From Chamaelirium japonicum (taxonomy: Eukaryota; Streptophyta; Magnoliopsida; Liliales; Melanthiaceae): a DNA stretch of 64,000 bases. Both the position numbers and the translations under genes were made by a program. The DNA lies in contig OX393553.1 in the NCBI GenBank assembly GCA_947650365.1, forward strand, positions 62,743,055 through 62,807,054, in the 5' to 3' direction. Position 1 is the stretch's first letter. Every line of letters starts with the position of its first letter. Below the pieces are notes generated by a model. It worked only from the letters and a program-made list of their open reading frames with translations. It did no database searches and was not told the origin of the DNA. This document shows positions 1-64,000 of this stretch, piece by piece.

Positions 1-2
1 TT

Positions 3-1217
3 CACGGTAAACTCCCCGAAGATCCGAAGCGCAAAAGTGACATCCATCGACGATCCCTAAGGTTCTACCACTTCAATGGCGAGCTGTACCGACGAAGCTA
101 TGACGGCACACTCCTGAGGTGCCTCGCGAAAGAGGAAGCAGAAGCCGCGCTCGAAGAAGTACACGCTGGAATCTGTGGATCGCACCAGTCCGGTCCGAAG
201 CTTCACTTCCGCGTCAGGAGGATGGGATACTACTGGCCTACCATGATCAAAGACAGCTTGGAGTACGCGCGAAGGTGTCAAGCTTGCCAGATGCACGAGG
301 ACTACATCCGTCAACCTCCGGAGCCTTTACACCCAACGATCGCGTCTTGGCCCTTCGACGAATGGGGTCTCGATATCGTCGGTCCTCTGCCCAAGTCATC
401 CAAGCAACATCTCTATATTTTGGCGGCAACGGACTACTTCTCCAAGTGGGCTGAAGCAATACCGTTGCGGGAAGTTACAAAGTACTCCGTCATCAGCTTT
501 ATCCAAAATGACATCATCTTTCGCTATGGAGTCCCCCGCTACATCGTAACAGATAACGGGAAGCAGTTCAAAGATGCTTCCGTCAGCCAATTCTACGCAT
601 TGTACAACATTAAGCAGAATTGTTCGACGATGTACAACGCTCCGGCCAACGGCCTAGCAGAAGCCTTCAACAAGACTCTGTGCAAACTGCTGGAGAAAAC
701 CGTCTCGAAGACAAAGAAAGATTGGCACGAACGCATGGGCGAAGCACTATGGGCTTACCGGACATCCTTCCGCACGCCGACGCAAGCAACGCCGTATTCC
801 CTCGTCTATGGTGTGGAAGCCGTTCTTCCGCTCGAGCTCCAGATCCCGTCACTCAGGATAGCAGTCCAGGAAGGCCTCACCAGCGACGACAACGGCCAGC
901 TCCGCCTAGCAGAATTGGAAGCACTGGATGAAAGACGCCTCGAAGCTCAATAGCGTCTGGAGTGTTATCAGGCCAGGCTCTCTCGTGCCTTCAACAAGAA
1001 GATTCGTCCTCGATCATTCCAGATAGGGGAACTGGTGCTGGCGATCAAACGCCCCATCATTCTCTCGCATCGAGGAGGGAAGAAATTTGATGCTAAATGG
1101 GATGGCCCGCATTCCTTCAAGGAAGTCTACTCCAACGGCGCCTACCTCCTCACCACGCCAAAAGGGCTGACACTCGGCCCTATCAACGGCAAGTACCTCA
1201 AAAGGTACTATGCCTAA
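3..1217 (+). pseudogene. Retrotransposon integrase (C-terminal pol), one in-frame stop
   Basis: One frame runs from base 3 to a TAA at 1215-1217 with a single TAG at 951-953. The order is a short RNase H/linker segment, a zinc finger with His pair (HAGICGSH) and Cys pair (CQAC), the DDE core, and a C-terminal domain containing GPHSFKEVYSNGAYLL. The catalytic residues are D at 372-374 (GLDIVGP), D at 552-554 (TDNGKQF) and E at 660-662 (NGLAEAFNKTL), giving the canonical D-35-E spacing. Integrase joins the element's cDNA ends to host DNA. The TAG follows a Gln codon and reading continues in frame behind it, so it looks like one substitution that removes the last ~88 residues. The core is intact. 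Confidence 0.93.
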
Positions 1218-1453
1218 AACAAGGCCACACCCCTTGTGCAAAAAAAAAAATGAACTACGTGCGACTTGATCCTCCTTAGGGGGGTACGTAGGCAGCCTGA
1301 GAAGTTACTTCAGGTTCAGTCCGACCAAAAGAAAAAGACAACAAAGTTCCATGAAAAAGATGTGGCAAAACGAGGCGATATTATTAGATAATGAAGCAAA
1401 GGCAGTACATTGCATAAGTCCCGAAAAGAAAGCCACAATAAAACAAGGAACAA
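1218..1453 (+). other. Spacer between pol and the antisense ORF
   Basis: No ORF of its own. It holds an A run and a segment at about 1251-1300 ending in GGTACGTAGGCAGCCTGAG. From memory, similar motifs follow pol in many plant Ty3/gypsy elements. The two convergent ORFs end on either side, so 3' processing signals for both could lie here; none is certain. Confidence 0.4.
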
Positions 1454-4400
1454 CTAAAAAAAGGTGTCCAGAGCTTGAAGACGGCGCAGCAACTCTTCCC
1501 TAGTTGCCCCCACCCGCTGAAGCTCCTCGGGACGAGCGGCCAGAAGCTCGCGACGGGTCGCCAAGTCCGACTGCTGCTTTAAGACACTCGCCTTCAAAAC
1601 ACTCTCCGCGGCCTCGGCCCGCTCCAGACGAGACTCCGCCTTTCGAAGCGAGGCGCGCACAGACTCTATCTTCCTCTGAGCCTTCGACAGGCTGGACGTA
1701 GCCTCCGCAAGTTGATGCTCGGACTGACTTAGACTCGCCTCAGCAGCCTCTAGCTCAGAAGGGGAGCTCCCTTCCAGCAAAGCCCGCCGGGATCGATAAG
1801 CCTCGCTATCAGTCACAAGCAGGTTCATCTGAGCGACGAAAAGAGAGCTGTCAACTTTGAACTCCGCCAGGCTCGCGCAAAACTCCGCACCGTCCGTCGA
1901 CCACCAATCCTGGAGGGCACCAAGGCCGGCAGTTTGGAAAGGCTCCAACGTCGACTTGATATACTACCGGCAGCTCGAAAGAAGGAATTTTGAGACCCTG
2001 CTCCTCGGCCTTAAAACCGGGCGAGGTGCCTCGGAGTAGGTAGGCAAGACCTTCCCTGCCGCTGCAACTACCACAGGAGCCGCCCGTGCCAACGAAGATG
2101 GTAGGACCGGAGAAACCGCCGCTACCGCTGCAACAACCGTCTCTTCCAACGGGCACGAGGGCACAGTAATCGGGGAATGCCGCTTGTTGACGCTCGAGAC
2201 TTCAGCCTTCTCGCCAAAAGACAAAGCGTCAACATCGATGTCGTCCAGGTTAATGTCGCCCCTAGGGAAGTTCTCCCCACAAAGACCGAGGAGACCCAGA
2301 TCGTCCGGAGGGATATCCAGACCGCATGCCCCAGGCACTTCTTGCGCAGCGCCAGTAGACGAGTGCCCGGGAGACGCCTTTGAAGAGCTCGCTCCGCGCT
2401 CTACCACTATAACGGAATCTGGTCAAAAGGAAGAAACGATGCTCAGCGTGATAAAACTTCCTGAGCGTAGAAGGCAAATAAAATAAAGAGAGCTCCATAC
2501 CTGTGTGGTCAGACGAAGCAGTCCTAGACGGAGGAATCACCTCATCTTTCAGAAGTCCAGGCTCCTCGGCGTCCTCCATCAGACAAGGAACTCTCGGGAC
2601 CATCCCGCGAGGAATGCACACTTTTCTTCTCTTGGGAGGCACACCCTCAACTTCGGCCTTCGGGAGACAGGATACCTCAGGGGCACTAGTAAGCTCGACG
2701 TCTAGCACTGGAGCTGAAGAAGGAACGCGACGAGCACTGGAAAGACAGCTACAACTCCTTTGCACTCTCTGAAGCCCCAGTCGGAGGCGGCGGTCCTCCA
2801 CTCCCGCGAAATGATTAAAACAGAAGTTCTTGAACTCGCTGCTTGCCAAGACGTCAACTGGAAAACTCGCAAGTAAAGGGGAAACTCGCCCTTCAACCCA
2901 CTTGCAGTATTCCGGAGTGGCGGCATCCCGAAACCCAGATTTGGCCCCAGGAAAGAAACTGATGCCAGTCAAGCGAGCATAGAGAGAAGCCCACAGACGG
3001 TAACCCTCCTGAGGACTGATGCGCCCCTGCAACTGCTGAGGCATGCCAGGAACTTTCTGTCGAAACCCCTGTTGGCGAGCAAAGCGATGGGGGGAGTACT
3101 GCTCCACCTCCACCACATCCCCCTTGCGCCAGACCAAGTAGCCAGGACGGCAGCTGACCATGTTCCAGTAAAGACTGTCCGGGAGCTCCTCGTTATCGTA
3201 CACAGTCGACCTCTCCAAGGGCAGCACCGAATGCTCCGACAGAAATTCAAAATCGACGCTCCCCATCCTCCTCAAAAGGGTGCGAGCACACTCTCTCGGA
3301 CGCTCCCAACTGATAAAGGCGTTTAAGATCCCTTCTATCCCGGGCAGGAAAGGCAGCTCGGCTGGATGCCCGCGTCTGGCAAAGATTCCCTTCGGGAAAT
3401 GCAGAGCTATCCAGCCGTACAAATAGTGCAAGGGTCCGAACGCAGTCGACCGGCCAAGCTCCTCCTTGGCCTTATCTGAGCCAGACAAGTCCCAGTAAGT
3501 CCCGCTGAGACCCCGGTACAAGGCGCACAGTATGGCTGGGGCTAGGTTGAAAAGCTCGCCCCTCTCCATCCTAGAAGCTACAAGGAAGGTCCCCGGACGA
3601 ATAACTTCCCCAGAGCACGGAAGCACGAACCGACAGAGGAAGATGACCAGCCCGGCAGCTCGGTAAACCGCTCGCCACTCCTCGCTGTCACGACTCAAGC
3701 CAAGGACTTCCCAGGGACACTGCTTCCCCTCCATTGAATGCTTCTCTCGAGCCAAAGAGTCGATAGGTCTCACGAAGGAGCGAAGCGGAGGTCTCTGCAT
3801 CTGAGCGATCTTCCACATGGGGTGAGCCGAAGGCGCCGGAGACCTATACTCGCCTCTGAACCAAAAGTCGACCCAAGAAGAAGGGCGCACTCGATCCGAC
3901 TGATCCCGTGCCGCAATGATTGCATGTGCCTTGAACAAAAGAAGGCAAGAACTCGGAGCGTAGCTGCTGTCCAACAGATCCTTCAAGGCTGGCACCTCTT
4001 CTTGGTAGTAGTTCCATACTTCGGGACACCCGAAAACGATGTGAACGTCGCGAAGCGAGATTCCTATCACCCCCGCTCCAGTGAGGAAGGTGTTGGTCTA
4101 CGGACACCAATGCTCACAAAGTGCGCGGTACATCCCCTCAGGACGACTATACTCTCGACGGGCCGGCGCCAGAAATTTGGCCAATAAGTTCATCTCAGGT
4201 TCTGCGCCAAAGACCTCGTAGAGCTCGCCCATCCATTCGCGAAAGCCGCAAAGGTACTGGACGTCTCCCCGAGGCCAAGAATCGGTGCCCCATCGGGTCA
4301 GCCTGGCGCATATCTTCGAGGCAACAACTGGTGTAGGCACGAAATCTTCATCACAATGGTGGAACGGAAGACTCAAACTCGGCCGAAGAAGCTTCATGGA

Positions 4401-4694
4401 GATCCCTTCGTCAGTATGAATCTTCTCGCTTAATTTTGGCATCCCACAAGTCGCATCCGCGACTCCATCTTCCGTGATGCGCTCGTGCACAAAGACACGA
4501 AGCAACGACAGAAGGTCTTCCCGCCTTGAGTTGCGGTGACGGCACACACGAGTGTAAGGAAAGCAAAGGCATCTCCTCCCGTCGAAGAAATCCTCGGCTA
4601 TCCATCCCAGAGAAGTCAAACTCTCGAAGACGCGAGCCCTGGAGGACCATGAAAGGAGGCAAGTCAAGACAAGTGCGTGCAAAAAAAAAAAAAA
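1454..4694 (-). pseudogene. Tat-type antisense ORF (aORF), two exons, broken
   Basis: A long reverse-strand reading frame converges on pol. Exon 1 runs from 4694 to 2501 in one frame, interrupted by a TAG at 4100-4098 with clear continuation beyond it. A 94-nt intron (2500-2407) is needed to join it to exon 2 (2406 to 1454). The N-terminal two thirds is Trp- and Cys-rich with aromatic blocks such as GISLRDVHIVFGCPEVWNYY, resembling the plant-mobile-domain-like proteins of these elements. The C-terminus (1454-1948) is a Glu/Ala/Leu-rich coiled coil. Near 1950-2010 the best reading hops out of frame and back, implying two compensating indels. The start is unclear: no ATG lies near 4682 and the first in-frame ATG is near 4442. 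Its role is unknown in the family. Confidence 0.75.
2407..2500 (-). other. Probable 94-nt intron inside the antisense ORF
   Basis: On the minus strand the donor reads CACACAG|GTATGG and the acceptor GTTATAG|TGGTAG. The interval is T-rich. Exon 1 ends after the first base of a codon; removing 94 nt (1 mod 3) restores the frame that encodes VERGASSSK and the downstream acidic and coiled-coil regions. Without splicing, the first frame ends at 2262 before the coiled coil. This is inferred from sequence only. Confidence 0.65.
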
Positions 4695-5670
4695 CTAAGG
4701 GGGCCTGCACCCCTGTCAAGAGGACCACCCGACTTGTGGTCACGCCACCATCAGCTCCCGAGCCTTCGCAATGCGCCCCCGCGGGCCCACACAGCACCCG
4801 CGCCAACCCAGCTTCGCCAACACAATCACGCCGGCCCGACTGTGCCGACACCACCCGTGTCGACCCATCACGCCAGCACCACCCAGCCAGAGCTGCAGCC
4901 ACCTACCAGCTCGGCCCCCGCCGCACGGCACCGTGTCACTCGCCAGTCAACCTGCGCCTGCATCGCAGCCCGTGCGCCACAAGCCGACGCTATTACCATC
5001 GGCGCCTTCGGGGCAAAAAAAAAAAAAGTCAGCAAAGGGGGGGGGGCCCACAGACCCTCTCCCCCAATCAGCGCCCGACAAAGGAGAACAAGGGGGGAGG
5101 GCCCACAGCTCCTCTCCCCCAATCAGAATCGGACAAAAAAAAAATAAGAGAGAAAGAGGGGGGGGGGCCACCGCCTCTCTCCCTCCTCCGTTCCGATCGG
5201 GCCCGAGCCCGACGAAACCGCCGCCGCGCCCGCCGGACCCGGCCCCCGAGCCCGACCCGTCCGGCCCGCACCCGATCGCCGCGCACCCCGCGCGCCGCCG
5301 CCGCTTGCGCGCCACCGCACCGCAGCCCCGTGCACCGGCCCCGCTGCTGCCGCTGCTGCTTCTACGGGCCGGAACCGAAGAAGAAGAAGAAAGGAAAAAA
5401 AAAAGAGAAAAAGAAAAAAAAAAGAGAAAAAGAAAGAAAAGAGAAAAAAAAAAAAAACAGAAGAAAGAGAAGAAAAAAAAAAAAGAAAGAAAGAAAAAAA
5501 AAAGAAAAAAAAAGGAAAAGGAAAAGAAGAAGAAGAAGAAGGAGGAAGAGAGAGACGGCGAAGGCGACCTACACCTCAGCCGCGCTCCTCCATCCTCCTC
5601 GCCTCGGTCATCGTCGCAACGCCGTTTCGAGCCCGCCTTCACAACGACCGCGAAATCACGCACCATCGTC
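4695..5670. other. Low-complexity region between antisense ORF and 3' LTR
   Basis: Pro/Arg-codon-rich, GC-rich sequence followed by a long plus-strand purine tract (about 5375-5555, almost only A and G). Long ORFs exist in several frames but are driven by composition and show no domain. Transcription of the antisense ORF would have to start in or beyond this region. Confidence 0.6.
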
Positions 5671-5898
5671 GCCGACGAAAGAGGCGACACCGGGAAGACG
5701 AAGCAAGTCGCGTGCAACCCCAGGCAGCTCTCTTCCGACGGCGGTCTACAGAAGCCGGCAGAACCTTCGCGAAGAAGCACAAGGCCGACGAAAGAGGCGA
5801 CACCGGGAAGACGGAGCAAGTCGCGTGCAACCCCAGGCAGCTCTCTTCCGACGACAGTCTTCAGAAGCCGGCAGAACCTTCGTGAAGAAGCACAAAGG
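5671..5898 (+). repeat. 113-bp tandem duplication
   Basis: Two near-identical units begin with GCCGACGAAAGAGGCGACAC at 5671 and 5784. They differ at a few bases (for example GACGAAGC versus GACGGAGC). It lies in the leader just upstream of the polypurine tract. Confidence 0.85.
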
Positions 5899-6021
5899 CA
5901 GATGAAAAGGGGTAGGGGTCCTTAAATAGACTCCTAACCCCGCCCACAAAAGGAATCAAGGACAAGTGCTCTACGATTCCTACGTGTCCAAACCCTACAC
6001 GCTCTCACCGTCGCACTCGTC

Positions 6022-6035
6022 CTTGAGGGGGCATT
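6022..6035 (+). other. Polypurine tract region
   Basis: CTTGAGGGGGCATT lies directly upstream of the LTR's TGT. A purine-rich tract primes plus-strand cDNA synthesis in LTR retrotransposons. Confidence 0.6.
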
Positions 6036-6673
6036 TGTAGACACACGAATTTCGTCAGACCCGAACCCGACTTACGTGTGCCGACGCGGATGCAAACCCA
6101 ACACGCGGACCTGACTCGCCCGCACCAATGCGGACCCGGACCCGACTCGCACCTAGCAAAGAGGAGCGGACCCCATGCTTCAAGGGGGGCCGGCCCCTAC
6201 TAGGGTCCGAACCCCATGGGGCCGGCCCCTACTAGGACCCGAGCCACATGGGGCCGGCCCTACTAGGACCCGAACCCCATGGGGGGCCGACCGGCCCTGC
6301 AAGGAAAGAAAAAAAAAAGAGAAAGAAAAGAAAAGGAAAGAAAAGAAAGGAAAGAAAAGAAAAGGAAAGAAAAGAAAATGAAAGAAAAGAAAGAAAAGGA
6401 AGTAAATACCGCCATGCGCGGGGGGAAGTTGCGTATGATGTCTGCACACATGCGGATCTGCGCCGATCCCTCGATCCGACGCACAAGAAGAAGCGCCCGA
6501 TCGCCATCGATTTCGTGTACGAAATCCAGCCATAATTGCACCCGCCAGAAAAGGAAAATAACTAAATGTTATTCCCTTCATCAATGGATGAATAAATCCC
6601 GGGTAATTATGAGAGAGATACAAAAGGGATTTAAAATTAAAAGTTCCCATATCTCTCTCCCCTCCCCTTTGCC

Positions 6674-6682
6674 TATAAATAG
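6674..6682 (+). promoter_or_regulatory. LTR TATA box
   Basis: TATAAATAG at the U3 end of the LTR, followed by a G-rich stretch. Transcription would be expected to start about 30 bases downstream, near 6705. Confidence 0.6.
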
Positions 6683-7101
6683 AGGGGGTGGGGGAATGAA
6701 GAAGAGGTCGAAGATTGAAGACGAAGCGCGGGAGCTCTGCAGAAGAGGAGACGCTTCTTCACCGACCCAAGGCTTCACGAGGCACGGTCAAGCCTGTCCC
6801 GAGGGATCGGCTTACCGAAAGCTCTCATCAACGTGAAGACCCTTGCACACGAAGATCAAGACTTCGACTCCGTGCACGAAGAAGAAAGCTCGGAGAAGAA
6901 GACCCTTCGACTCCGAAGACGCCAGAAGCAAAGGCCGGAGAAGAAGCTCAGAGCGGCACTACCCCGTCGGCTCCAACAAATCCTCGATCCCGATCAAGCT
7001 CCAAAGCCCGGAGGAGAGAAACGAAGCGTCATCACCCCGTCGTCTTCGACCAACGCCTGCGCCATCCACGAAGAAGAAAGCCTAGAGCAGACCGTCTGAA
7101 G

Positions 7102-7220
7102 CGTCGCTACCTCGTCGTCTTCATCAACAAAAGCCGACGCTACAACCGTCGCACGGAGACCGTCGCTACCCTCGTCGTCTTCATCAACAAAAGCCGACGC
7201 CACAACCGTCGCACGGAGAT
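7102..7220 (+). repeat. 59/60-bp tandem duplication in the LTR
   Basis: Two adjacent units start CGTCGCTACC at 7102 and 7161 and both contain TTCATCAACAAAAGCCGACG. They differ by one inserted C and single substitutions. Confidence 0.85.
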
Positions 7221-7995
7221 CGGTGCTACCCCCACTATCTTCGAAAGCATTCTTCGACTCCGATCACGCCAAAGAAGCCCGGAGAAGAAGAGAAGTCCAG
7301 CCGACACGCAAACCGTCGAAGCATCGGAGAAGTAGCCTACGTCGTTCGAAGAAGAAGATCGAGTTGACACTAAAGCTAAAGCCTTCGCAAGAAGCCAAAG
7401 CAAAGCCCCAGTAAAGCCCGCGCCAAAGCAACGCAAGTGCCAAAGCCAAGCGACTACGCTGGCCACGAGCAAAAGCACCGCACGTTCTAGCCGATACGAC
7501 GCGAAGTCCGGAAGAACGAAAGCATCGCAAGTCTCTCCCAGCTACGTCCAAGTGCAAGCGCCGAAGCAAAGCAAAAGCCAGAGCCACGCGCGCTGGAGCC
7601 AAGCCAAAGCCAAAAAGCCGAAGCCGAAGCCGACACCAAAAGCTTGATCGACGCCGCGAACCGACGATCAAGGACACCGAGGTCAAGCAAGGAACGAGGA
7701 AGACACGAAGACCGAGGAACGAAGCCGAAAACCCCCTAGCCGAGAAAGCGCGAAGCACGGAAGAGACAAAGCAATGGTGGACATTCCTTAGCCTCTCCAA
7801 AACCCTCACCCTGTAAAGACCCCTGTCCTGGGCAGCCCCTTCAGTGCTCTCGCACGAACGCCACGTGGAGACGCGGATCAAAAGGATCCTCCAGAAGATC
7901 TTTCCCACAATCCCCTGATCAAAACTCGCCGCAACCCGGACTCGCTACACCCGAGCCACCCGGGTCCCGGCCACACTTGTAATCTGATTTTGCGC

Positions 7996-8001
7996 AATAA
8001 A
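7996..8001 (+). terminator. LTR polyadenylation signal
   Basis: AATAAA 28 bases before the LTR end, followed by TGCTTTTTCCC. It is a plausible end-of-R signal. Confidence 0.5.
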
Positions 8002-8029
8002 GACGACCCGTGCTTTTTCCCGCGCTACA

Positions 8030-8239
8030 GTGCGACAGCCAACGCTGGAGTTTAGGCTCGCTTGATAAACAAGACAAACACAAACAGGCCGAGGCTCGTC
8101 TCGGCTCGTGGTGGAACGGCTTAGCTCACCATCCCCAAAAGAGTAGAGAGTAGAGAGAGTGAGAGTGAAACAGAGAGAAGAGAGAGAGAGAGGGAAACAT
8201 AGAGTGAGTCAAAGGATCAGAAAGAGAGAGAGTTTCAAA
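8030..8239. other. Low-complexity flank of the retrotransposon
   Basis: Begins with CTCG-rich sequence (GGCCGAGGCTCGTCTCGGCTCG) of a kind common in plant repeats, then GA-rich DNA. No gene seen. Confidence 0.5.
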
Positions 8240-8425
8240 GGGTGCGATCATACCAGCACTAAAGCACCGGATCCCATCAACGAGTGCGATCATACCAGCA
8301 CTAAAGCATCGGATCCAAAAGAGAAAGAGTTTCAAAGGGTGCGATCATACCAGCACTAAAGCACCGGATCCCATCAACGGGTGTGATCATACCAGCACTA
8401 AAGCATTGGATCCCATCAGAACTCC
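8240..8425 (+). repeat. Tandem 5S rRNA 5'-end fragments
   Basis: Four copies of the first ~33-47 nt of plant 5S rRNA lie head to tail at 8240-8280, 8284-8316, 8337-8377 and 8379-8425. Each contains GATCATACCAGCACTAAAGC, the well-known start of plant 5S rRNA. The last copy runs longest (to CCCATCAGAACTCC). None reaches the internal promoter boxes, so these are not functional 5S genes. A GA-rich spacer with TTTCAAA precedes copies 1 and 3. Confidence 0.85.
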
Positions 8426-8653
8426 AGCACCACCCTCCCCACCCGACCAACCTTCGCTCCCCTGCACTAAAGATAGAGTGAGTGAGAGGATAAGAGAGAG
8501 AGAGAGAGAGAGAGAGAGGGATTCATGCAAGCCAGCTCCTCACTCTCTCCCCTCCTCAAACCCGACCACCCATCTCACCCTCTCTCTCCTCCTCAAACCC
8601 GACCACCCTCCCCACCCGACCAACCTTCCCTCCCCTGCACTGAAGATAGAGTG

Positions 8654-8702
<49 letters not shown>

Positions 8703-8873
8703 GATTCATACCAGCACTAAACAACTGAACCCATCTCACCCTCTCTCCTCCTCACACCCGACCACCACCCCATCACTCTATCTTCAGTGCCACCCTCAGT
8801 ACCTCCCCCCCCCCCCCCCCCCCTCCTTAAACCCGACCAGCTCACCCGACCAGCCCACCCGACCAAATACCTA
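8426..8873. repeat. CT/GA microsatellites with a degenerate 5S fragment
   Basis: Alternating (GA)n (about 8490-8519 and 8658-8699), CACCCGACC-rich sequence and an 18-C run near 8806-8823. A fifth, degenerate 5S start occurs at 8703-8735 (ATTCATACCAGCACTAAACA). Confidence 0.7.
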
Positions 8874-9473
8874 CATCTTACCCGACCAGCCAAACCCCCA
8901 CCTCCTTTGCCCCTTTGCCCCTAAAACCGAGGCCAAACCCCTACCTCCTTGGGGGGTGCGCCACATGCCCAATCTCCCCACCCCGAGGGGAACATGCACC
9001 CATAAGGGACCCCCCTCCCCTTCACCACTATGGCTAACCGAGCGAAGGGTGCCCCGGACCGAATCAATTATCAAGTTTTAACTTGTGATTTATCATGTTT
9101 TCATATCACGAAATGATTGGCTCATCGGCTTCATTCTCCCCTCAGCTCTAGATGCCCTTGTAGAGGGTCACACGAGGATCGTACTGACTCTGAATTCGAC
9201 GGATTCCGATCCCGGATGCAACCACTAGGTCTCGTCGTACATAGCTCCGGCTCGTATTTTCAACCCTTTTTTTCCCTATATTTGCACTCACCCCGCCAAC
9301 CTTTTTCATTTTGCTACCGACCCCTCATCCCCCTTTGTTTGCATCTGACCCCCCTTGGGCAGTTTTCGCCTACCCCGGCCCCATGGTGTCCCCTCAGCAT
9401 AACTCCGCCCCTCTGCCGGCATCGAACCCCCGATCCCAACCGGCTAGGTGCCGACCCGTTCGCACCACGGCGT
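8874..9473. other. Unassigned GC-rich repeat-like DNA
   Basis: No ORF with recognisable content. The style (CCCCTCAGC, CCGATCCCGG) suggests retrotransposon leader or LTR, but no ends were found. Confidence 0.3.
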
Positions 9474-10527
9474 CCCAACCAACTAGGTTACCACCTAGCT
9501 GGTTGGGCGGGGGTATACATACAGTCGGCATACGCACACCCGACCGGCCCCTGGCAGGGGGTCGATGGGCGTGACGGTTAGCCCCGCGCAATGGGTCGGC
9601 AGACAGAAGACGGTCGGCCCCGCGCAGGGGGTCGGCTGGCAGACGACGGTCGGCCCCGCACAACGGGTCGGCAGACAGACTATGGTTGGCCCCACGCAAC
9701 GAGTCGGCAAACGCACAGCGATCGGCCCCGCGCAACGGGTCGGCAGACAAACGACGGTCGGCCCCGCGTAGGAGGTCGGCTGGCAGACGACGGTCAGCCC
9801 CGCACAACGGGTCGGCAGACAGACTATGGTCGGCCCCACGCAACGGGTCGGCAGACGCACAGCGGTCGGCCCCGCGCAACGGGTCGACAGACAGACTATG
9901 GTCGGCCCCACGCAATGGGTCGGCAGACGCACAGCAGTCGGCCCCGCGCAACGGGTCAGCAGACAGACGACGATCGACCCCGCGCAGGGGGTCAACTGGC
10001 AGACGACGGTCAACCCCGCGCAACGGGTCGACAGACAGACTATGGTCGGCCCCGCGCAACGGGTCGGCAGACGCACAGCAGTAAGCCCCGCGCAACGGGT
10101 CGGTAGACAGACTATGGTCGGCCCCGCGCAACGGGTCGGCAGACAGACTATGGTCGGCCCCGCTCAACGGGTCGGCAGACAGACTATGGTCGGCCCCGCG
10201 CAACGGGTCGGCAGACGCACAGCAGTAAGCCCTACGCAACGGGTCGGCAGACAGACTATGGTCGGCCCCGCGCAACGGGTCGGCAGACGCACAGCAGTAA
10301 GCCCCGCGCAACGGGTCGAAAGACAGACGATGATCGGCCCCATACAACGGGTCGACAGATGTACACCCGACCAACCCCTGGCAGGGGATCGGCAGGCCCA
10401 ATGGTCGGCCTCATGTAGCTGGTCGGCAGACAAACGACGACCAATTCCGGACAGAGGGTCGGCAGACAAGCGACCAGCTTTGCACTAGAAAATCCCAACC
10501 AGCTAGGTTAATACCTATCTAGCTGGG
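9474..10527. repeat. 36-bp minisatellite bracketed by two palindromes
   Basis: About two dozen copies of a 36-bp unit of the form GTCGGCCCCGCGCAACGGGT plus CGGCAGACAGACTATG fill about 9565-10480. Each side carries a copy of a hairpin: 9474-9507 (15-bp arms, 14/15 paired, TACC loop) and 10494-10527 (12/15 paired). A ~29-bp direct repeat starting ACACCCGACC also occurs at 9536-9564 and 10363-10391. Because 36 is divisible by three and the unit lacks stops, every one of the six frames is open for long stretches; none of these ORFs should be taken as a gene. Confidence 0.85.
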
Positions 10528-10537
10528 AGAGGGTAAC

Positions 10538-11044
10538 TGTGGGTGCAAAATCTGGCTAAAGCCCAATAGTGGGACCCACAACCCTGCCTGGGGCCCACAA
10601 GTCCAATGGTGGGACCCGCAGCCCTGCCTGGGGCCCATGGGTAAGACGGTGGGACCCGCAGCCCTGCCTGGGGCCCACTTGCACTATCTGGGGTCTGGTA
10701 AATCCCCCCGGTATTTACCAAACCCCGAATATTTCTGGGAATATTCCCCAGATAAACTAAGCCCTTATACATAGCAAACCCTGTAAATGATTCCAGATCG
10801 AAAAATCTAGACCATAATACAACTTTCTGTTTTCCAGAGCTCCCCGGGCTTTCTGGTTTTCAGATCCCCTCTCCACCCTCTGCTTACTTGTAAGAAGCAC
10901 TCATCGGCCTGTCGAGAGTAGCTCTACTGTTTACTCAGAGATAGTGGATTCCAAGGTTGCGTCTTACCGCACGGAGACGTAGGCTCCGGCCGAACTTCGT
11001 CACCACATCCTGTGTCATCTCTCCCTCTACCTTTCTGCTCTACA
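10538..11044 (+). mobile_element. Possible LTR (about 507 bp)
   Basis: Starts TGTGGGTGC after a purine-rich stretch (GGGAGAGGG) and ends CTGCTCTACA, with R-U5-like text (GTCTTACCGCACGGAGACGTAGG). Flanking 5-mers (gtaac, atgct) do not match, so a solo LTR is not supported; it may be a 3' LTR whose internal region includes the 36-bp array. Confidence 0.35.
10568..10687 (+). repeat. Three 40-bp tandem repeats
   Basis: Units start at 10568, 10608 and 10648, each built on GTGGGACCCGCAGCCCTGCC and TGGGGCCCA. Confidence 0.85.
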
Positions 11045-11654
11045 ATGCTTTTGTGACAGCCCAACAAGTGACCACTCAGCGCTTCGAAGCACGCCACATC
11101 CCGAAGGGTAAAACCTTCAATCGACTATTGGAGGAGGGTCACGTACGACGGCCGAAATCCTCCCCCACAAACACATCGACCAGCTCGAGTGGACATCCTC
11201 ACACCAAGACAGGGTACTCGCACCATCTACGACCACAACACGTTTCAACCATTGGTGCTAGATGATACATCCCCCCGTGTAGGGAGATCGTACTCACGTG
11301 ACACGACACAATGCGAGCATGGATTCATGCACCCTGAGGAGGCCGAGCCAGATCCCTTGCAGATCTGCCAGCCTGGATAATATAAAGCTTGTGTTCTGGG
11401 CATCCATCACAAGCCCAACATAGTAAGGAGTAATCACGACCTTCCTATTGTGGCACACGATGGAACCATGACCCCACGCTTAAAATAACGATCACGACAT
11501 TATGGCCAGGATCCATAGGATCACACGTGGATATTCTTCAACTATAAATATTTGCCCTCTCCCAGTGGGCTAGGTACACAAGCCGCTACACTTCAACTCC
11601 AGTCTTCTCATTATTCACACAAGCTTGGCCCGAAAAGAGCCTCAATCTTCTTGC

Positions 11655-11657
<3 letters not shown>
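11045..11657 (+). mobile_element. Truncated LTR-like fragment with TATA box
   Basis: A TATAAATA at 11543-11550 is followed by TTTGCCCTCTCCCAGTGGGC and CTAGGTACAC, the usual look of a U3/R junction. The fragment runs into a (TA)n tract. No ends or target duplication seen. Confidence 0.35.

Positions 11658-11723
<66 letters not shown>
11658..11723. repeat. (TA)n microsatellite
   Basis: About 66 bp of uninterrupted TA immediately left of a hairpin MITE. Confidence 0.95.
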
Positions 11724-11725
<2 letters not shown>

Positions 11726-11734
11726 CATATTAGG

Positions 11735-11858
11735 ATGCGGCATGTGGTGCGTGCAGTGTCGCACCGTAGCCGTCTGATGCACCGCTGCGGTGCGTGCGAT
11801 GCACACAGCGGTGCATCAGACGGCTGCGGTGCGACACCGCACGCACCGCACGCCGCAT
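11735..11858. mobile_element. Hairpin MITE, family with core GTGTCGCACCGCAGCC
   Basis: A 124-bp foldback. The left arm (from ATGCGGCATGTGGTGCGTGC) matches the reverse complement of the right arm with four differences in the first 53 bp. It sits between (TA)n and (TC)n/(TA)n tracts. Related copies occur at 24957-25005 (left arm only) and about 25263-25350. Confidence 0.8.
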
Positions 11859-11860
11859 TT

Positions 11861-12587
<727 letters not shown>

Positions 12588-12716
12588 GGGTCAGGATCGG
12601 ATGACCCATCAAATTTTGACCCAGCAAATAACCCAGCACCCTTTGATGCACCTAGAGGTTTTAGAATGGGCTGATTTTTTGTAGGCATGTTGTCTATGGG
12701 CTGAAAGTATAGTTGG
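12588..12716. repeat. Single arm related to the foldback elements
   Basis: CACCTAGAGGTTTTAGAATG followed by a TGGGCTGATTTTTTGTAGGC-like stretch mimics the order of motifs in an arm of the neighbouring foldback element and of 25388-25774. No partner arm is present. Confidence 0.35.
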
Positions 12717-12724
12717 AGGTTATG

Positions 12725-13588
12725 TTCGGGGTGCAACTCGGGTCAGGTTGGTTCGGGTTTGAGACAATCCGGAGCCGAATCGGACTAGTTCGGTTCTACC
12801 ATATTGAAACCCGAACCAACCCGACTTGAGCATAGACCCGAACGTAGGAATGGCAACGGTGCGGTTTAAAACCGTGGAAAACCGCACCGCATGGTGCGGT
12901 TTTTGTTTGCCAAAATATAAAACCGTCGCGGTGTGGTGCGGTTTCGGTTTTACCCAAAACCGCAAAAACCGCACCGTTTATACCATTATAATGTTAAACC
13001 GCGGTGCATCGCACCGCATGGTGCGATTTCGGTTTTACATATGGTACACCTCGCGGTGCGGGGCGGTTTTGGTGTCGCGGTTCGGTGTTGCGGTGCGGTT
13101 TCGGTTTTGCCCAAAACCGCACCGTTGCCATCCCTTCCCGAACCAGTCCAACCCACATTAAGGTCGGGTTGGTTCGGGTCGGTTTCCAGGTTGGTAGTTG
13201 GTCTAAAATAATAATGGCCATTGGCTAATTACTAGCAAGCTGGACGCCCACGATGGGCTTTAGGCTTTAGCTATCGATTGAGTTCTCTTGGTAGCTGGTT
13301 CAACGTTAGCAAACAACTAACGTTTACTTGGGTGCTAGTGTGATGTAGCCCAAACCCATGACATATATGTGGCCTAATCTATATGAGCTCGGTTCTCAGG
13401 TTGGATCGGGTCTACCCAAGCCAAATAAGAAACCGACTCGTATTTAGCCGGATCTACAAAACATAAAACCGAACCAACCCATTTAGTCAAAATACCCACC
13501 CAATCCTAGTCAAAATACCCACCCAATCCGACCCATTTAGGTCGGGTTGGGTCGGTTCTCGGTTATACCCGACCCAAGTTGCACTCGT
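12725..13588. mobile_element. hAT-like non-autonomous element (outer), GGGTCGGGTT ends
   Basis: The left end GGGGTGCAACTCGGGTCAGG is mirrored by the right end GACCCAAGTTGCACTCGT. Flanks are AGGTTATG (12717-12724) and AGGTTATA (13589-13596), a 7/8 match to an 8-bp target duplication. The ends are built from GGTCGGGTTGG-type reiterations. A second element (12844-13135) is inserted in it. Confidence 0.65.
12844..13135. mobile_element. hAT-like non-autonomous element (nested), AACCGCACC ends
   Basis: 292 bp with TIRs AGGAATGGCAACGGTGCGGT / AGGGATGGCAACGGTGCGGT and many internal GGTGCGGTTT and AAACCGCACC copies in both orientations. Flanks ACCCGAAC (12836-12843) and TCCCGAAC (13136-13143) match at 7/8. 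The host sequence is itself CCGAACC-rich, which weakens the duplication call slightly. Confidence 0.7.
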
Positions 13589-13596
13589 AGGTTATA

Positions 13597-14792
13597 TACA
13601 TCTAGGCTCAAGGGCCTAAGTGTTCTAGATAAATTATCTAAATAATGAACATAATTATTCGAAGTGAAGCATGGTCAAGATCAACAAGCTAACGCAATTT
13701 ATGTAAGAGAATTTATAAGAAAATAGTTTGGAGACACATATATCATAAACCTTTAAAGCGGTTAAATAAAATGTTTAAAAGAAGTTTTGTCTTGAAGATC
13801 AGTTATAAGAAAGCATTGAAGGCAAAAAAAAATAAGAAGACAACTCATTTGAGATACTTCAAGCGACTTATCATAAGCTCAAGAAGATGAATCCATATAT
13901 AATTATACACGGTTTACAAGTAGAAGGATGATTCAAACGTTTACTTGTGGCCCTCGGTCTATGCTAAAGAAGTTTCCAAAGACAAACCTTAAAGACTGAC
14001 AATTTTAATTGACACATCACAGCTAAAGAAAAAGTACAAAGGTATTCATTGTGACGATATTGGACGGTGATAGGGCTAGGAGGTGACCACCTCAGATCGA
14101 GATGGCTTTTAACTCAATTGTAAGATGCCTTGGGACCGATTAAGAGGCCAGTAATCATATTGGATCGACACAAGGCTTTGCCACTAAGTACCAGAAGGCT
14201 TCCTGCATGCGTATCGTGGTTATTATGCATTCTATGGGTGGGTAAAATATGCACCAATGAGAGTGACATGTAGCATACTCATTTGTCGGCAACAAAGGGT
14301 GACACTGGAAGTCAGACAGCGTTACCCAGCACTCGTTGGGACCCCGACAAGCTTCTAGTTGGGTTAAAAAACCAAAGGATGCTGAATAACCTGTACCGTC
14401 GGTTAGGCGAGAAAGAGGAGGTGCCACTTCAACTATCAACCTCGCCAACCGCAAGCCTGGCAGGAGCCTGAAGCAAGAGCTCTCGCCTCTGAACCAGTCC
14501 CCCTTCGCTGGCCTCCTTTGTCTGAAAGCTGTTGATGCTGTCTGCCTAAAATCCTCTGAACAATCAATAAATAGAAAAAAAATATAAACAGGAGAGAGAT
14601 TCGAAGAGGGTTATAGAGAAAGCAAGATCAGGTGTGTCAACATGTTTCAGAGCTTGTGAGAAGCTTGACAAGATGGCAAAATTCACAACTGGAAGCTGGG
14701 TGTAGGTGCAAAATTCACCCAGCTTTTCCTAGTACAAGATCTCCACTTCATCCCATCTACAAAGACCTGGTGAGCCAGGAAAGATTTGGTGC
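13597..14792. other. Intergenic region downstream of the sirtuin gene
   Basis: No gene recognised. It must contain the 3' UTR and cleavage site of the minus-strand sirtuin gene, whose stop codon is at 14795-14793; I could not place a polyadenylation signal with confidence. A short palindrome (GGGTGTAGGTGCAAAATTCACCC) lies at about 14698-14720. Confidence 0.5.
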
Positions 14793-15083
14793 TTAGGACC
14801 ACTTGGGTCTCTTTGGAGATGCTTGGTCACCACCGTTCGCGTCGTCGCTGCCCCTTTCAATTCCGTCGACGTCGAGGCTAGGGAAGATCTTATGCGCTCT
14901 GCTGGATTCCGAACTGTCGTACCGGAGGATGTTTGTCACGATGGCGTTGGTGGTGAGTTCGGACCTCGGTAGGGCCTTCCTCTCCAAGGCAGCATGCTGC
15001 CCGCAGGAGTCGTCCACGTCCGCAGCATCCCTCAGCCTCCAAAGGACCTCGTTTTTGTCGTGGACGAAGCTGTCTTTCACGGC
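14793..15083 (-). CDS. SRT1: SRT1 window exon 13 (terminal)
   Basis: Two hundred ninety-one nt, phase 0, 96 codons plus TAA. Starts [19 protein letters not shown], contains [12 protein letters not shown] and VTNILRYD (family features), and ends SPKRPKWS. The basic tail could be a nuclear localisation signal (inference). Acceptor CATGCAG. Confidence 0.94.
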   Translation of the reverse strand, partial: AVKDSFVHDKNEVLWRLRDAADVDDSCGQHAALERKALPRSELTTNAIVTNILRYDSSESSRAHKIFPSLDVDGIERGSDDANGGDQASPKRPKWS

Positions 15084-18000
15084 CTGCATGATGCCAAGAT
15101 ATGCTTTGAGATTAGTGTCTACAAAGCATCTATCATTTGTTATCTGAAAAATGACATACCCGTAAAGAATGTGTCGGCAAAATATATATTCTTAATCCTA
15201 AGCCAAGACCATTTTTGTCATAACCATTAATCCATGCATAGACTAGCGCACATATCTTCCCTATGTATATGAGCCTCACATGAGGACACATATATGCTCT
15301 ATATATATTGGCCCATTGGCCCTAATGAGAGATGACTCATTCTCTTCCAAAACCCTAGCCTCACTCTCTCGCTCTCTCACAGGGTATCAGAGCAAAGGTT
15401 CGGCCTCCTCGTCGTTGCCGGCCGTGGAATCTGAATTTGCCTCCTCTCCGATCGGCTGCTCGACACTCTCCGATCTAACACCCATAGTTGTCAAGGTGCT
15501 GTGAGTCGCATAACTAGTTAAAAGAAGGGTTTTGGGTTAAGATTTGAACCTTACTGCTTGAACTATAAATTCAACAGGAATCTTAAAGAATATTCTATCG
15601 CTCAAAGATAAATGCCTCATTGATCAGGAAGATTCACCAAAATATCTCAATCCTATATGACTGATGTAACTTATTTCCACCAAATTCTCGCATCCTTTTC
15701 TTTTGTGGTTATGATATCAGGAAGTATGAGTGGATGCATACAGAAGATATAAGCAAATGAGGTTTAGGATTACATGCACACCATGATACTTTTTCCCAAC
15801 TTATATCATAGGCATATATAACTGAAAAATCTGCCTTATAGGACATGAATTATGAGATTCTATAGATTTTCTTAATTGATGAATCATCTGAGACATAAAA
15901 AACACATCTAACCAATACGGCATGCATCATTACTGTCAGAAAAGTATCATCGATTAATCGTGATTATTACCAAATACATTGCATATACATGGGATGCACG
16001 TTAAATCATCAAAAAGTATAGACCGATGGAATTATAGATAAAGAACTATAATTGATTTATCATATTCTATAATAAACAAGGGTTCGAATAAGCACAAGCA
16101 GTGCATAACATGTTACCAAATAATGCTAAGAGCATGCCTCGAAATTGATAGGTTCAAGATTGCCATAGAGACATGTTTAGGGATAATGATCGACCGTATA
16201 GTATTCTTGAAGCCAGTTTGATTGTTGCAAATTATCTAGGCAGCAATTGTTCAGTCACAAGATTCCTTCTTGATGCATTAGTATGACCTTTCATCATCAA
16301 GTGCACTTAAAAGATGGTTAGAATTCCAAAGTAGGATGATGCGACTGAAACTGCTAACACACACCACCACTAAAGGCAAAAACATGGAGCATAAAATTAA
16401 GCGTACAACTTTGAAAGTTATATTTACTATTCAAATAGGATTTTAACAAGAGTCAGTTGCAATCATATAAGTATTTTCTGTGGTCCAAAAGAAAACTCCA
16501 AATCTTGGGAAAATAGAAATATAAGTGGTCAACCTATGATCTCTCACCTGGAAATCGATTGGCCACTCAATTGAAGTGCATGGGCAGCCACAACCATCGC
16601 TGAAGTTGAACTTCAGTGCCACTTTGAATGACCGTTTCCTTGCTGTCTCCCTAATAAACAACAGGATGGAGAGAAAAGAAACGAAATTGCTTATGAATAA
16701 AACAAGTACATTTCATGAAAAAACTGAGCAAGTTATTACATTGTTAATCACATGAACTTGATCAAGATACCTTTTCAGATAAAATGGTTGCTTATGTAGG
16801 AAGGCAGCTTTTAAGTCTGGTCTCTCAGGGAAGGAAATCTAGCTCACAGCACAAATGTTCATCATGATATAGAGGTTAAATGTGCCATAAAAGAGTTCAA
16901 ATAACAAGCAATATACGTGGAGAATGGAAATTGGAGTTTAAATGCATAACCAGTTTCTCTAGATTGACTTAGTAGAGCTAGCATGGGCAAACAGAAAGCA
17001 GAACTAAGTATGATTATATTACCAACCTTCATGGCTAAATGAGTTATTAAGGTTTAAATAGCAAGCAATATAGTGGTCAAAATTTTACGAACAGTTCAGA
17101 AATAAGTTAAATAACCATCATGTACTGAGGGCAATCGCATATGATACAGCCTTAGTCATATGAACAAAGGGAAAAAGGGGAATATATTACCAATCACAAA
17201 TCATTAATGCAATTGAAAAATCCGAGTAGCTGCAATATACATTAGAGCATGAAGCCAAATATATATAATTACACAATAAAAGCTGAGTTTGATTATATAT
17301 AATCAATGTGGATCCATCGTTAGTTTGTCATGAGGATGACAAATCAACCTGAAGTAGGAAAGACGACACTTAAATGCAAAGAGGTGTCAAGGATCGTTGT
17401 GCACCCATGGAAAATCATGTCTATATAAAGACGATCACAAAAGCTCACTCCGAGAATAAAAGCTGAGTTGAGCTGAAAAACCATCCGTGAAGAAAATAAA
17501 AGACATCCCGAGTCTTGGACCCTTACATCACATGTCACCAGCACCTCCGCTGAAACACAGGGCATGCATTTCCCCCAAAAAGTGATGAATTATCTCCAAA
17601 GTAGCAACAGCAGAGCAGAGATAGGCATAGGAAAGAGAGCTGGCAGGGAATGCAAAGTATGCATTGAAATAGAAATGACCTCGAACGTGCAATACCATTG
17701 GAGAAGCTGAAAGTAGAAACACACAGACACCAGGAGGGTAAAGCGCCACATGCAGAAGTATAAATGACAACCAAAGTGCTTGAAACACTTAATGAATCAT
17801 TGATGCCACACTGGCAGACATGAAGGATGCTAGAAGATAATAGGGCACATGCTGGCGAGTTGAGTAATGTACAAAATCATTCGCATGCATGACACCACTG
17901 CCAAAGTGCCAGAGAAGCCTCTGAAGATGCATGAAGATCCATAGAATTCCTCAACAAAGGAGTGCAACTAAAAGGAAGCAAAGCACAGTGCTCTCTATTG

Positions 18001-21000
18001 TTAACTTGAGGAGATATTGCTGGCACATGTGCCGAATCGTTAGGACAAAATATATTCTTACAAGACCAAAATGAAGCTACACCACACATTTAAGTGGTGT
18101 ATAAGAAAACGAATCACACTCAATACATGAATCATATATAGACAAGTTTGTACAAAATGTACACTAATACAACATGATGCTCATGTACAACCCTCTCAAG
18201 CACAAGGGGTTCCTACATTACTACATATGCTTTCTATTGTTAACTTCAGAAGATATTGTTGGAAACTGTGTCCCGAATCTCGCTAGGGCATAATATACAA
18301 TTACAATAGCATAGCAAGGCTACACCACACACTTAAGCAGTGTAAAATTCCCATAAACAATAACACTCAAAAGTTTGTACAATATGTATACTAGCAACAT
18401 GACGTTCATGTACAATCCTATCAAAACTCAATGGAAAATGGAAATTACATAGAATGAGAGTGGAACATTAGAAGAATATGTTTGTATGAAAGTGACATTC
18501 AAAGGCTCCCCTGAGGATGAATAGAAGATGCTAAGGATGCTGCAGAAGCCACTACAATAGCATAGTGAGGCTACACCACACGTTTAAGCTGTGTATAAGC
18601 CCATAAACAATAACAATCAAAAGTTTGTACAATATGTATACTAGCAACATAACGCTCATGTACAATCCTATCAAAACTCAATGGAAAATGGAAATTACAT
18701 AGAATGAGAGTGGAACATTAGAAGAATATGTTTGTATGAAAGTGGCATTCAAAGGCTCCCCTGAGGATGACTAGAAGATGCTAAGGATGCTGCAGAAGCC
18801 ACTACAATAGCATAGTGAGGCTACACCACACGTTTAAGCTGTGTATAAGCCCATAAACAATGACAATCAAAAGTTTGTACAATATGTATACTAGCAACAT
18901 GACGCTCATGTACAATCCTATCAAAACACAATGGAAAATGGAAATTACATAGAATGAGTGGAACATTAGAAGAATATGTTTGTATGAGATTGACTTCCAA
19001 AGGCTCCCCTAAGGGTGAATAGAAGATGCTAAGGAAGCTGCAGAAGCCAGTGAGAGGAGAAAAAGAGTATATACAGAAATAGAATTGCAGGGCTACTACA
19101 CCACATGTCTCCACGAGGCTGGTGTTGAGTTGTTGTCAATATCACATTCAAAGAAACTTATTGGCCGATCGATTAGACAGGAAAATCGGCCGATCAGTTT
19201 GGGAGCTTGTTGCAAGGCCTAAATGGGAGAGTGGATGACTACAAGTCGGTGTACATGATAAAAGAGGATTCTCCAGGGGCTGGCGATTATCCAACGATGT
19301 GTTTTCACCAGTGATAGAACTATGGTTTTGAAACTCGGTCGATACTGAGTCGTACCAGTCAAACGGAACCGATACCCCTCCCCGAATCCAAAACCAGACT
19401 CGTATCGGCCGATACATGTCCGTATCGATAGAGTCAGACAAATATCAGCTAAGTGGGGCTAGTTTCGAGCACATGGGTTTTTTTGGCTTTTGCCCCAACC
19501 ACTTATATAAGAGGAGGCTCGAGTATTGTTTCTTCACACCAAGCATAGATAAGAGAGCAGAGAAAATAAGAAATAAGAGAGAGGAGAGGAGAGAAAAAGA
19601 GAAGAGAAAAAAAAAAGTGAGAAAAAAGAGGAGAAAAAGAGAAGGGAGAAGACAGGTGAAAATAAGAAAGAGGAGAGGAGAGAAGAGAGAGAAAAGATTA
19701 GAAAGAGTCAACATGTCGAGTTCTTCTAGAACTTATAAATAGAAAATGTTGTAGAAAGCGAAAATGTTACAGAGAGATAATGTTGTAGTGCTGTAGAGAG
19801 TGAAAATGTCAAAGAGATAATGTTGTAGGTTAAAAAAATTCCAGAGTGAGAATCTTGTATATAGAATGTGTTATGAAATTATATATGGTAGAGAGAATGT
19901 TTTAAAGAGAAATTTCTCTACAATAAGTTGGAGAGAGAACATTAATGTTGTAGCGAGAGAGTACTTTGTTGAGAGAATATGTTATAGTTTGTTTAGATAG
20001 AATGTTTTATTACTTTGACAATTATTTCAATGTCGTATACATGATGGGAACATGCATTGCACGTTCCGACCATATTGACAATTTATATATTATCGCACCC
20101 AGCTTTCTGATGTGGTGAACCACACACATGAAAGTAGTAGATATAATATGTTATCGCACTCAACCGTCCGATGTGGTGAATCACACTTAGCCCTCCAATT
20201 TCGTAAATCGCACTTGGCACTTGGCAGTTTGATGCGGGTAATCCTTCTAGGTCATTTGATACAAGCAATCCAGCTCGATGCACACCAAAGTTTTTGTGGT
20301 GTGTAGCACAATAAAGTATTGTAGAAACAAAATGTTGTAGGTAGAAAATGTTTGAAGAAATGATTTTTACAAATTGACCCCTAAAAACTTCCTTATTACA
20401 TATAAATCCTGCAAAATCAATATTTATATATAAACTTTGAGAACTCGGTTTCGGTTTCGGTTTCGGTCCGACCCCCGGGGATCGGTTCAGCTACTTCGGC
20501 GGTTTCGGACGGAGTTTTGGTGGCTTCGATTCTTTATTAAAAAATAATTTTAAAATAAAAAATTTTATTAAAAATTAATTATTCTTATTTTTATTGATTT
20601 TTTATAATTTTTGTAAATTTTTATATATTTTTACTATTTTTCTAATTTTTACCCTATTTTTTCTATATTTTTTGTATTCTTTAGATTTTTTATCTTATAA
20701 TAGTATTATATATAGTATATTTTATAACTTATCAGTTATAACTTATAATTGATAAGTTATCAATTAGTAGTGCATGCTCGTGCCTGTCGGCACTGAAGCG
20801 GGCAGCCTTCGGTGGCAACACACATGTCGACACTGCAGCGGGCCTCCTTCGGCGGCAACACACCTGAAACGCCTTCGACAACAAAATACTTTCAACGACA
20901 ACACCGGCATTCATAAGGACACCCATTTCCTCGGCCGTGCCGAGTGGCACGAAGCGGGTGCCTTCGACGCGACCAACTCTCCCTCCCCCTATAATCGATC

Positions 21001-24000
21001 AATCACAGCTGTCTCTGTTCGAACGGATTCCTCGAGATCGACCCGATGGTTTGGGACGGCTGAAATTTTAGCAGGCGGTTTAATAGTCGTTGATGCGAAC
21101 AACGATTAAGGGACGAACGGTCAGGTTTAGTGCAATTTCAATGGGCCGGGATTTTAGGGGTTTAGTGCAGTTTAAATGGGTTGGGATTTGAAACCAAGGA
21201 GAGATCATGCGTTGATTTTTAACGAATGATTAGATCTATTCGATTCATTTTTTTTTTCAATCAGCTTGTCCTAGTCAGCTTTTTTGTTTCGTTTTGTCTA
21301 GTCAGCACAAAACCGACGTCCCTTGTTAGTTTTGAATGGTTAGATCTATTCGGTTCATTTTTGTCCAGTCAGCTTGTTCTAGTCAGCTTTTTTGTTCCAT
21401 TTTGTCCAGTCAGTACAAAGCCGACGTCCCTTGTTATATAGACTACTGCATGCCTGTGCCTGTCGGCAATGCAACGGACCATCTTCGGCGGCAATACATC
21501 TGTCGGTACTGCAACGGACCACCTTCGGCGGCAACACACCTGAACACCTTCGACAAAAAAACATTTTCGACAACAACACCGGCATTCATAGAGACACCCA
21601 TTTCCTCGCTCGTGTCGATTGGCACGAAGCGGGCGCATTTGGCGCGACCAGCTCCTCTTCCCCCTATAATCGATCAATCACAATTGTCTCTATTCGAACG
21701 GATTCCTCAAGATTGCCCCGATAGCTTGGGGTGGTCGAAATTTCAACAGGTGGGTTTATAGCCATTGATGCGAATAACGATCACGGGATGAATGGTCAGG
21801 TTTAGTGTAGTTTAAATGGGCCAGGATTTTAGGGATTTAGTGCAATTTAAATGGGTCGGGATTTGAAACCAAGGGAGCTAGGGAGTTGGTTGATGGGGAA
21901 ATAGAGATCGTGCGTTATTTTTGAACGAATGGTTAGATCTATTCAGTTCATTTTTGTCCAGTCAGCTTGTCCTAGTCAGCTTCCGTTTTGTCTAGTCAAC
22001 ACAAAACCGACGTGCCATGTTATATAGATAACCTATAACCTAAATCAGAGCAGAGTTAAAAGGGGTGGGAGTGGGATCGGTTTAGGGTTTTACAACCCTT
22101 TTGGCAACGGTGACCAGGAGGAAGTGGAGAGAGAAAGAGAGAGGCAATGGGGACGACGGATCGGTCGATGATGACCTGGATGGCGGATCAGGGAGGCGAC
22201 GAGGACATGCTTTTTTTTCTTCTCTTCTCCTCTCCTCTCCTCCTTCTCTTCTCTCCTGTAGACTGAAACCAGGCGGAGGGGTATTATCGGGCCAAAACCC
22301 GATCCGAAACGGATCAGTTTCAGTTTCAGACGAAACTTTAAACCTTGATATAAACCCTTCATATTATCCTTATCTTGCCTACCGACCCTCTGCTAATAAC
22401 CATTAACAAATTCCTGACCTAAATGTGAAATGACGAATTTACCCTCACCTTTGGTTACCTTAATCAACCATCTTTATTGGAAATGGGCTTAACCAGAATT
22501 TCACATGGACCAAAGTCGAATCTAACTTAGACCAAACCCTAAGTATCACCACTTAGAGGGGTATTTATGGGTTTAGAAGGGTAAGAAATAAAAGAATAAA
22601 TAGTTCTTAATAATAATTACCAAATAAAGGAATATTCTAGGAATATTCATTTATTTTCCACGTTAGTTAACTGCAAGAGTCGATATGCAAGCCTAAGAGA
22701 CTCGAAGGGGTTTATATGTAAACATTGGAATTAGAGGGTTTATATGTAAATATTAATAAAAGAGAGTATATGTTATAGAGATAAGATATATGGTAGAGAG
22801 AATATGATAGAGAGGGTATATTATGTTATAGAGACAGTCTATAATATATAATGTAGAGAGAGAATATTATAGAAAGAGAACAATAAAGAGAGAAAATTGT
22901 TGTAAAAAGAAAATGTTGTAGAGCAAGAAAATATGGTAGTGAAAATGTTTTTGATACAAATGGTTATAAAGAGAACATTATAGAGAGAATATATGCTATA
23001 GTTGTTTTAGAGAAAAAAAAAAATGTCGTCAATGATTCTTTTAAAAATTAGTGTTCTGTACAGTTGTATGAAGATTATTTGGATAACATGTACTTGAAGA
23101 ATCTTCCTCAAACAGGCACGTATTGCACGTGCCGTCAACTAGTAGTAACAATAGAAAAGTATTGTAACGACTTACTTGACTCACTATGCAATCATCATAC
23201 TACAAAGCAATCAATTGTGTAGTGGTGCAGTCACTTCACCATCAGAGCTTCAACTTCAGAAGAGCATAAATGAAGATTGAGTCAGCAATGCCATTGGCAA
23301 TTGGTCCATCCTAATTTGTAAGTCCCCCACTTCCTGGGAAAGATATAACAGTATGTCATTCTTTTCTTTTCTTTCTTGTATTTTTTTGGTTCATTCTATG
23401 TTTCCTAATTGTACTCCTACCAACAGGAATTAGAGCTCGGTCTCCTTACCGAGACTCAAACCTACAACCACCGCTGCTAAAGGGATGCCAACAACAGGGC
23501 TAACCCCCATTGGCTGTTTGTCAGTCCCAGTTCTTACTATCCAAATAGAATTGAATTTTCTATTTCATCATGATCAGTCATTCCACCACCTCATAAACTT
23601 CAATCAAACAACAGATGTGATATCTAAGTTTGTTCGCACCCAGTTCTTTCAAGATCACACAAAGCAATATGAGATCTGCTACCACATTATGCAACATCAC
23701 TTCCACTCTGACACGACATTTCTCCAATGCATCTATCTGATCAGCCGACCAATTTGCTGGTGTCTTCATGAAATCACATACACTAAAGGATCTCAAACTT
23801 CTTTGAAGATATATTAGCAGCTCCACCATCATCATCTCTTCAAGTTGAAAATCATAACTCAAACGAATTACAGGTCAGACTTTTTTTCAGCACGAAAATA
23901 CATGTGGCAAATATATGCTTGTTTTACGAAGTTGAAGCTGCAATAAACGATATGCCTTGGGTTAGGAAGGAGGAGCCGTATATTGGGTTATTAAACCTGC

Positions 24001-24912
24001 TAAAATAAATAGCAATTTATCTACCCCTCACAAGCGTTTGAGGTATGGTTTGTTACTCAAAAGGTAGTATTTGTTCTTCACTAAAACACCTAACAAAATA
24101 CAAATAAATTCCATACCTAACAATTGAAGCCAATAATAACAAACAGCTGTTGCTCGAAATTTGAGAAAATTTCAGAACCTCACTAATCAGAACAGAAAAG
24201 GTCTACACCTGAAATCGAAATTAAATTCTGGGTCCACAAAACAAACCAACTTCATAGGCATATAAACATGTTTTTAAGGTAACATTAGATAGTATTTCTA
24301 CCTCCACTGACTTGACAAATGGCAGTGGAGCTCGTGGTCCATGTATACTCGCAATCCTGAGGATCCATTTCACGTAAATTTTCTCTGCAATGACAGTGAA
24401 TAGACTGCATGGTGAGATCAGATAAGTGCTTTTTTCCTGGCTGCTAATTTAAATTAAATTGCAACAAAGAGCAATATAAATTGTTTGAGAAAAAGGATTA
24501 CTATCACAACTTTTTATTGACCTCAAGTGTGTCAAATTAAGCATCAAAAGCTGATCTAAAGTTCTATTTGCAAAGAAGAAAATCTGTAAGATGGCTACTA
24601 TGTAACAATTTTCAACTAACTTTCAGGATTAATAAGTTAATACAAAGCTTGTTCAACTTTCAAGAGACTTTGAGGCTATCATAGACGCTCTGAAATGAAT
24701 CCAAACAGCTCACTTGGTTGAAGTGATAACCAACCAAAAATATATCACCAAATGAGAAAAAAATACAAAGCTTCATGAACTAATCTTGAGGAACAGATAC
24801 AAGGTAGATTGTGTTAAGTTGTACTTACAGTATAACTACTAGTACATAGTACATACATCCCCACACATAGTAGTGAAGTGATATCCAATGAAAAATACAT
24901 CACCAACTTAGA

Positions 24913-24951
<39 letters not shown>

Positions 24952-25233
24952 AAGAGGGTTGTTACGGTGTGGCGTGCGGTGTCGCACCGCAGCCCTCCGA
25001 TGCACTGAAATGAATCCAAACAGCTCACTTGGTTGAAGTGATAACCAACCAAAAATATATCACCAAATGAGAAAAAAATACAAAGCTTCATGAACTAATC
25101 TTGAGGAACAGATACAAGGTAGATTGTGTTAAGAGGAAGTTGTACTTCTAGTACAACTACTAGTACATAGTACATACATCCCCACACATAGTAGTGAAGT
25201 GATATCCAATGAAAAATACATCACCAACTTAGA

Positions 25234-25265
<32 letters not shown>

Positions 25266-25349
25266 GGTTGTTATGGTGTGGCGTGCGGTGTCGCACCGCA
25301 GCCCTCCGATGCACGGTATGCACCCGCAGCATGCGACACCGCACACCGC

Positions 25350-25383
<34 letters not shown>

Positions 25384-26687
25384 GTACAAAGTTCGGTTCT
25401 CCTAAGGGACGTACCTCATCCTTAACTTGAGGGACAAAAAATATTTGAGGGATCTAGAGTTTTTATACTTTGCGTTTTTTTGATGAGATGATCGCCTTGC
25501 CATAGATAGGACCCCCACAAAAAATCAACAAATTATAAAACCTCTAGGTCCCTCAAATGTGCTCTTAAATTTAACGATTAAAATGGACAGTCAATAATGA
25601 AGAGCACATTTGAGAGACCTAGAGGTTTTATAATTTTACTGAATTTTGGTGGGGGTACTATCTATGGCAAGGATGATCATCCTCACCAAAAATCAATAAA
25701 TTATAACCTCTAGGTTCTTCAATTTTTTTTGTCCTCGAGTTAAAGATGAGGCACATCCCTTAGGAGAACTAAATTGTGTGTGTGTGTGTGTAGGATACAG
25801 GATATAGGCTGACAGCCTATTTCAAAATTAGACTGTCAAATATTAGCCATTCGATTTAAAACTGGCATCCGTTCGATAACGCCCAAATGAAACCCCTACG
25901 GTGAATCGCACTCACCCGCCCCGTTCCCTGTGATCTGTGATCGCACCCTTCTCCCCGACCTCCAGCCCCACCGATAAATCACACTGGCCCTTCCCCTCCT
26001 TCAGGCCACCCCACCGGCCATCGGTGATCGAATCGCACTCGCCCCCTCCGACAGGCAACCCCATTGTGCCCCCTCCGGCAGGCAACCCCGACAGCGGGGT
26101 CACCTGCCGGCTGCCGGAGGGGGCGAGTGTGATTCGATCACCGGTGGGGTAGCCTAACGGAGGGAAAGGGGTGGTCTGACGAAGGGGGCTGGAGTCAGAG
26201 GGGATGGGTGTCGTTAGGGTGCTCGACGGAGGGGATTGGGGTTGCCGGAGGAGGTCGGGCCTGTCGGAAGGGGGCGAGGTTGCCGGAGGGGGACGTGGCC
26301 TGACGAAGGGGAAGACAGACCAGCGCCGTCAGGGATGAGCGAGGGACCAACGCCTTCGGGGGTGAGCAAGACCCACCATCGAGGAGGCTGCGACGGCGCC
26401 AGAGGAGAGGAGGGACTGCGATCGGCCAGTCACAGGTCGGGGGGGGTGCGTTCGCGCTGGAGGGGAAGGAGGCTGCGACGACGCCGGAGGAGCGGGAGGA
26501 CTGCAATCGGCCGAAGGGAAAGGGGCTGCGATCCGCCCCCAAACGAGAGAGAGAGAGAGATAGAGAGAGAGGGTGGTATACAACTGTCCCCTTTTTTGTT
26601 TGTTTTTTTATAAATATTGAATGGCTTAAAAGAAGACATGTGGCTGGCAGCTCAAATTGCAATGGGCTGCCAGCCCATACCCCGTTT

Positions 26688-26775
<88 letters not shown>

Positions 26776-29700
26776 GGCCCGAGAAGCTGAACTCGAATGG
26801 AGAAGCTGTCACGTGTCCTGAGAAAATGTTCAACCCTCTTTTACTTTTTGCTTTATGTCTTTTCAGTAGACACATGGCGCAATATAAACCATGTTTCGCC
26901 ATTCATTTGTGAACTCAAGTTCACCAAACCCTTTCCCTATATATATCTCCCTGTTATAAAAGGCGATATCATCTCTTCTACCGAAATCCTACACCCATTG
27001 GAAAACCGATTTTCCATGGGTTTCTGATATATTAAAGGGATTGTTTAAGCACCCCTTTGCACATACACCTCTAAAATATTGATATTAAACATAACCCAAA
27101 TTCTCCCGTCATTTCCCTCCGATTTCCCTCATATAAAGGGGTTTCATGTTGGTTTCCCTTATATCAAAGGGATTGTTTACGCTTAAGAAGCACGGACACG
27201 GACACGGGACACAGACACGACACGACACTGACACGCCGACACGATATTTTTCAAAAAACCAAGACATGGACACGTTAGGGGACACGCTGAATTTATATAT
27301 ATATAAAATTCAAGTCTTATATTATGATTTATAATCAAACATAATGCTAATAGTTAACTAAAAATGTCTCCAACAAACATCATAAATGATTCAAGTGTCT
27401 AGTTTCAAACTTTCAACACACAAAAAAACAAATAGAACACGCATAAAATCATCATCCATCAAGGCCAACATCAAGTGTTACCACATCATCACCATCGACG
27501 TGTTGACCACGGCCTCCATATCCGGCTCATTGATGGAAAGATTCGCAATCTCAAGAACCCCAACATCTTCAAATGAGAAAAAAGCCTCTCCGGTAATATC
27601 CGACACGCTCCAACACGCATCCAACACGCTCCGATACGTGTCGGACAATCTTTCTTCATAGAAGACACGTTTTTTGGTGTGTTCAACACGTGTCAGAGAG
27701 TGTCGGACGAATGTCGATGTCCGACACGTGTCGGACACGGACACGTTGAGGTCCCGAGAGTGTCGGTACTTCAACTTTAAGCACCCCTTTGCACATACAC
27801 CCCTAACAAATGTTGATCTTAGACATAACCAGATTTCTCCCATTGGTTTCCTCCGGTTTCCCTTGGGAAACCGGATTCCTGTTGGTTTCCCTTATATCAA
27901 AGCCTAAACCCATGGGGAAACCGATTTCTTGTGGGTTTCCCTTATAATATCCTAATGAGAACTTATTCACCTCCACAATTTTCAAATTAGTTTTTTTGTT
28001 GTAAGTAATTTTGTTTAAAAATAGGTAACTCAACATATCCAAATACATCCACATACTACAAATTACAGTTCTACAATCAAAAACAGGAATACCATCAAAG
28101 TGCCTATACCATTAATGTTTCGTACTACTGGGAAAATAGTTACAAATCAAAGGAAAGTCCATAGAATAGTACATCAATTGTTTTCACTTTTCCTTTATAA
28201 TTACCCACTTCCTTGAGATGTCTGCAGCGTCTACGATAAGCAAGATGCAATGGCATGCCAATGTAAGAGACTGAGAAAAAAGCAACAATCATAAAATCAA
28301 ATAAGAGAAGTTCACCTTACTTTTTGTTGAATGAGAGAGACTGAGCTGGACAAAATCAATGCGGATAAAAGGAGGAATTCGGAGATTAAGGACATGCATA
28401 ACACCAGCAATGACCTGATCTGGTTCCATTTACTGATTAGTATAGTGACAGTTGGCAAACAAAATCGATATGTAAATGTAAAAACAAATTGTATTGAACC
28501 ACAAGTACCATTTAGAATGCCAAAGGTAAAATGTAGAATTAAAGTTTATTTGAATAAATTTCATATTTTCAGGCAAGAATAACCCTTCAAATTAAAATAC
28601 CTTTCCATCATCCTGAAATAGTTGGTTCAAGCAAATGTTACCCATGCATGACTACAGAGTTTCCATTAATTTACATACATTTCTCTATCAAATTATCCTA
28701 GTCATGAGTCTCATGACTCATGACTGGCTTTGCCAGAATCTTGTTCTAACAATTCTGTATACCTAAACGAGCATTTAGTAAATACTGAAACCATTTGTTG
28801 CAAGCAAAACCCCCTTTTTCGATGCAAACTTGCAAAAAGTACTGGTACTAAGAATTAACAACTGGTATGTTTGCCATCGACTTCAATTCTAAGAGCTAAG
28901 ATAAAGTGACTGAAAACCAGAAGTCTGTGGCCTAAGTTCTAACTGAGTGCTATTAACTATTACTTAACCACTACAGGTCAACTTCCTGAACAACCAGTTA
29001 TCGTAGGTCAATATGCAAGCATGAATTAGCTTGTTAAAGAGTTCCTGCACTGCTGCTAACGCATATGAAATAAGTCAGCTAAATGAATCAGTTTTCAGCA
29101 GGCTCATCTACAAGAGGCTGTAATTGTATTCTATATTATAAGAAGATATTAAGCATGCAATAACTTCTTGAGCATTCCAAACTTTCCAGTACTGTTTTTA
29201 ACTAAACCAATCTAGCAGAAAATATTACTTAATGTGCATTCTATTATCAGATTAATCCAAAGGAAAAAAATCACAATGACTATAAACATGGCCATAAAAC
29301 ATCAAGTTGGGTTCTGCTTTATGAATCATTCATTGCGTGCCATTTCTGTTAAAGGGCTACCTTTACTCGCCCTGGAAGCTTTTCCATAGGAAGCTTTTCC
29401 ATATCATTTATAATAATGTACATCAATATTAATGTGTGTATTTCCCACCTCTTTCTTGGTCCTTCTAGTATATTAGCCCTTCTGTTTAATCTGAAACCCT
29501 CTCCTTACAGGGCCCGTCTCTACTCTATGTTGTACATGCTCATACCATCTTAATCTTTTCTACATCATTTTGTCATCACCTGGTGCACACCAACACTGCC
29601 CCTAATCTATTTATTTACTGCTCTTCCCCTACTACTCTTGTTAGAAATCCATCTCAACATCCTCATCTCTGTCATGCTCATATTACGTGCCATGCTCATA

Positions 29701-32700
29701 TTACGTGCTTGAGCTCTCTTTATGACACAATATCTTGAACCATACAATATCATAGGTCCTATCCCATTGTTGTAAAGTTTACCCAAGTTTAAAGGCATGA
29801 ATCGATGCAGAGCAGCCCCGAAGGCCCTCTCGATTTCATTCTACCAACTCTAATTCTATAGAATAGATCCTCATATTTCTTTTTTTTTCAGTATAACACG
29901 ATCGTAGATACTGAAAGCAATCACATTATTGTATGTCATGGGCATCAATTTTGAATGGGTCATCAATAACATCATTATTTTCATTAAATTTGTATATCAG
30001 ATATTATATTTTAGTTTTACTATTTTTTAGACCACTCGTTCATTAAAGCTTACCACCATAATTCCAATTTAGTGTTTAATCATATCATTGGCATATCGAC
30101 TAACACTATACTACATGTAAATAACATGCACCATGGTAAACTTAATTTTGGAAATTCAAGTGAATCAAAAATTTGGAAATTCTTGTGAATCGGAAAATCA
30201 TTGATACGTGGATATGAAGCAAGACGGATTTAACCTAAACCTCTAACAGAGCATATTGTCCTACAACCCCAAATGTAAGTAAAACCACATATACCTTGGG
30301 TTGGTGTGTGCAATGGTCTTTGAGTCTTCGACTTCCACTAACGCTTGTCAAGCTTGATGTGATCATGTATGCTATCACTCTGATACTAACCACGACACTA
30401 GGACATAACTCTAACCGGGAATGTTTTGAGCACACAGATTATGACAACAATGGTGCTTACGAATTTTGCGCTAACAATATGTAGGTACCATAATATGTTT
30501 TCGAAATTTTGGTATTTTTCTTGTTTTCAAAACATATCAGCTAACCAAATTAATCTAGTTCCTCCTATGATTTTCTAAACTTCAATTGATATCTCATCGA
30601 GGCCAATCGGTTTATCCTTTTGCATCATTATCTAACACCCACCACTTCAATTATTTTGATTGAGTGGTGGTAAATATGCCAACCCCTTAGTAATGTTTTT
30701 CTGGATACACTCAGTGTTCTTATTGAGCGTTTTTGAAAGTAGCCTTCCTATCACTCTTTAGTCTCATCAACCTTTACTAGAATGGTACTACTACCCTCAC
30801 TCTTAGGTGCACCTAAGAGTATAGATTATCATACATTCTTTAATCACGGTTATCTTTTGCACCTCACTATTCCACCATTAGGTCTCTTTATACCCATGTC
30901 ACTTACATCTAGATTCTCCAAGACCTCTAATGGTGATCCAATTCCGCTCTTTTGTTCACCTAACTTTAAAGGATTTGACATTATTCCTCTTTTAGTTCTA
31001 CCATCTAATTCTTGAGGCTATTGTACTTTCTTTCTTCTTGCTCTTCACATACATATCCACAAGTACTAGCCTATGTTCGTCAAATTTCTCCCGGTATAAC
31101 CTAACAATCTTTGCATATCGATCTCTCCTTTCTTCTAAAGAGAAAATAATCAATGACATATATTTGATTCATTCTTCAAGGTAAATTAATGCCAATCTTT
31201 ATTTTTAAAAATAAGTTTGAACTATCGATTGATAATTGGCATTATGAACTCAAGTATCGAATCTCCAATTGTATCCTTCTTCGAAGTCCAAATCCGTTTC
31301 TCCATGTACTCTCTCATACCCCCTACTATCCAAAATATTTGTATCAATCACCACCTATAGAAATCCTTTCTCCTTATGGAATTTATTGCACTAATTGATT
31401 CAGCTCTTCTAAAAATTGTTTCTTTACTTTTCATTCAATCCTACTCGTGATACAGACATACGATTACATTCCTAATATACTTAAAACAATATTATAGCCA
31501 GCAATCAACTTTCCTTTTAACATCAACAATGTTATCCTTCGTATTTACATCCACTGATATTCCAATTCCATTTTTAGTATTGTGCTTCCCTACATATATA
31601 AGCTTGCAATCATCACCAATTTCTTTGATTTTTCTCCTTTCTATTTGTTTCTTGTAAGCATGCACCATTGACACTTCTCATCATTTTATACACCCACCTG
31701 TAATCCTAAAGTTCCATTCTGTGGGAATATGTTCACTGCTCGACCTTGTTCCATTTGGTGAGTCAATTGTTGTCTTATTGCCACTCCAATTGATCGCCAT
31801 TGCAACATGTCACTACTAAGTGAACCTAGACCTATTCAACTTTGCATATTTCTTATCACAATCGGATCTTGTTGTGTTTCATTGTTTACGGGTAGTTGTA
31901 GCCAACTCTTGCACAGTTCTCACCACAATCAAGTTTGGTTGTGTCACATCGCTTACTAGGGACACATTTGCACGCCCATTTCTCACTAAAAACAGGTTAC
32001 GATTATTATTCCACAAGTATTCAATTAATGGACGTATATATTGCACATACAATCATATAGAGAAGAACCTATCTAGCTAGTTGTAGTTTAAAATGAGGAA
32101 AAGGGATACCTTATCTACCAGCCCATGGATCACAAGACTAGCAATTTTATCCTTTGGAGTTGGCTGCAGAAACATGAAAATATTAGGATGCGGTCAAACT
32201 GACAATGAAAGTATGGAATGAATAATGAGCAATACTTCAGTAAATCAATACAAAATATAATTTCCTGCCAAAAAATTTTCCTTGCTGATGGGGTAGGTCG
32301 GATTTTCTGAGAAAAATCCATATAATCGACGAAAGAACAATTGAAGCAAATCATGGTAGTATAGTTCCTATAAACAAGTTTTATGTTCCTACTCACAAAA
32401 AAATATTATATTTAATTATATATATATATATATATATATAAAATAAATTACATATGTATCCCTACCGTGCCGCGTATCCTACTCTTCTACATAATGAGAA
32501 AGACATTATCACATTTACCCATATAAGTAAATTTAACTGTCATCCTACATGGCAAAATTGGTCAACTCTATATGCCCATATTATTAATGTAAAGTAAAAG
32601 ATGGAGTACTATCTTTGGGCATAGGCATCTATGAAAAACAAAATCAAAGAATACAAAGCATCCTTGTGTGTATTGGTTACACGAACGTGACAAACACAAC

Positions 32701-34304
32701 CACGTTGGACTTGCTACATTGTATGTGCAGGCATACAGCATTTTCACATATACCACTTACACAAAAATTCATCATATACGCAGATACGATAAGAAAGTAG
32801 TTGCCGAAACAAGTTGTGCCAAGAACCAAAGAGAATCAAGCCCTCTAAAAGGTACTATACAGTCCTTCAAACTATCAGCAGACCATCAGCATATCATAAC
32901 ATTCTGATTTATATGTAACCATTATATAAGAACATTGCACAGATAGAGCTGTAAAATCATTTGACATACGGAATTAACTAGTTTGCAATGGAAGAGTATA
33001 GTCCGATACTATTCCAGTAAATAACTATCGATATACTGGCAAGGAAAGAGTAAAGACCACCTGAAGATTTACTATAACAATCTGCCCCCCGCCACGAATC
33101 GCCTTTAGTGGCAAGTTGCACGCAGGCGTGATCTGCAAACTGCACATAGCAGACTAGCAGAGTGAGTTGGAAGACAATCTTTGCTTAAGAATATTGACAC
33201 AGCATTTATCAGAACATCATGGGCCATACATGATTCCAAAATTCATATGCATAAAAAAGACAATACAAATATCTTTTTAAATTTACGTGAATTCCTATTT
33301 CTAAGAGAAACATTCAGATCAAATTAAGTAATCATGAAGCAGAAAAGTATAACTTATATTCTTATGTAGAACTAGAACTTTCTTTCTCCCTAAGTAAAAA
33401 GCCATCACAAACCCCCATTCAACTATAAAAGGCCAGAGGCGAATCCGTTCACGGTCCTACAGACCAACACCATTCGAAGGTAGATGGCCTGCCCCATCTA
33501 GAATAGGAATCTTTGATTATGCTTACACACATTCACTCACTTACACTGTCCCCCCTCAGCTCACCCTAGCCCCGGGTACGTCGTCTCCAAGACTTCACAC
33601 AAAATCTTCACTGACAACATAGGCATGCTTGAGTCAGGGTGGGGGTCAGGCAGAACCGTTGTTGCCTGATGGGAACTTCCCCCATATTGTTATCAATGTC
33701 TTCATGTCGCACGACCTCTGTCTTATTCGATGATATATCCAAAGAAAAGGCATTTTACTGTATCTATCTTGTCTTATATCAAATATTGGTTTACTAGATC
33801 CACATCATTTATTAATCAACTAGTGTTTTACTTATATTTCGATCTAAAATTGAGAAAATAGGGGAATCAATGAAAAAAGTAATGGTTTTATTTTAAATTA
33901 TTATAATTATGATGTGAAACAACGGAGGTATGGCCAAAGATGAATTACAAAAGGAATGCAACAATCATAGTAACATCAATGATAAAATAAAGGCCTATAA
34001 CAGGTCAATTCCGGATCCCATCTACATCTGATTTTTGTATGTCCCCAGCTTCCAAAACTTAAAAAAAAAAATGCTTCTTATCTTTCCTTGTCCATTATCT
34101 GAAAAGTTGTATGTTCACCACCAAAAAGACTTATCCCTCAATTCTAACAATATGAATATCTTCATTATCTCTGTTAGAGTGTGTATATACTTAGCTTTGT
34201 ATAGGTTAGATTTATTCTTTCTTGGGGTATGTTCACCTTGGGTGACCTCATCTCATGTACAGCATATATAGGCTCATTGTCCCACTGAGTTTGATCAATC
34301 CTTA

Positions 34305-34373
<69 letters not shown>

Positions 34374-37300
34374 ACCATGGTATCAAAGCCCTAGCTCTTT
34401 GTGAGCTTTCTTCGATCCAAATCATCGGTGCATCCCTTCGCCACCAGATGTTCGATCACCAATCCGGTAAGCAACATTTCCAAAATCAAAATGTGCTTTC
34501 CATTAGTTCTGTCATCGGTGCAAATCTGCGAAGTTATGCTTGTCAGTAATGTTTCTGGTCTCCAGATCTGCTCTGCAGATCCATTTTTAGTCAACCAATT
34601 GGGAGATCTGCTATTTTAGGTAACGCCGCTGACCGAAGAGACAACGTCCAGATTTATTATATGTTGTTGATTAGAAGATCTTCTCTTTTACGACATCACC
34701 GGCTGAGGAGATGACGCCATCGATTGCTGGGGTAGAGTTGCTTGAAGCCGACATCAGATCTGCTCGACAAAGTCATCGAGGGAAATGATGTCATTGCTCC
34801 GTCATCAACTGACGTCAGAGACGTCATATTTACTTTGCAAACTATTTTATCTGGCGGTGCTCACCCCCTCCCCATGTTTAGGGATATGCACGAGGGAGAC
34901 GATTCAATTAGAGTTGGCTCCTTTTAGCAATTTGGAGCTTTCGGATCTTGGATCCTTATCCTCTTTCACTTAGAGCCCAACTCATTTAAGTGTCGGTTCA
35001 GGCAGGCAATTCAGGCATCACAAAGGTCAGTCAGTTCAAGCTCCAGTTCAGCTGTTTGAGTTTCGGTGCAGTTGTTGTTCAAAGCATCGGTTCACTGATT
35101 GTTGTCTCAGCCGGTTTCAAGCTGGTACTTGCCTTCTCACCCTTTTGTTCAAGCTGCTGTTCAAGCACCGGCTCAAGCCTCACATAAGTCAGCTGATTCT
35201 TTCAGTTGTTGTTTCATATTGTTAAAAGGTCAATTAGTTCTTACAGTTGGTTAGCATTGGCTAAAGATGCTTGAATTCACTACTTCCTCAACCTGGTTTA
35301 CTGCCTTCTAACCCTTCTTGAAGCCATCACTTGTTCTTGGATCCCTTCATCTCTTAGTGGTGAGTGTGTTTTGAAAACTTTCACACATCACTGGCGACCA
35401 CGATAGAAGCTCCGATAAAGCTTCCTCTTATGGATGTCCAACTCACTGGATCGTTCAACTTTTGACTTTGGACATCCACGCTTCAGATGAACCTTGCAGG
35501 CTTGCAGCACATGATTTGTGGGGTACATCGATGACACGACATCATCCCCGCTACTTTCCATGATCTCCACTAGCTCAGCGGCTTCCGACTCCTCGTCTAC
35601 CGGCACTTCTTCTGTAGTAGCGTGGTATCGTGCATATAAGCATACCTGCGCATATATTGGTGGTTCCATCTCTCACGATCTCCGCATGAAGACTCTTCGG
35701 TTCGAGACATCCTGGGAGATGTGGGTGTATCTGTCACAGATGTTCTTTCAGGTCAATGGAGCTTGCGAGTATCAGTTCCTTCGTGTGTCCGAGACCTTGA
35801 CTCGAGGTGAATGCAGTATTCGGGAGTTATTCGCCTCGATGTGACTCTACCGTATGGCGTGAGCTTGCTTACTATGGAGTCAGTTACCATTCTTAGTATG
35901 TTGTTGCTCGCCAACGCTACAGGAAGCGTCAGCACCTGTACCAGTTTTTTATGCGCCTTTGGTCTGAGTTCAAGCTGATCCGTGGACAACTACTCCATCG
36001 AGACCCGATTCCAAGCCTAGATGCTTCTCTCTTTGATTTACTTGCAGAGGAGATACACTTAGACACTTTAGCACCACCGCACCCTATCTCCGACTCTGTT
36101 CTTTCTACCACCTCTCGCCCCGTCAGCCAGACTCCTATTAGAGGCAAAAGAGGGCTGTCGGGGACTGGTGTTCTACCGGAGCAAGCGCTCAATTGGAGGT
36201 TCCACTACCCACCTCTCTTACTCCTATTGCAAGAAACATGGCGAAATACGGGATACTTGCAACAATCTCACTGGGAGACTTGGTCGACTACAGCGACCTA
36301 ATGCAGCCACTATTTCGTCAGTCGCTGCTTCTTCTACTCCCAATCACAAGCTATTAAAGGTAGTTGCCCTGCTGCAGTAGCTTTAGCAGACACACCGGAC
36401 TCCATCGAGTGACACTTCAGCAATGTCTGCCTCCACCGGTACTGCTTTTGTCGCATGGATCATGGACTCGGAACACATTCACAACTTTACTTTAGACGCT
36501 TTCCCTCTTACTAATCGAGGTAGTGTTCCTCCTAAGTTCCAGATTTGCACTGTCGATGTCCCCCACCCCTCCTACTTTATTGTCAAGGGTCCATCACCAC
36601 CTCTTCCGACCCCAGTGGTCGTCTAGCACAGTCTACCGTGCTCATTGCACCTAATTTGTCGATGAATCTTTAGTCGACTTGTTGATTTAGGCTTTACCAT
36701 CATCTTCTCATCCTCTTCTTGTTTGGTGCAGGACCCTTGTTGATGTAGGTGAGGGTAGACCCACACTGGATTTTCGGAGATATTTGGGGAAATCTGAAAA
36801 ACGGGACAGCTAGGGATATTTTCGTCTTTTCAAGATGATCCAGTAGTCTGATCTTGACAAAAAATTATGAGGATGAGGGACTTGATATGAGGAAAGACTT
36901 ATTCGAATTTGGGGCTCGATCGGTTCATTGGATCTAAAGCTATGACCTAATCTATATACAGATTTTATAAATAAAATAGCAAACAGATTGTGCAAAAAAG
37001 AGGCTAAAATATCAGGCAAAGAGCCACTAAGATCCGATTAAACTTAGTAATCATTATGACAATTTAACGGGCTTCAAATAGATGATAAAGATGAATATGG
37101 GCAGCGAAAAATATGCGAAATCAACGGAAGATGATGGAGAATAATGCGAATGCGGTGTGGAAGAAAAAGAAAAAAAAAAGAAGATAAATCAAACCACCGT
37201 GGATTTGAAAGGAATCTCCCAGGGGATCCTTCGCAGAGAAAGGTTGTCGATGGACTCGTCAAATTCTTAGGTCCGCTAGCCTTACCACTCCCAGAGGTAG

Positions 37301-40300
37301 AAGATGACGCTTCTCGAGGCAAAGTCGAGGAAGGGTTAGGGACACGGGTCAACCCTAATCTCTACAAAAAGGAAAACTTTCATCAAAATCCCAATTCTTT
37401 TTCTTCTCTCTTTTTTATAAATCTAGGGTTTGCAATCAAGGACTCGAATCAAAGGGGATTAATGGGTGAGTGGTAGGGATGTAAAGGGGCAAATAAGGAA
37501 GGGAAAAGAGAGATAAACAAGGGAAAGGAGAGAGCAAAGAGGAAGGGGTTGCTGCTTGCATGTGACAAGAGGAGGGAGTGGAGGAGAGGCTCACGCTTGG
37601 AGAGAGAAAAGGGGGGCCGCAGGAAAGCCGTACGGCTTGATGGTGAAAAGAGAGAGGGAAGGGAACGATCTCTCTTTGTGAAGCCCTATTAGGCCCTAGA
37701 TAAGCCCAGCTAGTCATAACTCGAAACTCATTCATTACCACGTCATTAAATTTTAAAGTTATGATGATCTAACCATCAGTTTCGAGATCTAATCTCGACC
37801 GTCAGGCACCCTGCAGATACTCGCTAGCCTATTTATTTTTATTAAAAGCTGGAAACACAACCAAAAGAGCCTAAAATCATCTGAAAAGCTCCCGAATGAG
37901 ATCGTGAACATTCCCATACGACAAGGAATTCATTACAAGCGATAAATAAAGCATAAAATGGCCCAAAACATGGAATAAAATGTCTATAAAGCTGAAACGA
38001 AGTCATAAATAAAGGTTTTCAGCATAATAATACTAGATAAAAAGTCCTGATGTAGATCAGGCCTGCATCAATCGCTTCGGCTACGAAAAACTCATCCTTG
38101 AGTTTATGCCGAAAGATGTCACCTACAACAGAAGGAAGATCGCCACCATGGGATCGTCACTGAGTCTAGATCCGATGATGAATTCTCATCACATGGTGTC
38201 GTAGAATACAGCAGGCATCCTTCGGATCCCACGCAAAGGACTGGCTAACATCAAGCGAGGGTCGGAGGCCACTGAAGAACTGGTGTAGACGAACGTGAGC
38301 TATTGGTGGTCAGTCTATCCCGGCGAAGTCAAAGCGCTCAAACGGCTTAGCTGGCTAAAACTCCGTATCTGGCTCTGACTACAATAGTGGTGGAAGCTCA
38401 ACAGAAGGCGAAGGCTCCATAAGTATCACTGCCATAGCAAGAACTGCATGAGGGGTCTTTCTCTGTAAGCTCTGCTGAAGGTAAGAAAAGCTTCTCTATA
38501 GTCACTGCAGGACAAGGGGGCTTCTTTGTAGGCACTGAAGGAGAAAGCTCCACTGGAGGTTAACGCACCTCAGGTAGTGCCACTAATTCTAGAGTCAAAG
38601 TCTCCATAGGAGGCAGAGGCTCTACAGGAGGTGGTGGTCTACTGCGCGTCTGGCAAGCCTTCTATTCTGCTTCTCTCTACATGTCAACTCTGCCTTAATC
38701 TCATTAAAAATAAAATTAACTTCATAATCTTTGGCCTTAATCAATAATGAAAGAGACTTCCAAATCCATTCCATGAAAGGCTTCGCGGGGAGGCCAAGAG
38801 AAGATGTTCGCTCCTCGACAAGGGAACAAAAGATACGGTCATACTTTGAATGTGGATAAGAAGAAACATAGGAATGGCTCTTATGTAGCTGATGAAAAAT
38901 TTGTAAGAATTGGTTTTACGAGGAAGGAGGGAATATAAGGATCGGACGTGATGATGGGACATGGCGTCAAATTGCTCTGATACCAACTTGATGTAGGCGA
39001 GGGCGGACCTACTCTAGGTTTTTGGAGGGATTTGGAAAAATCTGAAAAACAAGACAACCATAGGTATTTTCGTTTTTTTATGATGTGCTAGTAGTCGATC
39101 TTGACAAAAACTTATGACTAAGGGTCTTAATATGAGCCAGGATTGATTCAAATTTGAGCTCAATTGGGTTACTGGATCTAAAGTTATGACCAAATCTGTA
39201 TAGTGTATACATATTTTATAAAAAAACAGCAAGCATATTTTGTGCAAAAAAAAGGCTAAAACATCATGCAGAGAGCCACGATGATCCAATTAAAATTAGT
39301 AATGATTTTGACAATTTAATGGGCTTCAAATAGATGATAAAGATAAATATGGGTAGCGGAAAATATGCAAAATCAATGGAAGATGGAGAATAATGCGGAT
39401 GCGGAAGGAAAATAAAGAAAGATAAATCAAACCGGGCGGTCCGGGCCGCATATTTGCAAGGAATCTTTTAGAGGATCCTTCCCGAAGAAAGGTTGTCGAT
39501 GGGATCGTCGGATCCATCGGTTCCCTAGCCGAGTACCACTCCCAGAGGTGGAAGACGACACTTCTCGAGGCAAAGTCGAGGAAGAAGGGGAGGGGACACA
39601 GGTCAACCCTAATCTCTCACAAAGAGGAAAACTTTCATCAAAATCTGAATTTTCTTTCTTCTTTCCATCTTTTATAGATCTAGGGTTTGCAATCAAGAGC
39701 TCGGATCACAGGGGATTAATGGGTGAGTGGTGCGGATGTGAAGGGGCCGCAAATAAGGAAGGGAAAACATAGAGATAAACAAGGAAAAAGAGAGAAAAGA
39801 AGGGTATAACTTTCATAAATCAAGTAAAGCGGAAGATGGTAAAGGGACTAGCTTGGGTAATTCATTCTTCGCCTGCAACTCTGCTTGTTGAATAAGCCTT
39901 TGTATATTTTTAATTTGGTGAGATGTAACTTTCGCACATCCCCGGATTCCATAACCGGCTATTTTCAACAAATGTGCCTTTACTCTAGAATAAGAGCCAT
40001 TGAACCGTATTTGACAGAAGGTGCACCAAAAAGCTATATTTCCCCCTCCTTTCTTTTTTGCTATCTTTGAATTGCATTTGACAGAAGGTGCACTGAAAAG
40101 TTATATTTTCCCCTCTTTTCTTTTCTGCTATCTTTTTCACAAACTGTCAAAGAGGCAACTAGGATCTTCATCTTGGGGAGTATGACTACTACCACCGGCA
40201 CCGGTAGATGCGAAATTGGTCCATTTTCCAATTACAATACATTACAAAAATGTGACAAACATAATTGGCATTAACAATACATTACAAATGAAGCAAATTT

Positions 40301-43300
40301 AGAAATTAGAATTCATACAATTAGCAATAAATTTACTAACAAGCAATATGGAAGTAATTAACTATTTAGCAACCAACAAGAAAATAACAAAATAAAAACA
40401 ACAAATATAAAAATTCATTGTTTTTATGGAAAAAAAAAATTCATATTTATTTTTTTTGTTTCTGAATGCATAAACACGAATCAATCAATGATAGATTCAT
40501 GTTTATGTATTCAAAAATAAAAATTCTTCAAAAAATATGTTCAAAAGAAAAAACTTATTGTTTTTATGAAGAAGAGGAAGAAGCAGGAGGAGCAGAGGAG
40601 AGGAGCAAGAAGAGCAGGAACAGGAACAGAAATTCGAGGATTTTTTTTCTCACGGAAGTAAATATCGATTGCAATCACCCGAGACAGAGAGAGAAGGGGA
40701 AGCAGAACCCTAAATTGAGACAGACAGAGAGAAAGAGGAGGAAGAGGAATCCTAAACTAAGATATATAGAGAGAGAGAGGACTCAGAGGAGGAAGAGGAA
40801 CCCTAAATTGAGACACACACACAGAGATAAAGAGGAGGAAGAGGAACCCTAAATTGAGACACACACACAGAGATAAAAAGGAGGAAAAGGATGTGTACCT
40901 GGCGTTTGGCGCAACGATGTCGAGAGGGAACTTCGCACGGAGGGGTCGGGTCGGTCGCGACTTCGCTCACAGGGGATGATCACCGATCACGGGATGAAAA
41001 AGGGGAAATTAGGGGTTAGGGCTCGCGTCAGATCGATCGGGATTTTAACACAAAATGAGTTGTGCTGGTCACAGTTGTTCGTTGCACCCAGTCTCGACCA
41101 GTGAATTGCATTCAACCCAAATGACAAGAAAAGTGACGATGTGATCGATGTCACGTCTATCGGCTGACCATTCGGGACAAACGCTTTGGGCTAAATAACA
41201 TAACTCAGCCGGGTAGTGTCGGGTTCGTGTTTGGGCCCAAAAAAACCCCAGACACTCCGTTGTCGTGTCTGACGCGCTATGAAGCACGGATACTTCAAAA
41301 TACATGACGTACCCGTACCGGATACGTATCGGACACGGATACGGCTCGGATACGTGTCTGATACGTTTCGGGCGTATCCTGGATTTAAAAATGTCTGGAT
41401 ACGGCCCGGATACGGGAGAGATACGGTGGGATACAGGAGGGATATGGGCCGGATACGGGAGGGATACGGGCCGGATACGGGAGGGATACGGCTGACCGGT
41501 TTGGGCTTGGGTTATTGAGTTTAGGTTTGGTTAAAAGTTAAACTCAAACCCAAACCCAAATCCAAACCCAAACCCACTGTCCCATACTAAAAGATTTAAG
41601 GATAAATTGCACAAAAACTCCTATAGTTTGACCGATTATCACTTACACCCCCTCATGTTTAAAACGCTACAAATGCCCCCCCTGGAGGGGGTGCAAGTGA
41701 CATGTTTTTCAAACTGTAGGGGGTCTATGTGTAATTTACCCAAAATTTAACCCCACCCCACCCTGTTTTCTGGATCGAGCGAGAAGAGAGGGAGAGCAGA
41801 GAGGAAGGCGTCCGCCCGCGCCCGTCGTCTGTCGTTCGCCATCGCCCGCCTGATTGCAGCCGTCCGCCGTCCGTGCCAAACTACAGCCGTTAGCCGTCTG
41901 TCCGTCGCCCAACTGCAGTCACCCACCATCCCCCCGCACCCGTCCGCTGCCCGATTGCAGCCGTCCGCTGTTCGCCCGTCTCTCTCCCTCACAGCCCCAT
42001 ATCCTCTCTCCCTCCCTCTCTCTTTCTCTTTCTCGCACTCCCTCACAGCCCCATTTGCAGGCTTTCTAACATGCCGTCAGGATCTGCAGATATGCAATAA
42101 GATCGATAAAAAAACAGTGATAAAATATTGAGCCAATTATTAAAATTTTATTAAATTTTTAAAAAAAAACTGTGATAAATTATAACAATTAATATTTTGT
42201 TTATATTGAATATGCAACAACCTGTGCTTCTATATTGAATATGTTCTTTATGATGCATTCTATCAATTAATAGTTCTATAAATTAATAATTTAGTATTTT
42301 ATTTAAAATAAATATTTAAAAAATAATAATTTATTGCCGTATCCTTAGCCGTACCCGTATCCTATTTTTTTAAGATTTACCGTATTGCCGTACCCGTATC
42401 GTATCGTACCCGTATCCCGTATCCGTGCTTCTTAGCCGACGCGTGTCCGTGTCCGAAACTGACACAGGGACCTTATCGGGGTGTTCGTGCTTAACAGATG
42501 AAGACACCATTCAGTGTTCTCGGAATCTCCTTAGCAAATTTTGGTGTATGATCCACCTTTATGTTTGAGAAGGAGGGGGGGGGGGGGGGGGGGGGGGGTT
42601 AGAGTGTGTATAAACTTAGCCTTTTATAGGTTTGATTTACCCTTTCTTAGGATATGTTCACCTTGGGTGACCCCATTTAATGTACAGCATATATATCATT
42701 GTCCAATTGAGTGAGATCAATCCTTACTCCCAACACTCTCTCTCTCTCCAATATTTCTAAATTAGATCTTTGTTTCAGAATTTAGGAATATTGCCGGTTT
42801 CTCATCCTACTACTAGCAATCATAGTCACCAATTTCTTTGTTTTTTGAAAAAAAAATTATTTAAAATGTGGCTTATTCCTAAGCTGATTAATTATTATCC
42901 TATACCCCGAACTTAATTCATCACCAAATTCGGCGTTTTTTTACCCGTTTTTTTTTTCCAAAAATCACGTTTAAAACGCCGAATTTGGTAACACTGTCTT
43001 TCCTCTGTCCCATTGTATGTACCCTTCCGCTGAGCACGCACAACTCCTTATGCTCAAAATCCATGTTAGGAATTTATATTGACTTGTTAATATGTAATGT
43101 TATATACATGAGTCATGTGACTTAGGTGCTTATTTGCATGGATTTTATCAACTATACCTATATAAAAGCCAATATAATGACGCATCATTGTGCTGACGTC
43201 TCTTTCATTAGGTTTCATTGTTCAAAGACAATCATCTACCATCAACCTTTGTTTGTCTCGATTATCATAGATCCCGTCATTATGTTTTGACCATTCTCAT

Positions 43301-46300
43301 CCACTATAGAGATTGATTTGTTGTCATATGAATGTCACATTCTAAATGTCTTAGTTGCTTAAATATAGGTTAAAAAGTTGACTCCAAGGTCCTAGATCTT
43401 GCCCTTTTTTTCAAATTTCACCCTCACCGATTAAATCCTGAAATTGGTTTTTTCCACGATTTTTCCCTAGATTTTTCTGTACTTTCTGATTTTCACCGAA
43501 CATTCCCGAGTTTTACCCTCACCGACTTATTGCCAAACCCGAACTTGGTGACTATGCTAGCAATAAGTATATCTATTAAATCAGTATGCGAAGACTTGTG
43601 TTTCTTTCTGAAAATTTTGTGTTTGCATTACAATATTACCAATTCCAATTGAGTAGATGGTCCACCTTTTACATGCATGATAGCATGAAAATAAGTAGAA
43701 ACCAAATGCAAGAAAACTATGTAGCAGCTCTTTTCAACTCATTCGACATCTACAATAAAGAACAAAACCATTTCCGTCAGATCTTTTCAAAACTAGTAAA
43801 CAAGACGGCTAGTATTACCTAGTCCCTAAGCATAACACGACATCAGCTGTTCTACAGTGCTTCTCTGCAGGAGTCATCTCTTTAGGTGGTAAAGCATCCT
43901 GCAAGATGTGGAAACATAGTAACTTACACCTCAAAAAAACATAATAACTTACATTATTAACCTGGGGGAAGATAATCTAGGTTCACACAAAAGTTCCATC
44001 TCATGTCCAGAAAAATAATGGACATGCACTGTATATAATTCAACAATCATCTCAGTATCAAAAATAAAATGTTTCTTCTATGCTTCTTTTAGTAGCAATG
44101 ATCCAACATTTTTTATACTACCAAACATTACTTCATATATGGGAAACAACTCAGATGATGATGATGATTAAACATGACATCTTAAGCAGTACAACACAGA
44201 GAGACATCCTCAAGAGATGCATATGCTCTCAATCACTGAATCTATTCAAAACTCTACATCCACATAGCACTTTTGTTGAAAAATTAAGGAGTCTTTGGGT
44301 TTCAAAAGGAAGGAATACATGTGAAACAATCTAGTATTTCCTGAAATATATGACTCTTGATAGATTCAGATACTCTTATAGCATAATGCGGTCCAGATCA
44401 AGTGCAAAATATGAACAATGGTCTAAGTTTCAACCAAAATATTTAAGAGTTATTGAATATTATATTGACCTGAAGTGTTAGTTATGGAAATACCATTTCA
44501 TTTCAGCTCTTTGGGTTATAATTTATGCCATAGAGCTGAATGCAAACTTACTATATCAAATATTGTTTTACCCTCTTAAACTTTTTCTAGTCTAGGGGAA
44601 ATTGGAGGGGCTGTTCCCCAATTATATGAACTCAAACTACGTAACCACCAAGTTAGGACTCTCAAACCGCCCACTAGCCATTTAGATTTCATGGCATATG
44701 TCCATCTCTTGGCTTGTTACCTTGGTTAGGTTGGCACCAATTTTAGAGGTTTGCGTCAGGTTGCAACCTGTGGGAAAATTCTTGTCACCCAATAGTCATA
44801 CCCATTTTGATGTGCTAAGACTTGGAGGATAATGCTGAATGTCATTAAAGTATGAAACATTTATGTAAAAATATCAACTCAATTAACGATAAAATGGGTT
44901 CATTTCAAAAACAAGACAACAGTTTGTGGGATATCAACTACATTTTCCATATATGTAGAAAACATAGAGGTAAGTCCCTGAGAGAATGTCATGATCCTAA
45001 TAATACATAATTTAAGACATGACTAACGGGAACTGAATGAATTGTATTAATAGGTAAAAAGGTATAGGAGGAGGCACCATAAATTTCAAAGGAAGATGGT
45101 GAGGATCTGAGTACACCCATAACATAAATGAGGAGTTTTCATCATTGGTCCATCTAGATTATGTGTTTCCACCGTTGGATTTTTCCGAAAACGACTATCT
45201 ACAGTTAGATTTGACGAATGAAGACTTTACATCGAAGGAGTCGTCGGATCTGATTTCTGAGGGCGCCAACAGATTCAAAGCAGTGGATTTACCTAGAAGT
45301 ATCCTTTTTATTTTTAGTAGGGTTTTTTCAATTATTTGGATATTTATTTAGTATTTTCATCCTTTTTATTAAGCAAAATTATGCACGTGTCAAAACCCAT
45401 TATATGACACCCATTATGTAAGGGTTTTCTTTATGGTTTTGATGATGGAGGATGGGATTGAATTCAAGTTCTTGCTTTCACTGTTTCACTACGCTTAATG
45501 GAGAAAAAAACCATTAAGCATATAAGCCATCTCGTATCTTCATATCCCGAAAACTTCTCACCAAAAAGGAAGAAAATGGAGAAAAATCCCTCTTCAGGCA
45601 ATACTGGGTAACTTCGAGCGAAACTGAGTGACTTCCCCCACTACCGACAACTTCATATAAGCTGAAGGGCAATTTTGGCAATAAAATGGGGATATAATGG
45701 GGAAATCGGCAATAAAATGGCGATATTGACGATAAAATGAGGACACTAGCGATATATCGGTGACATATCGGGGATAAATCCTGATATCGCGTAAAAAGGA
45801 GAATATGGTAGGATATCGTATCGCCTCCTAGAGATAAAGGAAAATAACGGTGATAATAACTATTTATCGTTTATATTTTAAACCATGCCTTGACTCAAGT
45901 AGAAGAACGCTCCAAAAACAGTACTAAAATGCAAGGTTCGAAATCTCCATTTCGGTGGAAATTTCAACCTTCTGGATATGGAAATATTTCATAGAAATAT
46001 TTCGACAATGTGGAAATATTCCAATTTTATAGAAATGGTGGAAATATTGATTTTTAGATGGAATTTTTTAGTGAAACTCTGGATAGTCATAAACCAAGTA
46101 TAGATACACTTTGGAACACTCAAACAATATTTGTACCCTATATAGGGGTGTAGAGCTTCACATAGCATTTATTCAATGTATTGAGTCTGCGACTCTTGTG
46201 CAATCTTGTTTGGTCCGGTTTTGATATATAATTTTCAAAAGCTTTTTAATCTTTTTTGTGGATAAAAATATTTTCAAAATAATAATTAGTTGATTGTTAA

Positions 46301-48833
46301 AATAACGTTTCACACTATTTTGAAAGCGGACATAAAACAAGAAAGTTATGCAAGTTTGAAATTGTGCAAAAATTATGTTGAAATGTGACTATTTTTTTAC
46401 TAAGTCTGGAAAAAAGTGTTTCTATATAGGAAAGTATTTATTCATTCAAAATTTCCTTAAGACGGACCATGGTTTTCTAGATGCACTTGTACTTCTACAT
46501 CTTGTGGAATTTTTTGAGCTAAAAAGAAGTTGATTTAATCACGTTTCTCACCAATCACCATATGGATTTAATAAAAAAAAACCTGAAAACTGTTTTCTCC
46601 TACTAAAACTGAAAGTATACTTTTTAATTCCTTTGGTTTTTTATTTTTTTGATTTTTTTATTGAAATCAAATAGGGGGGGGGGGGGTATTTGCTTATTTA
46701 TATGTAATAACTTAAAGTAAATGTATCTATTTACTTTAAGTTATTATATGTAAATAAGTTGTTAAAAAATTGGCCATAAGCTCTCTTTTATAACCAGTCA
46801 GTCCCAAAATTTCGATGTCATTTCACGAAATTTTTCAAAATTTCCTGAAATTTTCACAAAATTTCGACAAAATCCCTTTGTGTTGGTACCTAGGAAGCAT
46901 GGACACTTCCCCAGGCCTCCCGTACCCGTGTCGGACACCGACACTCGTCGGACACTCGCCGGACACGCACCGGACACGCATGTGCCGTGTCCTACGTGAT
47001 TCCGGGAGCTGGACACTGTCGGACACTCGTCGGACACTCCTCAGACACTCGGGACACTGCGGGTTGACGGACTGTTCAATATAGGGTCGGGTTACAAGCT
47101 GTGGTGATTCAGTTTTGGCTTCAACCTATCTGATCCTCTGAGATTATAACCTCAGAGAATTAGATAGGTTGAAGCCAAAACTGAATCACAACCGTTCTTT
47201 TGCATGCCATTTGGGCCTGAGTGTGATTCACTTGTCAAGATGGTTATGATGGACGGTTACGATTCAGGTTTGGCTTTAACTTATCTTATCCTCTGAGGTT
47301 TCAGATAGGTTAAAGTCAAAATTTAAACACAACCATTATTTTCCATACCATTTAGAGCTGTCTGCGATTCACCGATCGGGCTGGATGTAACTAACGATAG
47401 CGATGCAGTATGCATTAAATTTTTATTTTAGTTGTGTTCTATGAGGGTTTTTCAATTATCGAAATATATATGAATTGCAAACATATATAAAATATAAATT
47501 TAAAAATATTAATTTATTTTGCAGTGTCCCCGCCGTACCCGTGTCCTTTTTTAGGATTTGTCGTGTCGGCGAACCCGTGTCGTGTCATACCTGTGTCCCC
47601 GTACCAGTGTCAGTGCTTCTTAGGTTGGTACTGATATCGCGATATTTTGTGAAGAGTGAATATTTCGTCCGATATTTCGCGAAACCACTCGATATTATGA
47701 CATTTTCAATTCCGCTCAATACTGAAGGTGGGATTTCGTATCGGGTTCTCATATTTCCGAGATATTTCCCGATATTTCACGAAATATATCGATTTTTTGT
47801 ACCTTGCTGAAATGTCAAGTACTTGAATCACTATTGCAATGCAACATAAATTCAATTGGCTTCACGAACGAGTTAGAATAATCCAAAAGCATTAGCAATT
47901 AAATATTTGAGTCTACTTTGTTATTTTATTAGCATTTTAAAACAATGAAATAAGATAACATACAAAATGGTTGTGCGACTGCATAATCATATATGTGGTC
48001 GACTGGTCGCTATGCGATTGGAACTCCTGGTTGAACATACCGCATATATGAAATAGTAAAATTTCTTGGGCCTCATTACATCATCAAGTAGCTGATTTTC
48101 TCTTCTAGAATCTAGACCTTTCCGACGATGTCATGTGGACAAATAGTCGAGCTACAACATTTCCACGGAGATACACTAAAGCAGACAGAAATTTCTACTC
48201 CTTCATAAATAGGAGACAAGTATGGAGGATGGTATAGAGGGAATGCCCCACATCAGGTTAACCTAGAGTCCTAGACAAACCAGGGACTCCAATGTTTGTA
48301 ATTGGTTCACTTTTGTCACCGGCCTTAAAACAATTGCCCATGGATTTATGAGGACGAGCATAATAGTCCAAGACAGGAGGATATTTTTCAAGCGTGTTAC
48401 AGAGACCTCCTCGATAAAACCACATTTTTCCCAAACTGGAACTCTGATAGTTTAATAATAATAACTCCCAGTAGTACAATTTTCTACATTTGCTAACTTT
48501 GAGCATTTTTATTTGCTAGTTGCATAGGTTTTATATTTGTTTCCAAAGCATATCTTTAGGCATTATTTACACTTGTATTTTTGACTTATGGTTGTGCGGG
48601 ATGTTTGCAATCACTTAAGTCACATGACTAGCATAGATCACATATGTGATAATTTAGAGCATATTGAATTTGAATGCCTAGGTTCATCCATGGCAAAAAA
48701 CCAATGGTGGCAATTAAAGTGCGGTTTAGATGATCAAATTGAAGCCAAATTTCGTGCTTAGTAGATGTGGAGCCCACTTCTAAATTAGTCTCGCTCGTCA
48801 ACCCTCTCTCTGGTTCCTATCATGAATTCGATG

Positions 48834-48898
<65 letters not shown>

Positions 48899-51299
48899 GT
48901 GAGTTCATGCACAAACAAGTAGGAACCTAGGGGCCATACCCATTCGCCACCACATACTACCACCTCTTAGTCTTCCATATCATCTTCACCACCACCCTTC
49001 ACTTATCTAAGAAGCCCGAGGCCTAATTATACAATCATTTAAAAAGTAACTAAAAAAAAAGAATACTTCTGAATATATTGTAGTTCTTCCTTGAGCGAGA
49101 TTTCATTCCTATCTTGACCTCTAATTTACCAGCTTCCTCCCATGCCACTTCATCCTTTGGTTTGTGAAAGTGCAGCAATATTCAGGGCAACCTTGAACTT
49201 CTTCGAGGCCATCTGTGGAGCATCCTGAGACAAGTAAAGGTTTACAAGTGCTAAAATACATCCATGTTGATATCATTCTTTTCTAACACCATCTACCGTT
49301 GAATCCTTTTACCTTGATGTTTAATGAGCACTTTTTCCATATTCCACCAATTCCCCTCAGAAATCTCAGCAAATTTTTCACTGCAATTAAATGTGTAGTT
49401 AATGGCAATATATGCCTTAATAGTCCATGCTTACTTTTTTAGCCCAATTGAACATCTATCCTAGACTGATTGTGCTGTGATAGATTCCTTTTTGATAAAT
49501 TATGAGTTCCACGGTCTTTCATGTAATTTGTTTGTTCTTCCCGATTTGTAGATGAAAATTAAGTCTTGTTAGAATACTTGTTGGTGTAATTTTATTTTTT
49601 TCATATCATATTAAGCTTGTGCACTAATTTTCCCTTGTTATGCATGCTGATTCGAGCATTTTTGCATGATATATCTGCAATTAAATACCTTAAAATTTGT
49701 CGTGAAGTCCAGAGATCAATTGTGTCCACCGGAAACCCTAGGGAATCACATCAAACTTGACCGATAGATTTGCTTTGCGCAAACGTTATGCACTTATAGG
49801 GTAGCAAAGAATTTGTCAAATATATCCACGTTAGATGCATTTACTTCTTCTCTGCATGACCATTGAGAAGAACTCTTCCAAGCTTTTCACTTATATTAAC
49901 TGCTCTTCACTATTATCTTCCTAAAGTTCTCCAACGATGTTATTCCTTATGTCCACTGAATAACAAAACAATTCCAACTTTCTAATTTCTTTTTCGAAGA
50001 TTGAGAATTAATGCAAAGTCCATGAGTCCTTGACATCAAAAATATTTGTAAAATATGAAAAATAACCTTGATTCAAAGATACAAAACCAATATATTTTCT
50101 ATCAAAACAGGGTCCAAAGTCCAAACTACATTCAGAAAATTGTGGGCTCGATCATCTCAATAGGTAGAATAGAGCCAGGGACAAGCAATGTTCATGATAA
50201 GTTGTAGGTTTATATGGACTATTTTCAGTCAGGGTATTTCCATGTGAAAGGAGCAACTACATTAAACATTGATACGCTCAAGTTGATAAATGCAACGGGA
50301 TATTTTTCCCTCCAAATTCACCTCCCATTTCAACAAAAAAAAAAGGTTTATTTAGCTCTGTGCTTAACAAATCATCACAAAGAAGCAGAATACAGAAATA
50401 AAAAAAAAAATATTCACATCATCAATAAAAAAAAATAGAAGTGACATACTCCCACATGAAATGAATAAGAAGGATAACAAATAAAAATCATTTCCAAAAA
50501 ACTAAAAACTTCGTAAAATTTGATGTCCGATTAAAATGAATAAGATAACCACCACCACTCTTATAAAACCAATAAAGGTCTCATACTGATTAACAGATAT
50601 CGAGAACCTCTCCAAAAGAAAAAATCCTGCTCATTTAAAAACATTCAACCAATAGTAATATGCACAATTTTCATCTGAATGTTGGCCAACGACCTCATAA
50701 CCATTTAAGTGCCTATGACTGACCTCCCAATCAAGAACTGTGTCCTTAAGTTTTGCTCCACATTTCAAATTAGAGCACCGTCTTGATGTTTCTTTCATTC
50801 CAATTGTCTCAATCTCAAAATCTCGAAGATACCTTCATAAATTTAAAAAGCATCAATAAGTTGAAGATATATATATGGGAAAGGGTAGCCTACTCCATGG
50901 AGTAGGCTACTTATCTACTCCATGGCCTAAATAGACGCCACATGACACTTTTAAATCGGGTATTTTGTTGATGTATGGTCAATCCAAAATGGATAGATTA
51001 GGATTATGAAAAAAAATCCGCAGAAAAAAATCTCAATCAACTCAATCAAGTTGTAACAAATTTAACGGTAAATTATGCATCGTAAAAACTTTTTTTTTTT
51101 TGCATGCTAAAAATGCCACTTGGCATGTGTTTTTCTCAAATTTTTTTCTTGACAATTATTGGGAGGGATGAACCTACGTTGATAAAGTCTTATCTCCGGT
51201 TAAAAAGTGCCACATGGCATCCATTTAACCCATGGAGTAGATAAGTTACCTACTCCATGGAGTAGAGTAGGCTACTGGCCTCTCTGGATGTGTTCATTT

Positions 51300-51379
<80 letters not shown>

Positions 51380-54300
51380 AAATGAACACATCCAGAGAGG
51401 CCAGTAGAATATTAAAGAAGACATTATATCAGCCGTCAAGTATGACAACTTTATTTGAAATATATCGGAGGTAAAGTTAAAGACCTACTCTAATCCACAA
51501 GAAAGGCATATTTCCCTGAAGGAATTTCCATGCAATTCAGCAAGTTTCTCCCTCGGTATTCCAGATCGAAGATGAAGGCTATCAACATTCTGTCAAATAC
51601 GAGTTCCAATACAATTGTAAGACTAGGTGCACAAATTAAAATGAATAACCTATGAAGTTCATGATAAGCTCACAGCAAAGTATAATTAACACTCATTGTG
51701 GAATGCTTGTGAATTAGCTACTTTATGTACCATGTTAGCACTTCAATATCCCGTACTTTTGTGGAGAACCAACTTGGAAACCAGGTTTAAGTATAGAACC
51801 CATATTGTCACTTTGTTCCTGAAATGCAATAGTTTAGTTACACCTGGGAGTGGGTCTATTACCCCTTTCATTGTGATCCTTACATTAACCATGAGAAATT
51901 TAACAATATGAAAGATTGTCACAATAATTAGACAAACTAGAATTGATTAATTTCAATAAGGGATCTACGGATAAGAATGTTTTGTGTCCAAGAGGTAAAT
52001 TTGAGGATCTGGGTAATACTAGAGCAAGTCATAATGCACAATCTAGGCAAAATTCATCAAGATGATGCCCGGCATGTAAAAGGTGCTGCTTAAACTAAGG
52101 CACCTTTCTAAAGAGTAACTAAACTAACTCATTAAGCAACTAGAAATGTGATGATTCTTGTGTTCTAGGGATCCAAAAATCCAAAAGCAAAAATGGCAAA
52201 TAAATCAAAGATAAAAAGGAAGGGGAAATCGACTGTGGGTTGAAAAACTATCACCCGCTCGTTGTCCACGTGGCTTCATAGATGATCAACACGTGGGATC
52301 GCGAATACTCGGTACAAGCCAGCCTAGAGGTAGATTGAACACAATACGAAAGAGGTATCCAAGGAAACGGACTAAGCTCTGCTCAGCTAGCAATGGACAC
52401 GAGGAACACGGCCCATGGCGACCGCGCAAGTCTGACTAGGGCTGCAACTCTGGTTGAGTTGAGGTCAACCCTAACCCAACCCTAAATTACAAAATGTCAA
52501 ACCTAACCCAACCTCGGGTTGAAAAAACCCAACCCTAACCCTAACCCAACCCAAGGAACCACTCCCTAACCCAACTCAACCAACCTAAATTGGCCCGATT
52601 TGGGTAGGGTTGGGTTGGGTTCAGTCGGTTAGATTGGGTCCCTGAAACAAAACTATTACGGCATGGAGAGATCATTGGTTGCTGCTAGAATCAAGGGCTT
52701 GAGTTTTGGATTATTAGATTGTGGCAGACAAGGTTCGAAATTTCCATTTCGGTCAATATTTCGACCTCCTGGAAAATGGAAATATTTCGTGGAAATATTT
52801 CGATAGTGTGGAAATATTGTGATTTGATGGAAATGGTGGAAATATTGATTTTTTAATGGAATTTTTGAATGAAACTCTGGATAGTCATAAACTAAGTATA
52901 GATACACGTTTTAGAACACTCAGATAATATTTATACCCTATCTACGGGTGTAAAGCATCACAAAGCATGTATTTAGTATTTGAGTCTGTGAGTCTTGTGC
53001 AGTCTTGTTTGGTCCTGTTTTGATCTATGTTTTTAAAATGCTTTTTAATCTTTTTTGTGGAGAAAAATATTTCCAAAATAAAGATTAGTTGATTGTTAAA
53101 TAAATGCTTCAAACGATTTTGAAAATGAACTTAAAACAAGAAAGTTGTGCAAGTTTGAAATCGTGCAAAAATTATGCTGAAATGCAAAACACTGTTTTTT
53201 TACTAAGTCTGAAAAAATGAGTTTTTATAAAGAAAAGTTTTTATACATTCAAAATTTTCTTTGACGGACCATGGTTTTCTAGATGTACTTGTAGTTCTAC
53301 ATCTTGTGGAATTTTTTGAGCTAAAAATGAGTTGATTTAACCACTTTTCTCAACATACAAATTTTATGAAAAACCGAAAAAACTGTTTTCTCCTACTAAA
53401 ACTGAAAACCTACTTTTTGATTCACTTGGTTTTTGATTTTTTTGATATTTTTATTGAAATCAAATGGGGGGGTATTTGCTTATTTACATATAATAACTTA
53501 AAGTAAATGGAGAAAATAAAAATTAAGTAAGACGACATTTACTTAAATGTTATTATATGTAAATAAGCTGCTGAAACCGAAACCCCCAGTCCCCTTTCAT
53601 AACCAGTCAGTCCCAACATTTCGGTGTTTAAATCCCGAAATGTCTCGAAATTTCACGAAATGTCCCGAAATATCCACGAAATATCGCGATATTTCGTGGC
53701 AACAAATATATCGCACGAAATATCGCGATATATCGCGATATTATCGTGAATCCTATTTCGTTCGATATCACACTACGAATTTCGTGCCGAGGTTTGAGAA
53801 AACCGAAATATTTCGCGATATTTCGCGAAATATGTCGAGATTTTGTACCTTGGTGGCAGAGGACATTGACGTCTGTATTTAGAAGAAACACTTTCACATA
53901 GGGAAGTTGCAAGCCCCTTGCATCACAAACAAATAAATGATTATAAGAGATAGCTTTGATTCCAAGGTCCAGAGAATGGAATACATTTAAAATACAAGCT
54001 TTGTTTAGACAGTTGTGCAAAGAAAGATCCTCACAATCAAGAAACTTGCTAAATGAGGAACCTATATGAAGAAGAAATTATCATTTTGGTAAAGAATGAA
54101 TCATGTATTCCCCAATTAGATCATATGTTTTCTTGAGGGTTGTTTGGCAACAAGATATTGAGATTGGACATGATTTGTCATCTTGACCAAGAGGTACTTT
54201 ATCATTGAATTTTGTCATGGAAATTGACATCTTATATCAAAAACTAGGAAAGAAGGCAGAGAAGGATAATGGAGGAAACTCTAAAAAGACAATCTTTCCA

Positions 54301-57300
54301 TATTCAATAACCGAGAATTTGAAAAATATTTTTTGTATGTCATCAGATATATTGTGGTTAACAGTTTCGACCGACTAAAAGACACAAACAAACCAGCCGA
54401 AATGTAAATGTTTTCAGCTTTATCAACCAAAATTGGCCAAAAACATGATTTTCAATTCTGTCTGGCCAAAAATTAGAAAGAAAATATTTAATGCAAAATT
54501 TCCCATACCAGCAATTTGGCCTCGTCAAGCTAGGAAGCATAGGTTTGGAATAAAAGACACCCCTATGTTTGATGGATTATGATATTCCTTCGCTTTATGA
54601 GTGCTATCGTTGTAATCAAACCATTGACAACCTATCAAACTGTGTTGCGAACATTAGAGAGTTTTGAACATCACTGCATTGATGAATACATTATCGATCA
54701 TGTTATAGGAATAAATGTTGAGGACTAATCATTCAAAATTATTGAATCATGCCTTCTGGTATTTTCATGAAACCCTTCATCTTCAAATTCTGCATTTCTA
54801 CTATGGCGCATAGACAATATTCTTAGTTCTCTATCAATCCATAATTAGTTCACAGAAATCCGTCACATACAATTTTTGTTTTCATGAATGCAAGCACAAG
54901 TCCAGTCAAGTTTATATCCGGAGATCCGGACTAACATAAATTGTTAATCACAAAAATAACGGGGAATATGTTTTCAATGAGCCGGGGTAGCTTAACAAAA
55001 CTATATAATTTTTGTTCTCCTCACATTCTTGTCCACATGCAAATTTCTTTCTTATATAAGAACACCACACTATTATGTCATATACTTCACTACTTTTGAA
55101 GAACATCAAAATGGAATCCCTTCACTCTCATTCAAATACAAGCCTCTGAACTTTATAGGATGATGAATAGAATACGAAACCGAAAGCTGGAGTTACATAA
55201 TAGGCCTACGTGAGGCAGCGTTGATGTATGTAGAAAAGCTGATTACTGTTTTCAGCTGTGCACGAAAATTGATGCATCTGATTGAAAAAATAATTAGTTC
55301 ATCTTGTTGCTCTTTTTATTCTGAACAACTTCTGTTCTTATTTCATGTCGATCGGATGAGTGAATCGTAAGTTATGATCATTTCTATTGTAGGCTAACTC
55401 AAGTGCGAGAGTAGTGTTCTCACCAACTTTGCTAAGTGGCTAATTAGTAAATGAAATAGGCATCGTCGGATGGGTCTCATCAAAGGATGAGATTAAAAGA
55501 ACTTTAACTCGCGATCAATGGACGCGATTAAAGATCCTTCGGGATGGATGGATGGGATCAAAAGAAAGCCCAAGAGAACCCAAAACCTAACCCTAGCCGC
55601 ACCCCCTCTCCCCCCTTTCTTCCGTGCGGCTGCCTCGGTTGGCGTGCCCGCAGGAAGGAGTGGACGCTTCCTCCCCTTCGGTCGGTTCTCTCTCCTTTTC
55701 TCTTTCCTTTCTTTCTTTGGATAGGATAGATCCAGGGCCCCGGGCCCCTCCACTTGATCTAACGGCTCCTATGCATCTCCTATGAAACCCTAATCTTATT
55801 AAAAGGGATATTTGATAGAGTATTTTCACATCTAAATTTTGGAAAAATAAACCCTTATTTTCCTCGAGTGTTCTTCGCAGGATCAAGAAAACCTTCTTCA
55901 ACGAATTTTCCTCGCATCTTTGTCTCTTCTTCTTGATCATTGGCTTCGATCTCCCCGCCCGACTTCATCTCGTTTCTAGCAAATGATCACTGCTAGAAGG
56001 CTTCTACCTCATAGATCGTCATCAACTTGGCTTTGGATATCCCTCTTCTCGATCACACTCGTCCCTCCGCCACTTCATCTCAAGCATCGGGCGTTCCTCA
56101 CACAGTCGGGTTTCGCCAAGGTATTTTTTGGGTTACGGTCATCAGGTATCTTCTATCCCAAGGTAGCCATAGGAATAGATCCTGATTTTCTTGACCTTAC
56201 GGCCATTTTATTGCTCTTCATTAAGATTTTTTTGTTTGTTGTCCTTTCATCACAGCAGTCCTATTTTGGCCTAAAAACCCTCCCGGTTGCATGAAAAGTT
56301 AGATCCATCCATTGGGGGACTTATCCGAAGTTTATGCCTATGTTTTGATCATCTTTTTGTTAATTTCAACATGTTTAAATATCAAATCTGATCTGAAATT
56401 GAATGTTAGCAAGGCCATAAATATTATAAGTGTGATCTTTGAGTAGCTAGACTTGCTTGTATTCATTGGAGACTTGCTTAGTTACTAATTTATAAAATTA
56501 CGCACTTATAGTATTGTCGAAAACATTGTTTAAATCTCACTTTAATCTTTCATTTGTATGCATTCATTAATTTAGCAAATTCATCTGCATCAAGCGTCAT
56601 GGGTGTTTCTCTTCGATCTAATATGTTATGTGGCTACAACTAATTCTATCAAGTGTCATCGATGTCAAAAATCCTCGAAGCAACTAATTTTTTCATATCT
56701 TCTTTTACTAAAGGAGCAATGCATAATTACACCAGCCTTGTAGTTCCCAGTCAACAAATTCTAATACCCCAGTCCCCATAATTTTCTTCACCAATAGAAC
56801 CAATTTATTCTATCAAAAAAAAAAAATAGAACCAATTTATCATGCAGATTTTGCGTAAGCCATTAGCACAAATCAACACATTGCTTTACTTAAATTACTT
56901 CTTCCAACAAAAAAACCAAATTGTCGGGGAGGAATTCTCAAAAAAAAAAAAAAAAAACAAATTGCTCTGGGTAAAATAACTGCTGTATAGATTACTTTGA
57001 ATATTCACCTAGGTAGAAGACTGGGTATAAGATTAAGCATGAGTAACATATTGACATTACCTGGCTTATAATAAACTTCAGGATACCAGCTCTCTCCAAT
57101 TCAACTAAAGCCATATGAGTCAAACTTGGCATAGCACGATTAAATGGTAGTGATGCTTCGGGCACCCCCTTACCCTCACGCTGCATCATGAAATACGCAA
57201 ATCAGTAAATCGTTTACAGAAAGGATACATATTTCAAACAGTGTATCAAAAAATTGCATACTAATAAGCAATTTGTTAGCACACCGCTCAGTAGCATTCT

Positions 57301-60300
57301 CCATAACTAATCACGAAGTGTCAATCCAAATCATGCACTGAAAACTTATAGTTCATGAAGACCATAAGTTGACTAGGAGTTTTGATTCCAATAGAGAGTT
57401 TTAAATATTCTTCCATAAATATTCCCATATTAGGTATAAATACCATATGTATTGATTTAACTTATGGGAAAATATTTAGAAATATGGATGCCTCTGTCAT
57501 GATATTACATGATTTTAGCTTTCAAACCAGAATTATAAGATTATCATGAGTTTCAGCATAGTTGGTGTTTTCTTTTAATATATTGATGCACATTCAAAAA
57601 ATGTTTCATGAACTTCAAGTTTTTCGGTAATGTTTTAGAAAACAAAAAAGCTTTAAAAGCCAACAAAAGAGCCCTGAAAAGAGGCCCCAATCACAAGAGT
57701 GAGAAAAGCCACATTGAGGCTGATATGTTATTTCCTATTAGAGTGTGGTTTCTTATTTGGGGGCTTTTTTGGGTATGATGGCGGGGAAAGTACCCCGAAG
57801 TGTGGCACTTGGGTGTGCCAATTACAAGAGAGGAGAGGGAAGAGGTGAGGATCGGACGCCGTATGACACTTCAAAAAACCACACATACTATGCTGATTTC
57901 TTTACTAAAAACTGAACTCTTACATCATGGGCAGCCCCACTTTATACAAGAAAAAGAGAAACCAATAACAATCCTATCCTACACTCAAAGGGATTCTATT
58001 GTTTACTTTGTACTTTTCCATATGTAATCAGCAAATGAGAAAAATAAATAAGAAGCTCAACCAGTCTTCCATCAGAGAAAATCTCCTTGAACCGTCAGAT
58101 GGTGAGATATCCCATGAGATTGCTTGAATACAGGAGAGAATTATAAAAAAATTGTGAGACATTAGGCACTGCATGGAGCGCTATGAGAAAAAAATACGCT
58201 AGGGAATATTTTCCCTCATGGGGAACCAAAATCCAAGCTCAGCCCAAAGCCTAGCCCAGCAGAGAGGTCCTTTGGCTCGGATCCCAAAACATGAATTTTA
58301 TTATTTTGAATTAATTATTAAGCTTATATTAGGAATTTTTCGTTGCATATGGTTAAGAGTTTGGTTTGAATTAGGAAGTCCAATATTGTTAAGATTAGTA
58401 GTATCATCTTTTGGGTTTGCTAGTTTATTCAAAGTGGCCAAGGACTCCTATCATAATCAGCTATGAGATTAACCAAAAAAAATACATATATTGTTGGAGG
58501 ATGTAATGACTTCTTTCAAGTGTGAGAGCATGTCCATGAAGTTGTCCAATGTAAGGCTATGGGTGTGAGGCTCGTGCAATCATTTGTTCCTTCTCTCACT
58601 ATTTCTCGGCATCTCTAGATCTCTATTAGCATTCTTTCTCTCTTTCTCCGTATCTTTCTCACTATATCTCTCTAGCATTCTGGCTCTCTCACAATATAGC
58701 ACCAAGAAAAGAACAAATAAGGGAATTTGTGCAAAAAGAACAAATAGGGGAATTTGTGCTTCTTGTTTACAGCATCACAGAGAAGAAGGGGAAAAACACA
58801 TCAATAGCTTTCATCATCATCGCCAACGTCTATTGCAACAGTCGAAACCCATTCTCCCTTCCCTATTGATACCCCAAAGAAGGAACCCTGGCACTCGCAT
58901 ACAAGCACACTTCTAGTTTAAAATCCCTCTTTGAATCAATACTGCAAGCAACAGCTATCGACCGACCTTCATTTGTTGTTGTCTCCACAGACAAGAACTG
59001 CCAGCTGTGTTGTCGTTGTCCGTCGCCTATTTGCTTGAGCCAACCTGGTTTTAACCCTTTTGAAATAAACCCAAACCTAATACCTTTATTTAAAACCTAA
59101 TCCAATAAACGGTAAACCTATTACTCATGTAATTCTTCTAATATCCACCCATATAAATTAATGCTAAAATGCAATAGCATGTCAGAACCTGACGCTACTG
59201 CAATCAGACCAACTATACCTAAAATAGACCAGTTAACCTTTTTTCAAGTCCATATCTTGAGATCCACAAGACCGATTTCAACGATCTTGGATTCTTTAGA
59301 AACCCTCGATGAGCCCAATCAAACTACAAAATCCTTGCAGCATTTGGGAAGCCGAATTTGCATTGGTGACCCATTCTTTTACTGAAAATCCTTGGTCAAT
59401 TATATGATCTAGAACCCCTAGGAACAGTGAGACTTGAAATTTAGTGGGACACACTGGCCCCCTCTCCCGTCCTACATTAGATTTGGTCTCATAGCGCTTC
59501 TGCTTCCTCTGGAGCAAACTAGTCATACATCATTCTTGTTGTGAAGCCTTCTTTGGGACGGACTCTTTCTAGAGCCATCCGATGTAGAGATAGCATGGTC
59601 CGGCTGCAAGCTATGAGAAAATCGAACGAAAGAGAGGAACATGAGAGAGAGGAAAGAGGAAATAATGAAATTGTTGCTTTATGTCACATGATAGCTGGTT
59701 TAAGTGAAAGAGAGGTCCCACCCGATTTTGAAAAAACATGATAGCTGGTTATATGTGAGAAAGCTTTTCAGGCTTGAACCTCAAATCGGGTTGGGATTGG
59801 CCCTTATCTTTTATATAATTGTATAAACTATGTACATATGATATAGCATCATAAGAATAATGGTACAATATGGGTACTCGTAAAAACACTATATACATGT
59901 CCAAAGCCATAGAGAGCCTGATGATCAAAATGCCATCCTCGTATTTATTGTAGAATAATCTTCTTTCAGAAAGTAGAAAAGAGTGACACAAGACTATTTT
60001 CTTCAGGTTAGGACAACTACCGTTGCTCCTGTGTTTCATATCACATGCATGGATGTTGTCATACTTCTAGAGGCTCCATCGAAATAGATCTCCCAGTGAG
60101 TAAATTTGTCGAAAAGGTCTATGATGATTGGCGTCATTTGGAACATAAGAAATTCGCCAGTCCTTCACCCTTGATGGCAGGGTTATAAATCTCGGCCGAT
60201 ACCGGTACGGTACTGCATCCGATCCCGATACCTGGCCCGTACTGGTCCGTATCGGCCGGTTCAGGCCGGTACCGACCGGTACGGCCCGGTACCGACAAGT

Positions 60301-61630
60301 TAAAATTTTTTTTTTTTTTTTTTTTTGGGGGGGGGGGGGGGGGAGGGGGGTTCGGATTTTTTTTTTTCTCAACCGGTATCAGTCCGTATCGACCTGTACC
60401 GGTACGTACCGGTCGGTACATACCGGTTCGGAGCCGACCGATACCGTGATTTTAAACCTTGCTTGATGGTCCTTTGTGGTAATTATATAGTATCGAATTT
60501 CATGAGCAAGACTACTCACTTCAAGGTATTCGATTGTCTGCTCTCCCCATGAAATCGCAACTCAAGCTCCACATCATTTTAAGAGGCTCCACTTGACACT
60601 TGAGGGTAGGGGTTTGCACTTCGCACCTTAAGCATGAGCCATATGACCTACTTCTCAGGAATGCGGTCGGTAAATTGAAAAAGAAAACTATACTATTGAT
60701 TGTTCAGGACGACAGAGATAGGTCATTGAGTTATTTATGGAAATCTTCTCAATCGAGAAAGCAAAGAATCAAAAACTCGTGATCAAGTCTGTGTCAGCGG
60801 AAACAATGTCACATGTAATCTTGCATATGATAACTCCATCAAAGGAAAGTTTGGTGTTTCCTCAAATGATCTTGTAAAAGTTTTTTTTACTGCTGATTGA
60901 ATTTTATTGCCCTGCACTATCTGGCTTTTAATTTAACTTTTTACTTCTCCAGGACAAACGATAGCTTCTCGTGCAAAAAAGGAGTTGAAGGCGAAAGACT
61001 AGTACAATCACTGAATAAAGGCAGTCATTTAATGCACTAATCTGTGACTCGTATGGAGCATAGATATTATGCTCGTTTTAGTTGGATTGGCTAAACTTCC
61101 AATTTCCTAGATAAATGAGTTTCGCATCTCCATAAAGATGAATGACCAAGTAACTACACGGTGGGTTGGAATCCAGAAAAAACAATTTTATATAGAGCTA
61201 TCAGTTGCCCCTACCTCCCTATCACACCAACTTAAATCATGTAGGCAGGTCCATGTGGCTCCTTGCTAGCCACATAATGACATAAGTGAATTAGAAAAAC
61301 TCTTCCCCGCACAAAAACAAGAACCCAAATTTTAAGCTATGATTTCAATGTTGTAGTTATGCACAGAGAACTATTTTATATACCTGAAGTGTCCAAATTC
61401 CCTTAGGTCCACGAAAATCAGGAATACCACAAGAAGTTGAAATCCCTGCCCCTGTGAATGCCACCAGATGTCTACTCTGCAACCACAAAGGATGAACACT
61501 CCAAACACGTAATATGAGAGCCATGCAACTTACAAAATACTAAATATCCTCAAGTCCAAGAAACAAGTCATACGGTTGTCACAGACTAACGGTCTCAAAC
61601 CTTTTGTATGATCATGGCAAGCTCTTCAAT
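14793..61630 (-). CDS. SRT1: SRT1-type NAD-dependent protein deacetylase (SIRT6-like), 13 exons in window
   Basis: Sirtuins remove acyl groups from lysines using NAD; plant SRT1 is nuclear and deacetylates histone H3 (H3K9ac in rice). I assembled 13 minus-strand exons with GT-AG borders and matching phases, 1305 nt in all. The 434 window-coded residues contain the NAD loop [15 protein letters not shown] (19-33), QNVDSLH (81-87), the catalytic H101 in ELHGNSF, zinc ligands C109, C112, C134 and C139, [13 protein letters not shown], then the plant SRT1 C-terminal region with NFSDGCGC. Exon ends agree with SRT1 order from memory. The first coding exon (~33 residues, normally starting MSLGYAEKLS) is not in the window. 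Full length would be ~467 aa, near the usual 470-480. No stop or frameshift: likely functional. Promoter not visible. Confidence 0.95.
15084..16547 (-). other. SRT1 intron 12 with a short LTR and primer-binding site
   Basis: 1464 nt. A plus-strand LTR-like segment (about 15171-15381, TGTGTCGG to CTCTCTCACA) with TATATATA is followed by GGTATCAGAGC at 15383-15393, complementary to initiator tRNA-Met as in copia and TRIM elements. The segment after it (to about 15500) is leader-like. No second LTR was found; the rest is unassigned. Confidence 0.5.
16548..16650 (-). CDS. SRT1: SRT1 window exon 12
   Basis: One hundred three nt. Completes the Arg codon and encodes [14 protein letters not shown], then [20 protein letters not shown], a signature of plant SRT1 C-termini. 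Acceptor TTATTAG, donor CAG|GTGAGA. The intron to exon 11 is 120 nt. Confidence 0.95.
16771..16838 (-). CDS. SRT1: SRT1 window exon 11
   Basis: Sixty-eight nt. Encodes [16 protein letters not shown] then QPFYLK and two bases of an Arg codon. Acceptor GAGCTAG, donor AAG|GTATCT. Confidence 0.92.
17995..19050. repeat. Tandem repeats of about 250 bp
   Basis: Three close copies start ACAATAGCATAG at 18303, 18554 and 18804 (periods 251 and 250). A more diverged copy precedes them from about 17995, sharing CTATTGTTAACTT and GGCTACACCACAC-type segments. All contain GTTTGTACAATATGTATACT or a variant. Non-coding. Confidence 0.85.
19051..20427. repeat. TIR-like start plus GA-rich and ATGTTGTAGAGAG-rich DNA
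   Basis: CTATGGTTTTGAAACTCGGT with CGATAC motifs lies at about 19320-19435, resembling the left end of an hAT-like element; no right end was found. A purine tract (about 19553-19700) and a stretch of ATGTTGTAGAGAG-like phrases (19740-20000) follow. GGAACATGCATTGCACGTTCC at about 20048 is palindromic. Confidence 0.45.
20436..22347. mobile_element. hAT-like element, GGTTTCGG ends, with an internal duplication
   Basis: Flanked by a perfect 8-bp duplication ATATAAAC (20428-20435 and 22348-22355). The left end has repeated GGTTTC; the right end has GAAACGG and CAGTTTCAG and closes AAACCTTG. Inside, a segment of roughly 600-660 bp is present twice (from about 20766 and from about 21440), each starting near GTGCCTGTCGGCA and including TATAATCGATCAATCACA. 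No transposase was seen, so it is non-autonomous. Confidence 0.65.
22356..23114. other. AT-rich body before the Helitron-like terminus
   Basis: Rich in ATGTTATAGAGAG-like phrases similar to 19740-20000. It may be the body of a non-autonomous Helitron; the 5' TC end was not identified. Confidence 0.3.
23115..23142 (+). mobile_element. Helitron-like 3' terminus
   Basis: A hairpin (GGCACGT / ACGTGCC, arms at 23115-23121 and 23127-23133) is followed nine bases later by CTAG and then T. Helitrons end with a short hairpin, then CTRR, and insert between A and T. Confidence 0.6.
23590..23840 (+). pseudogene. Copia RNase H C-terminal remnant
   Basis: Across frameshifts the plus strand reads [18 protein letters not shown] and then, in another frame, [18 protein letters not shown]. 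These fit the end of copia polyproteins (TKHIE-type and ADxFTKxL-type motifs). Stops and frame changes show decay. The reverse-strand ORF over it is a shadow. Confidence 0.6.
24302..24384 (-). CDS. SRT1: SRT1 window exon 10
   Basis: Eighty-three nt. Completes a Lys codon, then encodes [18 protein letters not shown] and PLPFVKSVE. Acceptor TTGCAG, donor GAG|GTAGAA. This starts the plant-specific region C-terminal to the catalytic core. Confidence 0.93.
24691..25314. repeat. 315-bp tandem duplication ending in a MITE arm
   Basis: Copies start TGAAATGAATCCAAACAGCT at 24691 and 25006. Both end in (TA)n(GA)n and the left arm of the GTGTCGCACCGCAGCC hairpin MITE. In copy 1 the arm stops at CCGATGCAC and abuts copy 2; in copy 2 the MITE continues into its right arm. 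Confidence 0.9.
25263..25350. mobile_element. Hairpin MITE, second full copy
   Basis: Left arm GTGGCGTGCGGTGTCGCACC and right arm GCATGCGACACCGCACACCGC fold back on each other. It lies between (TA)n(GA)n and (ATT)n microsatellites, the same setting as 11735-11858. Confidence 0.75.
25351..25384. repeat. (ATT)n microsatellite
   Basis: About 11 ATT units joining the hairpin MITE to the next foldback element. Confidence 0.95.
25388..25774. mobile_element. Foldback element with nested sub-repeats
   Basis: Starts GTTCTCCTAAGGGACGTACC and ends TCCCTTAGGAGAAC. Each arm contains CCTCTAGGT next to an AATTTATAA-like motif, and an inner inverted copy, the same layout as 12033-12432 but a different sequence. 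A GT microsatellite follows on the right. Confidence 0.75.
25797..26692. mobile_element. TIR element with a GC-rich interior
   Basis: Left end ATATAGGCTGACAGCCTATT and right end ATGGGCTGCCAGCCCATACC form imperfect TIRs, with a shared ATTAGCCATTCGAT-like inner part. The interior (about 25910-26570) is GC-rich, unlike the AT-rich intron, and has an inverted repeat centred near 26097. Reverse-strand ORFs of 84-155 codons there look compositional. A TA microsatellite abuts the right end. Confidence 0.55.
26693..26773. repeat. (TA)n microsatellite
   Basis: About 80 bp of TA at the right edge of the preceding element. Confidence 0.95.
27020..27950. repeat. Diverged tandem repeat split by a GGACACG-rich insertion
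   Basis: Repeats of about 130 bp carrying TTTAAGCACCCCTTTGCACA and GGTTTCCCTTATATCAAA occur at about 27040-27175 and 27775-27905, with a partial third. Between them, about 27176-27775, is a segment starting AAGAAGCACGGACACGGACA and ending in GTGTCGGACACGGACACG and GTGTCGGTACTTC, like the elements at 41277 and 46890. Its target duplication is unclear. Confidence 0.55.
28321..28414 (-). CDS. SRT1: SRT1 window exon 9
   Basis: Ninety-four nt. Encodes [18 protein letters not shown] then [13 protein letters not shown] and one base of the next codon. Acceptor GATCAG. Two donors overlap (AAAAA|GTAAGG and AAG|GTGAAC); the first was chosen because only it keeps phase with the next exon. Confidence 0.93.
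28415..32109 (-). other. SRT1 intron 8, 3695 nt
   Basis: 28415-29399 shows nothing recognisable. 29400-31690 contains RTE-type LINE remnants. 31691-32109 shows nothing recognisable. Confidence 0.7.
29400..31690 (-). pseudogene. RTE-clade LINE remnant
   Basis: Minus-strand fragments occur in LINE order. An endonuclease piece at 31674-31492 ([32 protein letters not shown]) comes first. Next is a reverse-transcriptase piece near 30610 ([17 protein letters not shown]). The C-terminal part is at 29798-29607 ([28 protein letters not shown]) and continues out of frame near 29540 ([11 protein letters not shown]). Many stops and frameshifts. The unrelated-looking stretch at about 29880-30540 may be a later insertion. 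It lies in the same orientation as the host gene. Confidence 0.75.
32110..32163 (-). CDS. SRT1: SRT1 window exon 8
   Basis: Fifty-four nt, phase 0/0, encoding [18 protein letters not shown]. Acceptor TCTGCAG, donor AAG|GTATCC. Confidence 0.95.
32164..33060 (-). other. SRT1 intron 7, 897 nt
   Basis: AT-rich, with a short (TA)n tract near 32416-32440. Nothing else recognised. Confidence 0.7.
33061..33139 (-). CDS. SRT1: SRT1 window exon 7
   Basis: Seventy-nine nt. The first base completes the Ser of GTS. Encodes [18 protein letters not shown] then QIVIVNLQ, a conserved strand-loop of the Rossmann fold. Acceptor GTGCAG, donor CAG|GTGGTC. Separated from exon 6 by the largest intron, 10,679 nt. 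Confidence 0.96.
35518..36626 (+). pseudogene. Copia gag and protease-region remnants
   Basis: 35518-35844 encodes a gag-like stretch ([40 protein letters not shown]) of the UBN2 type. 36423-36626 holds [12 protein letters not shown] at the place of the protease DSGA motif; the catalytic Gly-Ala is not seen. Stops and frame changes separate them. Confidence 0.6.
36741..39795 (-). mobile_element. Minus-strand LTR element, internally shortened
   Basis: Two direct repeats begin TGATGTAGG at 36741 and 38989 and share several hundred bases. On the minus strand the copy at 38989 is followed by TGGTATCAGAGCAAT (38985-38971), a tRNA-Met primer-binding site, so it is the 5' LTR. The 3' LTR (38070 to 36741, 1330 bp) has TGATG/CATCA ends. 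Only ~0.9 kb lies between them, too short for pol. Text before the 3' LTR reads like gypsy C-terminal sequence (AAGGATGAGTTTTTCGTAG). The outer ~530 bp of the 5' LTR seems lost near 39795. Confidence 0.65.
41277..42435. mobile_element. hAT-like element, CGGATACGG ends
   Basis: 1159 bp. TIRs CTATGAAGCACGGATAC / CTAAGAAGCACGGATAC; flanks CTGACGCG (41269-41276) and CCGACGCG (42436-42443) match at 7/8. Both ends are arrays of GGATACGG-type motifs. A ~143-bp foldback MITE (about 41598-41741, GGATAAATTGCAC / GGGTAAATTACAC) is nested inside. A GC-rich segment follows at 41800-42060. Confidence 0.7.
42821..43556. mobile_element. hAT-like element, CATAGTCACCAA ends
   Basis: 736 bp with TIR CATAGTCACCAA at both ends and a perfect 8-bp duplication CTAGCAAT (42813-42820 and 43557-43564). 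A second inverted repeat (ACCAAATTCGGCGTTTT) lies near 42933-42990. No transposase. It ends 255 bp from SRT1 window exon 6. Confidence 0.8.
43819..43898 (-). CDS. SRT1: SRT1 window exon 6
   Basis: Eighty nt, starting in phase 0 and ending after two bases of a Ser codon. Encodes [15 protein letters not shown] then [11 protein letters not shown], part of the nucleotide-binding fold. Acceptor CTTGCAG, donor TAG|GTAATA. Confidence 0.96.
45932..47806. mobile_element. hAT-like element, ATATTTCG ends, copy 1 (interrupted)
   Basis: Ends CAAGGTTCGAAAT and TTTTTTGTACCTTG. Flanks CTAAAATG (45924-45931) and CTGAAATG (47807-47814) match at 7/8. Without the inserted 46890-47623 element and its duplicated 8 bp it measures 1133 bp, close to the 1124 bp of copy 2. 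A poly-G run lies near 46674-46686. Confidence 0.8.
46890..47623. mobile_element. hAT-like element, CGGACACTC ends, nested
   Basis: 734 bp. Ends CTAGGAAGCATGGACAC and GTGTCAGTGCTTCTTAG, with a perfect 8-bp duplication GTTGGTAC (46882-46889 and 47624-47631). It interrupts copy 1 of the ATATTTCG element. Related to the elements at 27176 and 41277 by its terminal AAGCA(C/T)GGA. Confidence 0.85.
48832..48895. repeat. (CT)n microsatellite
   Basis: About 60 bp of CT. Confidence 0.95.
50724..50832 (-). CDS. SRT1: SRT1 window exon 5: second zinc Cys pair
   Basis: One hundred nine nt, starting with the last base of the split Glu codon. Encodes [18 protein letters not shown], then CSNLKC (zinc ligands), then [10 protein letters not shown]. 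Acceptor ATGAAG, donor GAG|GTCAGT. Confidence 0.96.
50884..51290. mobile_element. MITE with ~75-bp TIRs containing CTACTCCATGGAGTAG
   Basis: Left end GGGTAGCCTACTCCATGGAG and right end CTCCATGGAGTAGAGTAGGC are imperfect inverted copies extending through the CCACATG(T)GGCACTTTT-like inner part. The palindrome CTACTCCATGGAGTAG occurs inside each TIR. Confidence 0.75.
51272..51407. repeat. Perfect 34-bp inverted repeat around (TA)n
   Basis: Arms 51272-51305 (CTACTGGCCTCTCTGGATGT...) and 51374-51407 are exact reverse complements; the 68-bp loop is TA only. The left arm overlaps the MITE end, so the right arm looks like a second, truncated element end facing it. Confidence 0.9.
51489..51589 (-). 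CDS. SRT1: SRT1 window exon 4: catalytic histidine and first zinc Cys pair
   Basis: One hundred one nt. Encodes [16 protein letters not shown], then AELHGNSF with the catalytic His, then CLSC. It ends with two bases of a Glu codon. Donor GA|GTAGGT; the in-frame TAG formed by the donor shows the exon must end there. CLSC replaces the CPSC I recall as usual. Confidence 0.95.
52729..53852. mobile_element. hAT-like element, ATATTTCG ends, copy 2
   Basis: 1124 bp, CAAGGTTCGAAAT to TTTTGTACCTTG, with a perfect 8-bp duplication GTGGCAGA (52721-52728 and 53853-53860). It aligns with copy 1 along its length (GATAGTCATAAAC(C/T)AAGTAT, TATTTGCTTATTTA). The right end is a dense array of CGAAATATCGCGATATTTCG motifs. 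No ORF for a transposase. Confidence 0.88.
55485..56295 (+). repeat. GC-rich LTR-like or leader-like region
   Basis: Resembles 63325-63780 in layout: GATGGGATCAAAAGAAAGCC or variant, AACCCTAACC(C), a CCCCCTC-rich block, then GAAACCCTAAT and a TC-rich leader. No terminal repeats were located. Confidence 0.35.
57061..57180 (-). CDS. SRT1: SRT1 window exon 3
   Basis: One hundred twenty nt, phase 0/0, 40 codons beginning [19 protein letters not shown] and ending [10 protein letters not shown]. Acceptor GATGCAG, donor CAG|GTAATG. The final Gln starts the QNVD motif completed by the next exon. Confidence 0.97.
57181..61383 (-). other. SRT1 intron 2, 4203 nt
   Basis: Contains the 284-bp hAT-like element at 60178. 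The rest (57181-60169 and 60470-61383) is AT-rich with no recognised gene or element. Confidence 0.7.
60178..60461. mobile_element. hAT-like element, ACCGGTACCG ends
   Basis: 284 bp with a perfect 8-bp duplication CTTGATGG (60170-60177 and 60462-60469). Ends CAGGGTTATAAATCTCGG and CGTGATTTTAAACCTTG. Both halves are arrays of ACCGGTAC, CCGTATCGG and GGCCGGTACC motifs. The centre is a T run followed by a G run (about 60307-60350). Confidence 0.85.
61384..61476 (-). CDS. SRT1: SRT1 window exon 2: NAD-binding loop
   Basis: Ninety-three nt, phase 0/0. Encodes [17 protein letters not shown] followed by [14 protein letters not shown], the cofactor-binding loop of sirtuins. Acceptor GGTTGCAG, donor CAG|GTATAT. 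The intron to exon 1 is only 124 nt. Confidence 0.97.
61601..61630 (-). CDS. SRT1: SRT1 window exon 1
   Basis: Thirty nt, phase 0 at both ends, encoding [10 protein letters not shown]. Acceptor AACTGCAG, donor AAG|GTTTGA. It is a micro-exon and was accepted because it joins in frame to exon 2 and matches the family segment just before the NAD loop. Confidence 0.85.
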
Positions 61631-64000
61631 CTGCAGTTCATGTATCAAAGTAGAAGATCTCAGAATTTAGAAAAACAGAAGCGAAACTCCAGTTTCAAAC
61701 CAATAAATATTATACAAGTCTAAAGAATAATATATTCTACTTAAATCAGTAAGTTTATTAATTATAGTAAATGAAAATGTTAGGCAATATATTGTAATTG
61801 CATTAGTTATTTTATTGATGAAAATAAACAAAAATTATGATGTATCTAGCATGAGAATTGATGTACTCTGGCAGGTAACCAACATTAGAAACCAATTCTG
61901 TCCCAGAATGAGAATCAGATTTTTTTCTGAAATGCAAAGTGGCTGGTAATATCACAAATAATCAATACGTTTAAAAGGTGGTAGCTAGGAGGAAGGTATA
62001 AAAGACCTTGCCCACCAAGAGCAAACAATTACAAAGCCCTCCCTAAACTTGTTATCAGGGAACTATGTAGCCATCAATATGCAAGTCCAACCAAAACAAC
62101 CCCCCAAAACCCAAGGTTTGACATTCGGAGTTTGGTTTCAAGGTCGGCATGTGCCAAAAACGGAACATTTCAGTCGTTTTGGCTTCAGGTTTAGCTGTTC
62201 AGCCAAAACTAGTAATGACAAATTTTAAATAGTCGAATATTAAAAATCAGAAAACAAAGGTAATCAAAATTTATACCAGTACTATGACTTAGCTACTATG
62301 CAACTTTGTGCTGCATAAAAAAAGTAAATATGTTTTTCTAGTTTGGATGAAAATTAAATTTATAAGAACGGTGAAGTATAACAATCGTCTACCAAGTCAA
62401 AGCAGTATATCTTAGTAATATGGTTAACCACCATCAATAGCAACTATAAAGTCATGAACTTTACCTCTCAAAAAAAAATTTCATAAACTTAGTGATGCTA
62501 CTACAATGTGGATCAAAGCAAGCTGTAATCAAAATATGAACCAAATAGCTACCACATAAAAGATATATAACACATGTTGGACAAAAGCTTAGGTGTGGAC
62601 GGTTGACCACAATGCTTGTATTCTTAGTCCCAAAATATTCTTACCCTACAATCTCATGATCATGTATTACAAAGATATAAACATGAGTACAAGATTCGAA
62701 CACTTGGCTATACGTTTCAGACACAACGTGAGACAAAAAGTAGGTTTCGATGGCATGTTCAACCTTTGAATAAAAACTAAATTTAATATTTATTATGTGG
62801 TGTAGGATAGGGGGGGCACAAAAATAAATGATTCGCTCTAAAAACACTAGGGGGGAAAGGATAAATATGTGCTTGCTGGATCGATGCATGGATGGTATGG
62901 TTGGATTGGGCTCGAGAAATTTTTCGATTTGGATATATGGTTTGTCAGGATTAATTGATTAAATGAGCGGATAAGAAGTTATGGGCTGTGGAAGGTTAAA
63001 GGTTTTATGTTACCATCCTACAATGCTGATGCAGACGAGCCCTACGTGCAGATTTTCACAACTGATGGCGTATTTTTATTCCCTACGGAGATCCAGGAAG
63101 CCGATCGCCAATCCGTCTGCATCAGTGGAAAGCTCGTTCGATTATCTAAGACTTTGGTTTTTATTTTCTGTCGATCCGACTGACGGATCTTCAGTTATTT
63201 ATGTTTTATTTTCTGGTTTGGGTAGGTGCGAGCCATGTTCGCATCCGGTTCGAGCCACAGATGCCGAACTGACTCGTTTCTATGTTTGGTTTTTAGCCGT
63301 AGGATCTTAAGTCATTTTAGATCTTAATGGATGAGATTCAAAGGGAGTCCAAAAACCCTAAAAACCCTAACCAAACCCCTCCTCACCCGGCCGGCCGGCC
63401 CTCTCCCTCTTTGCCGCGCGGACGCCTCTCTTTCTTTCCTTTTTTTTCTTTTGTTGTTCCTTGCCTATAAAGCTATGCAAACCCTAATTGAACGGAGATG
63501 ATGAATATTGAATTGAAACCCTAGAGCGGAGAAGCGGGATCGCTTGTTCGACGTCTCATCCGAAGAATCATCTTGCTTCCAGTCTTCTTCTTCCCTCCGC
63601 AAGCTTCTACCTCGTCACCACGCCTTCGTCTACGACTTCGCGGGAGATCGACGCGGAGATCATCCATCCTCCAAAGATCAAATCGTCTCGGCTTCTTCAT
63701 CCTTTTCTTCCGGACCACGCCTCCTCTTCCGCCCCTTCATCTGCAACAACGGAGCCTCTAATAGCGGCCAGCATTGACCAAAGCACGGTTTGAATCGTCT
63801 CTCGATATTTTCATGTGATAAATCTTCCCTTTCAATCCGGCCTATTACTGAATTTAAATTAGGGTTTCCAATTAATTGGCTTCTGAAGAATCTCATCCAT
63901 TAGGTTTTATCGCTTAGATATATGCTTGTTCTTTGAGACTTTTGGCTTATTTATTTGAGATTGTGTTAGTCTTTATTGCTGGAATTGTTTATTAAATCTG
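61631..64000. other. Upstream SRT1 intron sequence and GC-rich repeat-like region
   Basis: No match to the expected first SRT1 exon was found here, so it should lie beyond base 64000 on the minus strand. 61631-63300 is AT-rich and featureless to me. 63325-63780 is GC-rich with a CCGGCCGGCCGG run, a TATAAA at about 63467 and TC-rich leader sequence on the plus strand, similar in layout to 55485-56295. Short ORFs there look compositional. Confidence 0.4.

Follow-up and report, generated by a model that had tools for sequence, protein, structure and literature searches.

An intact SRT1-type sirtuin gene with large, repeat-bearing introns in Chamaelirium japonicum

The window analysed here, a stretch of 64,000 nucleotides of contig OX393553.1 of Chamaelirium japonicum, holds on its minus strand a gene that we assign to the plant SRT1 group of SIRT6-like sirtuins. 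Spliced alignment and border inspection delineate 13 exons running from 61630 to 14793, a span of 46,838 bp. Joined together, they give a coding sequence within the window of 1,305 nt, i.e., 434 open codons followed by a TAA stop, and all 25 splice borders within the window are canonical (12 GT donors and 13 AG acceptors). The exons were located by protein-to-genome spliced alignment with a purpose-written procedure, using an AtSRT1 sequence as template. They are listed below in gene order, numbered from 2 to 14, together with the longest intron.

61601..61630, minus strand: SRT1 exon 2, 30 nt (spliced alignment, AG/GT borders)
61384..61476, minus strand: SRT1 exon 3, 93 nt, with the GAGIS and GIPDFRG motifs (spliced alignment; donor reproduced with the SIRT6 template)
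57061..57180, minus strand: SRT1 exon 4, 120 nt (spliced alignment; donor reproduced with the SIRT6 template)
51489..51589, minus strand: SRT1 exon 5, 101 nt, with QNVDSLH, the catalytic His in LHG and the first CxxC (motif search, both templates, SIRT6 alignment)
50724..50832, minus strand: SRT1 exon 6, 109 nt, with the second zinc Cys pair (both templates, SIRT6 alignment)
43819..43898, minus strand: SRT1 exon 7, 80 nt, whose end falls within the Ser codon of GTSLQ (both templates, splice-site check)
33140..43818, minus strand: SRT1 intron 7, 10,679 bp, the longest, within the catalytic core (exon model)
33061..33139, minus strand: SRT1 exon 8, 79 nt (both templates, splice-site check)
32110..32163, minus strand: SRT1 exon 9, 54 nt (both templates)
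28321..28414, minus strand: SRT1 exon 10, 94 nt; an alternative donor gives 28316-28414 (spliced alignment)
24302..24384, minus strand: SRT1 exon 11, 83 nt; an alternative acceptor gives 24302-24382 (spliced alignment)
16771..16838, minus strand: SRT1 exon 12, 68 nt (spliced alignment)
16548..16650, minus strand: SRT1 exon 13, 103 nt (spliced alignment, border inspection)
14793..15083, minus strand: SRT1 exon 14, 291 nt counting the TAA stop at 14793-14795 (border inspection, corrected model)

The alternative division of exons 10 and 11 (99 and 81 nt) is likewise in frame and adds one residue. It should be noted that the method avoids stops and is blind to frameshifts within exons; the exons nonetheless align full length to the template. 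The alignment to AtSRT1 also returned four spurious pieces, of which one lies upstream of the gene and the other three downstream. A motif search in six frames places GAGIS and GIPDFR near 61.4 kb, and a further sirtuin segment near 51.5 kb, all on the minus strand. When a segment of human SIRT6 served as second template, exons 5 to 9 came out identical at both ends and exons 3 and 4 agreed at the donor side, the start of exon 3 lying 12 nt early (a local start) and the acceptor of exon 4 being 6 nt off; three spurious pieces then followed, where human SIRT6 ceases to resemble the plant C-terminus. The score of this alignment, 598.6, lies far above that of the plus strand (207.5) and those of four shuffles in two-base blocks (231-240), which argues that the exon model is not due to chance.

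The 12 introns in the window (introns 2 to 13) measure, in gene order, 124, 4203, 5471, 656, 6825, 10679, 897, 3695, 3936, 7463, 120 and 1464 bp, and make up 97.2% of the span. Eight of them are longer than 1 kb and four are shorter than 900 bp; six exceed 3.9 kb. Four exceed 5 kb beside the 434 open codons, i.e., the combination of several introns above 5 kb with a conserved coding sequence that marks a gene with repeat-expanded introns. An earlier note on this DNA had proposed 13 exons of 30-291 nt between exactly these two ends, 97% intron and introns of up to 10.7 kb, and the exon model reproduces each of these figures.

The predicted product matches the Pfam SIR2 family with 98.9 bits (cut-off 24; E 4.4e-28). 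In a search of solved structures, the best match is human SIRT6 (2.9e-76), the top ten sequences are all SIRT6, and SIRT7 comes next (2.3e-50); of the 22 sequences that reach 1e-30 or better, the remaining 11 are prokaryotic Sir2 proteins. Thus, the closest solved relatives are SIRT6 and then SIRT7, not SIRT1-5, as is expected of a SIRT6-type protein. The alignment to human SIRT6 shows that the His of LHG, the four Cys of the CxxC...C...C pattern and GTSLQ are all kept; we take these to be the catalytic His and the four zinc ligands. Identity to AtSRT1 is 268 of 429 aligned residues. On these sequence comparisons, the product is a SIRT6-like sirtuin, plant SRT1, with a putative NAD-dependent nuclear histone deacetylase activity, and the claim that the deacetylase is intact in its catalytic and zinc residues stands.

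The first exon of the gene probably lies beyond base 64000. The N-terminus of AtSRT1 scores 23 in 61631-64000, where the shuffles have a median of 25 (n=100). Over the whole minus strand it scores at most 37, the same as the top shuffle of the short region; exon 1 was not found within 61631-64000. A piece at 61969-62013 that the first spliced alignment had offered as an upstream exon was discarded as spurious. Published SRT1 genes have 14 exons in AtSRT1, in OsSRT701 and in two Brassica genes (PMC12826482), and the 13 exons seen here plus one fit this number, suggesting that exon 1 is outside the window. The gene would then be longer than 46.8 kb, with an intron 1 of at least 2.37 kb. By eye, the stretch at 63300-63900 is GC-rich and carries AAACCCTAA boxes and a TATA-like box on the plus strand, as though a different gene or element had its promoter or 5' end within SRT1 intron 1. 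At the other end, the 2.3 kb past the stop (12501-14792, minus strand) contain no AATAAA, only AATGAA and AATAAT further down.

Downstream of SRT1, positions 1-12000 form a GC-rich block (55-56%) with a CpG observed/expected ratio of 0.95, compared to 0.39-0.80 in the SRT1 introns, and with strand asymmetry (AT skew of +0.39 at 4-8 kb). It includes the following open reading frame:

2265-4097, minus strand: 611-aa ORF with a plant mobile domain (PF10536, 3.3e-14)

No match above the curated Pfam cut-off was obtained for 12 further ORFs of this flank, one of which (14158-14610) is located just outside the block. A 36-bp GC-rich unit is repeated in tandem about 22 times at 9573-10359, within long ORFs on both strands, and a formin-homology-like match there, below the cut-off, is probably an effect of composition. 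Judged from its sequence, the block looks like a younger mobile element.

Self-comparison revealed two LTR-type pairs in intron 7, one nested in the other, which have the following parts:

34173..34326, plus strand: outer element, 5' LTR-like repeat (84% to 42598-42748; K2P 0.154 over 151 sites)
34378..34389, plus strand: outer element, primer-binding-site-like TGGTATCAAAGC, an exact match just inside the 5' repeat
42575..42598, plus strand: polypurine-tract-like run of 24 G after GAGAAGGA, directly before the outer 3' LTR-like repeat
42598..42748, plus strand: outer element, 3' LTR-like repeat, pairing with 34173-34326
36740..37540, minus strand: nested element, 3' LTR-like repeat (80% with gaps to 38988-39800; K2P 0.185)
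38988..39800, minus strand: nested element, 5' LTR-like repeat, pairing with 36740-37540
38974..38985, minus strand: nested element, primer-binding-site-like TGGTATCAGAGC, an exact match at the inner LTR border

Of the 10,679 bp of the intron, the two elements together account for 8,576 bp. The TGGTATCARAGC pattern, the priming site of initiator tRNA-Met, occurs four times in the window with at most one mismatch, compared to 0.47 expected, and none of 100 shuffles had four or more; its only two exact matches are the sites at 34378 (plus strand) and 38985-38974 (minus strand) in intron 7. The other two, GGGTATCAGAGC at 15382-15393 on the plus strand in intron 13 (one mismatch) and a match at 53953-53964 on the minus strand in intron 4, have no visible LTR pair and are possible further remnants of LTR elements. 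The intron 7 elements share with Ty1-copia elements the LTR pair and the tRNA-Met-type primer site. No gag-pol domain was recognised, as none of the ORF pieces of intron 7 has a Pfam match, and we therefore name them only LTR-retrotransposon-like remnants. Target-site duplications were not recognised by eye for either element. Two readings made by eye were dropped: a gag-like one of 35515-36298, which matches no Pfam family even at E 10, and a BED/hAT-like one of 39816-40100, for which only weak zinc-finger matches below the cut-off appeared at E 10.

Several other introns contain repeats, which are given here without strand:

45932..46873: dispersed 0.95-kb repeat, copy in intron 6 (81% with gaps to 52729-53682)
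52729..53682: copy of the dispersed 0.95-kb repeat, intron 4 (same orientation as the intron 6 copy)
20768..22022: near-tandem duplication of about 0.58 kb, intron 11 (79%)
17989..19049: 250-bp tandem repeat with diverged copies, intron 11 (repeat search, self-comparison)
24684..25314: 315-bp tandem duplication, intron 10 (repeat search, self-comparison)

The two copies of the 0.95-kb repeat are not the LTRs of one element, since they are separated by exons 5 and 6. By eye, 60200-60450 in intron 3 shows a poly-A/poly-C run flanked by repeated CGGTACCGG-type units, possibly a repeat typical of the species. Counted by self-comparison within the window, and thus only in part, repeats make up 14,278 of the 45,533 bp of intron, 8.6 kb of them LTR-type and not all of them transposon. 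After removal of low-complexity pieces, 171 ORF pieces of at least 62 aa and 151 of 44-61 aa were left; eight of each that overlapped exons (or, among the shorter ones, touched them) were excluded, and 163 (150 + 13) and 143 were scanned. At E 0.05, Pfam assigns none of these 306 intron pieces to a transposon family. The names listed for them, 14 and 9 families with one piece each and one more (best E 0.00039), are at chance level and none is a transposon family. Rfam and tRNA scans gave nothing. The description of the introns as full of transposons is therefore supported only in part: by the nested LTR-type elements of intron 7 and by the other repeats, but not by any Pfam transposon family. 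Intron 7 is the only one for which these results show that transposition caused the growth.

The window also contains long homopolymers and dinucleotide arrays (the 24 G at 42575, TA/TC arrays), which are prone to assembly error. That introns were misjoined or wrongly expanded is nevertheless extremely unlikely: the 13 exons of the model all share one strand, keep their order and include no duplicate, the intron sizes are mixed, with four below 900 bp, and the LTR elements nest coherently.

The intronic LTR pairs offer a clock for what has happened to the coding sequence since the insertions, assuming that the two LTRs of one element were identical at insertion and placing half of their divergence on one lineage. 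In the nested pair, 126 of 781 sites differ (K2P as above) and there are 11 frameshifting indels. Neutral drift since this insertion predicts 4.2 stops and 9.2 frameshifts in the 1,302 nt of open coding sequence; none is observed (P ~1.6e-6; stops alone, P 0.015). The outer pair, with its 151 sites and no frameshifting indel, is a much weaker clock (3.5 stops predicted, P 0.030). These values are rough, since the exon model favours open frames, and since LTRs are usually methylated and probably mutate faster than exons, which inflates the expectation. That the coding sequence is intact despite the divergence of the nested LTRs suggests that SRT1 probably stayed under selection with the intron 7 insert in place. 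The clock also bears on the view that this is a recently silenced copy or young pseudogene that still looks intact, a compact working SRT1 being located elsewhere in the genome. The failure to find exon 1 within the window would fit such a copy, but the lack of any stop or frameshift, while the LTR pairs have reached K2P values of 0.154-0.185, speaks against it, save for a very recent loss of function, and we consider this view distinctly unlikely.

The reading that we consider highly probable is that of a working SRT1 gene under selection, whose introns have grown by passive build-up of repeats and insertions while selection kept the exons and splice sites. Growth would have been neutral and would include at least one insertion event, that of the nested pair of LTR retrotransposon-like elements in intron 7. 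Transcription presumably starts at an exon 1 situated past base 64000 and runs through the whole locus, which exceeds 46.8 kb, and the long introns would be spliced at ordinary GT-AG sites. Intronic heterochromatin would be read through by general plant machinery, such as IBM2-type factors, and the encoded enzyme would be active as a deacetylase. In rice, OsIBM2 is needed for the proper mRNA of dozens of genes with heterochromatic introns (PMC7145194).

A connection between SRT1 and transposon silencing, as mentioned in the earlier note, is in print for rice: OsSRT1 binds several families of transposable elements (Gypsy, LINE and Mutator) and represses transposable elements, whose expression rises upon its RNAi (PMC3692531). 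That SRT1 acts on such elements and itself holds intronic repeats is a coincidence unless a regulatory link can be shown. Such a link would consist in the repeat-laden introns, chiefly intron 7, serving as a heterochromatin sensor that couples SRT1 output to silencing, by analogy with IBM1; we regard such a regulatory use as very unlikely. In its specific form, to which we likewise give very little credence, the pathway in which SRT1 acts would maintain intron 7 as heterochromatin, loss of silencing would lead to truncated, inactive transcripts (or the reverse), and SRT1 dose would follow the load of transposable elements. The position of intron 7 suits this idea, as it splits GTSLQ of the core and a transcript ending there would lose the rest of the enzyme, and so does the presence of 46 sense AATAAA hexamers across the 12 introns, a raw count without a chance control. 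It also draws on the action of OsSRT1 on transposable elements and on the precedent of IBM1, in which the long isoform follows the methylation of the intron (PMC11265718). IBM1, a demethylase gene whose sensor is its methylated intron 7, is like SRT1 by anatomy only: each regulates chromatin and has a long intron that interrupts the catalytic domain. Against a sensor speaks the OsSRT1-linked Gypsy LTR half motif GATGGGCCGA, the one motif reported for OsSRT1 targets (PMC3692531), which is not enriched in the window (2 matches with at most one mismatch vs 2.57 expected). Moreover, the intron sequence resembles decaying repeats, and many plant genes carry methylated long introns without a known sensor role. 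If a sensor did exist, a gene that silences transposable elements would be controlled by its own intronic elements, a second case beside IBM1.

Swollen, repeat-filled plant genes are already known, and the SRT1 gene is a good further example. In orchids, MSH1 is 55,035-225,727 bp long, in gymnosperms 82,282-805,861 bp, and one of its introns measures 101,025 bp. Like SRT1 here, it combines a conserved coding sequence with extreme length through intron growth, and the share of transposable elements in its introns correlates with length (PMC10487979). It differs in being much larger and in serving organelle-genome maintenance instead of histone deacetylation. Oil palm EgDEF1, a working gene, has a 36.3-kb intron with the 10.9-kb Koala element (PMC3956824), and thus shares with SRT1 an LTR-type element in a giant intron; it has one giant intron and a known truncated transcript, whereas SRT1 has six introns above 3.9 kb. 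Areca GNMT genes contain introns above 17 and 6 kb (PMC12046898), and heterochromatic introns occur in about 11% of the genes of rice (PMC7145194). In view of these larger repeat-filled genes (MSH1, EgDEF1 and Areca GNMT), the claim of a notable case of intron tolerance is not supported. In white spruce and the angiosperms compared with it, longer introns are mostly one or few per gene (PMC4108047), so that six introns above 3.9 kb make SRT1 a strong, though precedented, case.

The mean intron is 169 bp in Arabidopsis and 447 bp in rice (PMC7145194), and 1,449 bp in coconut (PMC6686914). From the first two values, which are genome-wide means, it is plausible that the SRT1 genes of Arabidopsis and rice are only a few kb long. 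AtSRT1 and OsSRT701 (OsSRT1) are SIRT6-like sirtuins as well, with 14 exons against the 13 in the window, but the introns here total at least 45.5 kb. The literature that we searched for SRT1 gene lengths yielded exon counts, and no length from a monocot with a large genome; the available portion of an oil palm gene-model paper (PMC5591544) gives no intron-length figure.

In summary, a chromatin-silencing enzyme would, on this evidence, join the plant genes that stay intact despite swelling introns. The divergence of an intronic LTR pair provides a clock within the locus itself for selection after insertion. The SRT1 locus also offers a compact test case: repeats in introns may simply build up, or they may in time take on regulation of the gene in which they reside.
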